Made by a program: the position numbers and the translations under genes. A stretch of 64,000 nucleotides of DNA from a virus, in IMG/VR virus record IMGVR_UViG_3300025669_000021, positions 37,416-101,415 of that record. One strand, written 5' to 3'. A model generated the notes under the pieces. It was not told the DNA's origin, did no database searches, and saw only the letters and a program-made list of their open reading frames with translations. How positions within the stretch are numbered: position 1 is the first letter of the stretch; every line of letters begins with the position of its first letter. Of the stretch, positions 1 to 64,000 are shown piece after piece.

Positions 1-2
1 CT

Positions 3-1484
3 ATCCAGATGGAGGCAGATACCAGAGCGGCCAGGATGGATAAGTTTATCCACGATCAGCAAGTAGAGGGCGGTTGGCGGGATGCTTTCTCCGACTTCAT
101 CACCAATTTCGTTACCTTCCCGGCCGCATTTATCAAGGGCCCCATCATCCGTAATCGCTCGGCTCTCGCATATACCTTCGTAAACGGCAAGACCGGCGTG
201 AAGGTTAAGAATGAGATAGCCCAGGAGTTTGAGTGTCCAAGTGCTTTCGACATCTACCCTTCTGCAGGGGCAGTAAGCATGGATGACGGTGATCTGATCG
301 AGAGGATGAGGTACAGCGGAGTCAGTTTGCTCGAAATGAAGGGGCTCCCCGGCTGGAATGACGAGGCGATAGACCTTGTTCTCTCTCTGTATCGTGATGG
401 TGGACTTCGGGAATGGACGGCCATAGACCAAGAGCGATCGGAGCTTGAGGATCACGGCCCAGACCGTATCGAGCAACGCGACTGGATGGAGGCTCTTGAA
501 TACTGGGGCGCCGTATCTGGTGAAACTCTCCAGAAAGAGGGCATGGAGAAGGATATCCACGGCAATGCCATCATTCCTATCATGGAATACGAGATGAACG
601 TCATTCTTATTGGAGATTACGTGGTCTACAGCGGTCTTAACCAGGATCTACTCGGCCGCAGACCATACTCTAAGGCTTCCTGGAGCGTCATTCCCGGGTC
701 ATTCTGGGGCAAGGGTGTCCCTGCGATGATGGCCGACCTACAATCTATCTGTAACGCCACTATCAGGGCTCTAGTGAACAATGAGGCGGTCGGATCTGGA
801 CCCCAGGTAGTCTACAATGATGTAGGAAGGATCCCATCTGGCGAGGATATAACCAATCTCTTCCCTTTCAAGACTCACCAGTTCACAAACCAGATGAACA
901 GCCAGCTAAAGCCTATCGACTTCTTCCAGCCAAAGATAAACGCCGCGGAGCTATTGGGCGTCTATCAGAAGTTTGCCGACATGGCCGACGATTATACAGG
1001 AATTCCGTCATACGCGCATGGAAACGACAATGTTGGAGGGGCCGGCAGGACTATGGGAGGCCTATCCATGTTGATGTCAAATGCTGCGAGGGGGATGAAG
1101 ATGGTGATAGGTCGCGTCGATGACAAGATCATCAGAGACGTGATTATGCGTCAGTTCCATTGGAATATGCTCTTTGAGCCTGATGAGTCCATTAAGGGTG
1201 ACATCGAGATCGTTGCGAGGGGTGCATTGGCTCAGATCGTTAAAGAGTCGATGAATTCCAGACGGGTCGAATACTTGAACGCCACCAATAATGAGACAGA
1301 CAGGATGCTCACGGGGCTGGAAGGACGCAGGTTGGCACTCAAGGAAACAGCTAAATCCTTAGATATCCCCGGGCAACTGGTCAGGAGCAAGGAAGAAGTC
1401 GCAATGTTGGAGCAACAGTTACAGGACGCTCAGATAGCAGCAACTCAAGAAGAAGCCCAGGCACAAGCCGGGGCAGCAGCGTAA
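3..1484 (+). CDS. Portal (head-tail connector) protein, podovirus-like, N-terminus outside window
   Basis: The frame is open to the left edge, so the true start lies outside; 493 residues are visible. In this family the protein forms the dodecameric ring at one capsid vertex through which DNA is packaged and ejected. Support comes from size, from the segment RTMGGLSMLMSNAARG (from about nt 1048) that I associate with short-tail phage portals, from an E/Q/A-rich helical tail typical of portal C-termini, and from the scaffold and capsid genes that follow. A terminase would be expected just upstream and cannot be seen. A second, unrelated lambda-type portal lies at 40966-42705. Confidence 0.75.
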   Translation: MQMEADTRAARMDKFIHDQQVEGGWRDAFSDFITNFVTFPAAFIKGPIIRNRSALAYTFVNGKTGVKVKNEIAQEFECPSAFDIYPSAGAVSMDDGDLIERMRYSGVSLLEMKGLPGWNDEAIDLVLSLYRDGGLREWTAIDQERSELEDHGPDRIEQRDWMEALEYWGAVSGETLQKEGMEKDIHGNAIIPIMEYEMNVILIGDYVVYSGLNQDLLGRRPYSKASWSVIPGSFWGKGVPAMMADLQSICNATIRALVNNEAVGSGPQVVYNDVGRIPSGEDITNLFPFKTHQFTNQMNSQLKPIDFFQPKINAAELLGVYQKFADMADDYTGIPSYAHGNDNVGGAGRTMGGLSMLMSNAARGMKMVIGRVDDKIIRDVIMRQFHWNMLFEPDESIKGDIEIVARGALAQIVKESMNSRRVEYLNATNNETDRMLTGLEGRRLALKETAKSLDIPGQLVRSKEEVAMLEQQLQDAQIAATQEEAQAQAGAAA

Positions 1485-1504
1485 ACAATCAGGAGATACA
1501 GACC

Positions 1505-1990
1505 ATGCAGAAAATGACTAAAGCAGTGATCGCAGTTGGAATCCTTAGCTTATTCGTGGCCGTTGGGGCATTTGCTGACCGTGCAGATTACGGTATCAGG
1601 CTTCTCCGGGTGAAGGAGATACACAAATTCCCCCCTAACACATCAATCTCGGTTGAGGATCCCATTACTTTTTCGGGTTCTATAGCCCAGGCGGCGTCGA
1701 GAACTTTGACTCCTTCGACCGTTACCGGTGCGGCTACCGTTCTTGGTGTAGAAGCTGGAATGATAATCATGGAACCGTCATCGGCTCACGATTTGACGCT
1801 TACGGCCGGTGTCTCTGGACAGGTTGTCACTCTGTTCAATAACTCCGCAGGATCAACGAACATCACGCTCCTATCGGCGGCAGCTACTCATAGATTCAAC
1901 TCCGATATCGTGTTGTCGCAGTATGATTCTATCACTTTGGCCTATCTTGATAGCAAGTGGTCGACCATTGCATCTTCAACGTACAACTAG
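1505..1990 (+). CDS. Small exported virion-like protein with signal peptide
   Basis: 161 residues. The N-terminus is a basic start, a hydrophobic core and an Ala cleavage region (residues 1-24, ending VGAFA), a classic Sec signal peptide. The rest is rich in Ser/Thr/Ala, with a C-terminal half of alternating hydrophobic and polar residues such as SITLAYLDSKW, the style of beta-structured phage fibre or decoration tips. An AGGAG ribosome site lies 9-13 bases before the ATG. It sits between portal and scaffold, an odd place for a secreted protein. Function is unknown; it belongs to the series of exported proteins found in both virion cassettes. Confidence 0.75.
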   Translation: MQKMTKAVIAVGILSLFVAVGAFADRADYGIRLLRVKEIHKFPPNTSISVEDPITFSGSIAQAASRTLTPSTVTGAATVLGVEAGMIIMEPSSAHDLTLTAGVSGQVVTLFNNSAGSTNITLLSAAATHRFNSDIVLSQYDSITLAYLDSKWSTIASSTYN

Positions 1991-2001
1991 GGGATGAACG
2001 G

Positions 2002-2030
2002 GCTCGGGGCTACCTCGCGGGGCCCCGGGC
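2002..2030 (+). other. GC-rich hairpin before a start codon
   Basis: GCTCGGGGC (2002-2010) can pair with GCCCCGGGC-type sequence at 2022-2030 (nine pairs, one G-U) around an 11-base loop. It lies between two genes, ends 10 bases before an ATG that lacks a good ribosome site, and has no T-run, so it could modulate translation or act as a weak attenuator. Confidence 0.4.
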
Positions 2031-2039
2031 TTAATCATT

Positions 2040-2333
2040 ATGCCAAAAGAACAAGACAACAACGAGACGAAGAACCAAAAGGCAATACATCTTGCCGAAG
2101 CGTGTAATAGGCTTATGGGTCAAAGCCAGGATTTTAGGTATTTCGTTGAGGAGTTGACCGAAATGCTTCTCGACCAGAGGGACAAGAACGAAGGATTGCT
2201 TGGCGAGTTGGCTATCGTCGGCAAAGGGATGTCCCTGAACATGAAACAGATTTTGCAGATGATCGATAATTCTTCCGCAGTTTTGGTCAGAGCAAGGGCC
2301 GCGGAAGGAAAACGACTTAACGGATTGAAGTAA
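2040..2333 (+). CDS. Hypothetical protein between portal and scaffold
   Basis: 97 residues, not recognised. It is hydrophilic and probably all-helical: charged, Gln/Glu-rich N-terminus, then helices around LAEACNRLMGQSQDFRYFVEEL and a Met/Leu-rich stretch near residues 60-80. It has no signal peptide or membrane segment. The start is weakly supported because no clear ribosome site precedes it, only the hairpin at 2002-2030. Position in a head-assembly operon suggests a virion or assembly role, which is inference only. Confidence 0.65.
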   Translation: MPKEQDNNETKNQKAIHLAEACNRLMGQSQDFRYFVEELTEMLLDQRDKNEGLLGELAIVGKGMSLNMKQILQMIDNSSAVLVRARAAEGKRLNGLK

Positions 2334-2335
2334 GA

Positions 2336-2440
2336 ATGAAGTGCACACTGAAATGTCAGAGCCGGGGGGGTAAGAAGGCATACATTTATGAGCCGTCTTT
2401 CCTCGTTGGCAAACTACTAACAGAGCATAGGGAGAAATAG
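2336..2440 (+). CDS. Very small protein, 34 aa
   Basis: An ATG two bases after the preceding stop opens a 34-residue frame that fills the gap and ends four bases before the scaffold ATG; the scaffold ribosome site (GGGAG) lies inside it. The peptide is basic, with two Cys (MKCTLKC) and many Lys/Arg/Gly in the first half. The tight fit supports translation; the short length and a modest ribosome site argue for caution. No known family recognised. Confidence 0.45.
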   Translation: MKCTLKCQSRGGKKAYIYEPSFLVGKLLTEHREK

Positions 2441-2444
2441 CACC

Positions 2445-3509
2445 ATGGCACACGAAGTACCAATACCAAGACAAGCCCAACAGGCAGCAGAACAGGATGA
2501 GATAGATCAGGCAGCAGAACAAGAGGCCTTGTCACAGCAAGGAACTCCTGCAGAGCCGGTCCTAGATCATGTGATCGAGCAGCCAGAAGAGGATGAACAG
2601 CCAGCGCCCGTAGCGGCTGCAGTTCCCGACCAAGCTACCCTAGCACCCGCACCAGTAGCGGAAGAGGGTGAACCGGTCGAGAGTCTTGTAGACCTGAAAC
2701 GGAGGCTATTAGAGGCCGAGCACAGAAATCGGACTCTACAAGGCATGATCCATTCTCAGAAGCCAGAGGCCGAAGAAATGGCCGCTCTCAAAGATCGTAT
2801 TGCGGAACTGGAGAATAGACCAGAGGAGCACGTAGCTCCCGCGGAGCCAGGAGTAGCAGCGCATTTGAGATACCTCAATAAAGATGAGCGTGAGGCCGTC
2901 GACGGGGAGGAAGGTTCCCTGGAAGTCAGAATGGCTAAAGGTATGGCAGAAGAGGGCATTGAGAAGGTAAAGCGTGAAGCCGCGCAAGAGGCATTAAAGC
3001 TAACTAGGCGTATAGACGCCATAGAACGCCGTCAGGAAGATGACGATTCAGATAGTGCTGTATCTGGGGTTATGGCCCAGGTCGAAGAGTTGATGCCAGG
3101 AGCGATAAAGATTAACTCCGATATTCTCTGGGTTGATTGGCTTGAAGGTGCTGATCCCGAAAGCGCGACAGGAGCAACGTATGGGGCAAAAGGACAGGCT
3201 CTTATGGCGATTGGCGATACCAAGGGTATTGTCGATTTGATGAACAAATTCCTGGCAGACGTGCCCGAGGCGTCAGACCAGATTAAGGCACAGATTCGAC
3301 CCGCAAAGTCGAGCGTAGTGCCAACTGAGGGGAAACCCGTAAAGAAACAGGGTATTCCAGAGTCTAGGGCGGTTGCTTTCTACAAGGCACAGAGGGAAGG
3401 TCGGCTGAAAAACGCTGATGGTTCTCCTATGTCTGCAGAACAGGAAGTAGCCCAAGAAGCATTAATAGATAAGGCCTACGTTGAGGGACGAATCCTAGAA
3501 GGCAGGTAG
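2445..3509 (+). CDS. Capsid scaffold protein
   Basis: 354 residues, immediately upstream of the major capsid gene, the standard place for a scaffold. The protein is very acidic and Gln/Glu/Ala/Pro-rich for the first 90 residues, then has coiled-coil-like helices (about 75-125 and 165-200) and a basic C-terminal end (KQGIPESRAVAFYKAQREGR). Scaffolds drive procapsid assembly and leave before DNA packaging. Scaffold sequences diverge fast, so the call rests on position, charge and coiled coils, not on a motif. Confidence 0.75.
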   Translation: MAHEVPIPRQAQQAAEQDEIDQAAEQEALSQQGTPAEPVLDHVIEQPEEDEQPAPVAAAVPDQATLAPAPVAEEGEPVESLVDLKRRLLEAEHRNRTLQGMIHSQKPEAEEMAALKDRIAELENRPEEHVAPAEPGVAAHLRYLNKDEREAVDGEEGSLEVRMAKGMAEEGIEKVKREAAQEALKLTRRIDAIERRQEDDDSDSAVSGVMAQVEELMPGAIKINSDILWVDWLEGADPESATGATYGAKGQALMAIGDTKGIVDLMNKFLADVPEASDQIKAQIRPAKSSVVPTEGKPVKKQGIPESRAVAFYKAQREGRLKNADGSPMSAEQEVAQEALIDKAYVEGRILEGR

Positions 3510-3548
3510 TTTCCTGTCGGCGCGTGGGTCTGGAAAGAGAGAGACATT

Positions 3549-4493
3549 ATGGGAAGTGCATATCCAGAAGCAGCAGGTATCCGAGACATCGGCACGTCGA
3601 CAATGAAGTACATCCCCACTATTTATAGTGGTAAGATGCTCGTCAAGTTCTACACGAACACAGTATTTGGGGCTATCTCCAATACTGATTACGAAGGCGA
3701 GATCAAGGCTCAAGGTGACACGGTTGAGATCCGCTCTCTGCCTGACATCACGATCAATGATCATACCAAGGGAATGACCCTTGACTACGAGCAGCCCGTG
3801 GCTACTCCGGTAACTCTAGAGATCAACAAGGGCAAAACGTGGTCATTCGCCACGAACATCGTTGATGATGCCCAGACTGATCTCAAGCAGTACCATGATC
3901 AGTGGTCGGAAGTCGCAATGCGCCAGATGAAGATAAGCATTGATAGAGATGTGTTGGCAACCATCTACACCGACCCTGATTCTTCGAATGAGGGTAACTC
4001 GGCCGGTCTGATCAGTGCCAACATCGCGCTTGGAGCCGATGGTGGTGTTTCGGTCCCAATGACCAAATCTGATGTAGTCGATAAGATTGTCGAGTGCGGT
4101 CAGGTTCTCACCGAGCAGGACGTCCCGGAAGAAGGTCGCTGGATGGTTATACCAGCATGGATGTGTACGCTCATCCTGACATCGGACCTCAAGGACGCTT
4201 CCTTGAGTGGTGACGGCACCTCGATGCTCAGAAACGGGCGCCTGGGAATGATTGACACATTCACGCTCTACAAGAGCAACCAGTTGAAGACCACGGCCGA
4301 CTCTTCGGCCAACACCTGCACATTCATCATGTTCGGGACCAACCACGCGGTTACATTCGCCTCTCAGATAGTGGAGAATGAAAACCTCAAGAACCCTAAC
4401 TCCTTCGGAACCTTGTTCCGTGGGCTGCAGGTTTACGGGTTCAGGACAGTCAAACCGGAAGCTCTGGGCGCCCTGTACGCCTACAAGGCCTAG
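3549..4493 (+). CDS. Major capsid protein, cassette A
   Basis: 314 residues. The sequence has the look of podovirus-type HK97-fold capsid proteins: an N-terminal segment running into TNTVFGAISNTDYEGEIKAQGD, the strand IRSLPDITINDHTKG near residues 60-75, then LTEQDVPEEGRWMVIPAWM near 195-213. An upstream scaffold and downstream adaptors fit. It is unrelated in sequence to the fused protease-capsid protein at 42695-44896, so the window encodes two different capsid lattices. Followed by a strong hairpin, as expected for the most highly expressed virion gene. Confidence 0.85.
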   Translation: MGSAYPEAAGIRDIGTSTMKYIPTIYSGKMLVKFYTNTVFGAISNTDYEGEIKAQGDTVEIRSLPDITINDHTKGMTLDYEQPVATPVTLEINKGKTWSFATNIVDDAQTDLKQYHDQWSEVAMRQMKISIDRDVLATIYTDPDSSNEGNSAGLISANIALGADGGVSVPMTKSDVVDKIVECGQVLTEQDVPEEGRWMVIPAWMCTLILTSDLKDASLSGDGTSMLRNGRLGMIDTFTLYKSNQLKTTADSSANTCTFIMFGTNHAVTFASQIVENENLKNPNSFGTLFRGLQVYGFRTVKPEALGALYAYKA

Positions 4494-4504
4494 TTGTAAA
4501 CCGC

Positions 4505-4537
4505 GGGGGCTTGCCAAGTGGTGAGCCCCCTTCTTTC
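4505..4537 (+). terminator. Intrinsic terminator or attenuator after capsid gene
   Basis: GGGGGCT (4505-4511) pairs perfectly with AGCCCCC (4524-4530) around a 12-base loop and is followed by TTCTTTC. It lies just after the capsid stop codon and is probably partly read through, since head and tail genes continue on the same strand. Confidence 0.7.
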
Positions 4538-4584
4538 ACCGCAGAGTAAACGATTCGATTAACCCTCCTAAAGGAGAAAACATC

Positions 4585-4986
4585 ATGGCAGTTGACACTT
4601 CAATCACAGTACAGACTGGTGCAGCAGACACCGGCAAAAAGGTAGTGGTCTATCAGCGTCTCATCGACTTCTCGGCAGACAATCTATCCGATGGTGACTG
4701 GTTCGACCTGTTCCAGATGCCTACCGCGGCCGTTGTCATTGGTGGCGCTTCTGATCTGGTCTTGACCGGAACCGCAAGCTCAACCTTCGACGTAGGAGTT
4801 GAAGGCGGGGCCGAACTGTTGAGCGCAACCACGCTTGACGGCACTACTGGCACCATCACGGCCTTTACGGCCACCGTTGGCGTTGTCTTCGACGGCACCA
4901 CGATCGACGTTTCGATCAACACCGCTGCCGCTGTACTCGGAAAGCTCCGAATTACTGCGATAGTTGCATATTGTGACGCACTGTAG
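4585..4986 (+). CDS. Small virion protein, possible capsid decoration
   Basis: 133 residues with a strong ribosome site (AAAGGAG, 9 bases before ATG). No signal peptide. The body is Thr/Ala/Gly/Val-rich with alternating residues (for example DLVLTGTASSTFDVGVEGG), suggesting an all-beta fold. Directly after the capsid gene, framed by two hairpins, so it is likely highly expressed; head decoration proteins often occupy this place. No specific family recognised. Confidence 0.65.
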   Translation: MAVDTSITVQTGAADTGKKVVVYQRLIDFSADNLSDGDWFDLFQMPTAAVVIGGASDLVLTGTASSTFDVGVEGGAELLSATTLDGTTGTITAFTATVGVVFDGTTIDVSINTAAAVLGKLRITAIVAYCDAL

Positions 4987-5008
4987 AGAGCGTTGCGGCT
5001 GATCATCT

Positions 5009-5038
5009 AAGCGGGGTGAGGAAACTCCTCCCCCGCTT
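5009..5038 (+). terminator. Strong hairpin, likely attenuator
   Basis: AAGCGGGG (5009-5016) pairs with CCCCGCTT (5031-5038), and an inner GAGG/CCTC pair extends the stem to a five-base loop. Followed by TTAGCC, so the T-run is weak. Placed after the decoration-like gene. Confidence 0.5.
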
Positions 5039-5068
5039 TAGCCGCGTCTCTACCCACTTTTCATACCT

Positions 5069-5090
5069 CAACCCTATGTCGGGGTTGTTT
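5069..5090 (+). terminator. Weak second hairpin before 5116 gene
   Basis: CAACCC (5069-5074) pairs with GGGTTG (5082-5087) around a seven-base loop and is followed by TTT. With the hairpin at 5009-5038 it makes a tandem pair in the 129-base gap. Short stem, so low certainty. Confidence 0.3.
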
Positions 5091-5115
5091 CAACATCAGA
5101 GCAAGGAGTTATATC

Positions 5116-5655
5116 ATGGGTACAGAATCAGCAGGTTTGTGGTGCAGGAAGAACGGCACCGATCAGGTTTATCAGTTTCGTGAGGATATGAGGCCGCGTC
5201 TCGGTCTTGACCTTGTTATGGTCGACTATCCCAGCGCAATGGCTCTCAGGGCCCGTAGCGACTCCAAGAATCGCAAGGAAAGCAAGGGCCAGAATGATGC
5301 TCATGCCCAGGCGGCTTTCGAAGAGGCGAATGGCGTTGTAGCGGCCGTGGTTGTCAAGCCGGCTGATCCAGGCAAGTTTGTCGATCAGCAAGAAGTCGAT
5401 GCTTCCGGTGAAGTCTCTGCAGTGGCAGACCTTGACCTCAAGCCCCAGACTCCAGAAGAGGCGATGGCCGATATCAATGCTGCAAGCGGCGATGATGACG
5501 GCGTTAAGATGACTGACGGTCTGGCAGATATGTCACGACGAGAGTTGTTTGTCATCATCACCGAAGAGGAATTGCCCGTTAAGAAGGTTGGCAAAAACCC
5601 TCAGATCGTTGAAAACATACGCGCGGCCAGGGCAGCAGCCCCAGCAAGCGAGTAG
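5116..5655 (+). CDS. Hypothetical head protein with SAP/Rho-N-like tail
   Basis: 179 residues, acidic in the middle (residues 75-140), with a C-terminal 40-residue helix-extended-helix motif (MSRRELFVIITEEELPVKK then VENIRAA) like the SAP, HeH or Rho-N DNA- or RNA-binding motifs of phage head and neck proteins. Ribosome site AAGGAG is well placed. Situated between the decoration-like gene and the head-tail adaptor, so a neck or head-completion role is likely; the exact job is not known. Confidence 0.6.
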   Translation: MGTESAGLWCRKNGTDQVYQFREDMRPRLGLDLVMVDYPSAMALRARSDSKNRKESKGQNDAHAQAAFEEANGVVAAVVVKPADPGKFVDQQEVDASGEVSAVADLDLKPQTPEEAMADINAASGDDDGVKMTDGLADMSRRELFVIITEEELPVKKVGKNPQIVENIRAARAAAPASE

Positions 5656-5667
5656 GGAGAGTGATCT

Positions 5668-6015
5668 ATGGCGGTGCTGGTATCGGAAGTATTGACAGAG
5701 GCAAGACAGCAGCTTAACGACTCTACGGCTACCTATAGGTGGTCCGATGCAAGTCTTATGCTATATATGAGCCGAGGCGTTGATGACGTCTACGGTGACT
5801 TTCCTGAGTCTTTCTTTATCGATGGCGAGAAAATACCGATATCAGCGCCAGAGGCCATAACCGCAGTGACCGAGGACTTCCCTCTCAGGAAGGAATACAT
5901 AGAAGCCATTGTCCACTACATCTGTTGGAAGGTGTTCGGGGAAGACACCGAGGATGACGGTAATATCGCTCTTTCGAAGGACCACGCGAAACAATATATG
6001 CAAGCTAGGGGTTAG
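5668..6015 (+). CDS. Head-tail adaptor protein (DUF6682-like)
   Basis: 115 residues. The N-terminal pattern EARQQLNDSTATYRWSDASL followed by an amphipathic helix is what I recall for the phage adaptor family DUF6682, which docks under the portal. Size and position (after the capsid block, before the connector at 6018) agree. Two bases separate it from the next gene, so the pair is probably translationally coupled. Confidence 0.65.
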   Translation: MAVLVSEVLTEARQQLNDSTATYRWSDASLMLYMSRGVDDVYGDFPESFFIDGEKIPISAPEAITAVTEDFPLRKEYIEAIVHYICWKVFGEDTEDDGNIALSKDHAKQYMQARG

Positions 6016-6017
6016 GC

Positions 6018-6623
6018 ATGATCAACAAATACTCGGATTTCTATGAATTCATGCTTGAAGACCTTCCTCGCTGCCCCGAGCCGTTGAAGCTGCAGCAACT
6101 CAAGCAAGCCTTTCGTGAATTTGCTTTCAGGACCGAGAACTGGACCGCAACCCTCGATAAAGTCAATCTGGTAGCAGATCAGCAAGACTACACCCTCCGT
6201 CTTCCCCAGGATGGCCTTGTCAAGCGGTTGGTATGGGTGAATATCAGTGATGCAGCAATGCCTACCAATCAATACGAGCTCCGCAACGAGTATTCTCTCC
6301 GATGGAAGAAGACCCCTGTCAGCTACGTTCCCACCTACTCTCTCGATGACGGGCTCCAGGTCAGGGTAGCAATGTATCCGGATTGGGATTCTAGGACCGT
6401 TGACGAGAACTATTTCACCCGATGGGGGGATGCAATCCTCAATCTGGCGCTCTACCGTCTCCTGATGATGCCCGGAAAGACTTGGACACATCCCGAGTTG
6501 GCCGTCCAGAAGAAGGATATCTATGATGTTTTCTATAATGACGCGATCAAAGAGAAGTACACCGAAGGTAAAAGTGGTTCACTGTCCGTAAATCTACGGC
6601 CGGTTACGAGGAGATTTGCATAA
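6018..6623 (+). CDS. Head-tail connector / tail-stem protein
   Basis: 201 residues. The pattern of an N-terminal helix (LQQLKQAFREFAFRTENWTATLD), then a beta segment (ADQQDYTLRLPQDGLVKRLVWV) and a helical C-terminal half (AILNLALYRLLMMPGKTW) resembles short-tail phage neck or tail-tube-A-like proteins that sit between portal adaptor and nozzle. Its stop overlaps the start of the exported fibre-like gene. Confidence 0.6.
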   Translation: MINKYSDFYEFMLEDLPRCPEPLKLQQLKQAFREFAFRTENWTATLDKVNLVADQQDYTLRLPQDGLVKRLVWVNISDAAMPTNQYELRNEYSLRWKKTPVSYVPTYSLDDGLQVRVAMYPDWDSRTVDENYFTRWGDAILNLALYRLLMMPGKTWTHPELAVQKKDIYDVFYNDAIKEKYTEGKSGSLSVNLRPVTRRFA

Positions 6624-9223
6624 TGAAGAAGATACTAGCCCTTATGGCAGCAATCGTGTGCACGGCGTTGACGATCGTTCATGCCACTACGACCATTATC
6701 ACCGTCGATCTGACTGAAAACTCCATTGTGGCAAGCTCTATCCCCGCAATCAGGGAGACTGCGACCATCATAGTGACCAATGCCCCAGGCTATACCCCCG
6801 GCAATCTCACGATGTCGCTCATATACACGAATACGCAGTACGCCGTGGCTGATAACTTCGTGGCCGGCGCCGGTTCTTCCTATTCAGCAACGATGAACCT
6901 GAATACCATACTCCTTACCAACTACTTCGTCGGGCTCTCCGATCAGTCTATACGGACGTTCACTGCAACTTTGTGGGATAGCGGCACCCCTGCACTGATA
7001 TTCAATGATAAGTTGGAGATCCAAAACAATCCATACGTGCCCGGGATGCTCCCCGCGGTGATCACTACCAACGAATTTGACGCAAGGCTGATAGTTCTTG
7101 AGGATCAGACAAGCGCATGGAACAACGTCACCAACATCGTGAATGGCGGGACAGTAGGCTCAACCGGAGAGATAGCACAGGTTGGTGGAACGTGGACATT
7201 CATGTTTCCTACGATCACCCCTTCCCTTTCCTTCACCAACTGGCTAGGCGTCACTGCCGGGGATATCCTCACAATGGCCGGGGGAAATAGAAGTGGATCC
7301 AACACCTTCGCTACCGGTCTTGCGGCCGTAGACACAAACAACTGGAACGGAGGATTGACTGACATATCCCTCCTACAGGGTCTAACCGGTCAAGTCTATT
7401 ACGCTGACGGCCGTACTGCTCTCTCCGACACCATGAACACTGGAAACAATTGGATTAGTGGTGACGGTAGCGATACTGGAATCAAGATAGAAGCAGGAGG
7501 CGGCGTAGAACTGTCCAGCAACCTTACTGTTACGGGTGCCTCAGACTTCAAGCTAATATCTACGTTTGAGAGTTGGCTAAGTGGTAGTGGTCTTGCTGAA
7601 GGTATCATGATAGGTGCTGCAGGACACGTAGGAATCAACACTCCTACCCTCACATCAGCTTTAAACGTTCTAGGTTCTGTCTTTATTAACGGGGCATTGA
7701 CGAACAGAGGGGCAATCTTTGTAGACTTGCAATCATCTACGGGAAGTTATCCTGTTGTATTCCAGGATAACTCTGGTGAACAGTGGGAGATAGAGCAGAA
7801 TGGTGCAGGGCTTATCTTCACTGAGACAGGAGTAGGAGAACATTTCAGGATTGCTAACGGCGGCACAGCCACATTTCAGGGTGTTATTACTGGTAACGAT
7901 GTTCAGGAGAACGGCACGAACATCCTAGCCTTTGTTGCCGCAGCGACCAATAGCTTTGTTCTGACCAATGACGTTAGAACTGTTGCCCTTAGTGGGCTAG
8001 TAACTGTTCCCGATGGTACTAATGATAATGCAGCCGTCAATCTTGGGCAGGTCAATGATTTAGTAAGTAGCTTGCAAACGCTGGAATTGTATGGAGCGAC
8101 GAATCTAAATAATTTCGTGGTCGATAGTGGATCGTTATACGTGAATATTCCGACCCCTGCATGGAGCATGGCTAGTGGCGCATTGAGTGACGGCGACAAC
8201 TGGCAGGGTTATTACTGGGGAACTCAAGCTGTTGATTTAATAAGGGAAGGTTCCTATTCTGGATTCTTCTTTTCCGAGAAAACGGCTGGAATTAAAGATG
8301 TGAGGCCAAAACTCGAAGTGGTCTATACCAACTTGACTGGCGGTGCCTTGCAAACTATAGGATGTTCTTCGACTGGAGCATACATCACTGCAACACTTTC
8401 GGATAAAAGCATAATTTGTAATGTCACAACAAACACCTTGGCTCAGTCAACGAATTTAGTGCTTGGCGTAAGGTATGGACTGTTTCAGTCTGGTGGTGGA
8501 TCGGCTGCACAGGTAACAACCTATGGCGGCACAGGATACGGTACACACATGGCAACTCCAGGGTTGGGTTCTGCGGTTGGTTACGTTACCGAAGCATCGG
8601 CTGATGGCAAATACTATGGCCGGAAGGATGAGGCATGGACCGACCTCGACGCTAGATATGTGAATACCAACAATGCCATTGCCAAGACGCTGCAAGTGGA
8701 TGGTCACTCAACCCTAGCAGGGGTGGGCATGACATCGTTGACCAACACGGGCCCGAGTTATCTTACAGGCAATGTCGGCATCGGAACGGCTACCACTCGC
8801 AGTAAGATGGACGTTGCAGGATCGGCAACCGTAGATGGTGCGTTTAGCAATCTCACTGGCAATGCTTACTTTGCCAACCAACTTCACATAGGAATTGTAG
8901 GAACAAAGCCATTCCAAATCCATGCCGCAGCAGCATCCGACATTATGCGTATCCAGAACAATAGCGGTATGTTCAACTTCGGGATAACCTCGGGTGGTGG
9001 TAATGCAACAACAAGTTTTGACCTTCAGGGTGACAACGATAGTTTGCGTGTCCGACGAGGTTCATCAGTCCCGTTTCAGATTCAAACAAATGGTGCAGTG
9101 AACTTCGCTCCAGTAGCCGCAGCGCCAGCTACCCCTGTCGCTGGTGATATGTATATCGACTCGACCCTTACCAATATGCTGAGAGTGTACAATGGTTCAG
9201 CATGGAAGAATGCTTGGGAGTAA
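6623..9223 (+). CDS. Large exported fibre-like protein with signal peptide
   Basis: 866 residues. Residues 1-22 form a clear signal peptide (KK, long hydrophobic core, cleavage near VHA). The mature part is Thr/Ser/Asn/Gly-rich with many short beta repeats such as GNVGIGTATT, NLTVTGASDF and TLQVDGHSTLAG, ending in PVAGDMYIDSTLTNMLRVYNG, a motif I know from C-termini of phage tail fibres. No trimerising chaperone domain is seen. The start overlaps the connector stop (TAATG), so it is an integral part of the operon. Exported fibres are not normal for tailed phages; see findings. Confidence 0.75.
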   Translation: MKKILALMAAIVCTALTIVHATTTIITVDLTENSIVASSIPAIRETATIIVTNAPGYTPGNLTMSLIYTNTQYAVADNFVAGAGSSYSATMNLNTILLTNYFVGLSDQSIRTFTATLWDSGTPALIFNDKLEIQNNPYVPGMLPAVITTNEFDARLIVLEDQTSAWNNVTNIVNGGTVGSTGEIAQVGGTWTFMFPTITPSLSFTNWLGVTAGDILTMAGGNRSGSNTFATGLAAVDTNNWNGGLTDISLLQGLTGQVYYADGRTALSDTMNTGNNWISGDGSDTGIKIEAGGGVELSSNLTVTGASDFKLISTFESWLSGSGLAEGIMIGAAGHVGINTPTLTSALNVLGSVFINGALTNRGAIFVDLQSSTGSYPVVFQDNSGEQWEIEQNGAGLIFTETGVGEHFRIANGGTATFQGVITGNDVQENGTNILAFVAAATNSFVLTNDVRTVALSGLVTVPDGTNDNAAVNLGQVNDLVSSLQTLELYGATNLNNFVVDSGSLYVNIPTPAWSMASGALSDGDNWQGYYWGTQAVDLIREGSYSGFFFSEKTAGIKDVRPKLEVVYTNLTGGALQTIGCSSTGAYITATLSDKSIICNVTTNTLAQSTNLVLGVRYGLFQSGGGSAAQVTTYGGTGYGTHMATPGLGSAVGYVTEASADGKYYGRKDEAWTDLDARYVNTNNAIAKTLQVDGHSTLAGVGMTSLTNTGPSYLTGNVGIGTATTRSKMDVAGSATVDGAFSNLTGNAYFANQLHIGIVGTKPFQIHAAAASDIMRIQNNSGMFNFGITSGGGNATTSFDLQGDNDSLRVRRGSSVPFQIQTNGAVNFAPVAAAPATPVAGDMYIDSTLTNMLRVYNGSAWKNAWE

Positions 9224-9411
9224 TGAAAAATCTAATCCCCATATTGCTGATTGCCATTGCCCTATCAAGTGGCTGCACTATGCCTAGCATGGTCTATCAG
9301 CGCACTAACGATATAGGACAGGTATACAACGTAGATGCCCGATGGTGGGCCGTGACTAAGGAAATAGGCAAAGCTGGAATGACCGTCGGAGCATTCATCA
9401 TCGCATTCTAA
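9223..9411 (+). CDS. Small lipoprotein
   Basis: 62 residues, starting at the ATG that overlaps the fibre stop. Residues 1-18 are a hydrophobic signal ending LSSGC, a lipobox-like cleavage site with Cys at position 18. A second weakly hydrophobic stretch closes the protein (AGMTVGAFIIAF). Small phage lipoproteins of this size can be outer spanins or superinfection-exclusion proteins; neither is shown here. A longer in-frame start at 9202 is less likely because it would bury the signal peptide. Confidence 0.6.
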   Translation: MKNLIPILLIAIALSSGCTMPSMVYQRTNDIGQVYNVDARWWAVTKEIGKAGMTVGAFIIAF

Positions 9412-9430
9412 GAAAGGGAAGTATTGGACT

Positions 9431-9838
9431 ATGAGCAACGAGGGGCAGATGATTCTATCTAGCATGAAGAAAGAGAACACTCGGGCGATCAAGACGGCCA
9501 GGGATTCAGAGGGTAGTGACTGTTGCGCTTCTCACCCCGCCATACGATCATTGGCAGAGCGCAGCTTGAGTAACGGGGAGCTTCTTGGTGATATGATAAT
9601 GATGGTTCCTGACCAGATCGCCGCAAAGGTTGTCGAGCAGACAGTGGTAAATGGCCCTGTCGATACCGATGCTCTTGTAGATGAGGTAAGCAAACGGCGC
9701 CGGGGCCGTCTATTCTTGAAAAGGGGCCAGTGGGAATTCTCTGGGGATATACAGAGCGCACTGACACTGGGCCTATTCCTACTGGGGGTGTATTGGTTTC
9801 TCGGTAAACACGGGATGCTTCCTAGCTGGATGCAGTAA
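9431..9838 (+). CDS. Single-span membrane protein
   Basis: 135 residues. Hydrophilic for 105 residues, with a Cys pair (CC) near 31 and a basic cluster SKRRRGRLFLKRG near 86-98, then one membrane span (LTLGLFLLGVYWFLG, about 112-126) close to the C-terminus. Such C-tail anchored proteins in phage late operons can be holin- or pinholin-like or anchor the preceding lipoprotein. No family recognised. Confidence 0.6.
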   Translation: MSNEGQMILSSMKKENTRAIKTARDSEGSDCCASHPAIRSLAERSLSNGELLGDMIMMVPDQIAAKVVEQTVVNGPVDTDALVDEVSKRRRGRLFLKRGQWEFSGDIQSALTLGLFLLGVYWFLGKHGMLPSWMQ

Positions 9839-9852
9839 AAAGGGGTGATTTC

Positions 9853-11937
9853 ATGCCGTCAATCAAGCTCGATCAGTTCAAAGGGATCATACCAAGGACA
9901 GCGCCAAAACTCCTTTCACCAAATGCAGCCCAGACCGCGCAGAACGTAGAATTGATGTCCGGGCGCCTGGAAGCTCTATTGCCGCTCGGCGCGGAAGTCG
10001 ACACCCAGGCGGGAAACACCATATTCAAGTGGTATCGCAACTCCTCCTCTGAATGGCTCTCAATGACGGGTATTGAGGATTTCGCCGTTGGTCCTATTCG
10101 GGCTGATCAATACGATAGGGTCTACTTCACCGATGGCGGCACCCTCAAGATGAACGCCTGGAAGACATCCAAGATTACCAGGACAGTAGGTCTGACGGCC
10201 CCCAATGCTGCTCATGTCCCTACTTTGACGTCTTCTGCAGTCAATAAGTGGAGGTTTAATCCAGGAGCAATCGCCAATGATCTACGTCTTAACTCAAGCA
10301 TAGGAATATCCCTACCGTGGAATACACCTACTCCTGAAACCAACGAAGATATCACGCCTGAGAGATGGGAATTTACTGCTGACGGAAAGTGTCACGTTTG
10401 GTTTCCTGTTCCGGGCCAACGGATAAATACGTCAACTGGGGCATCATGGGTTAGTTATAGTTTAACATCCATATTCCTCTACCAGTTGAAGGTAGATACA
10501 GCCGGTGGCGGTACTGACGCTACTAAACCAGCAGCATACGGACAACTGACCAATACTGTATCCTTTGATATTACTGATGGAGTAGAAGGGACGAAGTATG
10601 CGGAACTGGTTGTAGAGTCAATGACAAGAGAAGGAATGGAAGTAGAGTGGATAGATGGATCTACTGGAAAATCTCTTATTAGTGGTCGTCCTGATGGAAC
10701 ATTTGCAACATTCACTTGCTCTGACCACATGGCTCATCTAGTTCTCAATCTCAACTATGTTGATCTTGTCGGAAGTAAACTCAGGCAGACATCATACTAT
10801 GTTCAGACCTACGTTGATGATCTAGGCGAAGAGAGCCCCGCTAGTGGCATCTCAGCGGCAATAGAGTTCGTTCCCGGCACAGAAGTAGTCCTGGGGCTGG
10901 GCTCCGATCCTGGGGGCAATATAGCGACGAGACGGCTATACAGATCGGCGGCTGGAAGCCTGGAAGATGCTTTCTTCTATGTGGCAGACATTACAGCGGC
11001 CACAACAGCCTATACGGACACGAAGACGGACGCGGAGCTAGGAGAGGTCATCCCCGGCTTTGAGAATCCTCCAACGACTCTGACGGGCATTGTGGCTATG
11101 TCTAATGGTTTTCTGGCTGGCTGGTCTGGGAAAACTCTCCATTTCAGCGAACAGTGGCACCCCTATAGCTGGCTGGATACTTACCAGATTAACCTAGAGT
11201 ACGATATTATTGGTCTGGCGGTTGTGGATACCGACCTGATTGTGATGACTGAGGGTCATCCTTACGTTGTGACAGGTGTTCACCCAGAGAACATGACGGT
11301 AGACAAGATTGCTCTCTCCCAGTCTTGTGCAAGCCGTCGATCGATCGCAACGATGAAGGATAGCGTATTCTATACGTCTCCGGACGGGATTGTAAGGATT
11401 AGGCACGGCGCCGGCCAACTGATCACCGAGGATTTCTACACAAGGGTCCAGTGGCAAGCCCTTACCCCGTCATCGGCTATATCCGCGGTGCAGGATAAGA
11501 AGTATTTCGCGTGGATGACCGGGATAAAGCTCATTTTTGACATGGACGAGGGGCTTGCGGCTATCACGTCCCATGATATCACGGCAACGGCCGTCTATAC
11601 TGATCTGGTGGATGATACTCTATACGTGTCTCAATCAGGAGTAATCAAGGGTTGGGAGAAGGGGTCAGTCAATAAGACTATCCTCTGGAAGTCGAAGGAA
11701 TACGCTATTCAGCGCCGGTGGGCCCCGGTGGCGGGTCGAATAGTGGCAGATTCGTACCCTGTAACGCTCAGACTGTACGCAGAGGGCGCCCTAGTGTCGA
11801 CCGTGACCGTTTCTAGCCAGACAGCCTTTAGGATCCCTATACTGCGTCAGGAGCGCGTGTGGTCCCTCGACGTGCAGAACGATGACACTATCGATGAAGT
11901 GATGATCTCTAGCAGCATGAAGAATTTGAGAACGTAA
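9853..11937 (+). CDS. Tail nozzle/hub-like virion protein
   Basis: 694 residues. The N-terminal style (KLDQFKGIIPRTAPKLLSPNAAQTAQNVELMSGRL) is a widespread phage family found beside short-tail connectors, followed by a repeating beta-rich body that reads like a beta-propeller or nozzle protein, with Trp/Tyr-Asp-Gly turns (YFTDGGTLKM, VFYTSPDGIVRI). It would form the lower part of a short tail. No signal peptide. The next gene starts two bases after its stop. Confidence 0.6.
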   Translation: MPSIKLDQFKGIIPRTAPKLLSPNAAQTAQNVELMSGRLEALLPLGAEVDTQAGNTIFKWYRNSSSEWLSMTGIEDFAVGPIRADQYDRVYFTDGGTLKMNAWKTSKITRTVGLTAPNAAHVPTLTSSAVNKWRFNPGAIANDLRLNSSIGISLPWNTPTPETNEDITPERWEFTADGKCHVWFPVPGQRINTSTGASWVSYSLTSIFLYQLKVDTAGGGTDATKPAAYGQLTNTVSFDITDGVEGTKYAELVVESMTREGMEVEWIDGSTGKSLISGRPDGTFATFTCSDHMAHLVLNLNYVDLVGSKLRQTSYYVQTYVDDLGEESPASGISAAIEFVPGTEVVLGLGSDPGGNIATRRLYRSAAGSLEDAFFYVADITAATTAYTDTKTDAELGEVIPGFENPPTTLTGIVAMSNGFLAGWSGKTLHFSEQWHPYSWLDTYQINLEYDIIGLAVVDTDLIVMTEGHPYVVTGVHPENMTVDKIALSQSCASRRSIATMKDSVFYTSPDGIVRIRHGAGQLITEDFYTRVQWQALTPSSAISAVQDKKYFAWMTGIKLIFDMDEGLAAITSHDITATAVYTDLVDDTLYVSQSGVIKGWEKGSVNKTILWKSKEYAIQRRWAPVAGRIVADSYPVTLRLYAEGALVSTVTVSSQTAFRIPILRQERVWSLDVQNDDTIDEVMISSSMKNLRT

Positions 11938-11939
11938 TT

Positions 11940-12533
11940 ATGGGCAGAAGAGTACAAGTTGACGTAGTGCAGTCGAGGTCGTTGGTTTCCCCGCATGGGG
12001 TCGATGATGCTCTGACATATAGATGCTTACGGGCCCTCGTTGAAAATGTGCGTCACCTAAAGAGTGAGATGAACCCCAAGGCCAATAAGGCTGTAGAAAA
12101 CTTCCAAGAGACAAATATAGGTGCAGGAGATCTATCAGGAGAAGTAGAGGGGCCGCAAGGAGAGAGGGGGCCAAGAGGACGTAAGGGGGAAGATGGCGAG
12201 GATGGCAGTCCATACGATCATTCCTTCAAGTTTACGGCTACGAGCACCACGGGCGGGGATATAACAGAGGGATATTGCTTCATAGGTGGAGCGGCAAAGA
12301 CGATCACCAACCTTCCATCATCTGTTTCCTCGATCACTTCCAGCGTGAAATACTATATAGAGATAGACCTTGCGGCCGCAACCGCCGAATGGAAGTCAAC
12401 TTCTAGCGCCTATCCCGTCTCCGATATTGATACTGAAATATGGCCTATTCTTGAGCTTACAGCCGCCGATAGCGTAATTAGCGCAGTTCTCGAGCGGTAC
12501 ACTTCTGATATTCATGTGACACTGGCAGCGTAA
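11940..12533 (+). CDS. Collagen-like tail fibre protein
   Basis: 197 residues. Residues 71-91 are seven uninterrupted Gly-X-Y triplets starting GPQGERGPRGRKG, the collagen signature that drives triple-helix formation in some phage fibres. An N-terminal helix precedes it and a beta-rich, Ser/Thr-rich C-terminal domain follows (about 100-197), probably the binding tip. Lacks a signal peptide. Its stop overlaps the next start (TAATG). Confidence 0.7.
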   Translation: MGRRVQVDVVQSRSLVSPHGVDDALTYRCLRALVENVRHLKSEMNPKANKAVENFQETNIGAGDLSGEVEGPQGERGPRGRKGEDGEDGSPYDHSFKFTATSTTGGDITEGYCFIGGAAKTITNLPSSVSSITSSVKYYIEIDLAAATAEWKSTSSAYPVSDIDTEIWPILELTAADSVISAVLERYTSDIHVTLAA

Positions 12534-13603
12534 TGAAACAAATCATTTTGGCAATAATTCTAATGGCGTCTATATCGCACTCAGCGACATGGAGTGATGA
12601 TGTATGGCCGGGGTGGGATACTCCGAGATCAAACTACTGGAGAGCGGTAGATTGTTACAGTGGGCTAGTGCAGCGTATCGATGTTCTTTCATCGTCTGCC
12701 GTAGACGCTCCATCCCACAGAAACAACAGGAGTGATCTTGTAGCATATAAGGTCAAAACAAGAACGATAATGTCATCATTCATGCCTGTAACCAATCTGA
12801 GTGGTTTGGTATCGGTCCCGTACTTAGACCCCACTAATAGATGCTTTATCAGCAAGATCCCTACCAACTACTTTGAATACACTCCGCAGAGAAGCCTGTC
12901 AGGGCTCGGAACATTTGACGATGATTCAGGAGTAGGACATCTGCACGGGTACACAAACAATGATACAGCAAGAGGCGGCACTAATTTCCCCGGGTCGCAG
13001 ACAAACTGGTACACTACTGATTACGGATGGGATCCTCTCAAAGTGCTGATTACTAACATGATTTCTACAGCAGACACCATCTATCCAGTTATGACTATAA
13101 TACCGGCATGGCGATTCTATGGTACTCACAGCGGATCAGGAACAGAATCATGGTCAAACGTGGTTGACGCTGCAAAACTGGATTGGGCAGAGACAATACA
13201 CTGCACATGGGCAAATTATACTGTTGGAAACATATCTGGTACATCGTTTGATGCTGATACCTGGGGCCTACAGTGGCAGTCTGGAATATCTCACATGAAC
13301 ACAGCACATAATAAGACGGTACATTTCCATATATGGGTTGATCCTACTAGCGGCGGCGGTGCTGGTGCTGTTCATACGTTCAGCAACATGGGAGACGATT
13401 GGGTAAAGGAGAGCGCGTACAGCTACGCAGGGAATACAAACGCCTTACTGAGCGCCACGGCAACCAATAGCTCCATCTCTCACAATACAAATGCCCCAAC
13501 TAGCTGGCCGTCCGAGCCCGGAGTAGGAGAGACGCGCTATAAGGGGTATTTCATTGACCAAGGGAAAGATATCTCAGTGTTTGAGTGGGAATTTGACTAT
13601 TAA
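12533..13603 (+). CDS. Exported protein of unknown function
   Basis: 356 residues with a signal peptide (residues 1-18, MKQIILAIILMASISHSA). The mature protein is rich in Trp, Asn, Thr and His, and has segments such as DYGWDPLKVLITNMIS and HNKTVHFHIWVDPTSGG. It is not a simple repeat protein; the Trp/His content suggests a folded enzyme or carbohydrate-binding domain, but I do not recognise it. Start overlaps the stop of the collagen-like gene, so expression is coupled to fibre genes. Confidence 0.65.
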   Translation: MKQIILAIILMASISHSATWSDDVWPGWDTPRSNYWRAVDCYSGLVQRIDVLSSSAVDAPSHRNNRSDLVAYKVKTRTIMSSFMPVTNLSGLVSVPYLDPTNRCFISKIPTNYFEYTPQRSLSGLGTFDDDSGVGHLHGYTNNDTARGGTNFPGSQTNWYTTDYGWDPLKVLITNMISTADTIYPVMTIIPAWRFYGTHSGSGTESWSNVVDAAKLDWAETIHCTWANYTVGNISGTSFDADTWGLQWQSGISHMNTAHNKTVHFHIWVDPTSGGGAGAVHTFSNMGDDWVKESAYSYAGNTNALLSATATNSSISHNTNAPTSWPSEPGVGETRYKGYFIDQGKDISVFEWEFDY

Positions 13604-13622
13604 ATAACAGGAGACAATAGCG

Positions 13623-14357
13623 ATGGCTAAGAAGTTTTGGAACACAACTGGAAAAGAAAAAAGACTTTGGAACCCAGATAAGAAAGTAGGCCTCAAGGAC
13701 AAGAAGTCTACATCTGGCGTAAAGAGCAAGTCCAAGGACATCGGGCGTACTAATGCCGGTGCTGTATCTGATTCCCGCTCACGCAGGGCTCTATCTGGTG
13801 CTAAAAATGCCGCAAACAGATTGATCGGGCTTGGCGGTGAATATGCCGCTCGGGGAAGGAAATTTGAGGGTATTGATGATCAGATCATTGATCAGGCCTC
13901 GCAGTCTCCCGACTTCCTTGTTGATCAGGCGGCAACCGATACAACCTTGGCTTTTGACAAGTCGAAGGGCATAATGGACCGCAACGCCTCTCGTATGGGT
14001 ATAGATCCTAGTAGTGGCCGGTTTGGCGGTCTGCAGCAACAATGGGCTATGGCTCGATCTGCAGCGGAAGCTGGAGCAAAGACCCGTGCACGGCGCCAAG
14101 CAACGGACGTCAACTTTAGTAGGCTCCTCCAGGCGTCAGGAATAGGATCTCGCTACCCGGGATTGGCTGTAAATGCTACTTCGGCTGGTGGTAGTGCTTT
14201 GAGTGGTCTGGCCGGTGACTACGGAAGCAGGGCTTTTGATTCAGCGGCAGAAGGATCCTATGTTGATTCTAACAGTAACGCCGGTAACGGTGGTAACGGT
14301 GGTAACGGTGGGTCCAGTCTTCAATCTGAGGTAGATCAAGAACAGGGAGATTTGTAA
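13623..14357 (+). CDS. Internal virion-like protein
   Basis: 244 residues, basic N-terminus (Lys-rich for 50 residues), then Ala-rich helices. The motif RNASRMGIDPSSGRFGG (about 119-135) is typical, in my memory, of podovirus internal virion proteins ejected with the DNA. A short repeat of GGTAACGGT units at about 14283-14311 encodes a Gly-Asn-Gly linker near the C-terminus. Stop overlaps the next start. Confidence 0.65.
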   Translation: MAKKFWNTTGKEKRLWNPDKKVGLKDKKSTSGVKSKSKDIGRTNAGAVSDSRSRRALSGAKNAANRLIGLGGEYAARGRKFEGIDDQIIDQASQSPDFLVDQAATDTTLAFDKSKGIMDRNASRMGIDPSSGRFGGLQQQWAMARSAAEAGAKTRARRQATDVNFSRLLQASGIGSRYPGLAVNATSAGGSALSGLAGDYGSRAFDSAAEGSYVDSNSNAGNGGNGGNGGSSLQSEVDQEQGDL

Positions 14358-15586
14358 TGGCGATTAGAAGCGCAGCAGGAGGGCGTCTTGCCGGTCTACG
14401 GGCTGCAGGACAAGATCAAAGGGCCGAGAAGACTGTTGGGCTCAATGAAGCATCTGGAGCTCGGGCAGAGCGTGGGCTACAAGTCAACGAAGCAGCATCA
14501 CGGCGCCAAGATGAAATCTTTCAGGCAGAGAAGCAAGACAGAATCCGCGGCAATGTTGGCCGCGCCTATGAAACTGCATCATGGGGAGATCAAGCAGGAG
14601 CTATAGCTGCGTACAACGAGGGCCGTGCTAAAGATCAGCATATTGACGGTATAGAGGTTGGCGATAATGGCGATCTATTTGTGTCTCGACGTGGAGATCA
14701 AGCAAGGATTAAGCTTGCCAGGATTGAGAGATGGCTACCCAAAAACCCTAACGCCGTAAAAGCAGGGTCAAGAATAACCGCCAACACTCCTGGCGCCCGT
14801 ATGAAGATAGGCCAGGGCATTAACCAGTTTGATAAAAACTATGATACGAAGAAAGCAAAGCAAGACCCAGCTACTAAGAAGGCGATAGAAGACGCCATGC
14901 TGACTTATGATCCAAACACGGACGGTCCGATTGATGAATACCAAGCGAATGTAGCAAGGGATCTAGGGATAGATCCCGCAGGATCTGAGGGTATCGTCAA
15001 CGAATTACAGGCAAAAGACCAAGAGATCGCAGATATGCAGGAATCCATGAGAGCGGGTGGATTTTTCTATGGTCCTGAATTTAGTGTGAAGGGAACTAAG
15101 TTTCCCGTGAATCCCCTCGCCAAAGACCGTAGTTTCAAACTACGGGAGTTGCAGCAGGAAAGAAAGATCCTCGCAAGAGAGTTGGAGATGGCTAATCCCG
15201 TTGTCAGGGCACGGCAAAACAAAATAAGGTTAGAGGAAAGGAAAATCGTCAAGGCTCACCCTGGCTTTGATAGTAACAATGACGGACGTATAGATGAACA
15301 AGATAAGATGTTCCAGGTAGCGCAGTTGGTTGTTGAAACATTAGCCATTCCTGATGATTCAGAAGACCCGAATATCGCAATAAAAAAGAAGAAGTTTAGA
15401 GATAGATACTCGCCAAAGCGACTTATCGAATTTGAAGCTCTGGTCAAAGCCGTAACGAAGAAAGCTACTGCTGACGCCGAGACAAAGGTAGGATTAAGAG
15501 AACCTAAGAAAACTGCTTCTCCTGCTGCTGCTCCAGCGAATAAAGCTCGAGGAAATATCCAAGGTCTACAATTCCAAAACAGGTAA
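14357..15586 (+). CDS. Internal virion-like, coiled-coil protein
   Basis: 409 residues; charged and helical throughout. Residues 15-75 (Ala/Glu/Arg/Gln-rich) look like a coiled coil, the middle contains an EF-hand-like Asp-rich loop (DSNNDGRIDEQDK, about 303-315), and the C-terminus is Lys/Ala-rich. Placed between another internal-virion-like protein and the giant polyvalent protein, it is probably part of the ejected protein set. No enzymatic motif seen. Confidence 0.55.
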   Translation: MAIRSAAGGRLAGLRAAGQDQRAEKTVGLNEASGARAERGLQVNEAASRRQDEIFQAEKQDRIRGNVGRAYETASWGDQAGAIAAYNEGRAKDQHIDGIEVGDNGDLFVSRRGDQARIKLARIERWLPKNPNAVKAGSRITANTPGARMKIGQGINQFDKNYDTKKAKQDPATKKAIEDAMLTYDPNTDGPIDEYQANVARDLGIDPAGSEGIVNELQAKDQEIADMQESMRAGGFFYGPEFSVKGTKFPVNPLAKDRSFKLRELQQERKILARELEMANPVVRARQNKIRLEERKIVKAHPGFDSNNDGRIDEQDKMFQVAQLVVETLAIPDDSEDPNIAIKKKKFRDRYSPKRLIEFEALVKAVTKKATADAETKVGLREPKKTASPAAAPANKARGNIQGLQFQNR

Positions 15587-15592
15587 TATATA

Positions 15593-18500
15593 ATGGCTAA
15601 TGGCTTACTTGATCCTGATCAAGAACTCGCGTTCATAAAATCACTTGATGATGAAACGGCCCCTGTCGACGGGGCTGGTGCCTTCCGTCCTCCAGAAGTG
15701 GATGACCCTCCAGAGGAAGAAACTCTTGACGGGAAGAAGGAGCTATTTTGGCTAGAGAACCTTGACCAGGAGATCCGCCAGGAAAGTGTCAAGGAATTGA
15801 AGGCTAAGGGACAGACCGCAATCCTCGGTAAATCTAAGGCTCGTATGCCATTCGGGGAGAAGTTACGCCGAAGCTTTAGCGGTGAGCCTTTCGGTGCAGA
15901 CGTTACTCCTGTAGAAGGGGCAATAGCTTATCTTTCTCCGGTAGCTAGGACAAACAAGCGTCTTGAACTCAATGAGATCCGTGAAAAGCTTTCAAGAACT
16001 GCAGGAGCCGAAAGCGTAGAAGATGAACTAGCACTATACTCCAAGAACTTCGAAGGATGGTCGGACGGTGATCTATTCCAATATGTGCACGGATCAACAG
16101 AAATACCACCTGACAGGGTAATTGATAGAGAGCAGACCATACGTACCAGCTTGGAACGCGATAAGCAGATGCTAGAGAGGCTTACAGCCTTCGACCAAGA
16201 GCTAGAAGAGCGTGACGGTCCATTGTCAGAGAACGCTCCTACAGTAATGAAGCTGAATAATCTGCTAGAGGATGGTGTATTTGGCGCTATCGACATGATC
16301 CCGTATATGATCAAGATGGCTGCTGGCCCTGTTGGCGTATTCGTTGAGGCTATGACCCAGTTTGATGAACGTCTGCATGGAGAGGGCAAGATCAATGAAG
16401 ATGGCCGATACGAGATCACCAAGGAACAGGCCGGTGTCTTTGAGGCAGCATGGAAGAGTATTTTGTCTGCTGGGGCTGAATATTACATAGAAAAGAAGGT
16501 CGGTTCACAGTTAAAGCTTTTAGGAGGAAAGAAGGGCGCTCAGAGATTCCTTAGTGCTGGAATGCAAGAGTCCATAGAAAAGTTGTCAAAGAAGATGGTT
16601 GGCAAGTCCTTTGGCAAAACTGGGACGAAACTATCAGAACTGACCGGTGCCAAGATCCTCCAGGGATTCAATCCAGCAAACTTGTTTGAGGAGATAATCG
16701 TTGAAGAAGGGCTCCAGGCCGTATGGGATGCCGCCTGGAACCTAGATAACATGGTCGATCCTGAGAATCCAGACAGGAAGCTAGACTTTGCAGAGAGACA
16801 AGCACTGGCCCTATCGTCGTTTGCGAAGTCTATCCCAGAGATGGCGATTAGCTTCTCTCTGTTCGGTATTGGCGGCCAGGGCGCTAATAAACTATCAAGT
16901 ATAAGAACCCGTAGCGCCCAGAAGAAGTATCTCACAGAGCTTGGATTAGAGCCAGAGCGTCAGAAACAGATAATGGACGAGAAAGACCCCAAGAATCGTG
17001 GCGAGATGCTTCTACAGGAAATACTCAGCAGACACCTACGGGCCGAAGCGTTTGGCGTACCATTCCCGTTTGCCCAGGACAAGGAGTCATTGAATAACCG
17101 ATTAGAAGATGCTGAGAAGCTATTCAAATTCGGCACTGAGAAGGCTCCACCCAGCGTAATGGATCAGTTGAGCGTCAGAGCTAAACTAGCCACGATTAAA
17201 GCTGGATTGCCGGCAGAAGGGAAAGAGGGTGAGCAACCAGCAGATCAACCATCAAAAACACCTATAGAACCCCCGGCGCCAAAGGATGAAACGCCTATTC
17301 CTCCCGAGGATCAACCACCTATCGAGGAAGATGATGAAACACCAGAGACGGGCCCAAAGGGTCAGGATCTTGTTGATACCTTTACCGATGAGAACGGCAT
17401 AATCTTTGAGCGTTTTGAAGGTCCGGACGGTACGTCTACGATGATCCAGCGTGATCCAGAGAACAAGGATCCAATACAGGTCATAAAGGGCGATAAGGAC
17501 GTCATCCTCAAGCGTTACACGGAGCAGATCGACAAGATTAAGAAGATTGAGGAGAAGCCTCCGGTAGATACAAAAGCAGTCAAAGCTAAGTACCTTGATG
17601 ACTATGTATCGTACCTGATGGACGATTCTCAGGATAAACCACCAGCAGAGCCAGACATCAGCGAAATGTCTCTCAACAATTTAAGGCGTCAGGCAAAAGA
17701 GATAGCCCTGGATCGCAAGCGCAAAGATGAGAAGCCGCCCGAAGACAAGAAGCCCCCCAAGGAAAAGAAGACGGCCACTGACGAGATAGAAGACATAGAT
17801 ATTGATGACTTGGACGATCTATTAGATGAAGCTGACGAGGGAGAGGCCCCCGCCGAGACTCCCACGCCGCCGCCACCTAGAGATGATCGCCCACCTGTAG
17901 ACGATAATAGACCGCCTGTTGATCGCCCACCGGCAGAGGCTGGTGAGGTCAGCAATGATAACGTCGACAAGCTGAAAGACCTATTCCCTGGCCTTGGGGC
18001 ACCGACACAGTTAGGTTCACCAGCCGGCGCCGAGAAAGAACCAGCTTTCAGCAAGGAAAAGTATGCTGCAGCCACTCCTGTATTCGTATCCAGTATAAAG
18101 GATATGTCTGCTGGCGGGAAAACACTGAAAGACTTCCTCTCCTGGGCAATCAAGAGCTTTGGCTCCGACATCAAACCATACCTGAAACAGTTCGTGGTCG
18201 ACGTTAAAGCTGGCAAGATCAACCTAAAGGAAGAAGATAAGGCCGATACTCCTCCCCCGCCGCCGCCAGGGCCCCAGGACAATACTACGCGCATAAGGGC
18301 ACTTATCCTGTCCGATGCTTCAATGCAGCAGAAAAGTGCTGACATGAAGAAGATGGCCCGGGAACTGGACATATCTGATAAGGCCGTTCAAGAGATGGTT
18401 GAGGCTGAATTGGTCAGAATGGCGAGGAAGATCATTGTAGCCAATGACACCAAGCCAGGAAATACAGATGCCCAGACAATGAAGGATCTGATTGCCCTGT

Positions 18501-21500
18501 ACGAGAAACAGCCCATCTTCTCAGCCAGGAGTAGCGGTAGCGTCTCCAGACAGGCTTATTCCACCCCTCTCCCCCTGGCGTTTGCCATTGAGCGTATGAT
18601 CGACGCCAAGAACGGATCCAAGGTATATGAGCCCACGGCCGGGATGGGCGCCCTAGTGATAGATGTCGACCCCAAGAAGGTAGATGTCAATGAGATCGAT
18701 TCTGTCCGTGTGCAGGAACTCAAGAAGAACGGCTATAATCAAGTCACCAGCAATGACGCCTCACTGCAGCCCCCCGCGGATCGCCTCAAGTCCTATGACA
18801 AGGTGATAATGAATCCACCTTTCGGGACACGTAAAGACGGGGCAATGCGTTGGAATGGTTTCCGGATTACCCAGCTTGACCACGAAATCGCTCTCAGAAC
18901 CCTCGACCAGATGACAGATAACGGTCAGGCGGCGATCATCCTCGGTGCATCACTTCATCAATCAGATGAGCTTACCCGTAAGGATAGGGCTCTTTTGAAC
19001 GCCATAATGAATAACTTCAACGTGGTGGACAATTTTGAGGTCAGTGGAGATCTCTACCGCAAGCAGGGCGCCAGTTTCCCTACACGGGTTTTGATCATAT
19101 CAGGCAGAAAACCAGCAACAGAAGAGCAGCTTGCCCCCAAAAAGGTCGACCGGCTCAATACTTGGCGCGAAATAGAAGACAGAATAGAGGGAAATAAGAA
19201 TGAATCTAAAAGAATCAGAGACATTGTGGAGTCCGAGCGACGATCGAAGACTACTGACGGTCCTGGAGAAGGGGGAGAACCCCCCCAAGGCCCTCGCAGG
19301 ATTCCTGAGTCTACAGGCGAACCTCCTATCCCAACTGATACAGGAGTCGACAGAGGAGGAGATACAGGCGGCTCAGAAGATGCTGGGGGATCTTCCGACG
19401 AGCGCACTGATGGGACTAGACACAGCAAACGTAAAAAGCCCCCACTTCCCGAAACAATTTCTGAATCTGAACATAGAAAGCGGAGAGAATCCGATAGCGG
19501 AGTGGAGAAAGGACGCAGAGGAGGCACTACCGCAAGAGACAAGCATGATTTCGTCCGAAGAGGCGAACCAAGAGATCACAGAGTTGACCCTCTCAAGGTT
19601 CCTGGAGAGAATGATATAGTAAACATAGATGAGTTTACATCTACCTATGTTCCATTCTCTCGGGCCCCCGGGCTAGATACTGTCTCCCCTCGATACATGG
19701 CATTGCCGATGTTTAGGGCCATGAAGGAATTGACTGATCAAGTAGGTGATCTTGACTATTACCTAGTTGACAAGCTTGGCTATGATAACGTCCAGCACCT
19801 ATGGGATGGTGACAATGAAAGATCGACGGCCGGTCTAGCTGCAGAGCAGATTGATTCGATCGCCCAGACCATATACCAGATAGAGGCCAACAAGGCCGGT
19901 ATGATCGTTGCCGATGAGACGGGTATTGGTAAAGGACGCCAAGCTGCAGCCCTGATGCGCTACGCTATAAGGGAAGGCAAGATGCCTGTCTTCTTTACTG
20001 CTACCCCAAAGCTCTTCTCTGATATGTACGGAGATCTGCAGGACATTGACACTACACTATCCCCTCTTCTGGTTGGTTCTCAGGGCAAAGCGGAAGTGAA
20101 GGATGTTGACGATAAGGTAATAGTTGCCTACGAGGCGAAGCAAAAGCAGATAATGAAGCGGTATCTCGACGGAGATGAGGACGCGCTCAAAGAGTTTGAC
20201 TCTATCTTTGCCACATATTCCCAGATAAATGCTGCCGACAACATCCAGCAACGCTTCTTCCAGGCACTGTCCGAAAGAGACGATGTATTTTTCATCATGG
20301 ATGAGTCTCACAAGGGCGCCGGTCAAACATCTACCACGGGAGTCTACCTTCGCGGTGGAGAAACAGAAAAGAAAGACCCCCAGACAAAAGAGACGATTAA
20401 GACAGAATATCCTGGCGCTCTGCGCTCGGACGGTGTTTCGGGGGTAACGTACCTATCTGCTACATACGCCAAGAACCCACAGGCCATGGGATTGTACTTC
20501 TGGACAGACATATCCAAAGCCGCCAATACACCAGAAGATCTGGAATTCATATTTGAAAACGGTGGTGTCCCTATTCAGCAGGTATCGTCGGCCGCTCTTG
20601 CAGAAACTGGACAGCTTGTCCGTAGGGAGAAGTCCTTTGACGGTGTTAAGTTTGAGCAGGAAGACATCAAAATGGACGAGCGTGAACGCGCAGAGCTTAT
20701 TGCTGATGTTGACGAAGTGACGTCTATTCTCGGGGATATTGTCGATTACAGCAATAGGGCGATAGATGTAATGGGCACTCTTCCTGACTATCTGGTGAAG
20801 AAGAGGAACAGCGTACAGACCCAACTCCAGACAACGACCTTTGCCAGTGTCGTGCACAACAAGATTGCCCAGTTAATGTATTCCATGAAGCTGAAATATG
20901 CCGTGGAAGAGGCTATTGCAACGCATAAGCGCGGAGAAAAGCCCGTTCTCGCAGTTGTCAATACGATGGAGTCCTTCCTAGAGGACTATGTAAGGAAGAA
21001 CCATCTTTCCGAGGGTGATACCGTTGACGTAAACTTTGCTGATACCTTGAAGACCGCTCTCGATCGTACAATGAGGGCGTCAGTCGAGGGCCCTACTGGT
21101 GACAATGAGCATATTGAGTTTACGCCAGAACAGTTGGGAATGAGAAGCGAGTATGATGAACTAATGGCCGACATAGATGCTTTAGAGTTAGATCTCCCTG
21201 CATCACCGATCGACTGGTTGAGACATGAGCTAGAAAAGGCTGATATATCAACCGGTGAATTGACCGGCCGCTCCCTAATGTTGGAGTATCAGGACGATGG
21301 AACGGCAATACTTCGCTCCAGGACACCAAAGGAACGGGCAGACAAGAATGGTCCTACCAACGCGTTTAACCGCGGCGATATAGATGCCATCATCCTGAAT
21401 AAGTCTGGCAGTACCGGTATCTCTCTCCACGCTGCAGAGAAGTTTGATGATCATAAGAAACGCAGAATGATCGTTGTCGACGCACATCCTGACATCAACG

Positions 21501-24500
21501 AGTTTAAGCAAATCTTGGGACGTATCAAGCGGTCAGGCATGATAGAGCCAGACGAGAACGGTGTAGCGGCCGCGTCCTATATCATGCTCAAGCTTCCTTT
21601 AGAGTCTGAGAATCGTCCATTTGCCGTGATCAATCAGAAGATGAAGTCATTGAACGCTCTCACGACTGCCGGCGCCGATGCCGACCTAGACGTTAAAGCC
21701 GTAGACATATTGAACAAATACGGCAATCAAGCAGCTAGTGAGATGCTGTTTGAGGATGATGAGCTAACCGACAAGCTTAGAATGAGCTCTGACGTCAACA
21801 TGAACGAGGAGGGAGGATTACTTGCCGCCAACCAACGCCTAGTATTGAAGTTCACCGGCCGATTGGCCCTCCTGACCAATAAAGAGCAAGCCGAGGTATG
21901 GGAAGATCTGCTGGTCAAGTACAACGAGATCGTGGCCCTAGAGAAGTCCACTGGTCAGTATGACCTGGAAGTAGCCGTCCATGATGACTGGGATGCCGAA
22001 CTGGTAGATGAGGCTGTATTGGAAGAGGGCGAGGATTCGTCATCGATCTTTACATCTGACGTTGTGCTCTCCCAGTACGACATCAAAGATACCCGCAAGC
22101 CACCATCTCTTGAAGAGGTACAGTCTGCGTACAATGAGAGCTTTGGTCCTGATTCTCGGCCACACGTAGTAAAGAAGGGACTGATTGATTCTCTCAACGA
22201 GGCCAGCGCAAAGGCCATAGGCGAAGAACCAGCGTTTGAGGCAGAGAAGAAAGCAGTTGCGGAGCCCGTAGTTGAAACAGAAGAAGGTGAAGATGCTCCT
22301 GCCGAGAAGAAAGAGCCCAAAGGCCCAGTAGAATCTGCCGAACACAAGAACTACGTTAAGAAGAAGGAATTGGCAGATCAAGTGCGGGAGAACATGAATG
22401 ATCTCCTTAGCTTCACCTTCAAGCATATTGGTAAAGGAGTCCTGATAGAGGTAGGGGATGAATCATACGAAGGCGTTATTACGAGCATCACCCATAAGCC
22501 TACCAAGAAGGGTATTCCTGGCCGAGCGAGTAAGTACAGAATAGAAGTGATGATCAACAGTCCTCTCCGAAAGCTGGTGCTTCCTCTTAGCAAGATCCAG
22601 AATGGAGACGTCACCCTGTCGGATATCCCGGGCAATCAAAGCCTTTCGGATACATTCTCAGAAGATCATAGGACTGCAGAGAACCGTGTCAGACGCTATG
22701 TGATGACTGGCAACGTGATGAGGGCTATCCCACTTACCGAGGGAAAGGGAAGTATAGTCACCTTCCGTAACGATAAAGAGCAGGACATCCTGGGATTGCT
22801 TATGCCCCAATCATGGAGCCCATCTCAGCTAGGCCGTGATCCTCGCAATGAACTGAATAGCGGCGAGGCAGTGCGTATATGGATGGAGAAATATGCTCAT
22901 ACCAGTGACAATGTGTCTACTGGCGGCGATCTTGTCATCCAAAAGCAATATGATGACCGATACACCGTAAATGTTCCTGCCAGCAAGAACGGTCAGAAGT
23001 ATTACTTGGATCAGGGCCTATTGGAGATTACCGGAGAATTCAATAAGTCATCTAAGCGGCAACTGGTAAGAGTCGACAAAGAAACCATGGAGAAGGTTGC
23101 GAACTATGTCATTAACGAGATGAAGGAGAACTTTGTCCCTAACCGTCTCGATCCTAAACAGATCGATGACGCTAATGGCCGCGCTCCTGCCGATGGTGGT
23201 GTTGCAGCGACTTCTGGTCAGACCGAGCAGGGGGCTTCGAAGAAAAAGAAGAAGAAGGAATCCCAAACTCCGCGGATAGACCCGGACCCAATAAAGGGCC
23301 AAAAGCCGAAGAATGTTAGACAGGCGGTTTTGGATCTCACCAACGCTCTTGGTAAAAAGATATATAACTCCAAAGTGCCCAAGAAGTTTGCAGGGGTTTA
23401 CTATACTGATACGGGAAATATATCTATCAAGGCCACGGACCATCTGGATACGATCGCCCATGAGATCGCGCACAGCCTGGATGACCGGTACGGCATTGTT
23501 GCTGAATGGGCTGGTAATTATGATAAGTCTCCTTTTGATGAAGAACTAAGGCACCTATGGGTCTATGGCTCAGTTACGAAGACAGGAGCCCGGGCTAAGT
23601 TGATTTACAAACGTGCCGAGGGTGTTGCCGAATGGGTCCGTGCCTATATAATGAATCCAGAGGAGGCAAAAGCTCTTGCCCCGAAGTTCCATGACTTCAT
23701 CAAGGAAAAGGTTCCCAAGGAAGCATGGGACGCCATAGAGCAATTCTCCGTTGACGTCAGAGTTCTTGCTGGAGCAACAGGTGAGGAGAAGGTTCTTGCC
23801 AGGATTACCACTCCAGAAGATAAGGAAGGTTTCCTTTCCAGGCTAAGAAACGGAAAACGTGGCCCACTAGACATGACCTTGTGGGATAAGTTCAGTCAGA
23901 CCTTTATCGACAGTAGAACTATGTCTAATAAGGCTTTTGCTCTGGCTTCTGATATCCAGGGTGGCGTTCTTCCGGACGATGACCCCAGGCTTATGGCTAA
24001 TATATACCTTGGGATCATTTCAAAGATTGAAGATGTCTTCGACACTGGAATGATAAACCATGAGGGAGTAAAGCTGCGCTCTTCTGACGGCCAGCTAATG
24101 AATCTTAAATGGCTCTACTCTGCTCTTGATAATACGTCCGAAGAGACTATTGCGGCCGAGGCTAAAGCTACTACAGCATTTATGATTGCCCAGCGTACTA
24201 TTGAAAAGTCGGCAATATTGGGTAAGCGCGTCATATCGGGAATAGGATCAGGGATAGGATCTGATGTAGATGTTGCAAGGCAGACTATAGAGGAATTAGA
24301 GGAAGATCCAAAGAAGGCAAAGAGAGTAAAGGAAGCTGCCCGTAGATACCGTGAATTCGCTGACTCCATTCTCCGCTACATGGTAGACAAGGGACGAATG
24401 AGCGAAAAGGATTACGACAAGATCAAGGAACAGAACGAATACTATGTTGCCATGCACAGAGTAATGGAAATCAGTACGGTAGATCCGGTCGTGTTCTTCA

Positions 24501-26287
24501 AGCCGGCCAGAGGTGGTGGGGATCGTATTGGAAATATAATCATGCCGGGGAGTCTCAAGAAATTCAAAGGGTCCGATAAGATGCTAGAGGATCCTTACCC
24601 CGCACTGATGGATACATTGGTAAAGGGAATGAGAGAGGCTGATCGTAATGAGATTATGTTGTTCTTCCGAAATCTCCTAGTTTCTGACAGAAACGGTCTT
24701 TATTCTCCAGGGCTAGATAAGGCAGAGCGGTTATCTGATATAGGTCACAAAGTATCACTGCAAGATACTGGGAACACTATTGATATATGGGTTGACGGCA
24801 AGAAAGAGAGATGGCAGTTCCCGAATGAAGACGTATATAAGTCGTTAAAGGGACTATGCGAGGCTCCTACTCCGTACAAGGCTTGGGCAACGATATCAGG
24901 AAAGATGCTCCGTGCTGGTATCATTAATATGCCACAGTTTGCTATCCGTAATGTGATACGTGACTTCCAGCATAGACTCCAAGTTTCGGATGCCGACCTG
25001 ATGACATCGCTAAAGAACACATTCAAGCTATACGGGCCGCAGGATGTATCAGACCTGATGACGTTTGGCGGTGACATGGCTGGTCCTTATCTTCGTAGCA
25101 AGGCTGACTATATCCGGTCCATTGAGGCCGCAATGCGTGAAGTTGCCGCAGATCCTAATGCGATCCTGGTCAATCCGGTTGAACTAGCCAAATTCGCAGC
25201 CGGTAAGTACAAGAAACTTATGGAGTCTTCCGAGCGGATAGGTCGTATTGCAGAGTTCAAGTCTTCCTATGCCTACGCTAGGGAAAAGCTGGGATACACC
25301 AAATATCAAGCTCAGTTGTACGCCGGGGATAAGGCCAGGGGATTGATCGACTTTGCCGTTATGGGTACATGGATTAGGGAAATCAACTCTCTAATTCCTT
25401 TTACTGGGGCAGCAGTCCGAGGGCTAGTAGTGACCGCGGAAGCATTTAAGAAGAACAAGAAGCGATTCACGATGATCTGGGCCCTGACGTCTCTATTGCC
25501 GTCTATCCTGGCGCGGCTAATGGCATCGGCTACTGGTGATGATGAGGAGTACCAGCAGTTGCCTCCGTATCTAAGGGATATGTTCTTCAACTTCAAGGTT
25601 GGGCCTAATACATGGCTCCGGATACCGAAGAACTTTGAAATGGGAGTCCTTGGCGCTATTGGTGATCGCATGGTTGATCAAATGATGGGAAATAAGAACG
25701 CCTGGGAAGGATATATGGGATCAGTGGCAAAAGGATTTTTGCCAGTCGACGAGACAGCCGTAGCCGGGGCTGGATTATTGAAGGGGATAGCAGAGGTTAG
25801 ATCTAACTATGATTGGTTCCGGGATAAGAACATCATTCCTACCGATGAAAAAGACAGTTTACTTGAATTTCGTCACACAGAACGGGGATCTCGGCTTGGT
25901 CAGGCGCTCCAGAAGATCATAGGAGTGGATTCTCGGAACGTCGACCACTTAATGAGGGCTACATTCGGGATTGCCGGTAGTACGGCTGTAAGACTATCTA
26001 ACGCGGGTAGGAAGGATAAGCAGGGCCCCGGGCTAAAGGAGTTGGGCGTGTTCACATCCTCACCAGCATACGAGGCCATGGATGTCCAATGGGTGCAGAC
26101 CCAAGCTAAAGAGCTTGGAGTATTCCATAGAAGGGACTACAAAGGGCTCCAGGACACGATATCGCAATACTTTGAAGCTCGTAGTGGCGCCCGAAGAGAT
26201 TTGTTGGCAAAAAGAGTCAGACGTGAAGCGCGTAGGATTCGTAGAAATTGGGAGAGAGTCCCACCAAGAGTAAGTAAGAGGAGATAG
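15593..26287 (+). CDS. Giant polyvalent protein: methyltransferase, strawberry-notch helicase, zincin
   Basis: 3564 residues. Domains in order: a hydrophobic helix at about 227-257; a Pro/Glu/Lys-rich linker (about 540-870); an N6-adenine methyltransferase-like domain with YEPTAGMGALVID (1012-1024) and NPPF (1074-1077); a low-complexity Gly/Pro/Arg linker (about 1205-1340); a strawberry-notch/DarB-like superfamily 2 helicase with Walker A DETGIGKGR (1441-1449), DESH (1570-1573) and QILGRIKR (1973-1980); a zincin with HEIAH (2623-2627); and a C-terminal region from about 3095 like the LPD38 polyvalent-associated domain. Polyvalent proteins of this kind (known from P1 DarB and podoviruses) are packed in the virion and injected to protect incoming DNA from restriction. 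Last virion gene of cassette A. Confidence 0.85.
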   Translation: MANGLLDPDQELAFIKSLDDETAPVDGAGAFRPPEVDDPPEEETLDGKKELFWLENLDQEIRQESVKELKAKGQTAILGKSKARMPFGEKLRRSFSGEPFGADVTPVEGAIAYLSPVARTNKRLELNEIREKLSRTAGAESVEDELALYSKNFEGWSDGDLFQYVHGSTEIPPDRVIDREQTIRTSLERDKQMLERLTAFDQELEERDGPLSENAPTVMKLNNLLEDGVFGAIDMIPYMIKMAAGPVGVFVEAMTQFDERLHGEGKINEDGRYEITKEQAGVFEAAWKSILSAGAEYYIEKKVGSQLKLLGGKKGAQRFLSAGMQESIEKLSKKMVGKSFGKTGTKLSELTGAKILQGFNPANLFEEIIVEEGLQAVWDAAWNLDNMVDPENPDRKLDFAERQALALSSFAKSIPEMAISFSLFGIGGQGANKLSSIRTRSAQKKYLTELGLEPERQKQIMDEKDPKNRGEMLLQEILSRHLRAEAFGVPFPFAQDKESLNNRLEDAEKLFKFGTEKAPPSVMDQLSVRAKLATIKAGLPAEGKEGEQPADQPSKTPIEPPAPKDETPIPPEDQPPIEEDDETPETGPKGQDLVDTFTDENGIIFERFEGPDGTSTMIQRDPENKDPIQVIKGDKDVILKRYTEQIDKIKKIEEKPPVDTKAVKAKYLDDYVSYLMDDSQDKPPAEPDISEMSLNNLRRQAKEIALDRKRKDEKPPEDKKPPKEKKTATDEIEDIDIDDLDDLLDEADEGEAPAETPTPPPPRDDRPPVDDNRPPVDRPPAEAGEVSNDNVDKLKDLFPGLGAPTQLGSPAGAEKEPAFSKEKYAAATPVFVSSIKDMSAGGKTLKDFLSWAIKSFGSDIKPYLKQFVVDVKAGKINLKEEDKADTPPPPPPGPQDNTTRIRALILSDASMQQKSADMKKMARELDISDKAVQEMVEAELVRMARKIIVANDTKPGNTDAQTMKDLIALYEKQPIFSARSSGSVSRQAYSTPLPLAFAIERMIDAKNGSKVYEPTAGMGALVIDVDPKKVDVNEIDSVRVQELKKNGYNQVTSNDASLQPPADRLKSYDKVIMNPPFGTRKDGAMRWNGFRITQLDHEIALRTLDQMTDNGQAAIILGASLHQSDELTRKDRALLNAIMNNFNVVDNFEVSGDLYRKQGASFPTRVLIISGRKPATEEQLAPKKVDRLNTWREIEDRIEGNKNESKRIRDIVESERRSKTTDGPGEGGEPPQGPRRIPESTGEPPIPTDTGVDRGGDTGGSEDAGGSSDERTDGTRHSKRKKPPLPETISESEHRKRRESDSGVEKGRRGGTTARDKHDFVRRGEPRDHRVDPLKVPGENDIVNIDEFTSTYVPFSRAPGLDTVSPRYMALPMFRAMKELTDQVGDLDYYLVDKLGYDNVQHLWDGDNERSTAGLAAEQIDSIAQTIYQIEANKAGMIVADETGIGKGRQAAALMRYAIREGKMPVFFTATPKLFSDMYGDLQDIDTTLSPLLVGSQGKAEVKDVDDKVIVAYEAKQKQIMKRYLDGDEDALKEFDSIFATYSQINAADNIQQRFFQALSERDDVFFIMDESHKGAGQTSTTGVYLRGGETEKKDPQTKETIKTEYPGALRSDGVSGVTYLSATYAKNPQAMGLYFWTDISKAANTPEDLEFIFENGGVPIQQVSSAALAETGQLVRREKSFDGVKFEQEDIKMDERERAELIADVDEVTSILGDIVDYSNRAIDVMGTLPDYLVKKRNSVQTQLQTTTFASVVHNKIAQLMYSMKLKYAVEEAIATHKRGEKPVLAVVNTMESFLEDYVRKNHLSEGDTVDVNFADTLKTALDRTMRASVEGPTGDNEHIEFTPEQLGMRSEYDELMADIDALELDLPASPIDWLRHELEKADISTGELTGRSLMLEYQDDGTAILRSRTPKERADKNGPTNAFNRGDIDAIILNKSGSTGISLHAAEKFDDHKKRRMIVVDAHPDINEFKQILGRIKRSGMIEPDENGVAAASYIMLKLPLESENRPFAVINQKMKSLNALTTAGADADLDVKAVDILNKYGNQAASEMLFEDDELTDKLRMSSDVNMNEEGGLLAANQRLVLKFTGRLALLTNKEQAEVWEDLLVKYNEIVALEKSTGQYDLEVAVHDDWDAELVDEAVLEEGEDSSSIFTSDVVLSQYDIKDTRKPPSLEEVQSAYNESFGPDSRPHVVKKGLIDSLNEASAKAIGEEPAFEAEKKAVAEPVVETEEGEDAPAEKKEPKGPVESAEHKNYVKKKELADQVRENMNDLLSFTFKHIGKGVLIEVGDESYEGVITSITHKPTKKGIPGRASKYRIEVMINSPLRKLVLPLSKIQNGDVTLSDIPGNQSLSDTFSEDHRTAENRVRRYVMTGNVMRAIPLTEGKGSIVTFRNDKEQDILGLLMPQSWSPSQLGRDPRNELNSGEAVRIWMEKYAHTSDNVSTGGDLVIQKQYDDRYTVNVPASKNGQKYYLDQGLLEITGEFNKSSKRQLVRVDKETMEKVANYVINEMKENFVPNRLDPKQIDDANGRAPADGGVAATSGQTEQGASKKKKKKESQTPRIDPDPIKGQKPKNVRQAVLDLTNALGKKIYNSKVPKKFAGVYYTDTGNISIKATDHLDTIAHEIAHSLDDRYGIVAEWAGNYDKSPFDEELRHLWVYGSVTKTGARAKLIYKRAEGVAEWVRAYIMNPEEAKALAPKFHDFIKEKVPKEAWDAIEQFSVDVRVLAGATGEEKVLARITTPEDKEGFLSRLRNGKRGPLDMTLWDKFSQTFIDSRTMSNKAFALASDIQGGVLPDDDPRLMANIYLGIISKIEDVFDTGMINHEGVKLRSSDGQLMNLKWLYSALDNTSEETIAAEAKATTAFMIAQRTIEKSAILGKRVISGIGSGIGSDVDVARQTIEELEEDPKKAKRVKEAARRYREFADSILRYMVDKGRMSEKDYDKIKEQNEYYVAMHRVMEISTVDPVVFFKPARGGGDRIGNIIMPGSLKKFKGSDKMLEDPYPALMDTLVKGMREADRNEIMLFFRNLLVSDRNGLYSPGLDKAERLSDIGHKVSLQDTGNTIDIWVDGKKERWQFPNEDVYKSLKGLCEAPTPYKAWATISGKMLRAGIINMPQFAIRNVIRDFQHRLQVSDADLMTSLKNTFKLYGPQDVSDLMTFGGDMAGPYLRSKADYIRSIEAAMREVAADPNAILVNPVELAKFAAGKYKKLMESSERIGRIAEFKSSYAYAREKLGYTKYQAQLYAGDKARGLIDFAVMGTWIREINSLIPFTGAAVRGLVVTAEAFKKNKKRFTMIWALTSLLPSILARLMASATGDDEEYQQLPPYLRDMFFNFKVGPNTWLRIPKNFEMGVLGAIGDRMVDQMMGNKNAWEGYMGSVAKGFLPVDETAVAGAGLLKGIAEVRSNYDWFRDKNIIPTDEKDSLLEFRHTERGSRLGQALQKIIGVDSRNVDHLMRATFGIAGSTAVRLSNAGRKDKQGPGLKELGVFTSSPAYEAMDVQWVQTQAKELGVFHRRDYKGLQDTISQYFEARSGARRDLLAKRVRREARRIRRNWERVPPRVSKRR
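19200..19619 (+). CDS. Candidate overprinted gene inside the polyvalent protein linker
   Basis: A 139-residue frame, +1 relative to the giant gene, opens with ATG preceded by GAGGG eight bases upstream, an excellent ribosome site. Its product looks like a normal soluble helical protein (LLSQLIQESTEEEIQAAQKM, WRKDAEEALPQ), while the giant gene's own frame over the same bases is low-complexity Gly/Pro/Arg/Ser/Asp. That contrast is what is expected when a flexible linker hosts a second gene. No signal peptide, membrane span or known family. The alternative is a pair of compensating frameshifts in the giant gene. Confidence 0.55.
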   Translation: MNLKESETLWSPSDDRRLLTVLEKGENPPKALAGFLSLQANLLSQLIQESTEEEIQAAQKMLGDLPTSALMGLDTANVKSPHFPKQFLNLNIESGENPIAEWRKDAEEALPQETSMISSEEANQEITELTLSRFLERMI

Positions 26288-26292
26288 GCAGC

Positions 26293-26664
26293 ATGAAGAA
26301 GTTCAAAATAGCATCGTGTATAGCGGGTAGCGTTCTTTTGGTCAGTATTGCAATGGCTGGCGGGTTCAAGGGTCTGATAAGTGGGTCATTCACTGGCACG
26401 ACCAACAGATTCACGTACAAAAGCAGCAGTCCTGCAGGGATCTCTGCTGTCAGGTTGTACCCGAATGTACCAGCAGCTACATCAATCAGCTTCTCTAACA
26501 CCGGGGAACTGTCGACAACCCTTAACTCTGTCACAAATGCGCCTGGGGCAACCTACACCGATGGATCTTGTCCGTATCAGCTAAAGCAGGGCGGCTATAT
26601 AGACATGAATTCCGCAAGTCCAGCGGTTACTACTTGGTACACGATACATCTGAAAGCTTTGTAA
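26293..26664 (+). CDS. Small exported protein of the MKK...AGGF type
   Basis: 123 residues. Signal peptide at 1-22 (KKFK, hydrophobic core, cleavage at AMA before GGF). The mature part is Ser/Thr/Asn-rich and beta-like, ending TTWYTIHLKAL. The N-terminus closely resembles that of the protein at 45705-46127 (MKKIK...VVAGGF) in the other virion cassette. It is the last gene before the late-operon hairpin. Probable secreted or virion-surface protein; function unknown. Confidence 0.7.
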   Translation: MKKFKIASCIAGSVLLVSIAMAGGFKGLISGSFTGTTNRFTYKSSSPAGISAVRLYPNVPAATSISFSNTGELSTTLNSVTNAPGATYTDGSCPYQLKQGGYIDMNSASPAVTTWYTIHLKAL

Positions 26665-26692
26665 GGGGAACATACCCAGTTCTCCTTCCTCG

Positions 26693-26750
26693 CGGTGGCT
26701 CTGACAGGTTCTTTGTTGGTTCTCTCCTGTCATCCACCGTTTGCTTTCCT
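26693..26750 (+). terminator. Hairpin at end of late operon A
   Basis: CGGTGG (26693-26698) pairs with CCACCG (26734-26739), and GACAGG (26703-26708) with CCTGTC (26726-26731), giving a two-part stem followed by TTTGCTTTCC. The remaining bases to the methyltransferase gene (about 185) show no convincing gene; small frames there lack ribosome sites. Confidence 0.45.
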
Positions 26751-26934
26751 AACAGCCCAGGCAAGCCGCCTACCAGCACTCACCCGCGACGATCCCTCCC
26801 CCTACCTGTGGGATGATACACCACTGCTCCGTAAGAGCGAAGCCGATAGCGCATCCATGGACGCATTTAGACGGAAATAACTTTGTTTGAATAAAACCTT
26901 GCATAGTTCAACGAGTCCCGTTATCTTTCAACAC

Positions 26935-27792
26935 ATGATTGATGTACGACAAGGTGACGCTTTAGAAGTCCTCAAGACACTGCAAGACGAGTCAATTAAC
27001 TGCTGTGTGACATCTCCTCCCTATTGGGGCCTACGCGACTACGGAGTTAAAGGTCAGCTTGGATTAGAGGATACGCCAGAGGAGTACGTAGAGAAGTTGG
27101 TAGCTGTATTTCGAGAGGTCAAGAGAGTGCTGCGAGATGATGGGACTTGTTGGTTAAACCTTGGCGATACCTATGCCACAGGGACACGGGCAGCTAGGAA
27201 GCCGAGCACCGGAGTTCTGGCCCACCACACGGCCCAGGATACAACTAGGGTAGGTACTCCAAAGGGATTAAAAACCAAGGATCTGGTAGGCATCCCTTGG
27301 AGAGTGGCTTTCGCGTTGCAAGCAGATGGTTGGTATCTTAGGCAGGACATCATCTGGCACAAGCCGAACCCGATGCCAGAGAGCGTGACCGACCGATGCA
27401 CGAAGTCGCATGAGTATATCTTCCTGCTCACAAAGTCCGTCAAGTATTGGTATGACCATGAGGCGATTAAGGAACCTGCGAAATGGGAGAGGTGGGGCGA
27501 CCAAACAGAAAACAAGACGCACACTGGAACGGCAGGGCATCTTGGTGGCAAGAAAAAGTCTGAACTGCCAATCAAGGACACCAAAAATAAACGCTCGGTC
27601 TGGACCGTCGCCACCAAGCCGTACTCAGAAGCCCACTTCGCCACATTCCCTCCGGACCTGATACGTCCATGTATATTGGCAGGATGTCCACGAAACGGCA
27701 CCGTGATAGACCCGTTTGGGGGCTCTGGCACCACGGCTCAAGTATCAGAGGAAGAGGGCAGGAATAGCGTTATGATTGAGCTAAACCCTTAA
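26935..27792 (+). CDS. Orphan DNA methyltransferase (N4-C or N6-A), C-terminus cut by a stop codon
   Basis: 285 residues from the ATG before IDVRQGDALE (a TTG at 26887 is an alternative). Catalytic motif TSPPYWGLRDYG is at about 26-37 and the SAM-binding motif DPFGGSGTT near the C-terminus, the beta-class order of amino-methyltransferases. No restriction enzyme is adjacent, so it probably masks phage DNA. The frame stops with TAA straight after IELNP, but the next codons read YVELIKKRT, the usual continuation of this family, and run to a TGA at 27847 that overlaps the integrase ATG. The stop therefore looks like a recent GAA-to-TAA change or a sequence error. Confidence 0.85.
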   Translation: MIDVRQGDALEVLKTLQDESINCCVTSPPYWGLRDYGVKGQLGLEDTPEEYVEKLVAVFREVKRVLRDDGTCWLNLGDTYATGTRAARKPSTGVLAHHTAQDTTRVGTPKGLKTKDLVGIPWRVAFALQADGWYLRQDIIWHKPNPMPESVTDRCTKSHEYIFLLTKSVKYWYDHEAIKEPAKWERWGDQTENKTHTGTAGHLGGKKKSELPIKDTKNKRSVWTVATKPYSEAHFATFPPDLIRPCILAGCPRNGTVIDPFGGSGTTAQVSEEEGRNSVMIELNP

Positions 27793-27845
27793 TATGTGGA
27801 ATTGATCAAGAAACGTACCTCGCAGATTCAGCCCGGGTTAGGACT

Positions 27846-28973
27846 ATGAGGCAAGCAAAGATCTCTCAACGCAAGCGCGGTGATTGGATGATCGACTTTG
27901 GCGTGATCGATGGCCGGCGCCGACAGTTCACCGCAAAGTCTCGAGTATTGGCCGTAGCCAAGGCCAAGGAGAAAGAGTCCATTCTTCTAAAGGCAGGGAT
28001 CAACGCTATCGATCTCACCGCGGCACAGCTTTCGGAGGCAAGCCACGTATTCAGAGCAATGAAAGAATCCTACAACGATGTATCATTGACCGAACTGTTT
28101 GAGTATTTCAGGTCTAGGCACTTCCCTGACAATAGGCCAGTCCGTGTAGTTTATGATGAATACCTGAAATCCCAGGCTGATAAAGGCCTCCGACCATCCT
28201 CTCTTGCGTCCTGCAGGAACGTGCTATCTCCTTTCGTAGCGTATTTCAGCAAGCATCAGATTGACGAAATGGACACAAACACCGTTGATAAGTGGATAAG
28301 AGAGCGAGGATTCAGGTCAGCGGTGACCAAGACGAACATGATCAACTACCTTTCAGGCTTCTTCTCCTTTGCCATAAAGCGATCCTACATCTACTCTAAC
28401 CCCATTACCAACGTAGAGCGCCCCAGGCTCAAGACCAAGATGCCAAAGTTCATGGCCGTAGATGATGTTTCGAAGATGTTTGCCGCCGCCGAGTGTGTAT
28501 GCCCCGAGATCGTGCTGACCATGGCATTGGGCTTCTTCGCGGGGATACGCTCGGAAGAGCTACACCGGATGGATCGGGCCAGTATTCGAATGGAAGACGG
28601 TATAATCACTGTGGGGCCCGACATTGCCAAAACTGGGCACGTCCGACACATATCGATGTCCGAAAACCTGAAAGCCTGGATAGTGGCCTATATGCCAGAG
28701 GATCAATGGAAGATCACCGAGGGGCGTAGGGTATTCACAAGACAGCGTAAAGAGGTCCAAGCGGCTGCAGGAGTGGACGAATGGCCCCATAACGCTATGA
28801 GGCATACATTTGCCACGATGCACGTATCCTACCATCAAAACGCGGCCCTTACAGCTACGGAATTGGGCCATCATAGCCAGGATCTACTATACAGACACTA
28901 TCGAGGCCTCGCCACAAAGGAAGAAGCCTCTCAATACTGGGGAATTTCCCCAAAAGCGACAGGAGATGAATGA
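27846..28973 (+). CDS. int: Tyrosine recombinase (phage integrase)
   Basis: 375 residues. SAM-like core-binding domain about 95-180; catalytic domain after 200 with GIRSEEL (Arg235), a Lys near 262, PHNAMRHTFAT (Arg319), GHH (His342) and the nucleophile Tyr352 in LYRHYRG. The ending HYRGLATKEEASQYWGI is the style I associate with PVC-group integrases. It marks the element as temperate or capable of site-specific recombination. Start overlaps the read-through end of the methyltransferase frame. It is unusual in lying between late and early blocks instead of at a prophage edge. Confidence 0.9.
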   Translation: MRQAKISQRKRGDWMIDFGVIDGRRRQFTAKSRVLAVAKAKEKESILLKAGINAIDLTAAQLSEASHVFRAMKESYNDVSLTELFEYFRSRHFPDNRPVRVVYDEYLKSQADKGLRPSSLASCRNVLSPFVAYFSKHQIDEMDTNTVDKWIRERGFRSAVTKTNMINYLSGFFSFAIKRSYIYSNPITNVERPRLKTKMPKFMAVDDVSKMFAAAECVCPEIVLTMALGFFAGIRSEELHRMDRASIRMEDGIITVGPDIAKTGHVRHISMSENLKAWIVAYMPEDQWKITEGRRVFTRQRKEVQAAAGVDEWPHNAMRHTFATMHVSYHQNAALTATELGHHSQDLLYRHYRGLATKEEASQYWGISPKATGDE

Positions 28974-29179
28974 TGAGCGAAATCACGCCACAACAAGCTG
29001 CAGACAAGGGATATAAAGTAATCAAGGCATCATGTTTCGAGGTCGGACTGGTCAAAGATGACAAAGGATTGATGTCTTGGTTCTGCCAAGACTTCGACCA
29101 CAAGTTGCCTGAACTGTCTCACCCTAAAATTATGGCTGCAGTGCGAGTGCAGGAATCGTTTGAACTGGGAGATGAATGA
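28970..29179 (+). CDS. Hypothetical small protein
   Basis: 69 residues (or 68 from the second ATG). AGGAG lies just before the start, and both ends overlap neighbours (ATGA). Contains ASCFEVGLV and DDKGLMSWFCQDFDH, a compact mixed fold with two Cys. No family recognised. First of three tiny coupled genes downstream of the integrase. Confidence 0.65.
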   Translation: MMSEITPQQAADKGYKVIKASCFEVGLVKDDKGLMSWFCQDFDHKLPELSHPKIMAAVRVQESFELGDE

Positions 29180-29379
29180 TGTCGGGAGAAATTAGCAGGT
29201 CATACGAACATCCAGACGGACCACCACCACCAATGCCGAAGATTCCAAATCCGTTTGAGAAGAATAGGGACAAGATCGGGCACTGTTTGGAATGTGGAGA
29301 AACAATCCCGATGGGCTACTGGAATATGGGATCGCGGTTTTGTAATAATTGCCATGAGCCTACAGGAGAGGATGAATGA
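29176..29379 (+). CDS. Small zinc-ribbon protein
   Basis: 67 residues. A Pro-rich N-terminus is followed by CLECGE and, 16 residues on, CNNCH, two Cys-X2-Cys knuckles that would bind one zinc ion. Starts in the stop of the preceding gene and overlaps the next. Probably a small nucleic-acid-binding or adaptor protein; specific role unknown. Confidence 0.7.
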   Translation: MMSGEISRSYEHPDGPPPPMPKIPNPFEKNRDKIGHCLECGETIPMGYWNMGSRFCNNCHEPTGEDE

Positions 29380-29654
29380 TGGCAGAAACAAAAGAACGGC
29401 CCCCTATGGTCTTCTGTTTCAGGTGCGGCCAGCAGTACAAAAGAAGCATTGATCAAACCAAGTATAAGACAATGTACTGTTTGGAATGCCAACTGAATAT
29501 GCACCAGGGACATGAGTTCAACGAAGAGATCAATCTGTTTAGCCACTATTCCATCCAAAAAGGATACAGGATTGAAGAGGGTTTCAGAATGATCCGAGAT
29601 GACTACACAGTAGTTGATTCATATTCGGACATAAATGATAGGTATATTGATTAA
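29376..29654 (+). CDS. Small zinc-ribbon protein
   Basis: 92 residues with CFRCGQ and CLECQ knuckles 17 residues apart (zinc ribbon), then a charged, Tyr-rich C-terminal half (DDYTVVDSYSDINDRY). Likely arose from the same stock as the preceding zinc-ribbon gene, since both share the knuckle spacing and order. Last gene before an 87-base intergenic region with a promoter-like signal. Confidence 0.7.
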   Translation: MMAETKERPPMVFCFRCGQQYKRSIDQTKYKTMYCLECQLNMHQGHEFNEEINLFSHYSIQKGYRIEEGFRMIRDDYTVVDSYSDINDRYID

Positions 29655-29662
29655 CAAAGTTG

Positions 29663-29694
29663 TTGACGTTCAAAGATGTATCGGGTAATAATAT
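29663..29694 (+). promoter_or_regulatory. Candidate sigma-70-type promoter
   Basis: TTGACG (29663-29668) matches five of six -35 bases. An AT-rich block TAATAATAT at 29686-29694 follows at 17-20 bases. It lies in the only sizeable gap in this stretch and precedes a DNA-binding gene, so it may drive the early operon from 29742. The -10 match is imperfect. Confidence 0.45.
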
Positions 29695-29741
29695 GAATTC
29701 CACAATGAAACCAACTACAAACAACCTATCGAGGAATTCCT

Positions 29742-30116
29742 TTGCTTAAAATAATCACAGCCACAGAGCTTTCTAAGAGGCTCACAGTGACAAAGTACCT
29801 GATCTCTTCTCTTGTCCAGAAAGGGGAGATTCCTTTCAAGCAGATCGGCCGTAGCGTGAAGTTCACGGAGCCCCAGATTGTTGCATGGCTCCTTGGCCTT
29901 CGCAAGGATGGTGAGTACGAGGAAGCTATAGACTCTGATTCTTCCTATACTGAGATCCCCTCCGACTGGATGAAGCCCCAGGAAGTTGCCGAGTGGCTTG
30001 GTGTATGCGTTGCCACCGTCAGGAATTACCGAAAGAGGGGTGTCATACCCTTCTATATGTTTACCCCGTCCGTCATTCGCTACCGTAAGGCAGAGCTTGA
30101 AGCGTGGGGAATGTAA
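29742..30116 (+). CDS. Tandem winged-helix (excisionase/MerR-like) DNA-binding protein
   Basis: 124 residues from a TTG start with GAGG seven bases upstream. It holds two copies of the small HTH_17-type winged helix: residues 3-52 (ITATELSKRLTVTKYLISSL...) and 76-123 (MKPQEVAEWLGVCVATVRNY...). Each has the helix-turn-helix plus the 'VIRYRKAELEAW'-type wing. Single copies are typical of excisionases and phage regulators; two fused copies suggest binding to a composite or directly repeated site. With the integrase 0.8 kb upstream, a recombination directionality factor or early regulator is plausible. Confidence 0.75.
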   Translation: MLKIITATELSKRLTVTKYLISSLVQKGEIPFKQIGRSVKFTEPQIVAWLLGLRKDGEYEEAIDSDSSYTEIPSDWMKPQEVAEWLGVCVATVRNYRKRGVIPFYMFTPSVIRYRKAELEAWGM

Positions 30117-30151
30117 CCGTTGCGTCGAAACGACTATCTAGGAATATGAAT

Positions 30152-30670
30152 ATGGGCAAGCATCCTACATTGGAAGATCTCAACCTGACGGAGGCCCAGA
30201 AGAAGGCCAATCCCCACCTTTTCCCTGAATATCAGGAGAAACCTGCAGTCCCACTCGCCCATACCTGCTCTAAGATAGAAGTGGCGCTAGAGAAGGAACT
30301 GCAAGCCCAAGTCGAAGCATGGCTCTACCATCGCGGATACGGGCGCCGGTCCAAGACTGGTATCGTTGCCGACAAGAAGCCCAGGCGCGGCTGGCAGATA
30401 CATCTGTTCATGGCAAAGAAGAATCCCCTCCTGCTTGATATCCTGCTCCTTGGGAATGACGGCCGTTTCACCGAGTTTGAGTTGAAGCGCCCCGGGGGAA
30501 CGTACAGCAGCGAGGGTCAGAGGATCCTATGCGAGGAGCACGGATTCCCCAAGTTTGAGACGTTTGAAGAGGTCATTGAACACGTAAACAACTGGGAGAA
30601 TGGAATTTCACTCCAGAACGCCGTGGAGCCAGCCGATACTGAGGATACAGGCACCGCAGTTGAGGAATAA
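30152..30670 (+). CDS. VRR-NUC-like nuclease
   Basis: 172 residues from the ATG preceded by AGGA at 30140-30143 (earlier in-frame ATGs at 30104 and 30146 are less likely). After a 50-residue helical lead, the core reads LQAQVEAWLYHRGYG, then LLDILLL and FTEFELKRPGG, giving the E, D and E-X-K residues of the VRR-NUC branch of PD-(D/E)XK nucleases. Members cut branched DNA and often accompany phage replication genes. Overlap with or closeness to the winged-helix gene suggests one operon. Confidence 0.65.
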   Translation: MGKHPTLEDLNLTEAQKKANPHLFPEYQEKPAVPLAHTCSKIEVALEKELQAQVEAWLYHRGYGRRSKTGIVADKKPRRGWQIHLFMAKKNPLLLDILLLGNDGRFTEFELKRPGGTYSSEGQRILCEEHGFPKFETFEEVIEHVNNWENGISLQNAVEPADTEDTGTAVEE

Positions 30671-30682
30671 TCCAGGCGTGAC

Positions 30683-30710
30683 TGATCGGAGAGACGATCA
30701 ACCATTTTTT
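30683..30710 (+). terminator. Weak terminator-like hairpin
   Basis: TGATCG (30683-30688) pairs with CGATCA (30695-30700) around GAGAGA and is followed by ACCATTTTTT. Six base pairs with a six-T run make a weak terminator or attenuator in the 66-base gap. Confidence 0.35.
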
Positions 30711-30736
30711 GTGCCACAATAAATAGGAGAAAGAGC

Positions 30737-31792
30737 ATGAATACCGAAGAAACCACAGACCTAGCACCCCAGTCAGGACATAGCGACATGGGGAAGATGA
30801 TCACTTCCCGTCAGACCCAAGAGGTACAGGGGGCAATGGTTATTGCTAAGAAGTTCCCCCGAGACGAGATTGCGGCCATTGTGAAGATCAAGCAAGCGTG
30901 TAAGAGGCCCAGACTGGCTGCTTCTGCTTGCTATCAGTACCCTCGGGGCAATACGCAGGTTGTTGGACCTTCTATCCGTCTAGCAGAAGCTATGGCCCAG
31001 TGTTGGGGCAACCTGGACTACGGAATAATAGAGCTTGAGCAGCGTGACGGTGAATCATCCGTAATGGCTTATTGTTGGGATCTTGAGTCAAACACTCGAC
31101 AGACCAAGATATTCCAGGTTCCTCATATCCGATACTCAAAGAAGGGCGGTAACACTCTTCTGACGGACCCCCGCGACATATACGAGATGGTAGCAAACCA
31201 GGGAGCTCGGCGCCTTAGAGCCTGTATCCTCGGTGTAATCCCCGGTGATGTACAGGAAGATGCTGTCGAGGCGTGTGAGGCTACTCTGGCCGGTAACAGT
31301 GATGAACCTTTGGCCGATCGCGCGTTGAAGATGGTTGAGGCCTTCGCCCCGTTTGGCGTTACCCAGACGGACATAGAGGCACGTCTTCAACTCAAACTCA
31401 AGGACATATCGGAACGTCAGATACTTGATCTTGGCAAGATCTACAACGCAGTAAAGGACGGCATAGGCAAAAAGGAAGACTTCTTTGAAGCCGCCCCTGC
31501 CGCCCCCGCAGCCGCGACTGGTGATGAAGGTGGAAGCTCCAAGAAGCCCACCGCCACCCAGAAGAAGAAAGCCGCCGCCGCTGCTAAGAAGCAAGAAGAG
31601 GCCGAAAAACAGGCTGCAGAGAAGGATACCGACACCCTTGTAAAGGAAGCACTGGCCCTGCAAGAGCTATGCTCTGAGGAAATATGGCTCAAGGTATGGG
31701 AAGAAGTCAAACTTGACCCCGCCGAGGCAGTAGAGATGCTATCGGCTGCGAAGCTGCAAGAGATCATCCAGCTTGTGAACGCCAGTATGTAA
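30737..31792 (+). CDS. Candidate single-strand annealing / recombination protein
   Basis: 351 residues. The core (about 30-175) contains KIKQACKRPRLAASACYQYP, WDLESNTRQTKIFQVPH and DPRDIYEMVANQGARRLRAC, a conserved phage family whose layout (a helical lead, beta sheet, then a helix with ANQGARR) recalls single-strand annealing proteins. This is a judgement from pattern, not a proven match. Residues about 245-290 are an Ala/Lys-rich linker. Followed by a PD-(D/E)XK nuclease at 31891, which gives the exonuclease-plus-annealase pairing known from lambda Red and RecET systems. Confidence 0.5.
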   Translation: MNTEETTDLAPQSGHSDMGKMITSRQTQEVQGAMVIAKKFPRDEIAAIVKIKQACKRPRLAASACYQYPRGNTQVVGPSIRLAEAMAQCWGNLDYGIIELEQRDGESSVMAYCWDLESNTRQTKIFQVPHIRYSKKGGNTLLTDPRDIYEMVANQGARRLRACILGVIPGDVQEDAVEACEATLAGNSDEPLADRALKMVEAFAPFGVTQTDIEARLQLKLKDISERQILDLGKIYNAVKDGIGKKEDFFEAAPAAPAAATGDEGGSSKKPTATQKKKAAAAAKKQEEAEKQAAEKDTDTLVKEALALQELCSEEIWLKVWEEVKLDPAEAVEMLSAAKLQEIIQLVNASM

Positions 31793-31800
31793 CAACATTA

Positions 31801-31872
31801 GGAGCCTCTAAGCATGGGGGGCTCGGTATTGAGTTTCGAGGCCCAATATCGTCAACCCCATGCGCTCCTTTT
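31801..31872 (+). other. Long three-part RNA hairpin, terminator or leader element
   Basis: Three nested helices: GGAGC (31801-31805) with GCTCC (31864-31868); GCATGGGG (31812-31819) with CCCCATGC (31856-31863); CGGTATTG (31824-31831) with CAATATCG (31844-31851, one G-U). Four T follow. It fills nearly all the gap between the annealing-like and nuclease genes. The outer helices close perfectly at the 3' side, leaving asymmetric bulges on the 5' side, more elaborate than a plain terminator. Confidence 0.6.
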
Positions 31873-31890
31873 AAGAGGAAAAGCAGTACA

Positions 31891-32487
31891 GTGCTGAAAT
31901 TTGACGAGAAAGACCATATCTACACCTGGAACGGTACGAGAGTCCCTTCCCCTACAGGGGTTCTTTCCGATCAGGGAGTTATCGATTACAGCCAGATCCC
32001 AGAGCCTATCAGGACCGAAGCTCTTGCCCGGGGGAACAGAGTGCACAAAGCTATTATGATCCATTGCACCAGTATCTATGGTGTAAACATGGATGAGCTA
32101 TTCCCTTCTGATGTCCCGTTTGTCAAAGCCTATCTCAAGTTTGAAGACGATACCGGATACCGACCATTTAAGAGATACGTCGAAAGGCCTGGATACAACA
32201 AAGAACACGGGTACGCCGGTACTCCTGACAGTGGCGGCTCCTTCCCTGGCAAGCGCCGAGCGGTGATCGACTTCAAGTCTGGCTCCAGTGAGAAGTGGGT
32301 CAGGATGCAGACCGCCGCCTACCAGAACCTAGACTATATGCGGAAGATGTTCGAAGGTGCCGAGCGGTATGCTCTCACCCTCAAGGCCGATGGTCGCTAC
32401 GATCTCTCCTCCCCCTTCATGTCACCGCAAGATTTCATCGATTTCGTTCTAAACCTAGAAGCGTGTAAGTCAAAATCAAGGTATTAA
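31891..32487 (+). CDS. PD-(D/E)XK exonuclease-like protein
   Basis: 198 residues from a GTG start with GAGGAA about ten bases upstream. The motif GTPDSGG (about 109-115) followed by AVIDFKSGS (about 123-131) supplies the D and D-X-K of RecB/Cas4-type nucleases; an upstream His/Glu-rich helix (GNRVHKAIMIH) is typical for phage members. It probably resects double-stranded DNA ends for the preceding annealing protein. Follows the structured hairpin at 31801-31872. Confidence 0.65.
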   Translation: MLKFDEKDHIYTWNGTRVPSPTGVLSDQGVIDYSQIPEPIRTEALARGNRVHKAIMIHCTSIYGVNMDELFPSDVPFVKAYLKFEDDTGYRPFKRYVERPGYNKEHGYAGTPDSGGSFPGKRRAVIDFKSGSSEKWVRMQTAAYQNLDYMRKMFEGAERYALTLKADGRYDLSSPFMSPQDFIDFVLNLEACKSKSRY

Positions 32488-32510
32488 CCGTTGAATACTA
32501 ACAATTTACG

Positions 32511-32558
32511 CCTTAGTAATACTAAGAGCCTGTACCGACAACCCTTAGTAATACTAAG
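32511..32558. promoter_or_regulatory. Two identical palindromic operators
   Basis: The 16-mer CCTTAGTAATACTAAG occurs at 32511-32526 and again at 32543-32558. Each holds the 15-base near-perfect palindrome CTTAGTA-A-TACTAAG. Centres are 32 bases apart, three helical turns, so bound dimers would lie on one face. A half-match (AATACTAA) lies at 32494-32501. They end nine bases before the ribbon-helix-helix gene, the usual place for autoregulation. Confidence 0.75.
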
Positions 32559-32567
32559 AAAGGCATA

Positions 32568-32768
32568 ATGGCTGAAAAACCCCAAAATGGCCCTATCCAG
32601 TTCCGTCCTTACGCTCCAATAGAGAGTCAACTTGAGGATATGCGGAAGACCTGGAAAGAGGAATATGGTGTAGAGATGAACATGAACTGGTTTTTGAACG
32701 CTGCAGTAGCGGCACAGTGCGGGATTCCTTTGGAGTCGATCGCCAAATACAAACGAGAAAAGGGATGA
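32568..32768 (+). CDS. Ribbon-helix-helix-like small regulator
   Basis: 66 residues. A predicted beta strand (IQFRPYAP) is followed by two helices (IESQLEDMRKTWKEEYG and NWFLNAAVAAQCG), the layout of Arc/MetJ/CopG-type dimeric repressors, with a basic tail. Two identical palindromes sit directly upstream, overlapping the leader, which fits an autorepressor. It may therefore control the downstream operon of coiled-coil, ASCH and DUF2303 genes. The fold call is by pattern only. Confidence 0.55.
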   Translation: MAEKPQNGPIQFRPYAPIESQLEDMRKTWKEEYGVEMNMNWFLNAAVAAQCGIPLESIAKYKREKG

Positions 32769-32770
32769 AT

Positions 32771-33454
32771 ATGGAAACTCAAGAGAATACAACCCCAATC
32801 GAAGACGGTCCAGTAGCAGACAAGGAAGCTCTGGAGCTCAAGCACAACGCCAGCAACATACAAATCAAGGGTGATGCTGACAAGGACGCTGCAGAAGCTC
32901 TCCGAAAAACAAACCGTGAGTCCAGAAAGATAGCGATTGCCCCTCTCCGCACAGAAGCCCAAGAGCGGGACCGCCTAAAAAAGGCCGTGCTGGACAAGAT
33001 CAAAGAGAAAGACGCATTCCACGACGAGATTGAAACCCTCCTCGTAGACAAGATCCAGGCATTTGTCGACAAGGTGAACAAGAAGGCCGAGGAAGCCGCA
33101 AGGAAAGCCGCTAAAAAGGCCCAGGAAGAGGCCGAAGCAGAACAGCTAAAGATAGCAGAGCATCAAGAGGCTATGGGCAACGAGAAGGCAGCAGAAGCCG
33201 CTCTAAAGACGCCTCCCGCCCCTACGGCGCCCGTCTACATCCCCCCGGCGAAGCAGCAGAAGGTTAAGGGCTCTCGCGTGACCTACGGTTACGAGATCTT
33301 TGACAAAGAGGCTTTCATCAAAGGATGCCTGAAATGGGAAGGATCTCTCAATATCGGTATGCTGATAGAGGATTCCAAGGTAGTAGGCCAGCTTGCCCGT
33401 GCACTGAAAGAGAACTTCAAGGGCCCTGGCGTCCAAGTAACGAAGCAGGGATAG
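32771..33454 (+). CDS. Coiled-coil protein
   Basis: 227 residues from the ATG six bases after GGG of AAAAGGG; an ATG at 32765 overlaps the previous stop. Residues 45-155 are one long charged helix rich in Glu, Lys and Ala (KKAEEAARKAAKKAQEEAEA), followed by a Pro-rich hinge and a small folded C-terminal part (YGYEIFDKEAFIKGCLKW). The shape recalls phage DUF1351 or Gam-like host-nuclease inhibitors, but identity is not established. Confidence 0.6.
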   Translation: METQENTTPIEDGPVADKEALELKHNASNIQIKGDADKDAAEALRKTNRESRKIAIAPLRTEAQERDRLKKAVLDKIKEKDAFHDEIETLLVDKIQAFVDKVNKKAEEAARKAAKKAQEEAEAEQLKIAEHQEAMGNEKAAEAALKTPPAPTAPVYIPPAKQQKVKGSRVTYGYEIFDKEAFIKGCLKWEGSLNIGMLIEDSKVVGQLARALKENFKGPGVQVTKQG

Positions 33455-33604
33455 ATGACCCGATTCAACCACAACAAGATAGACGGCCCTATTGTCAGTC
33501 TGGCAGGGATTAAACACTCTGGCACTAGGGCGTTTGCGAATAAGGTGACAAAGGGCCGCAAGAAGGCCAAGGCCGCTCGTAAGGCCAGGAAGAGGCGTAA
33601 ATGA
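33455..33604 (+). CDS. Highly basic 49-aa protein
   Basis: A 49-residue frame starts one base after the previous stop, has GCAGGG close upstream, and ends in ATGA overlap with the next gene, so its spacing is exactly that of a real gene. The last 17 residues are almost all Lys, Arg and Ala (GRKKAKAARKARKRRK), a DNA- or RNA-binding tail. The first half (NHNKIDGPIVSLAGIKHSGT) could form a short hairpin. Unrecognised; may compact DNA or bind host RNA. Confidence 0.7.
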   Translation: MTRFNHNKIDGPIVSLAGIKHSGTRAFANKVTKGRKKAKAARKARKRRK

Positions 33605-34290
33605 CAAAATCACGCAAAATCAGCTACACGAATGAGATGGTCCTTGCCCGGGAGGCTGGTCGGAAGCGCATGACTCGTCGGATAATGAACCCGCAGCCCT
33701 TCCAGAATCATTGTGCGGAAGAGTTCACGCTGGTTGATTGTGACGAGGGTTCATGGTTGGAAATGCGTAATGACGGGGGAATTACTGGAGAATGGCATGA
33801 TTGCCCCCAAGGCGCCGTAGGAGATCATCTCTGGCTGCAGGAGGGGTATCGGGTCGATACAGACATAGGCGCCTACACTGGCAATGATGTATATCCTAAT
33901 CTCTCCAGAATTGTAGAAGGTGTGTACTTGGCTGATGATGCCCACTTCACGGTTGAGCTAACAGAGCATGAATACGAGCTATGGATGAAGCGTAAGTTTT
34001 GTAATAGGGCAACCCCTGGCCGATTCATGTACCGGAGCCTGTCCAGGTCGACGGACAAGATCACCAATATCAGGGTCGAGCGGGTGCAGGACATCTCCGA
34101 GGATGATGCTAAGGACGAGGGTGTTCCTGTACGGTGTGACTGTGGCGAGTGCGTGGATGGCAACCATCGGGCCATGTTTGAGGATCTATGGAACAAGATC
34201 AACGGCAAAAAGGCCGACTGGGAGTCTAACCCTTGGGTATGGGTGATCGAATTTGAGCCAGTTCTACGTGGAACAACTGATGGAAAATGA
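33601..34290 (+). CDS. ASCH-domain-like phage protein
   Basis: 229 residues. The run KRMTRRIMNPQP near the start, the GDHLWLQEGYRV strand-turn in the middle, RSLSRSTDKITNIRVERVQDIS and the end WESNPWVWVIEF are the pattern of a common phage and prophage family with an ASCH/PUA-like RNA-binding fold. A Cys cluster (CDCGECVDG) is inserted near 178. Role in phage biology is unknown; ASCH proteins can bind modified RNA or act on nucleosides. Confidence 0.7.
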   Translation: MTKSRKISYTNEMVLAREAGRKRMTRRIMNPQPFQNHCAEEFTLVDCDEGSWLEMRNDGGITGEWHDCPQGAVGDHLWLQEGYRVDTDIGAYTGNDVYPNLSRIVEGVYLADDAHFTVELTEHEYELWMKRKFCNRATPGRFMYRSLSRSTDKITNIRVERVQDISEDDAKDEGVPVRCDCGECVDGNHRAMFEDLWNKINGKKADWESNPWVWVIEFEPVLRGTTDGK

Positions 34291-34897
34291 ACAAACAGAC
34301 TGGATGGATATGGCCTCTCAGGACGAACTGAAAGGCATGGTCAGGAATAACGACTACCAGACGTCGATAGATGCCGCTAAAGGGGTCAAGAAGAAGATAT
34401 CGAAGCTGCATGGGGCCATTATGGCTGCTTTCAAGAGGGAAGGCCCTATGACCGATGGAGAACTTGAGGATCTTGAGGAATTCAAGCACTACGGTCAAAC
34501 CACCGTAAGTAAGCGTAGGACTGAACTGAAACAGCGTGGACTGTTGGTAGAGGATGGCAAACGGGCAACCAGAGGCCGTAATGATATGACCATCTGGAAA
34601 CTTACCGGACTCAAGTACGATGGGGAAAAGGATCCATTCGATGATTTCATCCATACTGACGAGGGAGGACAGTTGGCAAGGCAGTTCATTGCCCGGGCGG
34701 TGGTCAGGGATCGTGAGGGTGATTTCAGAGTGGATCCCCGCTCGATCGTCAAGGAATGTGGGCGCGAATTCACAGATATGGGATGGTATCGCCGTATTGC
34801 GGAGTTCGCAGAGAGCAAAAAGCCATACTTAAAGAACTTTTTTGAGGTTCCCGACTACTCGAGAGCCGCCAGTAAAACAGCAGAGGAGAATCAGTAA
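34280..34897 (+). CDS. Winged-helix-like regulator or replication accessory protein
   Basis: 205 residues from the ATG at 34280 (the earlier ATG at 34253 would overlap the previous gene more). Residues about 35-100 read like a winged helix: a helix (KISKLHGAIMAAFKREG), TDGELEDL, then YGQTTVSKRRTELKQRGLLVEDG as recognition helix and wing. The C-terminal half is charged and helical. Genes with this N-terminal pattern accompany phage replication modules as helicase-loader or regulator partners; specific role unknown. Confidence 0.55.
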   Translation: MENEQTDWMDMASQDELKGMVRNNDYQTSIDAAKGVKKKISKLHGAIMAAFKREGPMTDGELEDLEEFKHYGQTTVSKRRTELKQRGLLVEDGKRATRGRNDMTIWKLTGLKYDGEKDPFDDFIHTDEGGQLARQFIARAVVRDREGDFRVDPRSIVKECGREFTDMGWYRRIAEFAESKKPYLKNFFEVPDYSRAASKTAEENQ

Positions 34898-35304
34898 TGC
34901 CACCACCAGACAGAAAACTAGAGACACCGCCGCCAGGAGTGGCAGCAAAAGCGGAGGAAACCCAGAGGGTTACTCCCGGCGAGGAGCCTACATTCAACGT
35001 GATGGAGGTCATCAAGCAACTGAGAAAGGGTAAGTCAGTCTCAGAACTGCAGCAAGGCCTACAGGATCTCGTCCTGGCCGTCAGGGACACGAAGAGGAAG
35101 GGAAGGATCCTCCTGGAGATCGGTGTCGAATGTCGCACCGTAGGACAGTCTCACTCCCTGGAGATCTCGGACGATATCAAACTCTATCTTCCGAAGCCTC
35201 TACGAGAGAAGACAACCATGTTCTCAACAAGGAAAGGATCACTTCATCGGGAAGACCCCAGGCAGGGATCTCTCCCAGGTATGTCAGACGAAGATGATGA
35301 CTGA
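34897..35304 (+). CDS. Conserved phage protein, partner of DUF2303
   Basis: 135 residues. The centre (VIKQLRKGKSVSELQQGLQD then TKRKGRILLEIGVE) and the end (LHREDPRQGSLPG) follow a pattern I recall in many phages directly before a DUF2303 gene, as here. Function is unknown. Pro-rich disordered N-terminus, acidic C-terminal tail. Start overlaps the preceding stop. Confidence 0.65.
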   Translation: MPPPDRKLETPPPGVAAKAEETQRVTPGEEPTFNVMEVIKQLRKGKSVSELQQGLQDLVLAVRDTKRKGRILLEIGVECRTVGQSHSLEISDDIKLYLPKPLREKTTMFSTRKGSLHREDPRQGSLPGMSDEDDD

Positions 35305-35324
35305 TGATCACTGGTGATCACTGG
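35305..35324. repeat. Tandem decamer TGATCACTGG x2
   Basis: TGATCACTGG occurs back to back (35305-35314 and 35315-35324) just after the stop codon, followed by a partial third copy TGATGA. TGATCA is a palindrome, so each unit could be a small operator or a replication slippage product. Confidence 0.5.
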
Positions 35325-35360
35325 TGATGAACTATAAAGCAATAAAAGGGGTACAGACCG

Positions 35361-36206
35361 ATGTTTAGAGAGCTATTAGATGCAGTTATTGGCCTTGGGG
35401 CTGACAACAAGGTTGGTGAAGTCGGACAAGTTGTCGACGGGAAGCCGTTCATCCTGAAAAAGGAGGGATACACCGTCGATATGATGGACAGTCACCTTCC
35501 ATTCCCTGACCGGAAGAGGGTTGGGGTAAATATGGTGTCCGTTGAGAGCTTCATTGGCTACGTCAATGAGCAAAAGACCGAAAACACTCGTATATTCGCC
35601 ACGGTGGACAAAGAGCCGTTCTCTTACAAGGCGTGTATCGACTATCACGGTACGGGAGAGACGGACACTGATCCTTCCTGGTGCACACATGAGGTACTTC
35701 TAAGCCTTACGCCTACCCCAGAATGGACGGTATGGCGGGGATCGGACAAGAAGTCCTTCAATCAAGAGGATTTCGCGGAGTTCCTGGAAGAGAATCAGGT
35801 TGATATAACTGATCCTTCTGGCGCCGACATCCTTGAGGTAGCCTCAAGCCTGGAAGCCACGAAGGGGATCAACTTCAAAAGCACAAAACGCCTAGAAGAT
35901 GGTCAAACCAGCCTCTTGTATGATGAGGAAATGGCAGCAAAGGCAGGGATAAACGGAGAAATGGACGTTCCTACCAAGTTCAAACTATCAATTCCCATCT
36001 TCCTGGGAACCGAGAAGGCTGCTCTGGCTGCTAGGTTCCGATACAGACTGGGCCCTGCTGGTGCACTGACCTTCATGTATCGATTGATCCGTCCTGCGCT
36101 CATGCTTGAGGATATCGTTGAGAAGATATCCAAGAAGATAGGCAACGACACGGAGCTTCCCGTGTATCATGGTAGCTACGGCAAGAGCAGTAACCCGAGG
36201 TTCTAA
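35361..36206 (+). CDS. DUF2303 (YfdQ-like) protein
   Basis: 281 residues. Features of the family are the N-terminal segment VDGKPFILKKEGYTVDMM, a central RIFATVDKEPFSYKACIDYHG, HEVLLSLTPTPEWTVWRG and a C-terminal IFLGTEKAALAARFRYRLG. DUF2303 genes are common in phage early regions next to recombination genes; function is not established. A weak hairpin and repeat lie upstream, and the next small gene starts in its stop codon. Confidence 0.75.
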   Translation: MFRELLDAVIGLGADNKVGEVGQVVDGKPFILKKEGYTVDMMDSHLPFPDRKRVGVNMVSVESFIGYVNEQKTENTRIFATVDKEPFSYKACIDYHGTGETDTDPSWCTHEVLLSLTPTPEWTVWRGSDKKSFNQEDFAEFLEENQVDITDPSGADILEVASSLEATKGINFKSTKRLEDGQTSLLYDEEMAAKAGINGEMDVPTKFKLSIPIFLGTEKAALAARFRYRLGPAGALTFMYRLIRPALMLEDIVEKISKKIGNDTELPVYHGSYGKSSNPRF

Positions 36207-36379
36207 TGAAGTATTCCGGTAGCGTGTCGATGTGTAGCGATAAGGGCTTGTTCCATATTCCGAGCCCCGCGGGGACCACCACGCTACCGGTCCACTTTCA
36301 CCTAAGAGATGTTGACGGTCATCGAGTATTGAGTTATGGTGAAAGCACGATGAACGATGACCGGTACCATAAAAACTAA
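36206..36379 (+). CDS. Hypothetical 57-aa protein
   Basis: Starts in the stop of the DUF2303 gene (TAATGA) and runs 57 residues. Rich in His, Ser and Gly with a core HLRDVDGHRVLSYGES. No recognised family. Coupling to the upstream gene supports translation. The following 90 bases to the HNH gene (36380-36469) show no convincing gene or terminator. Confidence 0.55.
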   Translation: MKYSGSVSMCSDKGLFHIPSPAGTTTLPVHFHLRDVDGHRVLSYGESTMNDDRYHKN

Positions 36380-36469
36380 CCATAGCCCCCTGATTGTAGG
36401 AACATTCCTCTACTGGTCTGTTCATCGCAACCTACTTGACGGGGGTGACGGTTTACATGGAGTTACGCC

Positions 36470-36760
36470 ATGACCTACGCAGAAAAACTCAAGGACCCTC
36501 GTTGGATTGTGCGCCGTAATCAGATTAGGGATATCCACAACAACGTGTGCTGTGAATGTAGCCGTCCAGATATTGACAGGCAGCACGTCCACCATAAGAA
36601 ATACCTCCCAGGTCGAGAGCCTTGGGACTATCCCGATTGTCTCTTAGAACTACTCTGTGATCGATGCCACACCGTGAAAACGATAGCCCAGAGGAGGGAA
36701 CGCGAAAAGCGAGAAGGTTCAACTACCCACCACCTATTAACGAAAGAATGCCCCGTATGA
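36470..36760 (+). CDS. HNH-like endonuclease
   Basis: 96 residues. YAEKLKDPRW at the start, CCEC (27-30), HVHHKKY (39-45) and LCDRCH (62-67) are the zinc-binding and His-Asn/His metal-finger elements of short phage HNH proteins. The motif GREPWDYP between them is typical of this type. May be a homing-type or packaging-linked nuclease; here it lies in the replication block, so a nicking or DNA-processing role is also possible. Confidence 0.75.
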   Translation: MTYAEKLKDPRWIVRRNQIRDIHNNVCCECSRPDIDRQHVHHKKYLPGREPWDYPDCLLELLCDRCHTVKTIAQRREREKREGSTTHHLLTKECPV

Positions 36761-37461
36761 CCCTAAAAGCTAAACCTTGGCTCCCGTTCTACTGGAGAGA
36801 TTGGCAATCAGACGCCATGCTGAATAGCTGCAGTTGGAAAGAGAAAGGAATGCTCGTAGACCTCATGTGCATGATGTGGCCTTACGGTGGCAGATTGACG
36901 GAGTTTGCCGCGCCAAGCGTCACCGAACTTGCATCTAACTTGTCGAAGTCTATGGGAAAGCGAAGAGATACCATTGAGAAGTCTCTTAGAATCCTCTTAG
37001 ATAAAAAGAGGTTATTTGTAGATTGTGAAGGCGTCTTGTGCTGTAGCAAGCTCATGGAAGTGTGTGAGACTCAGAGGGTTATGAGTGAGCGTGGCAAGAA
37101 GGGGGGTAACCCGCAGCTTAAGCAGGAGGTTAAACAGGAGCTTAAGCCTAAAGCAAAGCAAAGCAAAACAGAACAAAGCAAAGCAAAGAAAGAAGAACCA
37201 GTGGGGTTTGATCTCTTCTGGCAAAAGTATCCCAGGAAGACTGCAAAGAAGAAAGCTCTCGCAGCATTCATCAAGGGAGTATGCCATACCAAGATGGATA
37301 CCATCCTTCCCGCCCTCGACCTTCAATGTGAATCAGAACAGTGGACCAAGGATAATGGTGACTATATCCCTCACCCAGCCACATGGATCAACCAAGAGCG
37401 GTGGACTGATGAATTGAAACCAAAGGATGGGACTAAACAGGACTTCGATCAACCGTTATGA
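36757..37461 (+). CDS. Replication protein: DUF1376-like N-terminus, helicase-loader-like C-terminus
   Basis: 234 residues from the ATG that overlaps the HNH stop (alternative at 36748). N-terminal LPFYWRDWQSDAMLN and WKEKGMLVDLMCMMW match the DUF1376/YdaU type winged helix found in phage replication initiators. A Lys-rich linker, coded by AAGCA-like repeats at about 37149-37195, leads to a C-terminal domain (FDLFWQKYPRKTAKKKALAAF ... YIPHPATWINQERW) common in primosome and helicase-loader proteins. Likely brings the host helicase to the phage origin. Confidence 0.65.
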   Translation: MTLKAKPWLPFYWRDWQSDAMLNSCSWKEKGMLVDLMCMMWPYGGRLTEFAAPSVTELASNLSKSMGKRRDTIEKSLRILLDKKRLFVDCEGVLCCSKLMEVCETQRVMSERGKKGGNPQLKQEVKQELKPKAKQSKTEQSKAKKEEPVGFDLFWQKYPRKTAKKKALAAFIKGVCHTKMDTILPALDLQCESEQWTKDNGDYIPHPATWINQERWTDELKPKDGTKQDFDQPL

Positions 37462-37910
37462 CAGGAACAGCAAAATGGATTGATTACTGGAACGTGACCT
37501 TTGGAACGCCCATCAAGCAGGGCGAGATAGAGGCAGTGGAGGACATGCTTAGACGCATCAACCCTATACCGATCCGCCGTGAAGTGGTTGAGTCTATAAT
37601 ATCCCTAGATGAGTCTGGTCGACGTAAAGAGTATGGCAGTAAGGCGGGGCAACTACGAGAAGAGATAGTCAGGAATAGAAGGGGTAAGGCCGGTTCGGAT
37701 CCAAAGAGCTTGGCCTGGGATGTAGAGATAGACCGCATTAAGAACATGCTGCAGGAGGAGGAGGATCCCAAGAAGCGGTGGGATATAATCTGTGACGAGC
37801 CGAAACTTCCAGCAATGAGTGATGTTCTTGAGCTTTATTGTCGTACAGAAATTCCTGGCGGGTATGAAAAAGGATACGTTGGGACCTGGGATGAGGAGGG
37901 GTTGTCCTAA
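37458..37910 (+). CDS. Hypothetical protein with DPKKRWDIICD motif
   Basis: 150 residues, charged and helical (VEDMLRRINPIPIRREVVESI). Near residues 103-118 it has DPKKRWDIICDEPKLP, which reappears in altered form in the next gene (DPEERYNIMCDNLDIP). The shared segment hints at a small duplicated domain. Start and stop overlap both neighbours. No family recognised. Confidence 0.65.
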   Translation: MTGTAKWIDYWNVTFGTPIKQGEIEAVEDMLRRINPIPIRREVVESIISLDESGRRKEYGSKAGQLREEIVRNRRGKAGSDPKSLAWDVEIDRIKNMLQEEEDPKKRWDIICDEPKLPAMSDVLELYCRTEIPGGYEKGYVGTWDEEGLS

Positions 37911-38164
37911 TGGCAGATTGCAACGCAGTATGGCAGATGGTCGCCGCCTGTAACGATCCGGAGGAGCGTTACAACATCATGTGCGACAACCTGGACATAC
38001 CGTACTACGCTGAGAACTGTGCCAAGATCGAGGCCAGGGCCAATAATATCCTTCCGGGAGGAATGAAGAAGCCCAAGATTCGTGAGTATATCAACATCGA
38101 GGACATGGACCCCCTTGAGGGGGCATGGCGTAGACAGAGAGATGAGCGAAGGGGGTTAATATGA
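37910..38164 (+). CDS. Hypothetical protein sharing motif with its neighbour
   Basis: 84 residues, five Cys. Residues 16-31 (DPEERYNIMCDNLDIP) repeat the motif seen in the upstream gene, so part of it may come from local duplication. C-terminus is basic (WRRQRDERRG). Overlaps both neighbours by one to four bases. Function unknown. Confidence 0.65.
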   Translation: MADCNAVWQMVAACNDPEERYNIMCDNLDIPYYAENCAKIEARANNILPGGMKKPKIREYINIEDMDPLEGAWRRQRDERRGLI

Positions 38165-38424
38165 GTAAGCAGCTATACAGATCAGGTGAGTTCGTCGTTG
38201 GGGTACTTGACGATAAGAATTACTATACATCCAAGATTATCACTAGACAGGATGGTAAGGATTCTGGTCAGGATGCGGAAAGTGATCGCCACTTCTTCCA
38301 TGATATTGCTAATGCGGTAAAGTGGATGGCTGACAGGATTGCTAAGAGGGATAGCACCGACCTAAAGACTTGGCTGGAGTCGTACAGGGCAGAGGTAGTG
38401 AAGGTAGAGGAAGCGTTGAGATAA
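38161..38424 (+). CDS. Hypothetical small protein
   Basis: 87 residues. A beta-like first half (RSGEFVVGVLDDKNYYTSKI) and a helical second half (DIANAVKWMADRIAKRD, WLESYRAEVVKVEEAL). Starts in the stop of the preceding gene. No recognised family; compact size and position fit accessory early phage proteins. Confidence 0.6.
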   Translation: MSKQLYRSGEFVVGVLDDKNYYTSKIITRQDGKDSGQDAESDRHFFHDIANAVKWMADRIAKRDSTDLKTWLESYRAEVVKVEEALR

Positions 38425-38444
38425 AAGAAGGGGGATAATCTCAG

Positions 38445-38684
38445 ATGTTTAGCTTGAGACAGAAGAGAACGATTGCGGGTGAAGTACAGCGACTATTGAG
38501 GGAAACGGGACATCCAGAGCTACCGGAAGGAGAGATCCGCTTTAGTCTACACGTCTACGGTGCCCATGATCTATCCTGGGCAAGCATCAGGAACAATGGC
38601 GCCGTCCCTGCCCCCTCTATCAATCAACACAATGAACAAATGGACCCAGGACAAGGACCGGCAGGGATTGCGTGGACTGCATGA
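38445..38684 (+). CDS. Hypothetical small protein
   Basis: 79 residues. N-terminal helix with basic residues (RQKRTIAGEVQRLLRE), then GEIRFSLHVYG and a Pro/Gly/Asn-rich tail. AGGGGG lies about 11 bases upstream of the ATG. Unknown function. Confidence 0.5.
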   Translation: MFSLRQKRTIAGEVQRLLRETGHPELPEGEIRFSLHVYGAHDLSWASIRNNGAVPAPSINQHNEQMDPGQGPAGIAWTA

Positions 38685-38733
38685 AGCCCGAATGCGACAA
38701 AGGATCGGTTCCGACAGATAAGGGGGTGAATAA

Positions 38734-38904
38734 GTGAGCAAGTGTCGAAGGGGAATATGCCATAAATGCAAGACTCCAAGAATCAAGTTAGGGTCAGATT
38801 TTGCCTTGTGGTGCCCCAACTGTGGGAGCGTCAGATACACAGTTGGCCCCGACCTTCCTTGGACGACTAGGACACCTGTGAAAAAGGAGAATGATGCGGA
38901 CTAG
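38734..38904 (+). CDS. Small zinc-ribbon protein, GTG start
   Basis: 56 residues from a GTG with AAGGGGG upstream. The knuckles CHKC (9-12) and CPNC (27-30) form a Cys4 zinc ribbon 14 residues apart. It overlaps the start of the next gene by 14 bases in a different frame. Probably an RNA- or DNA-binding accessory protein. Confidence 0.6.
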   Translation: MSKCRRGICHKCKTPRIKLGSDFALWCPNCGSVRYTVGPDLPWTTRTPVKKENDAD

Positions 38905-39115
38905 ATTAGAGCTTGAAACGTTCATACGGAAGCACATTCCTAGTGGATGGGTTGGCCCGATCATGGACTTTGATTTTGCCCCACATATCTCGGACGAGGA
39001 TTTCCATACCGTGATGGAGGGGAAGTTTCCTGAGGGTGATAAGTACGACAAGTGGTACGTGAAGGAGGCCATTCAGGAATGGCAGAAGCAACAGGTTCCG
39101 ACAAAGGAGGGGTGA
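38891..39115 (+). CDS. Hypothetical small acidic protein
   Basis: 74 residues (or 73 from the second ATG). Pattern RTRLELETFIRKHIPSGWVG then DFAPHISDEDFHTVMEG suggests a helical fold with Trp/Phe contacts; the end is basic (EWQKQQVPTKEG). AAAGGAG precedes the start. Not recognised. Confidence 0.6.
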   Translation: MMRTRLELETFIRKHIPSGWVGPIMDFDFAPHISDEDFHTVMEGKFPEGDKYDKWYVKEAIQEWQKQQVPTKEG

Positions 39116-39265
39116 ATGATGCCGACTAAAACATGCAACAAACCGTGCCATCCAGAGCATCCTTGCGAAGAGTGTGTCAGCTATTGGGACAGGATGCGAA
39201 GCGAGGGTTTCTGGGTAGACGGTAAGGGATGGACCGAGACGGCAAATAGGGAGTGGTCGAAATGA
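39116..39265 (+). CDS. Cys/His-rich 49-aa protein
   Basis: 49 residues starting immediately after the preceding stop, with AAAGGAGGGG a few bases upstream. Residues 7-20 read CNKPCHPEHPCEEC, four Cys and two His in 14 residues, probably one compact zinc site. The rest is Trp-rich (YWDRMRSEGFWVDGKGW), reminiscent of short phage proteins with this 'EGFWVDG' phrase. Ends in ATGA overlap with the next gene. Confidence 0.6.
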   Translation: MMPTKTCNKPCHPEHPCEECVSYWDRMRSEGFWVDGKGWTETANREWSK

Positions 39266-39552
39266 AACGTAATGACCGACAGAAACTAGCTGACGGCCAG
39301 GGGGTAGTGAATAGGCGTCACAATATGCGAGCAAAGCTGAATGCTTTACACCCTCCCCAACCACGGCCAGCTACATGGACGCACATGCTGTTAGTCTCGG
39401 ATGGTCCCAGCAGGCTGGCGATATGTGGTAAAACTTGTCGGTCTGTCTCTGCCAGCTTCACGGACAATATAGACAGAGTGACTTGCCCACGATGCTTGGA
39501 AGAGGTGAATCAACCCAATCCGACAGTAAGGAGTGAATCCGATGGAGGATGA
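39262..39552 (+). CDS. Small Cys-containing protein
   Basis: 96 residues from the ATG overlapping the previous stop. Basic N-terminus (KRNDRQKLADGQGVVNRRHNMR), then HMLLVSDGPSRLAICGKTC and CPRC: two Cys pairs about 23 residues apart, probably a zinc finger. Similar small proteins with this phrase occur in many phages. Function unknown. Confidence 0.6.
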   Translation: MKRNDRQKLADGQGVVNRRHNMRAKLNALHPPQPRPATWTHMLLVSDGPSRLAICGKTCRSVSASFTDNIDRVTCPRCLEEVNQPNPTVRSESDGG

Positions 39553-39730
39553 AGATCTGATGATGTTCGGCAAGTATCGAGGCAAGCCGATCTGTGAAGT
39601 CCCAGGCGACTATCTGCTATTCATCGATGGCAAAGCGGGGATGGTTACACATCCAGAAGTCAGGGAGTGGATCAGCAATCACCGGGAACAGTTGGAGAGG
39701 GAAGCAGTATTGAGGAGATCAGCAAGATGA
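39542..39730 (+). CDS. DUF3820-like protein
   Basis: 62 residues from the ATG eight bases after AAGGAG; a GTG at 39533 is too close to that ribosome site. The motif MFGKYRGKPICEVPGDYLLF near 10-30 is the DUF3820 signature (a small family linked to exonuclease-like proteins). A second copy of the family lies at 61370-61576. Short overlap with both neighbours. Confidence 0.65.
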   Translation: MEDEDLMMFGKYRGKPICEVPGDYLLFIDGKAGMVTHPEVREWISNHREQLEREAVLRRSAR

Positions 39731-39900
39731 CGGACGAAAAGAAAGCAAATGCGTTTATGGCAGGGCAATGCAAAGTGGAAGTCGATGAAGATACGATGGA
39801 GACATTCGACAATTTGCTAATAATTCAATGCCAATCGCCAGAGCAGATCAGAGAGGCAGTCAAGTCTGGCAAATTAGAGTTCACTGTATTCGGGGAGTGA
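39727..39900 (+). CDS. Hypothetical 57-aa protein
   Basis: Begins in the stop of the DUF3820-like gene. Acidic, with a Cys in CKVEVDEDTMETFDNLL and one in IIQCQSPEQI. No recognised family; beta-alpha-beta pattern is possible (FDNLLIIQCQSPEQIREAVKSG). Confidence 0.55.
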   Translation: MTDEKKANAFMAGQCKVEVDEDTMETFDNLLIIQCQSPEQIREAVKSGKLEFTVFGE

Positions 39901-39905
39901 GGAAC

Positions 39906-40112
39906 ATGAAGGAAATCATAATCACAATCGTATGGTGTCTGACCCTCGCCGTGGCATTCTTTGGTGGGGTCGGGTGGGGGACCAACTTTACGTTTGCACA
40001 AGCGAAAGAGCATGGCTATGCTGTGCGGATCGGTGGTCGATACTATTGGGGAGACAGCAGCATCGTTGAACGAAACAAAAGAGAGGCCGGGAAAAATGAA
40101 GAAGCCGAATAA
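39906..40112 (+). CDS. Small membrane or exported protein
   Basis: 68 residues. Residues 4-22 are hydrophobic (IIITIVWCLTLAVAFFGGVG), then a short soluble part with HGYAVRIGGRYYWGD. Either a single-span inner-membrane protein or a signal-peptide protein. Overlaps the next gene by 17 bases in another frame. Confidence 0.6.
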   Translation: MKEIIITIVWCLTLAVAFFGGVGWGTNFTFAQAKEHGYAVRIGGRYYWGDSSIVERNKREAGKNEEAE

Positions 40113-40455
40113 CCGTATGGAAAAGCCAGAGAATCGAGAAGAGGCAACGGGTGGATTTCCGAAAGTCGAATACAGCCCGGCGACCTGTCCCAACTGTGGG
40201 AGTCATCGTTGCCCGGTAACATCGACTCTCGGAGAGGATGTCACCACCGTCCGTAGGCACAAGTGTGAGAATTGCGGAATACCATTCACCAGTGTCGAGG
40301 AGATCCCCAGGGTGGATCAGGGGATAGAGAAAGAGGAGACACCGGCAGATGATGTAGCTGATCCCCCGGATGATCTGCCAGAGGGTGAAGGTACTGCACC
40401 AATTCACCAGCAGCAGCCCGGAGTGAAGGCAAGCAATAAGAAGGGCAAGAAATAG
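40096..40455 (+). CDS. Zinc-ribbon protein, last gene of early block
   Basis: 119 residues. CPNC (about 31-34) and CENC (about 56-59) frame a beta-hairpin with TLGEDVTTVRRHKC, a NrdR/transcription-factor-like zinc ribbon. The N-terminus is basic, the C-terminal half acidic and Pro-rich then basic (KASNKKGKK). Followed by a strong terminator. May bind RNA polymerase or DNA, by inference. Confidence 0.6.
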   Translation: MKKPNNRMEKPENREEATGGFPKVEYSPATCPNCGSHRCPVTSTLGEDVTTVRRHKCENCGIPFTSVEEIPRVDQGIEKEETPADDVADPPDDLPEGEGTAPIHQQQPGVKASNKKGKK

Positions 40456-40494
40456 TTTCCACACGGTTGGCTTCTTCCGAGCCATCCACGCACG

Positions 40495-40531
40495 GAGCCG
40501 CATCGGGGAAACCCGGTGCGGCTCTTTTTTT
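40495..40531 (+). terminator. Strong intrinsic terminator
   Basis: A 13-base stem, GAGCCGCATCGGG (40495-40507) with its complement at 40512-40524 (one G-U), closes on a GAAA tetraloop and runs into a seven- to eight-T tract. The best terminator in the window. It separates the early block from the lambda-like virion cassette. Confidence 0.92.
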
Positions 40532-40765
40532 GTGCCTTTTTCCAGTGAGGGATAGGAGATCAGGGGGAATCGGTCAGGATAGCCAGCTATGGCCCTAGCA
40601 GTCTAAACCGGGTCTGTGTGTGGAATGGTGAAGGAAAAGGGGGATAGTGGCTCCTGGGAGCAGTAAGACGGCTTATTTGCCCTGTGCATTCAGTGTCAGG
40701 TGGGCATACAGATTCTGTACTTTTGCCCTCTTGTGGGGTCTGAGGAATCGGTGCATACTATCCCC
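40532..40765. other. Non-coding junction between early block and lambda-like cassette
   Basis: About 230 bases without a credible gene. It holds G-rich stretches (AGGGGGAATCGG, AAAAGGGGGATAG) and TTGCCC at 40677-40682, but I see no convincing -10 box, and a GTG at 40751 with GAGGA upstream is an alternative start for the gpW-like gene. If the two cassettes come from different phages, the join lies here. Confidence 0.5.
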
Positions 40766-40969
40766 ATGAGCACAAGCACTCTTACACTGGCAAATGTCGA
40801 GACTGCAATCGCTACTGTGTTGCAGCATCAACGCTATAAATTGATGGATAGAGACTTCACTTTTGCGGATCTCGAAACATTGATGGAGTTCCGTGACAAG
40901 CTCATCGGGGAAGAGGCCATGACCAATGGAGCATTTGGTGTGGCAAGATTCAGCGCAATAGGGGGATGA
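40766..40969 (+). CDS. gpW-like head-tail joining protein
   Basis: 67 residues from ATG 40766 (GTG 40751 possible). Helix ANVETAIATVLQHQRYKL, a short hairpin DRDFTFADLETL and helix MEFRDKLIGEE match the lambda gpW layout, a monomer that plugs the packaged head. It sits just before a lambda-type portal, with ATGA overlap, as in lambda-like phages, but the terminase large subunit that should precede it is absent. Confidence 0.65.
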   Translation: MSTSTLTLANVETAIATVLQHQRYKLMDRDFTFADLETLMEFRDKLIGEEAMTNGAFGVARFSAIGG

Positions 40970-42705
40970 TGGCTAGAATCGACCTTAACGATCAGAAACA
41001 AGTCAGAGCATTGAACCGGGCGGCGGAGAACTTCTCAGAGGTTCCGACCAGCCCGGTTCGTTTTGTCGATAGAGTCGTGGGATTCATCAATCCAAGAAAA
41101 GGTGCAGAGCGTGTGAGGGATCGTTATCTAGCCCTACACATCGAGAGATCCTTGAAAGACATCGAGGTAAGAGCAGCCTATAAGTCGGCAGACAAGAATC
41201 GATTAAATGCAGGGTGGAAGTCAGACAGCCTTGATATCAATGCTCATCTAAAAGCGGATCTCACTACCATTCGCAATCGGAGTCGGTCCCTCCTTCGAAA
41301 CAATCCTCATGCCGCCCAAGCCATCAATGCCTTCACCAACTATGTCATCGGGGTGGGATTTGAATTGCAGATGCAAGTACAGAAGATGGGTGAGAATAGT
41401 AAGGGCGAGCCAATATTGGTCCCCATGGAATTGTGGAATAATTACGTCGAGGACACTTTCAACGATTGGGCAGAGGATGTGAATATCCAATCCTCGGAAT
41501 CATGCCCGGATCATTTCAAAGATGCTCAAGGGCTATGGTTCCGCAAACTCTTTGAAGATGGGGAGGTATTCGTCCACCGGGCAATCGACATGAGTCATCC
41601 TGTCGTGCCAATGACTTTGGAATTCATCGAGCCGGAAGCACTCAACACATCCCTCACAAAGAATGCAGCCACGGGAAATCCCATCATCATGGGAGTCGAG
41701 GTCGAAGCCGGGAGCCTACGGCCTGTGGCATATTGGGTCTATGCTTGCAGAACACCGTCGAACTATTATTGCAAAGATAATAAGAGTCTGAGAATCCCCG
41801 CCAAGAATATGAGTCATAGCTTTATGAAGTTGAGGCCCAGGCAGACAAGGGGGCTTCCTTGGATGTTTGCCGTCGAGCAGAATTTCTATGATCTGGATGA
41901 GTACACCGAGGCAGAGTTGATCGGGAACAAGATTGCCGCCTGTCTGTCGGTATTCTTCATGGGTGCATCATCTGTCGGGAATGCAGGGCTTGATAATCCC
42001 AACGGAGCATCAGCAACGGATGGTGATGGAAATGTGATCACGGATCTGCAGCCAGGGATGATCGGATATCTCCCCAGGGCGAGTGACATGAAAGTGGTGT
42101 CGCCTCAGAAGCCCGGTGCGACCTTCAAACCTTTCACCCGGTATATCCAACAAAAGATCTTCGGTGGGATCTATGGAGGAATCTCGTACACGGGAGCGAC
42201 CAGGGACACAGAGGGAGTCACGTTTGCATCGGGTCGGATGTCACAGCAAGCGGATTATCAAGTGTACCGTGCAATCCAAAAGGTTGTCGGGAGAAAGTTC
42301 TGCTCATGGACAGTCTTCCGGCCATGGATGGATCTTGCCGTGCTCAATGGTGTGGTCACAGCCCCAGGATATTTTGATAAGACCCCAGGAAAGAGATTTT
42401 GGCAGAGACATGAGTGGATGCCCGGTGGATGGAATTGGGGGATCAATCCTTTGCAAGAAGTCAATGCCTCGATCACCAGCATGAGGGCTGGAATCACTAC
42501 GCTTGATGATGAGTGTGCAAATCTCGGACATGATGCACGGAGCCAGCTAATCAAGAAGTCCCGGATCGATAGACTAGCCGAGGATCTTGGAGTGACACTC
42601 AGCAGCGATGCAGCAGTCGGTAACATATCGAGGAAGGGCGAAGCCCCACCGATCATGGATGATGAAGGCAACCCAATAGAAGAGGAACCAACGGATGACA
42701 CCTGA
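40966..42705 (+). CDS. Lambda-type portal protein, cassette C
   Basis: 579 residues. The family phrases are clear: RAAYKSADKNRLNAGWKSD (71-90), IRNRSRSLLRNNPHAAQAI then IGVGFELQ, RKLFEDGEVF, MSHSFMKLRPRQTRGLPWM, and the acidic end. Lambda gpB-like portals are the packaging ring of siphoviruses. No similarity to the portal at 3-1484. The protease-capsid gene begins 11 bases before its stop. Confidence 0.9.
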   Translation: MMARIDLNDQKQVRALNRAAENFSEVPTSPVRFVDRVVGFINPRKGAERVRDRYLALHIERSLKDIEVRAAYKSADKNRLNAGWKSDSLDINAHLKADLTTIRNRSRSLLRNNPHAAQAINAFTNYVIGVGFELQMQVQKMGENSKGEPILVPMELWNNYVEDTFNDWAEDVNIQSSESCPDHFKDAQGLWFRKLFEDGEVFVHRAIDMSHPVVPMTLEFIEPEALNTSLTKNAATGNPIIMGVEVEAGSLRPVAYWVYACRTPSNYYCKDNKSLRIPAKNMSHSFMKLRPRQTRGLPWMFAVEQNFYDLDEYTEAELIGNKIAACLSVFFMGASSVGNAGLDNPNGASATDGDGNVITDLQPGMIGYLPRASDMKVVSPQKPGATFKPFTRYIQQKIFGGIYGGISYTGATRDTEGVTFASGRMSQQADYQVYRAIQKVVGRKFCSWTVFRPWMDLAVLNGVVTAPGYFDKTPGKRFWQRHEWMPGGWNWGINPLQEVNASITSMRAGITTLDDECANLGHDARSQLIKKSRIDRLAEDLGVTLSSDAAVGNISRKGEAPPIMDDEGNPIEEEPTDDT

Positions 42706-44896
42706 GAAAAGAGCAGCATTAATCAAGGCACGTTTTGAAGGACAAGAAGCAGAGATCACGGAAGCGATTGAAGGTGGCGGAACAATGGTCACACTGTCGG
42801 GTGATCAGACTCCAATGCGTTCTGTTTTCCCAATAGAGATCCGTGAAGAGAATGATGATGAAACCATCGAGCTTTCGTTTTCCAGTGAAGAACGTGTGCG
42901 GAGTCGATGGGGTGATGAAGAGATCCTTGTGCATGAATCGAAGGCTGCAGATTTCACACGGCTAAAGGATGTCGGATCAATTTTGAGGAACCACGATCCC
43001 AATCAGATCGTTGGTGTTCCAGTATCGGTGTCGCTGGATACGCAAAGCCGCAAGGGGCGACTTGTGATGAGATTCGGGACAACGGAGGAAGCACAAAGAG
43101 CCAGAAAGGAAGTGGTCGTGGACAAAACGCTGAGAGGTGTATCCGTTGGATTCACCGTCCGCGAATGGGTTTGGCTCAAAGACGATACAGAAAGTTGGAA
43201 AAGGTTTGTTGGCCCTGCATGGGTGGCAGCGCGGTGGGATGCTTTGGAAGTGTCCCTTACGCCTATCCCTGCCGATCCATCAGTGGGAGTAAATAGATGC
43301 GTGTCGTTTGATACGGCGAAGGAGAAGGTTACAATGACAGAAGAGGAAAAAAGGGCAGCAGCAGAGGAAGCGAAACGTGTCGCAGATGGAGTGGAAGCGA
43401 AACGGGCAGCAGACGAAGAAGCTGAGAGGCTGAGAAATGCAACACCGGCACCAGAGGGCGCACAAGAACCGGGTATGTCACCAGAACAGGTGGCACAGAC
43501 GGCTAGGGATGCTGTGGCAGCAGAGCGTCAAAGGGCGGGAAGTATCAGATCGATGTGCAGTCAGTTCCAGACGGACGACAAGGCAGAAGATTTGATCAGT
43601 ACCGGGAAGACGGTGGAAGAGGCCAGATCAATAGTGATGGATCTGCTTGCAGAACGCCAAGCCCCCATGGGCGACAGTGTGCAAGTGATTCAGGATGGCC
43701 GGGTTTCTCATGCTCGCGCAGCCGGAGAAGCATTATCCATTCGTATGGGTCATATGACCAGAGATAAGGCAGAGAATGGTGGCGGAGAACTTGCCAACAT
43801 GACGCTGTTGCGCTTGGCAGAAGATTGCATGGTGAGATCCAACACACCTGGATATCATCGTGGGATGGACACGCGAGCATTGGTCGAGTTGGCCATGCGT
43901 GGCCCTCTGATCAACAGTGACAGCATCGCTCAGTTCAATCGAGGGGAAACAATCGCCGGGTCAACCAGTGATTTCCCATATCTGTTGGCTGCAGGAGCCA
44001 ACAAATCTCTGTTGGATGCCTATCGCGCTGCACAGACCACCTATGAACAGTGGTGCAAGATCGGTTCGCTCAATGACTTCAAATCCACCCACAGGATCAA
44101 GATGTCCGAATCGGGGGATCTGGAACTTATCCCAGAGAACGGAACATACCCCGCAGGTGCGATGTCAGAGTCGAAAGAATCCATCCAGTTGGCTACCTAT
44201 GGGAAGAAATATTCCATGAGTCGTCAGGCGATCATCAATGATGATCTCGACGGATTCGGACAGCAAGCAGCCAAGCATGGTCGGGCAGCAGCCAGGAAGC
44301 CCAACCTATTGGCCGTGCAGACACTTCTCGCTAACGCAGTGATGAGTGACTCGGCAGCATTGTTCAGTACGACACATGCTAACTATTCCTCGGACGCGAA
44401 TTTTGCATTCGATACTTTGGCCCATGCAGAGGCAGGGCTAGAGAATGCAATCAAGCTGTTCCGAAGTCAGACCGCGAAGATGAGTGCGCTTGAGGATGAT
44501 ACCACGGCATATATTGATATATCGCCGCGCATCTGTCTTGTCGGTCAGACCAATGAGTTCGTTGCCCGCAAAGTATTGGGTGCGACGAGTTCGGTCTTGG
44601 ATAACAAGAACACTGGCGTTCCGAATGCAGTTGGATCGATTGGCATTATTCCTGTCGTCGAGCCCAACCTGGAAAATAGTAACCTCACAGGCTATGGCAC
44701 TCTCCCTTGGTATCTGTTCGCAGATCCTATGGATGGAGCCGTGATCGAAGTTGCCTTCTTGCAGGGTGATCGAGAGCCTTACATGGAAGAGATCAACCAG
44801 ACGGATGCAGATGGACGTATCTGGAAGGTAAGGATCGACTGTGTAGCCGGTGCTATAGACTTCGCCGGGGCAGTGAAGGAAAACGCAGAGGCTTAG
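42695..44896 (+). CDS. Fused HK97-type prohead protease and Mu gpT-like major capsid protein
   Basis: 733 residues. Residues 75-220 form a prohead protease (S78/U35): NHDPNQIVGVP with catalytic His100, and LRGVSVGF with Ser150, then ARWDALEVSLTPIPADP. A Glu/Ala/Arg coiled coil (about 212-320) acts like a delta-scaffold domain. From about 330 the capsid part contains TYGKKYSMSRQAIINDDL (about 505-522) and GRAAARKPNLLAVQTLLAN, the Mu major head subunit (gpT) pattern. Self-cleavage would release mature capsid protein. Confidence 0.85.
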   Translation: MTPEKRAALIKARFEGQEAEITEAIEGGGTMVTLSGDQTPMRSVFPIEIREENDDETIELSFSSEERVRSRWGDEEILVHESKAADFTRLKDVGSILRNHDPNQIVGVPVSVSLDTQSRKGRLVMRFGTTEEAQRARKEVVVDKTLRGVSVGFTVREWVWLKDDTESWKRFVGPAWVAARWDALEVSLTPIPADPSVGVNRCVSFDTAKEKVTMTEEEKRAAAEEAKRVADGVEAKRAADEEAERLRNATPAPEGAQEPGMSPEQVAQTARDAVAAERQRAGSIRSMCSQFQTDDKAEDLISTGKTVEEARSIVMDLLAERQAPMGDSVQVIQDGRVSHARAAGEALSIRMGHMTRDKAENGGGELANMTLLRLAEDCMVRSNTPGYHRGMDTRALVELAMRGPLINSDSIAQFNRGETIAGSTSDFPYLLAAGANKSLLDAYRAAQTTYEQWCKIGSLNDFKSTHRIKMSESGDLELIPENGTYPAGAMSESKESIQLATYGKKYSMSRQAIINDDLDGFGQQAAKHGRAAARKPNLLAVQTLLANAVMSDSAALFSTTHANYSSDANFAFDTLAHAEAGLENAIKLFRSQTAKMSALEDDTTAYIDISPRICLVGQTNEFVARKVLGATSSVLDNKNTGVPNAVGSIGIIPVVEPNLENSNLTGYGTLPWYLFADPMDGAVIEVAFLQGDREPYMEEINQTDADGRIWKVRIDCVAGAIDFAGAVKENAEA

Positions 44897-44912
44897 TAAA
44901 CCGTCACGACGA

Positions 44913-44927
44913 ACTCCCATAGGGAGT
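44913..44927 (+). other. Short perfect hairpin after capsid gene
   Basis: ACTCCC (44913-44918), loop ATA, GGGAGT (44922-44927). It partly overlaps the GGAGGG ribosome site region of the next gene, so it could either end transcription weakly or tune translation of the decoration protein. A hairpin occupies the same position after the capsid gene of cassette A. Confidence 0.4.
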
Positions 44928-44940
44928 GGAGGGAATAATT

Positions 44941-45303
44941 ATGACAGTAGCATTCAGAGGTGAAGCAGGATCGATCAAGCACACAGCTACCGCAGCTAGA
45001 AGCAGTGGTGATGTGATTGATCTGACTGATCGGATCGGTATAGCGATGGCAGACATTGCTAGTGGTGCAGAAGGAACCGTGGCAACTCAAGGCGTGTTCA
45101 AGTTGGCGAAGGATGACACCGTATTTGCAGAAGGTGCAGATGTGGATTGGGATCTTTCGGCATTGAAATGTAGTGAACTCGGTGAAGGTGTTGCCGGGGA
45201 CATTTTGCACATAGGCAAATGTGTGAAAGCAGCAGCGACCGGCAAGAGTTATGTTCTTGTTGAGATCAATGTGCCGATAACTGCCGAAACTGTTAGTGCA
45301 TAG
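44941..45303 (+). CDS. DUF2190-like capsid decoration protein
   Basis: 120 residues from the ATG eleven bases after GGAGGG. Phrases such as AFRGEAGSIKHTATAA, IGIAMADIASGAEGTVATQGVFKL and GKCVKAAATG match the small cement protein family (DUF2190, lambda gpD neighbours) that stabilises capsids. All-beta. Immediately after the capsid gene. Confidence 0.75.
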   Translation: MTVAFRGEAGSIKHTATAARSSGDVIDLTDRIGIAMADIASGAEGTVATQGVFKLAKDDTVFAEGADVDWDLSALKCSELGEGVAGDILHIGKCVKAAATGKSYVLVEINVPITAETVSA

Positions 45304-45321
45304 GGAAGGGAGAGAAAAACA

Positions 45322-45693
45322 ATGAAGTTCAAAACTACAATGGCAGTTCTGTTTGTGATGAGTCTGTTTGTCGGGATCTGCGTGATGCCGAATTCGGAAG
45401 CAGTTGCAGATAGTGGTGGGATAATCAAGGGGCGAGTCACAGGTGTGGACGGTTCCACATATATGTCTCAGGGTTATGTTCTAACGCTTGAGCCGACAGG
45501 GATTGCTACGCAGACCCTATCGAAGTTCTACAGCACGACCAATGGGATGATTGTCCTGATGTCATATCAGGGATCAACCGTCCTCACGCCGACTGTTGGG
45601 ACGAATATGGTTGCTGAGTTGGCAACCAATCAAGTGATCGTGCATGGTGCGCCTAGCCAGGCCATTTCGCTATACACATACGGCAAGAAATAG
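45322..45693 (+). CDS. Small exported protein
   Basis: 123 residues. Signal peptide at 1-28 (KFK, long hydrophobic core, cleavage near SEAVA). Mature part Gly/Thr/Ser/Val-rich, beta-like (GGIIKGRVTGVDGSTYMSQG, GTNMVAELATNQVIVHG). Sits in the head gene block. Function unknown; a member of the exported series. Confidence 0.7.
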   Translation: MKFKTTMAVLFVMSLFVGICVMPNSEAVADSGGIIKGRVTGVDGSTYMSQGYVLTLEPTGIATQTLSKFYSTTNGMIVLMSYQGSTVLTPTVGTNMVAELATNQVIVHGAPSQAISLYTYGKK

Positions 45694-45704
45694 GAAGGAG
45701 TGAC

Positions 45705-46127
45705 ATGAAGAAAATCAAGCAAGCAATATTCGGCATGGCATTCGTCCTTGTCGCAGGGATAGTGGTCGCGGGTGGGTTCCGAGTACCGGAAGAACTCACA
45801 AGCAGTGGTGCAACAGGAAATATTAACTGGACCAATCCTTTGAAGGGTTCGGCATATATCCGTAACATCATCCTGACTTCAACCCAGGGTGGATCGACCA
45901 ACACTTATATCGTGTCGATCAATGACGGAACAGATGTGCATTATCTGTCTCGTATCATCACCACCAATGAGCCAGCAGGGACTTTGAACCTTGGCTCATC
46001 GCAGACATACCCCACACCATATCAGGCATGGCCGCTGATGAAGGGTTATGTGCTGTCTGTGACGAATACAACGCACACAAATACGTTCAACGCGCTTGTG
46101 GTGCTAGACGCAGATCCAGGCAAGTAG
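45705..46127 (+). CDS. Small exported protein of the MKK...AGGF type
   Basis: 140 residues, signal peptide 1-22 ending VVA before GGF. N-terminus resembles that of 26293-26664 in cassette A. Mature protein is a Thr/Asn/Ser-rich beta domain (NIILTSTQGGSTNTYIVSIND, VLSVTNTTHTNTFNALVVLD). May coat a virion part or be surface-displayed; no family name known to me. Confidence 0.7.
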   Translation: MKKIKQAIFGMAFVLVAGIVVAGGFRVPEELTSSGATGNINWTNPLKGSAYIRNIILTSTQGGSTNTYIVSINDGTDVHYLSRIITTNEPAGTLNLGSSQTYPTPYQAWPLMKGYVLSVTNTTHTNTFNALVVLDADPGK

Positions 46128-46133
46128 ATCGGA

Positions 46134-46179
46134 GAATCCGTGTCGGTGGCGTAAAACCCATCGGCACGGATTCATTTTC
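46134..46179 (+). terminator. Long hairpin terminator candidate
   Basis: GAATCCGTGTCGGTGG (46134-46149) pairs over 16 bases with its complement at 46158-46173 (two G-U) around an eight-base loop and is followed by ATTTTCC. A strong stem with a short T-run. Confidence 0.65.
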
Positions 46180-46193
46180 CACGAAGGAACACG

Positions 46194-47096
46194 ATGCAAA
46201 GATTCTTCACCGCAATCATTCTATCTGCTGCACTCCTCGTCGGATCGAGTAGCACCGCAGCCCCTCTCAAAACCATTCGTACCCCTCTCCATTGTGTCAC
46301 CAACGTCAATATTCAGTCAGGCGGATTGATCGTGTCGGGCGATGTCCAAGTAGTCAATGGATATTACTATGGCAATGGATCGTTCTTGTCGGGTGTTGGA
46401 ACAGGGCAAGTTAAGTCTGTCACCTATGCAGGGACGAATTTCTCGACCAATGTATGGATGATGGGTGATTACATTGTACCAGTGGGAACAGGTCTGAGCT
46501 TCCGTGCATATGATGGGCCGGTGGCTGTATCGAATGACGTTGCCTATCGGACGCGCACAAACACTTTCACATCAGCAAACAGGATGATCTCCACATTGCA
46601 ACTGGATGGCGCAGTAACTATGGGTACAGGCACCTCCACGGATCTGATTCGTGATGGACAACTGAACATCTATGGTGAACAAACCGATGATCCCATCTTG
46701 ATATATGGAGGGAAGGGGTCAGGTGCAGGTGACATCGGTTCACTTCTCAAGATGACCACGGACGCATTTGCTGGGTCTACTCTTCCCAATGGCAACACGG
46801 TTGCCACATATCTGTGGATCGAAAGTCAGGGAGCAAATGAAAGAGCGTTGGTGTTTATGTATGGGGCGTCGCCAGGATTTGGAACAATATCTTCATACAT
46901 GGATCACCTTGGGAATTGGGTTTACTCTAATGACGTTGATGTGGTTGGCATCCTGGATGTTGGAAGCACTCTGACAATGAAAGGTTCAGCCGGAACCAAT
47001 ATGAACATGAATCACTTTCTTATCGGCGGAACAAATTACATGGCACTATGGATGGATGGTGCCAGCACTACCAACCTGTATCCGGTGAATCTGTAA
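46194..47096 (+). CDS. Exported fibre-like protein
   Basis: 300 residues. Signal peptide 1-22 (MQRFFTAIILSAALLVGSSS then TAA). Mature part resembles short tail fibres: GGLIVSGDVQVVNGYYYGNG, ISTLQLDGAVTMGTG, LDVGSTLTMKGSAGTN. Same style as the 866-aa exported fibre in cassette A. Stop overlaps the next start by one base. Confidence 0.7.
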   Translation: MQRFFTAIILSAALLVGSSSTAAPLKTIRTPLHCVTNVNIQSGGLIVSGDVQVVNGYYYGNGSFLSGVGTGQVKSVTYAGTNFSTNVWMMGDYIVPVGTGLSFRAYDGPVAVSNDVAYRTRTNTFTSANRMISTLQLDGAVTMGTGTSTDLIRDGQLNIYGEQTDDPILIYGGKGSGAGDIGSLLKMTTDAFAGSTLPNGNTVATYLWIESQGANERALVFMYGASPGFGTISSYMDHLGNWVYSNDVDVVGILDVGSTLTMKGSAGTNMNMNHFLIGGTNYMALWMDGASTTNLYPVNL

Positions 47097-47944
47097 TGCG
47101 TAGATGGGTCATATCCTTGATGCTGATAGTTGTTGCGAATGCTCAGGCATCGCTAGTGACTAATGAGGTCGAGGCATTTGATGACAGCTACCTTGCACCA
47201 GTGTCGGCATTTGGTGATTATTGGTTGTATGAAGGAATCGGCGTGGCGGTTGATCCGGTTACAGGGTGGACGAACACCGTCCTGTGGTGGGAGATGAAGA
47301 ACAGCAATGACCCAACGGAAGACAGTAGTTTCGTAGGGACCAACACGGGCGTCATCGGCGGTGCCACATATACCACGGCTACCAACGGCTACAGCTTTGA
47401 CGGAAACGACAATATCAACGGCAACTCTGGCGAGAGGCTGAATATAACGGATTATCTAACTATTGCCGCATGGGTAAAGTTCGATGGGGTTGGAACCTAC
47501 AATGTAGTAATGACCAAGGGCGAATTTAATACTCCTGCCTCGGCACAGGGCTTGACTTTCCATATGCAGAGAACTTCTGCCAATGCTCTAAACGCAGGAT
47601 ATTACAATTCCGACCCAGCTCCACCACACAACTGTGGATACAATTCGACGGCAGCGGTCTTTCCGTCTGCTAACGTATGGTATCATGTAGCGGCCACTTT
47701 CGATTGGGTCAATGACTCAATTCTAGCCTATGTCGATGGCGTAATTAAGCCAGGAACAATGTCAGCTACCCGCGCCCCAGTGTCAAAACCAACCGAGGAT
47801 ATGCACATTGGCGGTCTTCTCTATAATGGTGGACTACTAAATCAACTCGTTGGCGATTGCGACGAGGCTTTAATATTTGATCGGGTACTAACTTCCAATG
47901 AGGTCTATCAGTTAATGCTAGATACCAATGAAGGGAAGCAATGA
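47096..47944 (+). CDS. Exported LamG/jelly-roll lectin-like protein
   Basis: 282 residues. Signal peptide 1-19 (WVISLMLIVVANAQA). Around 115-270 the pattern DYLTIAAWVKFDG, WYHVAATFDWVNDSILAYVDG and EALIFDRVLTSNEVYQLM is typical of LamG/concanavalin-type domains that bind glycans. Probably recognises sugars on host or virion. Uncommon as a secreted phage product; usual form is a fibre tip. Confidence 0.75.
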   Translation: MRRWVISLMLIVVANAQASLVTNEVEAFDDSYLAPVSAFGDYWLYEGIGVAVDPVTGWTNTVLWWEMKNSNDPTEDSSFVGTNTGVIGGATYTTATNGYSFDGNDNINGNSGERLNITDYLTIAAWVKFDGVGTYNVVMTKGEFNTPASAQGLTFHMQRTSANALNAGYYNSDPAPPHNCGYNSTAAVFPSANVWYHVAATFDWVNDSILAYVDGVIKPGTMSATRAPVSKPTEDMHIGGLLYNGGLLNQLVGDCDEALIFDRVLTSNEVYQLMLDTNEGKQ

Positions 47945-48393
47945 TTTTGAACAGCAACAAGATTAGGCGTTTGTTCATGTCCGTGGCACTTCCCATGCTG
48001 ACAGACACCACCTATCAATGTCCATCCAGGGAATGGGTTGCTGAATTGTTCCGACAGTTCGATCACGATATGGAGTGGAAGCCACGCAAGGCCGGACTAT
48101 TGCAACGCATCTTCGGGGATGCTCTGTGGTGTTGGACAGAGAGAAACGACTGCGACAATTTTGCCCTGCACTTCATGTCTACAGCCCAGAAGTTGCACAA
48201 GTTCACCGAGCAGCACACGGCGCAGAATGTAGCGGTGGGGGAGGTCTGGTACATGAAGGATATGACAGATTATCACGCAATCAACGTGGTGGTGATTGGG
48301 GAGGAGTCGGTGCTATTCATCGAGCCCCAGGGACCACATTTTGTCGAATTAACAGAAGCTGAAAGAGATAGCATCTCTGAGGTCAGGATTTAG
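47941..48393 (+). CDS. Papain-like cysteine peptidase, putative
   Basis: 150 residues. NDCDNFALHF (Cys71), DYHAINVVV (His112) and LFIEPQG (Glu128) give a Cys-His-Glu set in the order and spacing of papain/transglutaminase-like phage proteins, often annotated as lectin-MOA-related. Could trim virion proteins or cut host wall peptides. No signal peptide. Starts in the stop of the LamG-like gene. Confidence 0.5.
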   Translation: MILNSNKIRRLFMSVALPMLTDTTYQCPSREWVAELFRQFDHDMEWKPRKAGLLQRIFGDALWCWTERNDCDNFALHFMSTAQKLHKFTEQHTAQNVAVGEVWYMKDMTDYHAINVVVIGEESVLFIEPQGPHFVELTEAERDSISEVRI

Positions 48394-48405
48394 AAAGGGA
48401 GAAGG

Positions 48406-48693
48406 ATGGGAACTGCGAATGGAAACAAGGGAATGATGATTGCTCTAGCCGGGGCAATCCCATTGGCGGCACTAGCAACATGGCTGGTTATGGCCGGGAC
48501 AGTATTGGGTCAGGTGAAGGAGCTTGATAGGGATCTCCCAATATTAACGAAGCAGCACCATGCCGATGTCGAGAAATTGACAGAGAAATGCCACAAGACA
48601 GATATGGCAGTCACAGGGATTTTTGCAGAGCTAAGAGCATTGAAAGAATTGGTCGAAAGAATAGACCGGAACGTAACAAGGGGTGATGGATGA
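48406..48693 (+). CDS. Holin-like membrane protein
   Basis: 95 residues: a hydrophobic span at about 9-34 (MMIALAGAIPLAALATWLVMAG), then a charged coiled-coil tail (LTKQHHADVEKLTEKC... IDRNV). This is the layout of many small holins or of holin-like phage membrane proteins. It lies between two predicted papain-like peptidases, consistent with a lysis cluster. Confidence 0.5.
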   Translation: MGTANGNKGMMIALAGAIPLAALATWLVMAGTVLGQVKELDRDLPILTKQHHADVEKLTEKCHKTDMAVTGIFAELRALKELVERIDRNVTRGDG

Positions 48694-49094
48694 AATACTG
48701 GAAACACATAGTAGTCGGGATCGTCGCACACATCATGGCAACCGGATTAATCTTTGCAGGAGCAATGTGGCTCAATTCAATCGAGACAACCAGCGTGGAT
48801 GACACAGGAGTATATGAGTGGACGAATACGACACCTGTTAGCGTCAGTGTCGATGGTGTAATGCTATCGTGGTCGCATCCTATTCCCAACACTTCTTATA
48901 TCGCCGTGGTGTCGCATAGTGCAGCAGGAACAAATCTGCTTGATACAGGAAGCAGCGCAACATCTTTGGGTTCGGTGGTATGGGAGGCTTCCAGTATGTA
49001 TGCCGTCCGAGTGCCTGTTGATGGTGTGATACGGATCTGGTCGGAAGCCACCAATAAATTCAACATCAAGGTTGATGTGTCGAGGCTCCAATAA
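48690..49094 (+). CDS. Membrane-anchored or exported protein
   Basis: 134 residues. Hydrophobic segment 6-28 (HIVVGIVAHIMATGLIFAGAM) with no obvious cleavage site, so possibly an anchor, then a beta-rich Thr/Ser/Val domain (VSVDGVMLSWSHPIPNTSY ... VRVPVDGVIRIWSE) like a small jelly roll. Start and stop overlap both neighbours. Function unknown. Confidence 0.6.
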   Translation: MKYWKHIVVGIVAHIMATGLIFAGAMWLNSIETTSVDDTGVYEWTNTTPVSVSVDGVMLSWSHPIPNTSYIAVVSHSAAGTNLLDTGSSATSLGSVVWEASSMYAVRVPVDGVIRIWSEATNKFNIKVDVSRLQ

Positions 49095-49735
49095 TGAATA
49101 AGCCATCTAGGCTATTGATCGGAGTGGTCGGTGCTGTATTGATCAGCATTGTTGCCATGGCCGGGAGCAGGGTGAATGGCAAAGCCCAGGTGGTGTCACA
49201 ATCCACAGATGCAGCAGGAACTTTGCAGGGGTTAGATCCGAGCGGTGCAAATGTCTGCATCACTGAATTCGCAAACGATAATCACAACAGCAAGTTATTT
49301 TCCTATTCTGCTTTGTCTGTCGATCTCGCTGATAATGCATCCTTTAGTGTGCTGCTTATGATCCCGACCAATAAACACTGTCATGCCAACTTTAGTGTGA
49401 CAAGTGCGGGTGCTGCGATTGTTTATGTCTATGAGGGAGCTGTCACGTCAAGTCCAGGGACAGTGAGCATCCCTGTCTGCCTGAATAGAACACAGGTGTT
49501 TGCAGCAGACACTCTGATGTATGGGAATCCAACCGTGTCATCTACAGTAACAGTTATGGCGGTATATTTCTTGCAGGGAGGCGAGAAGCAAGCTGCTGTT
49601 GGTGCTGCTGCTGAATCAGGCACAGAGTTCATACTAGCGTCAGGATCGAATTACTATTTCCGTATGATAAATATTGCAGGTTCAGCAAAGACATCTGCCG
49701 GACAGTTGCTATTTAGTGAAGAGGACAATGATTGA
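49094..49735 (+). CDS. Exported relative of a phage virion decoration protein
   Basis: 213 residues. Signal peptide 1-22 (RLLIGVVGAVLISIVAMA). The mature part, with SKLFSYSALSVDLADNASFSVLLM, a central YVYEGAVTSS and the end TEFILASGSNYYFRMINIAG, has the layout of a common phage structural family that normally lacks a signal peptide and ends 'EWILKQNTKYLIRI'. This pairing of virion-like body with a secretion signal is the best single example of the series. Confidence 0.65.
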   Translation: MNKPSRLLIGVVGAVLISIVAMAGSRVNGKAQVVSQSTDAAGTLQGLDPSGANVCITEFANDNHNSKLFSYSALSVDLADNASFSVLLMIPTNKHCHANFSVTSAGAAIVYVYEGAVTSSPGTVSIPVCLNRTQVFAADTLMYGNPTVSSTVTVMAVYFLQGGEKQAAVGAAAESGTEFILASGSNYYFRMINIAGSAKTSAGQLLFSEEDND

Positions 49736-50310
49736 TGGATGTGCAGTACACAACTGGCGATGATGGATTCACAAGAGGGGAATCGCTCTTGAATAGGATC
49801 ACGATATGGGCAACACGCAAGAAGAGTGAAGCTGACACCCTTGCCAGCCACCAATTCAAATTCATCGACCAAGAGAACATCATGGAGGCGACACGGAAGG
49901 GTGTCAGGAAGATTACATGGAAGCAGAAGCAGGAAGAGATGGAAGCCAACGGGGTGGAGTGGTGTGTGGTCGGGAGAGTGCATCCAGTAGTGCCATCGGA
50001 TGTGATGGTGTGGAAAGGGGAGATCCTGAAAATGGTGGGCTTCCCATATTCCAAGAGTGAGTTGGTGTTGGCATTCATGGATGGCATGGTGTCGAAAGTC
50101 ACAGGAAGAGATTTCCTATTCTTCCGAAAGATGGGAGATATCTCGAACAGCAGACGGATCTGCTCAAAGGCCGCAAATATCCCTGATCTTATCATGGGCT
50201 TCCTTCCTCGGCAAGCAGAATACTTTTCGCCTGATGGGACCTGGGATTACAAAATCGAGCGACCATATACATGGAAGGTCAAAGCACATAGCAATGGGTG
50301 GTATCGATGA
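49735..50310 (+). CDS. Permuted papain-fold (YiiX/NlpC-P60-like) hydrolase, putative
   Basis: 191 residues from the ATG in TGATG overlap. Order of residues is permuted: TGDDGFTRGES near the start, SHQF (His39), IMEATRKGV (Glu51) and ICSKAAN (Cys143). This is the YiiX/lecithin retinol acyltransferase-like circular permutation of NlpC/P60. Such enzymes act on amide or ester bonds of cell wall or lipids. Together with the peptidase at 47941 it frames the holin-like gene. Confidence 0.5.
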   Translation: MDVQYTTGDDGFTRGESLLNRITIWATRKKSEADTLASHQFKFIDQENIMEATRKGVRKITWKQKQEEMEANGVEWCVVGRVHPVVPSDVMVWKGEILKMVGFPYSKSELVLAFMDGMVSKVTGRDFLFFRKMGDISNSRRICSKAANIPDLIMGFLPRQAEYFSPDGTWDYKIERPYTWKVKAHSNGWYR

Positions 50311-50666
50311 CCTTTGACAAAACATTTTTTGAGACAGATTTGAAGAACGTCATCGCTGATGACCCTATCGAAATTGAGTTGGAGCAGACTAGCGAAAACG
50401 AGAAGCACAACGGGATCAAATCATCATTGATAAATGCCCAGGACATCGTAGCAGCCGGTCTCTCCAACTCATATCTCTTTTCGGTGACCATCCTCATAAG
50501 CGATTGGGATGTATTGCCCCAGGTAGACGATATCCTAATCATCGAGGAAGTGCGCTATGCAGTGATGAGGAGGGGCAAGGATTCTGTAGACATCGGCTTG
50601 AGGGTGGATCTTGCTGCCGAGAATGATAGTGGATCGACAGGCCCGGCATATATGGGGAGGCTGTAG
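50307..50666 (+). CDS. Head-tail connector (stopper-like) protein
   Basis: 119 residues from the ATG overlapping the preceding stop. Short, with strand-rich C-terminal half (ILISDWDVLPQVDDILIIEEVRYAVMR), a pattern of gpFII/SPP1 gp16-like stoppers, as expected between capsid and tail genes. Family match not verified. Confidence 0.5.
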   Translation: MTFDKTFFETDLKNVIADDPIEIELEQTSENEKHNGIKSSLINAQDIVAAGLSNSYLFSVTILISDWDVLPQVDDILIIEEVRYAVMRRGKDSVDIGLRVDLAAENDSGSTGPAYMGRL

Positions 50667-50667
50667 C

Positions 50668-51180
50668 ATGGCTAGTGGCATGAAAATAAAATGGGATCTA
50701 ACAAAGATCTTCACGCAGTTTTCTATGATGAAGAAAGCGAATACTACATCGGCAACAAGATTCGTTCAGTTCCAAGCAAAGTCTTTGGTGAGGGCATTGG
50801 CCTTTCATACTCCCATTGCTCCCATGACAGTGGAAATACCAGTGAAGGCAAGAGATGGCAAGCGGAGATATTATCCCGGCGTACCGATGGAGAGGGTGAA
50901 GGTTGATCCAGGTCGGGCGAGGTCGGGATGGTGGCCGACAGCAATCAAGTTAGGGGTGACAAGCGTCTACAGTAAATTCCCAAACAAAGGCGAGGGTGAT
51001 GTAGTCGATCAATCGCAGAGCATTAGAAATCCGCACATCATCATGACCAATACTGTGCCATACATTCTGAGGATCAAGGGACACGGGCAATGGGCGGAAG
51101 CTGCGTTGAATCAGGAACGCACACGCTTGCCACAAAAACTATTCGGAGAGTACCAAAAGGGATTCGCGGCATGGCTTTAG
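50668..51180 (+). CDS. Tail completion protein (HK97 gp10 / lambda gpZ-like)
   Basis: 170 residues. ALAFHTPIAPMTVEIPVK ... DPGRARSGWWPTAIKLG ... PYILRIKGHGQWAEAALNQ is the shape of neck proteins of the gp10/gpZ group, with a helix then a hairpin and a basic RSGWW turn. Overlaps the tail-terminator-like gene by ten bases. Confidence 0.55.
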   Translation: MASGMKIKWDLTKIFTQFSMMKKANTTSATRFVQFQAKSLVRALAFHTPIAPMTVEIPVKARDGKRRYYPGVPMERVKVDPGRARSGWWPTAIKLGVTSVYSKFPNKGEGDVVDQSQSIRNPHIIMTNTVPYILRIKGHGQWAEAALNQERTRLPQKLFGEYQKGFAAWL

Positions 51181-51650
51181 AATCGATCAACATCGAGACA
51201 CGGGTGGAGTTAGCAGTCCTTGAGTTATTGAAGGCTGATGCTGCAATCGTGTCATCTGTCGGAACAGCCGCACAGATCAATGTTGCCTACACATATTCCA
51301 CGACAGGGACAGAGATGGTATTGCCAGCCATCTATGTGCAAATGGTAGGATTCACAGAGAGGACGAACCGGACCGGGTGGTACATAGGAACACTACGGCT
51401 TGGGGCTGTCACAAGAAAGGCAAAGGATAAAGATACACAGACGGTGAAGAACATCTTGGGATATCTCAGGGGATGGGTGCAACAAGATGATCTAGCCGAG
51501 CAGATTACAAACAGTGTTTCAGCGGCACCGGGAACTAATCAGCTAACGTGTACTGATATCCGCTTGGATGGACCTACGGTGGATTTCTCCGCAGGTAAAA
51601 TGAATGAACTGGCAATCGAACCGTCGTGCCTTGTGAGGCCTTCGAAATGA
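51171..51650 (+). CDS. Tail terminator-like protein
   Basis: 159 residues. N-terminal helix (RVELAVLELLKADAAIVSSV), PAIYVQMVG strand and a long helical hairpin (TQTVKNILGYLRGWVQQ) followed by CTDIRLDGPTVDF: the usual layout of tail terminators such as lambda gpU or DUF3168. Position before the tail tube agrees. Confidence 0.5.
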   Translation: MALESINIETRVELAVLELLKADAAIVSSVGTAAQINVAYTYSTTGTEMVLPAIYVQMVGFTERTNRTGWYIGTLRLGAVTRKAKDKDTQTVKNILGYLRGWVQQDDLAEQITNSVSAAPGTNQLTCTDIRLDGPTVDFSAGKMNELAIEPSCLVRPSK

Positions 51651-51672
51651 TTGCTACGAGGGAGGCATATCG

Positions 51673-52029
51673 ATGACACAAAGACTAGGTGATTCGCGCT
51701 TGGAGTTCGGCTCGACAGACGAAACTTGGGGATTGATCCAATCAATCAGTTCCGAGGAAGTCGTTGAAGAGTCGCCAGCGCGAGATGGCAGCAATGATAT
51801 TGTTGCCGTTGAGCAGACTAACAAAATGAAGAATGTATCGTTCCAATATATTTATCGGAATCAGGATACAGGAATCTCCCCAACTTCCAATGTAGGAAAT
51901 GGGACACAGATCACATTCCAGACCAGTGGGGACATCATCTACATCAAGTCCTGCACACAGGATTGGTCAAATGGCGATTGGCGGCAGGTAAGTGGTGAAG
52001 GATCACAGTGGCCTAATCTGAATTCATAG
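51673..52029 (+). CDS. Tail tube-like protein
   Basis: 118 residues, beta-rich, starting after a good GAGGGAGG site. SRLEFGSTDETWGLIQSISSEE ... KNVSFQYIYRNQDTGI ... TFQTSGDIIYIKSC could form the tube fold, though it is shorter than typical gpV. Could alternatively be a small accessory tail protein. Confidence 0.4.
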   Translation: MTQRLGDSRLEFGSTDETWGLIQSISSEEVVEESPARDGSNDIVAVEQTNKMKNVSFQYIYRNQDTGISPTSNVGNGTQITFQTSGDIIYIKSCTQDWSNGDWRQVSGEGSQWPNLNS

Positions 52030-52050
52030 GCATAAAAAAGGAAACACGAA

Positions 52051-52317
52051 ATGAGTGTAATAAACACGACAGAACTTCCTCTCATTGCAAAGTTAATGAG
52101 AGATCCGAATTGCAAGATGCTTGGCAATAGGCAAGTGGTGATCAGAAATCGCCCGCTAGTGGAATTCAAATTTGAAATCCAAGACCAAACAGTGATCGAG
52201 GAGTTCCAGACAGGGGCCGATGGTTTGGCCTCCTATGAGCATTGCAGAAGGTTAGTGATCCGAATGATTAGCGATCTGCAGAAAGATAGAAGAACACCAG
52301 AAACGAAAGAGGTATAG
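52051..52317 (+). CDS. Hypothetical small tail-region protein
   Basis: 88 residues, with an alternation of strands and helices (NRQVVIRNRPLVEFKFEI then YEHCRRLVIRMISDLQKDRR). AAAGGAA precedes the ATG. Between tube-like gene and chaperone, so a tail assembly role is likely. Unrecognised. Confidence 0.55.
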   Translation: MSVINTTELPLIAKLMRDPNCKMLGNRQVVIRNRPLVEFKFEIQDQTVIEEFQTGADGLASYEHCRRLVIRMISDLQKDRRTPETKEV

Positions 52318-52321
52318 AGTT

Positions 52322-52861
52322 ATGAGTGAAGAACAAAAAGAAACAGCAGGGGACCTGGAAGAGAGATCCCAACACATCGACTCCGGCACACAGGCTAGTG
52401 CGTCTGAGAAGGTCGAGCAGTTGAATGAAGAGGAACAGAAGGCGTCAGAGGAAAGCATTGCAGAGACACATGATGCGTTGATCTCTCCTGATATTCAGAT
52501 TAAAGGATGTTCCATAGACATACCGAGGATCACGGCAGCATCTATGTATCTTCTCAGCAAGATGAAGTCACCCCTAGCAGGAACCGATAGCCCGGACGGG
52601 AAGGTATCCATAGAGATGGATGAAATGCTAGAAGCACTTTATGTGATCATCAACCAAAACGATCCGAGGATCTTAGAAAAGATTGGTGATCCGAATGCTA
52701 TGCAACGTGCAGTCTATGAGTTGACCCGCACCATCCCACTTGAACAAGTGCCGATTGTCTGTGCAGCACTTGGACAGCAGATGTCACTTGTCCACCAAGC
52801 AGCAGAAGAGGAAGGGCTGGCAGGTGGTGATAAGGGGGAAGCAAGTGGCTCATCAACCTAA
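52322..52861 (+). CDS. Tail assembly chaperone (lambda gpG-like)
   Basis: 179 residues. Acidic, Glu/Ser-rich head, then helical core (DIPRITAASMYLLSKM, MLEALYVIINQND, MQRAVYELTRTI) and a Gly/Ser tail. It lies directly before the tape measure, the place of lambda gpG. Near its end the codons AAG GGG GAA contain a five-G run, and a second frame opens there (52834-53076), so a -1 shifted product is likely. Confidence 0.7.
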   Translation: MSEEQKETAGDLEERSQHIDSGTQASASEKVEQLNEEEQKASEESIAETHDALISPDIQIKGCSIDIPRITAASMYLLSKMKSPLAGTDSPDGKVSIEMDEMLEALYVIINQNDPRILEKIGDPNAMQRAVYELTRTIPLEQVPIVCAALGQQMSLVHQAAEEEGLAGGDKGEASGSST

Positions 52862-53076
52862 TAGGCATACTCCTCTCGCAGTTCCATGGTGGGCCTGCAG
52901 AGATGAGAGCTTGGTTGCATGAGCCGATCATCATTGTCTTCCGATTAGTCGGGCAGCTTATGAGAAAGAACGAACCGGATAAGGAAGGGGGAGCAAATAT
53001 GAATGTGAAGCCATCTGCACCTAACCTTGTCGAGTTGGAAAATATGTTCCAACAGCACTTAGCATCTAAGGGGTAG
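52834..53076 (+). CDS. Shifted extension of tail chaperone (gpGT-like T domain)
   Basis: In the -1 frame relative to the chaperone, an open frame begins right after a TAA at 52831 and reaches TAG at 53074. The 28-base overlap with the chaperone frame is the only place a shift can occur and contains GGGGG (52834-52838). The product (LINLIGILLSQFHGGPAEM ... PNLVELENMFQQHLASKG, 80 codons) has no good start of its own and ends five bases before the tape measure ATG, as in lambda G/GT. Confidence 0.6.
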   Translation, partial: GGSKWLINLIGILLSQFHGGPAEMRAWLHEPIIIVFRLVGQLMRKNEPDKEGGANMNVKPSAPNLVELENMFQQHLASKG

Positions 53077-53080
53077 GACA

Positions 53081-55657
53081 ATGGCATTGCAACTGCAAGC
53101 AGTGGTGTCCCTGAACTCGTCGCAGTTCGGGAAAGGCATCGGCAAGCTACAGCAGGGAGTGAGCAACGCAACAGGGGCCATGGCTATGGCCTTCGGTGGT
53201 GTGACTGCTGAAATCTTGATGATGGGCAGAGCATTCGGGCCTGTCGGTGCAGCAGTTGCAGTGTTAAAATCTGTGGTGGCTGTCGGTGCGCCACTAGAGA
53301 GTTCTATGGCCCAGGTGGCAGGTGTAACAGGTCTATATGGTGATCAGTTAGAAAGAGTGACGCGCAATGCCAGGGATATGGCAAAGACAACCAAGTTTAC
53401 AGCCAATGAAGCAGCACAGGCTCTCTATGCTTTAGGAAGTGCCGGCCTTTCTACTGCCGATGATCTGGAAAGCACATTGGAACCTGTTTTGAAGTTGGCA
53501 GGTGCAACAATGTCAGAGACAGGAATGGTTGCGGAGTCGATCACATCAACCATCCAGAATCTTGGTCTTGAATTCAGTGACTCAACAAAGGTGGCGGATC
53601 GTTTTGCTGCGGCAATTGCCAAGAGCCCCGTGACTATGGAAAGGATGGCCGATGCCATTAAGTTTGCTGCACCAGTGGCAGGTGCATTCGGGATGTCGCT
53701 CGACCAATTGACTACAGAACTTGCTGCATTCCATCTCGCCGGATTCAAAGGAACAATGGCCGGAACAGCATTCCGTAATGTGATGCTGGATCTGGCAAAA
53801 AAAGCTGAGGAGGGGTCGGGCAAGGTAGGGAAAGCCTTGAAGAATTGGGAAGCAGGAACAGAGGGCATCACGGGGGCCGTAGAACGGCTTGAGAGGAAGG
53901 GGGTTACATCTCAAGAGGTAATGCTAGAGCTAGGGAAGAGAGCCGGTACAGGTCTCGCTGGCATGATGAATTTGGGAAGCATAGCCATTAAGAAATTGGC
54001 ACTCAGTATGGATGGTGCGAAAACGGCAGCAGAAATGTATGAGTTGCAGATGGCGACCCTGGAAGGGCAGACAGCAAGATTCAAAAGTGCGATGGAGGAA
54101 GTCGGGTTGCAGATCTATGATGTCCTCCGTGGCCCAATGACAGGGATTGTATCCACACTGGCAGACATGGCATCTGGTCTGGGAGATTTCTTGGCATACC
54201 TCGCAGCAGATCCAGGCGAAGCATTCTTTAAACTAGGCGTGGATCTGGTGGATCTGGTGGATCGGTTCAATGAATTCCTTGAATTAGATGCCGGAGATCT
54301 ATGGAGCAATTTCAAAGATGCAGGAGTACAGGCATTTGCTGATATCCAAGATTTCTTTCGGGGAGATTTTTGGACAAACCTGATGGATGCTCTGGCAGAA
54401 ACTGCGAGCATAGCTTTCGATGAGATCAAAGACACCTTTACGGGAGATTGGTGGGAGCCATTGCTCGATACGTTTGTTGATGTATGGGATGAGATCATCC
54501 GAGTCGGGAAGGATCTGCTAGGACAATTATGGTCGATCCTGGTCGATATCGATTGGCAGGGTGCATGGAACCAATTGAAGTTCGCAGCATCGATGGTAAT
54601 GTTACAGGTGTTACAGAATCTCATTTCATGGACAAAGCAAATCGGTAAAGTGTTCACCAATATAAATTGGGCCGGACTATGGAAGGATCTTGCAGACGTA
54701 GCTGGCATAGCTTTCGATGCCGTTCGGGATGTATTCAAAAAAGGATGGTGGAAGCCATTGCTCGATACCTTCATCAATACATGGAAAGTGATCAGGGTAC
54801 TCGGCAGAGGATTCATACGAGCCATGATGAAGCGAATCAAGAAAATCGATTGGCAGGGTGCATGGAATCAGATGAAATTCGCTTTCTGGAAAGTGCTGAA
54901 TACAATATTTCGCGCACTAAAGCCATGGATAGATGCCGTCACCAAGAAATTTAAGGCCATCGACTGGAAGGAACTCTGGAAAGATGTTTGGTTTGAATTC
55001 GGGAAAGCATTACGCAAGGCAACCAAGAAAGTGGTGCAATGGTTCAAAGAAGCCAAAGAATATTTCGGCAAGAAGGGGCCAGGTCTATGGGATAAGTTGA
55101 AGACGGCCGCCGATTTTGTATGGAAGGCAATCACCGTTGCCTTCCATGAGTTTATGCGTGGATTGCTCGGTGATAAAAAAGCAGCAGAGTTTTTCGCTGC
55201 CTGGGCGATCATGTGGGATGATTGGAAAAAGAAAGCAGAAGATACTTGGGCTGAATTATTCTCGGCGTGGGATCTGACCAAAGCCGTATGGATAGAGATG
55301 GGCCGTGTGATGTCTGAGGAAGTATGGCCGGAAGCGTTCAGATTATGGGAGCAAGCAAAACCGTTGTTTAAAACTCTGATGAGTGGCATGACATTGCAAG
55401 TCAACGTGCTAGTTGCTGCATTGAAAGCCATGATGAAGATATGGAAATGGTTCGGCGAGAAGCGGAAAGAATTTAAAGAGGAACACACCGAAGCAAAATG
55501 GCAGGAGTATCTGAATGATCAAGGCTTCAATTTAAATGGTGGCGAGTTGAATGTAAACATCCCGGAGTTCAAAGGCGTTGCGAATGAACTCACATTGAAA
55601 ACTATCCTCACCACCATGCTAGGGATGAAAGGGCTTATCTGGAGCGAAGCAGTATGA
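53081..55657 (+). CDS. Tape measure protein
   Basis: 858 residues. The N-terminal third holds the core of phage minor tail/tape measure proteins: AFGPVGAAVAVLKS, MAKTTKFTANEAAQALYALGSAG, FAAPVAGAFGMSLDQLTTELA, FRNVMLDLAKKAEEGSGKVG. The rest is helical with two 99-residue repeats (434-532, 533-631) carrying WWxPLLDTF and IDWQGAWNQ. At roughly 0.15 nm per residue, as for lambda gpH (853 aa), a tail of about 130 nm is expected. Immediately follows the G/GT-like genes. Confidence 0.9.
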   Translation: MALQLQAVVSLNSSQFGKGIGKLQQGVSNATGAMAMAFGGVTAEILMMGRAFGPVGAAVAVLKSVVAVGAPLESSMAQVAGVTGLYGDQLERVTRNARDMAKTTKFTANEAAQALYALGSAGLSTADDLESTLEPVLKLAGATMSETGMVAESITSTIQNLGLEFSDSTKVADRFAAAIAKSPVTMERMADAIKFAAPVAGAFGMSLDQLTTELAAFHLAGFKGTMAGTAFRNVMLDLAKKAEEGSGKVGKALKNWEAGTEGITGAVERLERKGVTSQEVMLELGKRAGTGLAGMMNLGSIAIKKLALSMDGAKTAAEMYELQMATLEGQTARFKSAMEEVGLQIYDVLRGPMTGIVSTLADMASGLGDFLAYLAADPGEAFFKLGVDLVDLVDRFNEFLELDAGDLWSNFKDAGVQAFADIQDFFRGDFWTNLMDALAETASIAFDEIKDTFTGDWWEPLLDTFVDVWDEIIRVGKDLLGQLWSILVDIDWQGAWNQLKFAASMVMLQVLQNLISWTKQIGKVFTNINWAGLWKDLADVAGIAFDAVRDVFKKGWWKPLLDTFINTWKVIRVLGRGFIRAMMKRIKKIDWQGAWNQMKFAFWKVLNTIFRALKPWIDAVTKKFKAIDWKELWKDVWFEFGKALRKATKKVVQWFKEAKEYFGKKGPGLWDKLKTAADFVWKAITVAFHEFMRGLLGDKKAAEFFAAWAIMWDDWKKKAEDTWAELFSAWDLTKAVWIEMGRVMSEEVWPEAFRLWEQAKPLFKTLMSGMTLQVNVLVAALKAMMKIWKWFGEKRKEFKEEHTEAKWQEYLNDQGFNLNGGELNVNIPEFKGVANELTLKTILTTMLGMKGLIWSEAV
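54380..54973 (+). repeat. Two 297-base repeats in tape measure
   Basis: Units 54380-54676 and 54677-54973 align with matching codons such as ATTGGCAGGGTGCATGGA at 54552 and 54849 and CCATTGCTCGATAC at 54457 and 54754. Sequence divergence shows an old duplication. A shorter third IDWKELWKDV copy follows. Confidence 0.75.
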
Positions 55658-56331
55658 GTGGATACACAGGAGCAATGATCGGTGGATTTAATGAAGGGGG
55701 AAAGCAGTTCATTGATGATCCGCAGGGTGGCGTGTATGGGACAGATGATGTCCGCGAATTGATAGGGACGGTCAGGAATGAAACAGTGATCCGCCGAGTG
55801 GCTTGCCTCAAGGGAGTCGCCCCAGATGTGGCTAACTCATTGAGGGGAGAGACAGGACAGCTACAAATCTTTGTCGGGAAAGATTCTCCGATCCAGTATG
55901 GTGAAGGGTGGAGGATGAATCAGATCAATCCCAGCAACATCGGACCATCGGCAATGATGTTCTCTACCGTGTATGAGAGGGAGAGGCAAGGAACCTGGGA
56001 CTTCGATCTGCCATCCAATGTCGCGTTGGGGTGGGCTGCAGGAGTCGTCACAGTGTCTTACAATGGTGTGCCGATGGAATCCTGGGATAGTGGGAGGGCT
56101 ACAGAGGAAGACGCATTCCTGATCCGTATGACAGCACGGGTGGTCGATACAGACACAGTGAAGGTAAGTCTTGCCGCCAATGGAGTAGCGATGTCAGATT
56201 GGAATCTACCAGCCCCGGAGAAGCTAGACCCGGAGAACATAGCCGATCATCGGTGTCGATGGGTGGAGAATGGTACAACCATCCAATTGATGTTGCTCAA
56301 TGTAGCTCTTTATGAATGGACATCTTCCTGA
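55654..56331 (+). CDS. Tail tip-associated protein
   Basis: 225 residues with ATGA overlap to the tape measure. Beta-rich and Gly-rich (PSNVALGWAAGVVTVSYNG). No signal peptide and no Cys motif of NlpC type. Position right after the tape measure fits a distal tail or baseplate component of lambda-like siphoviruses. No family recognised. Confidence 0.5.
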   Translation: MSGYTGAMIGGFNEGGKQFIDDPQGGVYGTDDVRELIGTVRNETVIRRVACLKGVAPDVANSLRGETGQLQIFVGKDSPIQYGEGWRMNQINPSNIGPSAMMFSTVYERERQGTWDFDLPSNVALGWAAGVVTVSYNGVPMESWDSGRATEEDAFLIRMTARVVDTDTVKVSLAANGVAMSDWNLPAPEKLDPENIADHRCRWVENGTTIQLMLLNVALYEWTSS

Positions 56332-56645
56332 TGGCACAATGGAGAAACATAATCCCTAAAGCCATTGCTGCACCGCTGATCATAAAGCTGTCGCAGATCC
56401 GTCTAGTGTTTAATGCTTTGATCGAATTGCAGAACAGGGCGGTGGTCGATGTTCAAGTTGAGGCGACAGCCAATCTCACCGTAAGGAATTCCGAGGGCAT
56501 AGTTACGATCGGAGGGGGCGGGAGTGATGTCGATCCTGCCGGGGCGTTGCTCTATCAAGTCTACCAGATCACCGCCGTCAGTGGCGACACATCCATTCGC
56601 ACGGTTGGTTTTGATTGGGTAAGGTTCCACGCTACTGAGGAGTAA
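56331..56645 (+). CDS. Small tail protein
   Basis: 104 residues from the ATG in TGATG overlap. N-terminal helix (PKAIAAPLIIKLSQIRLVFNALIELQNRA), then strand-rich ending with GGGGSDVDP. It probably belongs to the tail tip together with its neighbours. Function unknown. Confidence 0.5.
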   Translation: MAQWRNIIPKAIAAPLIIKLSQIRLVFNALIELQNRAVVDVQVEATANLTVRNSEGIVTIGGGGSDVDPAGALLYQVYQITAVSGDTSIRTVGFDWVRFHATEE

Positions 56646-57772
56646 TGAGCACACCTTTCACAGATCCCAATGTTGATGGATTTGATCCTTTCGATCTCGA
56701 CACAGCCAATCAGATCAGAATTGCCTGGGGAGAGAGAAAAGAGATCATCCAAGAAACCAATGATGTGGTCCCCTTTGTCGTCGGTGATGATGCACATGAA
56801 ATTGCCACCTGGAATGATATGCAGGATTGGATCGAGACAACAGTTGTCAATGCAGATCCTGATGCTTCCGAATGGGTGTGGATAGATCCAACCATTGACC
56901 CGGCAGGAGATTCGGGATTCACTCCCATCACAAGCCTTGCCCAATTCAGGACGATTGCCGGAATGAATGCCAGTGGCTTCCGAAGGGTGGAGGAGTGGGA
57001 TGGAGAAAGCACACCGATCTATTCATTTGGGAATGCAGAAGCGGGTGACGTTTTTGGGACGTGGATTTATGAGGATCTAATCAATGCCTTCTCTGCATTG
57101 AAATGGGTTCGGCATAGGGGAGTAGTACCGACAACATCAACCCGCCCGCACACAGCCGGGGATATCGTCAAGTTGACCGAGAGAAAGTATGGCTCAACTC
57201 AAATAGCCACCACCGATTGTGCGGCAGCACGGGCATCAGCTGTTTCTGATTTCGGCTCTGCATCGTGGAGCAATGATGGGTTAGGCGCAACCGATCAGTT
57301 CAGTAGGCCACAAAACTATGGGACAGCAGTGATCGGGTTTGAAGTGACGGTGTATGGCGCCGGGTTCAGTCCGAGCAATGATCTCTATTACCATGAGCAG
57401 AGGACAAGAACCACATGGGAGTCGGTAGTGCAAGCGAGTGCTCTGGGGAGGGTCGTGGAGGTATACCTGATCCCGAGATGGTTTGCATTCAGTGTGATTG
57501 ATCCGGCCAACACGCCCATATATAATGATCTCGATGCAAAGGGGTGGACAGAGGGGGAGATGTATCTGGAAAAGGCATGGACAGAAGATGTGGCGGCTAC
57601 CCACACATATCTTTATGCGGCTTATGCAGGAGCAGCATTGTCTGATCCATTGGATCTGATCCCGCTAAGTTGCCCGTGGACTCTCGGTGTCAATGCAGGA
57701 ACAAGCCAAGGGCTATCAGCATATTCACCAGGGATGCTGTACAAATGGAATTGCACAAACGAAGGAACATAA
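56645..57772 (+). CDS. Distal tail/baseplate-like protein
   Basis: 375 residues, no signal peptide, many Trp/Tyr/Asp (SEWVWIDPTIDPAGD, LGRVVEVYLIPRWFAF). Overlaps its upstream neighbour by one base. Last structural-looking gene before the glycosyltransferases, so probably the tail tip or receptor-binding protein. I do not recognise a domain. Confidence 0.5.
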   Translation: MSTPFTDPNVDGFDPFDLDTANQIRIAWGERKEIIQETNDVVPFVVGDDAHEIATWNDMQDWIETTVVNADPDASEWVWIDPTIDPAGDSGFTPITSLAQFRTIAGMNASGFRRVEEWDGESTPIYSFGNAEAGDVFGTWIYEDLINAFSALKWVRHRGVVPTTSTRPHTAGDIVKLTERKYGSTQIATTDCAAARASAVSDFGSASWSNDGLGATDQFSRPQNYGTAVIGFEVTVYGAGFSPSNDLYYHEQRTRTTWESVVQASALGRVVEVYLIPRWFAFSVIDPANTPIYNDLDAKGWTEGEMYLEKAWTEDVAATHTYLYAAYAGAALSDPLDLIPLSCPWTLGVNAGTSQGLSAYSPGMLYKWNCTNEGT

Positions 57773-57791
57773 CGAAAAGGAGAGGAAGAGA

Positions 57792-58718
57792 ATGAAGATA
57801 TTTATTCACAGTTGCCATGCGGGGTTGGAATATGATCAGGCGAGAATGCTCACAGATATGGGCCATGAGGTGTCGGGGATCTTTGATATCGGGAGCGAGC
57901 AGAAGCCGAAGATCAAGGGCATCACAGATAAGAATGGGAAGGCGGGGAATGCAGACCTCTACCTGTTGCACCAGAGTGAGGACTTCCCTGAGAGATCAGC
58001 CGATTATGCGACCAAGTACGGAAAGCCAGTAATCACGATGGCATTCGGCCAGGGGGGGAATGATAGCCATGCAAAGATGGCGACAGTCCTCAAGGATATA
58101 CCCAACACATTTCTCTGTGCGTATTCTGAGACAGCCGTGAATATCTATAAAAAGCTCGGATGCTCGACCAATGACAAAGTTCACTTCATTCGGTTCGGGA
58201 AGAGATTGACCGAGTTCGGGCCATGGTCAGGAGTAGACCATAGTTGCCTTGTAGCGTGTAACAGCATCCATAAGAGAGGAGATGCTTGCGGGTGGCCTAT
58301 CGTCGCCATGTTGAGGCAGTCAGGGATCAATGTGAAGCTAGTGGGGCATGAGACAGAAGAGGTCGGTGGCCTCGGTCTGGTATCGGATAAAGAACTGAAA
58401 GATCTATTCCGTCAAGCATACGTGGCATTCGTGCCGGGGACCGTACCTGCGCAATATACACTGACGATGATGGAAGCAGCAGCCAGTGGCACACCGATCA
58501 TTGCCTGGGATAGTGGGTGCGGGCTAGGTGATGAGAATCTTGGCCTACATACTGTGAAGACATTGCAGGAAGCAGTAGCCGCAATCAAGTTAGCGATGGA
58601 TGATGATCTGAATCGTGCCGGGTTGCACGGCCTGTCGGTGAATGCAGCCAAGAAACACTTTGACGAGAAAAAGGTTGTAAAGAAGTGGGGTGCGATGTTA
58701 GATTCGCTTTGCACGTGA
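57792..58718 (+). CDS. GT-B-type glycosyltransferase
   Basis: 308 residues from the ATG after AGGAAGAG. A Rossmann-like start (MKIFIHSCHAGLEYDQARML) and the C-terminal motif QYTLTMMEAAASGTPIIAWDSG, containing the conserved Glu of retaining GT4-type enzymes, indicate a nucleotide-sugar transferase. With the next two genes it forms a sugar-modification cassette, acting on virion protein, host glycan or DNA (not determined). Confidence 0.7.
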   Translation: MKIFIHSCHAGLEYDQARMLTDMGHEVSGIFDIGSEQKPKIKGITDKNGKAGNADLYLLHQSEDFPERSADYATKYGKPVITMAFGQGGNDSHAKMATVLKDIPNTFLCAYSETAVNIYKKLGCSTNDKVHFIRFGKRLTEFGPWSGVDHSCLVACNSIHKRGDACGWPIVAMLRQSGINVKLVGHETEEVGGLGLVSDKELKDLFRQAYVAFVPGTVPAQYTLTMMEAAASGTPIIAWDSGCGLGDENLGLHTVKTLQEAVAAIKLAMDDDLNRAGLHGLSVNAAKKHFDEKKVVKKWGAMLDSLCT

Positions 58719-58746
58719 CAGGATGGCAGGCACCTCGTTGTCACAA

Positions 58747-58774
58747 CCTCATTGGCCCTTCGGGGCCAGTGAGG
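58747..58774 (+). terminator. UUCG-loop hairpin
   Basis: CCTCATTGGCCC (58747-58758), TTCG loop, and its complement at 58763-58774 (one G-U). The following ATTTAAC gives only a weak T-run, so it may stabilise the mRNA end as well as terminate. Confidence 0.6.
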
Positions 58775-58796
58775 ATTTAACGAAAACGAAAATACG

Positions 58797-59879
58797 ATGA
58801 AGATCTTTTGCGACTATCATCACGGCGGTCTCGCTCGCTCCATGTTTTATCTCTGGGGTAAGAGGCTGCACCACTCCATCAAATTCCCTTCTGTATCAAT
58901 GGCCGAAAAGGTCGATCCTGTCGGTTCTACATGGGGCCGAATGGATGATACCTATCCCAAGACCATGGGCGGAATTGATCCTACCGAGTGGGAGAGATTC
59001 GGAGGGACGGTATCCTATGAAGAATTCATGGATACCGCATGGGACATCATCCTGTTCACCCGTACCGAGTCACAGGAGTTGATCAGGAACCTCGATCACC
59101 CGAACACGGCCAACACTGTTTGGATGGGTCAATCTGGTAATGAGAATATGCAATATGAATGGGGGAAGGTGTCCCATCTGTTGTCGTCAGACATGGATAC
59201 CATGAGGAACAGCCCACCATGGACGCATAAACTCCTCGTAGGTCAAGAACTCGGATCTCACTACGGGAGGAATTTCCGTTTCCCGCTACAGAGAGAGTTG
59301 ATCACCATCAATTGCTTCATCAATAACATCAGAGGTCAGGAGTCGGCACATCGATGGTCTGCGAATGATTGGGGAACGGGTTGCCCGCATTGTGGGGAGA
59401 GGCATAGTCCTAGTGACCATGTGAATCTTTGGGACCTATGGCGACAAACTGGTGATGTGCTGAGGGACACGCATCGGTTTGCCGTCTATGGGCATAGCAA
59501 TGATGATCTATGTGGTGGAGTGAATCTCAGGGAATGCGATATGCCCGCCATTTATGACGAGGGAGCGTTAACCTGGCATGTGAAGGGGTTTGATGGGTGG
59601 GGCCATTCGATGTTGCAGAGCATAGCGTGTGGGCGTCCAGTAATCGTGGAAAAGAGGTTTTACAAGTACCGGACAGCCGGAAGGTATCTGATCCCAGGGA
59701 CAACGTGCATCGAGGTAGATTATGACTCTGCCTCTGCCGTGAATCAGATTAGGGAAGTCACCGCAGATTGGGCGGCGATGGAGGAGATGTGCGACAGATG
59801 CTATAAGGTCGCCAAGGTGCTATTTAATTGGGCAGAAGAGGCCGCAAGAGTGCAGAGATGGTTAGACCGCACAATATAG
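58797..59879 (+). CDS. Second GT-B-like glycosyltransferase
   Basis: 360 residues. Starts MKIFCDYHHGGLARSM, has RFAVYGHSN near the middle and the motif TWHVKGFDGWGHSMLQSIACGRPVIVEKR towards the end, in the place of the GT4 sugar-nucleotide site. An internal CPHCGE pair could bind zinc. Divergent, so the sugar and acceptor are unknown. Forms a group with the preceding GT and the following methyltransferase. Confidence 0.55.
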   Translation: MKIFCDYHHGGLARSMFYLWGKRLHHSIKFPSVSMAEKVDPVGSTWGRMDDTYPKTMGGIDPTEWERFGGTVSYEEFMDTAWDIILFTRTESQELIRNLDHPNTANTVWMGQSGNENMQYEWGKVSHLLSSDMDTMRNSPPWTHKLLVGQELGSHYGRNFRFPLQRELITINCFINNIRGQESAHRWSANDWGTGCPHCGERHSPSDHVNLWDLWRQTGDVLRDTHRFAVYGHSNDDLCGGVNLRECDMPAIYDEGALTWHVKGFDGWGHSMLQSIACGRPVIVEKRFYKYRTAGRYLIPGTTCIEVDYDSASAVNQIREVTADWAAMEEMCDRCYKVAKVLFNWAEEAARVQRWLDRTI

Positions 59880-59888
59880 AGGAACATT

Positions 59889-60545
59889 ATGAGAAACACA
59901 GTCATCCCCACCGTAGAAGTCCCCTCCAATTTCAGACAATATCCGATCAGTCCATACACGGACAAAGCCGAGCTTGATATCACCACCACCCTCGCAATGG
60001 GGTTTGAGTGTCCAAGAGTGCTAGAGATCGGGACCAATCAAGGAATCACCACCACCAGGATTGCCGAAGTCGTCGGGCCGTTAGGTGGTCAGGTGTGGAC
60101 AGTCGATGTCGGAGAGCATCCGATGGAGATGCCCCACCAACAGGTCGGGGAGTGTTATCCAGAGGGAGGGAGTGGATCTGCTATCCCGGAAGGATTCATT
60201 GATGATGAATGGGTGTGCCACTTCACGTTCAATCCAAATACAGAAAACATCGGAAGTGTTCTACTAGCACTCGATCCTTCCCCCTTCCACATCATCTTCC
60301 TTGATGGAGATCATGGATATGTCGGGACACGATCTGCATGGGAGGCTACACAGGGCCATCTGGCGGCAGGAGGGGTGATGCTGTTTCACGATGTATGGTG
60401 GGATCGGATGGACTTCCCTCAAGGGCCATCTGAGGTATTGGAAGAGATCGCCCAGCAGTCTGAGGATTATGCCACCACTATCAATATGACTCACATGGGA
60501 ACGCTCGGCAGATATGTCGATAACATCAGAGGAGAAAAGACATGA
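59889..60545 (+). CDS. SAM-dependent methyltransferase (methyltransf_24-like)
   Basis: 218 residues. VLEIGTNQGITTTRIAE (motif I, about 39-55), VWTVDVGEHP, IIFLDGDHGYVGTRSAWEA and GGVMLFHDVWWD are the class I methyltransferase motifs of sugar or small-molecule O-methyltransferases. It may methylate the sugar added by the two upstream transferases. Ends in ATGA overlap with the next gene. Confidence 0.75.
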   Translation: MRNTVIPTVEVPSNFRQYPISPYTDKAELDITTTLAMGFECPRVLEIGTNQGITTTRIAEVVGPLGGQVWTVDVGEHPMEMPHQQVGECYPEGGSGSAIPEGFIDDEWVCHFTFNPNTENIGSVLLALDPSPFHIIFLDGDHGYVGTRSAWEATQGHLAAGGVMLFHDVWWDRMDFPQGPSEVLEEIAQQSEDYATTINMTHMGTLGRYVDNIRGEKT

Positions 60546-61069
60546 ATAGCATCAAGACACCGGAATGGATCAAGTCTGCACAACGTCTGATCGACAAATT
60601 GCGTGGAAAGGATAAGAATGATCAGAAGCCGAAGGAGGGGCCATACCCGTGGGAGGGTAAGGAGATCAGCAAGGTGGAGGGTGATCTATTGGTGATGGAT
60701 TGGGCGGTCACGGTCCCCCTTGCCCATATGAATCTGAATGGTGACAATCTGACCTATGAATTCAGGGGAGATAGCCCAGAGAGTCGAGTATGGCCATCCA
60801 CTCCGAATATCAGCAAAGAGCCCATTGCGTCGATTACATGGATCTCCGAATTGCAAGGCAAGTTTTATCAGGCAAGTGCTGAGTGGCATCCCGCGCATTG
60901 TCGGTTGCACACTCGTCATGTATTCACCAAAGGCTTCCAAGGTCTGTTGGAAGGGTGGGAGCCGAAGAGTGGGCATCGGTTTGATGTGGCGATAACGGGA
61001 TTGAACCGGGTCGGTCAGTCTGGATTGTCGGTGAAGGAACGAAGCGATTTCATGCCGGTCTATTGGTAA
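60542..61069 (+). CDS. Hypothetical protein
   Basis: 175 residues. A basic N-terminal helix (SAQRLIDKLRGKDKNDQK), a central LVMDWAVTVPLAHMNLNGDN and Trp/His-rich second half (YQASAEWHPAHCRLHTRHVF). Not recognised. Coupled to the methyltransferase by ATGA, so possibly part of the sugar cassette. Confidence 0.55.
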   Translation: MNSIKTPEWIKSAQRLIDKLRGKDKNDQKPKEGPYPWEGKEISKVEGDLLVMDWAVTVPLAHMNLNGDNLTYEFRGDSPESRVWPSTPNISKEPIASITWISELQGKFYQASAEWHPAHCRLHTRHVFTKGFQGLLEGWEPKSGHRFDVAITGLNRVGQSGLSVKERSDFMPVYW

Positions 61070-61078
61070 TGGAGAGAC

Positions 61079-61249
61079 ATGGGCAATCCGTCGTTCAAGA
61101 TATCCATTGAACCTAGGCCAGATCATCTGGTGGAGGAGAAGCTGAGAGCCGACATCTCTCTATTGTTGAAGGATGCAGGATATACATTTGCTAGAGAGAT
61201 GATCGGCACCAAGGATGATGACCGGGTGACGGTGTTCCGACATGAATGA
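61079..61249 (+). CDS. Hypothetical 56-aa protein
   Basis: Starts nine bases after the previous stop, with GGAGAG upstream. Contains RADISLLLKDAGYTFAREMIG and DDDRVTVFRHE, a helix plus strand. No family. Similar in size and layout to the tiny genes at 38-40 kb. Confidence 0.6.
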   Translation: MGNPSFKISIEPRPDHLVEEKLRADISLLLKDAGYTFAREMIGTKDDDRVTVFRHE

Positions 61250-61262
61250 GAGAGGGACAAAG

Positions 61263-61373
61263 ATGCTCTTGTGGTGTGTCGAGAGGGTGGTGACCTGTGT
61301 GATCATGGTGGTCATGTGGCCCCTGATCATCTCAGGGAAGCTGCATGATGATAATGAGAGGAACAGAAGATGA
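61263..61373 (+). CDS. Tiny 36-aa membrane protein
   Basis: ATG six bases after GAGGGA. One membrane helix (about 10-24, VVTCVIMVVMWPLII) and a hydrophilic tail. Ends in overlap with the next ATG. Such tiny phage membrane proteins can be holin regulators or toxins; function unknown. Confidence 0.5.
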   Translation: MLLWCVERVVTCVIMVVMWPLIISGKLHDDNERNRR

Positions 61374-61576
61374 TGCCGACCCCGAGGATAACTGATCAGG
61401 ACACAATCCCCTTCGGAAAGTTCAAAGGGCGATATCTCAGGGATCTACCCGACTGGTATTTGGTGTGGCTGTATGGTCAGGAGTGGTGCAAGAAGGATTA
61501 TCCCGGCCTATTCGATTACATCGTGAGGAATGCAGATCTGCTACCGGATCTCGATTTGAGGCAGGAGGATAGATAG
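61370..61576 (+). CDS. DUF3820-like protein, second copy
   Basis: 68 residues. IPFGKFKGRYLRDLPDWYLVWL (13-34) is the DUF3820 signature, a fuller match than the copy at 39542-39730. The acidic tail is DLLPDLDLRQ. Function of the family is unclear, possibly nucleic-acid-linked. Confidence 0.7.
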   Translation: MMPTPRITDQDTIPFGKFKGRYLRDLPDWYLVWLYGQEWCKKDYPGLFDYIVRNADLLPDLDLRQEDR

Positions 61577-61762
61577 ATGGGAATCAACGTACCACCACCA
61601 CCAGTAATGTTTCAGCCAGGGCTGAATGTCGGGGATATCCATAGCAAGATCTATGGAGGGATCGAGCGAGAACACCCATGGCCACGAGAACCGATGGAGG
61701 AAGAGACACTCCATAAGAGAGGGTGCCGATATTCATACCCACCGACAGGAAGGGGTAAGTGA
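61577..61762 (+). CDS. Small Pro-rich hypothetical protein
   Basis: 61 residues; Pro-rich start (INVPPPPVMFQPGLN), no clear domain. AGGAGG lies just before the start; the stop overlaps the next ATG. Weak coding evidence beyond position. Confidence 0.45.
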   Translation: MGINVPPPPVMFQPGLNVGDIHSKIYGGIEREHPWPREPMEEETLHKRGCRYSYPPTGRGK

Positions 61763-62004
61763 TGAAGGTATGGGAACTAATCGAAAAGCTGAAAACGATG
61801 GATCAGAGATTGCCTGTGGTGGCTATGGCTGATGAGTTTTGCACCCTGCATGATATATCAGAGCCAAAGGTGGTGAAGATGGTGAAAGGCGATATGTTCA
61901 TGTCGAATGATGGAGAGGATTGGGTGCAGGATGATGGACACTTATATGGACCAAACAAACAGGTTCACGTGGCCGAAACCATGCAAGCAGTTCGGATATA
62001 TTAA
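61762..62004 (+). CDS. Phage protein of the 'ELIEKL...LPVV' family
   Basis: 80 residues. The start MKVWELIEKLKTMDQRLPVVAMADE is a common small phage protein beginning (usually GELIEKLKEYDPDLPV), followed by a beta domain with GEDWVQDDGHLYG. Function unknown but family widespread. TGATG overlap with previous gene. Confidence 0.65.
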   Translation: MKVWELIEKLKTMDQRLPVVAMADEFCTLHDISEPKVVKMVKGDMFMSNDGEDWVQDDGHLYGPNKQVHVAETMQAVRIY

Positions 62005-62027
62005 ACGAAACCAGGGAGGGGTGAGTG

Positions 62028-62264
62028 ATGGATAGGCGATGGATGTTCAGAAGAGGATGTACCGCAAGCCACATCGACAAGAGATATGGGGCATACATTG
62101 GGCGGGAATTGTTTGGCGGTCATGGAGAGCACTACGGTTATCCTAGATATAGATTTGGCCTATACATCTGTTTTGGACATAACACTTGGTTTGCAGGGAT
62201 GAGTAACGAGAAACGCCGGGTAAGGGATCAAATAGAAGCGCAAAATATAGAGAGGGGTGAGTGA
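62028..62264 (+). CDS. Hypothetical small protein
   Basis: 78 residues from the ATG after GGGAGGGG. Arg/Tyr/His-rich (MFRRGCTASHIDKRYGAYIG, GYPRYRFGLYICFGHN). Unrecognised. Ends with overlap to the next frame. Confidence 0.5.
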   Translation: MDRRWMFRRGCTASHIDKRYGAYIGRELFGGHGEHYGYPRYRFGLYICFGHNTWFAGMSNEKRRVRDQIEAQNIERGE

Positions 62265-62522
62265 TGGGAGACATAACGAAAGTGTATGCATGTACGTTGA
62301 CAGTATCTGACCATGGTACACCGATCAAGCCACAAGCAGATGGGATGATGCGGATCGTTGGGGGGGAACTTCGTTTTCAGCAGCGAGGTATTTGAGGATT
62401 GCATATTGACGCCGACCCAACTGGCGGATCTTGAATTCACGCCGCTAGTGGCAGAAGACTTGGGAAGAAACAAAGAAGCGATGAAGCTGTTTCAATCAAA
62501 GGTCAATGGGGTGGAAGTATGA
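62264..62522 (+). pseudogene. Small gene split by a one-base insertion at a G7 run
   Basis: The frame starts at ATG 62264 (TAGTGATG context), runs to GGGGGGG (62360-62366) and then stops early. Removing one G joins it to an open frame (NFVFSSEVFEDCILTPTQL ... MKLFQSKVNGVEV) that ends in ATGA overlap with the next gene, giving an 85-aa protein. So either the run has one G too many in the assembly, or the gene is broken, or a shift is used. Confidence 0.65.
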
Positions 62523-63814
62523 CCAGAATGGCATTCAGCGAGGAAGAGGAGAGATCCCGCATCACCTACGATCTGCCTAGTCGGATCATCATGGATGTGA
62601 GGAAGCACGGTAGTGTGGAGATCGTTACCCGTGGAAGGCATGAGAAATTCATTACTGACTTCTTCACCACGGAGAGGACAGGGGTTTTCCCTGGGACCAT
62701 TCCTGATGATGGGATGATGCCATTGATCCATCAAGCCTATGGGATAATCCAAGCCTGTGAGAGCAGCAATGAGATCTTGCGCCGGAAAGCCCTCATTGCG
62801 AGAAAGCGGTTTCTCGTACAGTCGAGGATAACGATCAGGGATATGGTGTGTGCTGATCTCCATGCAGAATATGGGGCGTCGAGCTATCCCTATCAGGACA
62901 CGGAGGATGCCCGACGCATGGGGCTAGGGGATTTGATCATCGAGATAGGGATAATGCAGAGGGTGGCGGTGAAGGTGGGTACTGACAACCTCTCAGTGGT
63001 CTATGACCCTGAATATCCGAATGCAGAGACATTATGGGAGTGTAGTGGTCTGAATCTATGGAAGATGACCAATCGAGAAGTGCTTGATCAGGAGATGAAA
63101 TCTCAGATCGCGGCCTTCATGGGGTGGGATGGCCAGGAGCAGCCCTCAGTGGTCCCCTACCGACAGCACATGCAGGAGTCTAGCCTAGGGGGAGCCGTAC
63201 GGTGGCCCTATGGGTGCAAGGTCGGATATCCGGGCGCACAGATGCTCTACGAATTGGGGTGGGAGGAAGATATCCCATGGAAGCCTGTCCAGATAGAACT
63301 GCAGACCTCATTGGATGCCAAGGCCTATGTCGATATGCGATTGGCGGGAAAAGAACTGACAGGCCAGGCGTTTATGACGATTCAGCCTGTTGAGAGGACA
63401 AGGAGAAACGAATTTAGTACACCTGACCTATGGAAGACGATGCTTGAGGCGGTGGATAGAGAGCCTGACTGCCCGCCTGTGTGGATTGTAGGTGCATCCG
63501 TGGATGAAGAGTCACGTGCGATGGAGATCGTTGATCCTGGGGCATTCTCGAACCGAACAGTGATATCGGTGTCGTGGCCTCTTGAGGAGTGGATAGAGTT
63601 GGTTCAGAGGAGTCACACGCACATGACTGCCAACAATGGGGGTCTATGGATAGGGGTGGCTAAGGAGTGCGGCTCATCTGATGGAGCGAGTGGTGAAGAA
63701 CAGGGGGGACGTTTGATTTGCGTCGATGGTGGAAGATTCTGCGGTGATGATCTGTCGATGTGGTCGCCCAAAGCAGAGTGGTTTGATACCGACAGGAACG
63801 TGCTAGTGGTGTGA
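62519..63814 (+). CDS. Hypothetical 431-aa protein
   Basis: Not recognised. Helical first half with RMTRE-like and Trp-rich segments (DTLWECSGLNLWKM-like region near 175-185). The C-terminal section VISVSWPLEEWIELVQRSHTHMTANNGGLWIGVAKE reads like the end of GT9/heptosyltransferase-type enzymes, where a helix and a 'NNGG...' loop bind the nucleotide sugar, but this is a weak resemblance. Acidic, no signal peptide. Confidence 0.5.
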   Translation: MTRMAFSEEEERSRITYDLPSRIIMDVRKHGSVEIVTRGRHEKFITDFFTTERTGVFPGTIPDDGMMPLIHQAYGIIQACESSNEILRRKALIARKRFLVQSRITIRDMVCADLHAEYGASSYPYQDTEDARRMGLGDLIIEIGIMQRVAVKVGTDNLSVVYDPEYPNAETLWECSGLNLWKMTNREVLDQEMKSQIAAFMGWDGQEQPSVVPYRQHMQESSLGGAVRWPYGCKVGYPGAQMLYELGWEEDIPWKPVQIELQTSLDAKAYVDMRLAGKELTGQAFMTIQPVERTRRNEFSTPDLWKTMLEAVDREPDCPPVWIVGASVDEESRAMEIVDPGAFSNRTVISVSWPLEEWIELVQRSHTHMTANNGGLWIGVAKECGSSDGASGEEQGGRLICVDGGRFCGDDLSMWSPKAEWFDTDRNVLVV

Positions 63815-64000
63815 GGAACTGATTACATAAAGAGGAAGTGAAAGGGAACTGATGATGAGTGTTGATAATCAAGGGGATATGACGGGTAAAGTTAGCCGGA
63901 AAAACCTTGAAAAAAACTCCCAAAAAAGCTGCGGCATTGACCGCCATGACACATCCATAGGTTCTTCCCGAAGGTGTAGGGTAGTCTTTCTGTATCGTGT
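63815..64000 (+). other. Right edge, partial or non-coding
   Basis: A frame from ATG 63852 (50 codons to the edge) is weak. An overlapping frame reading KLAGKTLKKTPKKAAALTAM looks more protein-like but lacks a start and stops at 63961, so I cannot place a gene with confidence. Confidence 0.3.

What the first reader, a model, noticed from the sequence alone, without database searches (positions are those of the whole stretch)
3..57772. Two complete, unrelated capsid and tail cassettes on one strand
Cassette A (1-26.7 kb) has a short-tail phage portal, scaffold, capsid, adaptors, nozzle and internal proteins. Cassette C (40.7-57.8 kb) has gpW, a lambda-type portal, a fused protease-capsid, G/GT and tape measure. 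The two portals and capsids share no visible sequence. Both run on the + strand with the same overlap style, similar exported proteins and a DUF3820 gene in each half. GGCGCC seems frequent before 40 kb and rare after (only one noticed), which suggests different origins. Possible meanings: a hybrid phage that builds two particle types, a phage with a captured second virion module, two neighbouring prophages, or a chimeric assembly.
Basis: partly seen in the sequence, partly recalled or inferred. Interest (0 to 1): 0.88.

Follow-up and report, generated by a model that had tools for sequence, protein, structure and literature searches.

The report
Two whole phage genomes joined
The sequence holds the complete genomes of two unrelated bacterial viruses, one inserted whole into the other; the join is recent or artificial and is unlikely to be a single virus that evolved to build two kinds of particle, but only raw reads can show whether the joined molecule exists.

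Summary
The two virion cassettes are real. The window is the last 64 kb of a 101,415-bp IMG/VR record, and the whole record shows two complete phages rather than two cassettes. Phage C (45.3 kb: record 1-20.0 plus 76.1-101.4 kb) is a lambda-type siphophage with its own gpA terminase, exonuclease, replication gene, gpW, portal, protease-capsid and tape measure. Phage A (56.1 kb: record 20.0-76.05 kb) is a podophage with an integrase and its own terminase, portal, capsid, internal proteins, exonuclease and replication gene. k-mers and palindrome content switch sharply at both boundaries. The A/C join in the window is at ~38.65 kb, not 40.4-40.8 kb. Relatives of A are stand-alone phages of 53-61 kb and prophages, mostly in Gammaproteobacteria; the listed relatives of C are mostly 27-49 kb (one 86 kb). 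No other contig found spans either join, and one 100%-identical contig begins just past it. The joins share no exact repeat longer than 11 bp and the record has no Ns, so a k-mer misassembly is hard to explain. A recent cointegrate and a chimera remain about equally likely. A working two-particle phage is improbable but not excluded.

The parts
1..38640 (+). Window part of phage A (record 20.0-76.05 kb)
   Evidence: 4-mer component, Markov log-odds and palindrome density
38625..38670 (.). Join J1, A to C. The tail of a C protein (...GRDCVDCMKPECDKGSVPTDKGVNK*) has no start of its own here, so a C gene is probably cut
   Evidence: log-odds minimum at record 76077 = window 38662; last A-type palindrome at record 76013; reading frames
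38670..64000 (+). Right part of phage C (record 76.1-101.4 kb); C continues at record 1-20.0 kb
9..1484 (+). A portal, C-terminal 491 aa of a 683-aa protein that starts at record 36848
   Evidence: tblastn to HMO-2011-type portals; full frame
3549..4493 (+). A major head protein
   Evidence: phrog_267, 2.4e-54
6018..6623 (+). A virion structural protein, adaptor-like
   Evidence: phrog_437, 6.1e-19
9853..11937 (+). A internal virion protein
   Evidence: phrog_511, 2.3e-119
15593..26287 (+). A 3564-aa polyvalent protein: methylase-like, Strawberry-notch helicase parts and LPD38
   Evidence: PF13872, PF13871, PF18857; DNA methyltransferase PHROGs
26887..27792 (+). A DNA methylase
   Evidence: PF01555, 2.4e-47
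27846..28973 (+). A tyrosine integrase, the only one found in the record
   Evidence: PF00589
30737..31792 (+). A phrog_3657 protein of unknown function, common in other phages, possibly a single-strand annealing protein
   Evidence: 1.3e-103; function inferred from neighbouring exonuclease; phage hits
31891..32487 (+). A exonuclease
   Evidence: phrog_298, 2.4e-14
35361..36206 (+). A DUF2303 protein
   Evidence: PF10065, 8.6e-52
36664..37461 (+). A replication initiation protein
   Evidence: phrog_270, phrog_9327
39533..39730 (+). C PF12843 (DUF3820-type) gene, first copy
40700..40969 (+). C gpW-like head-tail protein
   Evidence: phrog_118, 5.2e-6
40966..42705 (+). C lambda-type portal
   Evidence: phrog_21, 1.9e-78
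42695..44896 (+). C fused protease and major capsid protein
   Evidence: phrog_4523, 4.3e-129
44926..45303 (+). C head decoration protein
   Evidence: phrog_122, 1.6e-14
52322..53076 (+). C probable G and T tail-assembly frames
   Evidence: overlapping second open frame; no family match for G
53081..55657 (+). C tape measure protein
   Evidence: phrog_1533, 1.3e-48; PF10145
61370..61576 (+). C PF12843 (DUF3820-type) gene, second copy

Best explanation
The 101-kb record is two complete, autonomous and unrelated phage genomes. Phage C is a lambda-type siphophage of about 45 kb. Phage A is a probably temperate podophage of about 56 kb that lies as one uninterrupted block inside C's array of small early genes. 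Shown: each block has its own terminase, portal, capsid, exonuclease and replication gene and its own composition, and the blocks change at record ~20.0 and ~76.05 kb. Inferred: the join is recent and arose by illegitimate or short-homology recombination between phages in one cell, probably helped by their own recombination proteins. The result is a cointegrate that neither capsid is likely to hold whole, not an evolved dual-virion phage.
For: Two terminases, two portals and capsids, two exonucleases and two replication genes. Sharp switches in 4-mers, log-odds and palindromes with no blending. A C-only gene-junction motif on both sides of A. Block sizes match stand-alone relatives: A 53-61 kb, C mostly 27-49 kb. 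A-type portals also occur in bacterial genomes, and of 25 such genomes searched only five had a C-type portal; in the three cases whose positions can be compared it was on another contig or about 300 kb away. For a physical join: no exact repeat longer than 11 bp between the joins, no Ns, and a chimera would need two separate misjoins.
Against: No reads, and no independent contig found spans either join: L004 lies wholly in A and L005 begins at window 38734, just inside C. Both begin exactly at a start codon, which suggests trimming by a provirus caller, and A's early genes should not have been trimmed as host (inference). Chimeras make up as much as about 5% of large contigs in simulated viromes (PMC5610896). 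A cointegrate would have to outnumber both parents at the joins to be assembled.
Confidence: 0.46

Rival explanations
1. Assembly or library chimera: A and C are separate phages in the same lake, joined only in the contig.
For: Each phage is complete by itself and of typical size. The identical independent contigs hold A only or C only. L005 begins 70-110 bp past the join. The join appears to cut a C gene. Published base rate of chimeras (PMC5610896).
Against: Joins share no exact repeat longer than 11 bp, so a k-mer graph has no obvious path between them; no Ns. Two misjoins are needed, placing A once and whole with no duplicated or repeated ends. A 25-bp exact motif copy exists at record 16.46 and 76.12 kb, but palindromes keep record 16.46-20.0 kb in C.
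Confidence: 0.4
2. A working hybrid phage: one replicon that uses both capsid and tail systems and makes two particle types.
For: Both virion and packaging sets look intact and lie on one strand. One relative of the C head type has an 86-kb genome, so a larger C head is not impossible. The matching 17-bp ends lie 102 bp before the C small terminase gene, where a lambda-type cut site would be.
Against: Composition and palindromes have not blended. Terminase, exonuclease and replication functions are duplicated. The join appears to cut a C gene. Most listed relatives carry about half as much DNA. No related genome with both systems linked. The 17-bp end lacks cos-like dyad symmetry.
Confidence: 0.07
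3. Two prophages, neighbouring or nested, in one bacterial chromosome.
For: A has a tyrosine integrase and relatives of its portal lie in bacterial chromosomes. An O-antigen ligase gene with no match in the phage collection lies at the other join.
Against: The integrase is about 10 kb from one edge of A and 45 kb from the other. No att-like repeat flanks A. No integrase was found in C. The record ends in C on both sides with matching 17-bp ends, not in host genes.
Confidence: 0.05

Closest known systems
HMO-2011-type podophages (Puniceispirillum phage HMO-2011, Roseobacter CRP phages, Pelagibacter HTVC103P/104P) and Rhizobium RHph_TM phages: for block A
   Same: Portal and, for RHph_TM phages, terminase homology; genome size 53-61 kb
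   Different: Portal only 28-32% identical; A has an integrase and no DNA polymerase was seen among the A proteins scanned. Nearer portals (about 44%) are in genomes of Halomonas, Salinicola and relatives
Lambda-type siphophages with gpA terminase and fused protease-capsid (Paenibacillus phage Pd_22F, Faecalibacterium phage FP_Epona, Dulem virus 34): for block C
   Same: gpA terminase, portal and protease-capsid, with gpW-sized gene and tape measure
   Different: About 25-32% identity. In Pd_22F terminase, small gene, portal and capsid are contiguous; in C an early block of 17 kb plus phage A lies between terminase and gpW
Helper-embedded PICI satellites (PMC10111431)
   Same: A mobile element lying inside another phage genome and interrupting one of its genes
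   Different: A is a complete phage, not a satellite; no att repeats flank it and its integrase is not at its edge
Chimeric contigs of viral metagenome assembly (PMC5610896)
   Same: Two unrelated genomes in one contig
   Different: No shared repeat at the joins and one genome whole inside the other

Membership tests
HMO-2011-type podophage (block A) | homologous portal and major head protein in the same order | tested here: met
   Portal 28-32% over 94-96% in phages; head protein phrog_267; portal-capsid order shared with bacterial genomes
HMO-2011-type podophage (block A) | family A DNA polymerase in the early region (own knowledge of the group) | tested here: not met
   No polymerase family among the larger A proteins scanned with Pfam or PHROGs
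Lambda-type siphophage (block C) | gpA-type large terminase | tested here: met
   PF05876 and PF20454
Lambda-type siphophage (block C) | gpW, portal, protease-capsid, decoration, tape measure in order | tested here: met
Lambda-type siphophage (block C) | terminase directly upstream of gpW and portal | tested here: not met
   record 779-2797 against record 78115; early genes and A lie between
Lambda-type siphophage (block C) | cos ends next to the small terminase gene | tested here: inconclusive
   17-bp matching ends 102 bp before the gene, but no dyad symmetry
Phage integrated by site-specific recombination into another phage | integrase at the edge and att repeats at both joins | tested here: not met
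Assembly chimera | shared repeat at both joins | tested here: not met
   longest shared exact string 11 bp
Assembly chimera | change of depth or absence of spanning reads | not testable with these tools
   no reads available
Assembly chimera | no independent contig spans a join | tested here: inconclusive
   only two identical contigs found, neither spans a join

The most novel reading that the evidence does not exclude
A real 101-kb phage replicon that carries two complete, unrelated capsid, tail and terminase systems and is released as two different particle types, or as two separable phages from one molecule.
Probability: 0.07. Interest if true: 0.9.

Novelty: new variant of a known kind. 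Interest (0 to 1): 0.4.

Why it matters
If the join is physical, it is a rare snapshot of one phage genome taking up another whole, close to the raw event behind phage mosaicism, and it asks how a molecule with two packaging systems is packaged. If it is a chimera, it shows that a 101-kb viral record without Ns can hold two complete viruses, which would mislead taxonomy, host prediction and genome-size statistics.

Tried and rejected
- Boundary at 40.4-40.8 kb: rejected. Composition, palindromes and the C motif place it at ~38.65 kb. Contig L005 spans 40.4-40.8 kb at 100% but starts after the true join, so it does not test it.
- A DUF3820 gene in each half as a sign of kinship: rejected, both copies are in C.
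- A integrated by its own integrase: no att repeats, integrase internal.
- Figure-eight misassembly through the CCGACA motif: the 25-bp exact match is with record 16.46 kb, but the palindrome map keeps 16.46-20.0 kb in C (1 site in 3.5 kb). Log-odds there are intermediate, so this is disfavoured, not excluded.
- Contigs bridging both phages: none. IMG/VR scans with portal A, portal C, gpA terminase, last gene, O-antigen ligase, PAPS reductase, replication gene and the motif gave only L004 and L005 as identical contigs, plus unrelated hits. A genome scan with the A integrase found nothing.
- Literature on phages with two structural sets or fused phage genomes: no precedent found in the open-access library.
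- CsrA as regulator of the C motif: several motif copies lack GGA, so not pursued.
- cos ends: position fits, dyad symmetry does not; left open.
- A-type and C-type heads linked in a host genome: not seen.

Full report
What the window is. The window is bases 37416-101415 of a 101,415-bp IMG/VR record; record coordinates are window plus 37415. An identical contig (L004) comes from the Ace Lake, Antarctica, co-assembly 3300035698. A second (L005) comes from metagenome 3300005915, whose source I could not confirm. The record begins and ends with the same 17 bases, 102 bp before the small terminase gene. This means either a closed circle or cut ends; a cos-like dyad was not found.

Observation. 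Both cassettes are real. Outside the window each phage has its own large terminase: a gpA type at record 779-2797 and a second type at record 35016-36581, the latter with a small terminase at record 26698-27336 (phrog_4044). The A portal is full length (683 aa) once the record upstream is read. A comparison of the 76 A and 76 C open frames found only three weak pairs by phmmer: a secreted protein, a methylase and the start of the replication protein. Each half has its own exonuclease. So this is two whole phages, not two cassettes.

Where the blocks meet. The first principal component of 4-mers separates record 1-~20 kb and ~76-101 kb (C) from ~20-76 kb (A). A Markov log-odds places the A-to-C change at record 76077. 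Fifteen 6-bp palindromes, chosen on the block cores, occur at 0-1.0 per kb across C and at about 2.4-6.5 per kb in the A stretches tabulated (one 1.7-kb stretch at 0.6), with changes at record ~20.0 kb and 76.02-76.1 kb. A gene-junction motif has 13 strong copies, all in C: record 16.4-20.0, 76.1-76.9 and 99.2 kb. At J1 the tail of a C protein...GRDCVDCMKPECDKGSVPTDKGVNK*, is open upstream for only 33 codons, so J1 most likely cuts a C gene. C is therefore about 45.3 kb and A about 56.1 kb, and A lies inside C's small-gene array. The O-antigen ligase at record 20002-21717 has A-type palindromes but follows a C motif, so J2 could also lie just after it.

Relatives. A-type portals occur in stand-alone phages of 53-61 kb and, at about 44% identity and in order with the capsid, in genomes of Halomonas, Salinicola and others. 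C-type heads and terminases occur mostly in phages of 27-49 kb, with one of 86 kb and one of 59 kb among the listed hits. Of 25 genomes with an A-type portal, five also have a C-type portal. In the three cases whose positions can be compared it is on another contig or about 300 kb away; for the others the contigs could not be matched. So the two systems do not normally travel together.

Is the join physical? For: the joins share no exact repeat longer than 11 bp, there are no Ns, and a chimera needs two separate misjoins that place A once and whole. Against: the only identical independent contigs lie wholly in A (L004, record 26326-45036) or begin just inside C (L005, window 38734-44596). Both begin exactly at a start codon, which suggests that a provirus caller trimmed them; if so, what lay left of L005 did not look viral, which fits A's early genes poorly. 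That last step is inference. Simulations put chimeras at under about 5% of large viral contigs (PMC5610896). I judge a physical cointegrate and a chimera about equally likely.

What it most likely is. Two autonomous phages brought together recently. The lack of compositional blending, the cut C gene and the duplicated terminase, recombination and replication functions argue against a long-evolved phage that builds two particles. The integrase does not explain the join: it lies about 10 kb inside A and no att repeats flank A.

Side point. A carries a 3564-aa polyvalent protein with methylase-like, helicase and LPD38 parts and a separate DNA methylase. Proteins of this sort are linked to protection from restriction (own knowledge of the DarB type). 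This may be why A does not avoid palindromes while C does; that is inference.

Noticed in passing
window 38702-38737, 39095-39116, 39515-39552, 61740-61762; record 16.4-20.0 kb (L002): 13 gene junctions in block C share CCGACA-n-AAGGAG(G)TGAAT before the next start codon. Read in frame, most copies give the upstream open frame a common C-terminal tail (x-P-T-x-x-G-x-K or similar). Some copies could form a hairpin over the ribosome-binding site. Function unknown.
   Followed up: partly
record 21753-22037, minus strand (L003:1753-2037): A CsrA-family gene at the end of a minus-strand operon in block A, next to join J2 (PF02599).
   Followed up: no
record 20002-21717 (L003:2-1717): An O-antigen ligase with TPR repeats, no match in the phage collection, preceded by a C-type motif but with A-type palindrome content; a possible surface-altering passenger gene.
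   Followed up: partly
window 15593-26287: A 3564-aa polyvalent protein with methylase-like, Strawberry-notch helicase and LPD38 parts in block A.
   Followed up: partly
whole record, block C: Block C strongly lacks many 6-bp palindromes (CCCGGG, GGGCCC, GACGTC, AAGCTT and others) that block A does not lack, suggesting different exposure to restriction.
   Followed up: partly
G030:C2:58651-88446 (L106-L108): A bacterial MAG contig has an A-type head cassette with MoxR-type ATPase and DUF2201 homologues of C's early genes some 14-17 kb away on the other strand, so these early genes accompany both phage types.
   Followed up: no
window 57762-60545: Glycosyltransferase-like and Methyltransf_24 genes after the C tail genes, in addition to a TAGT glycosyltransferase at record 3783-4556; possible DNA or surface modification.
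   Followed up: no
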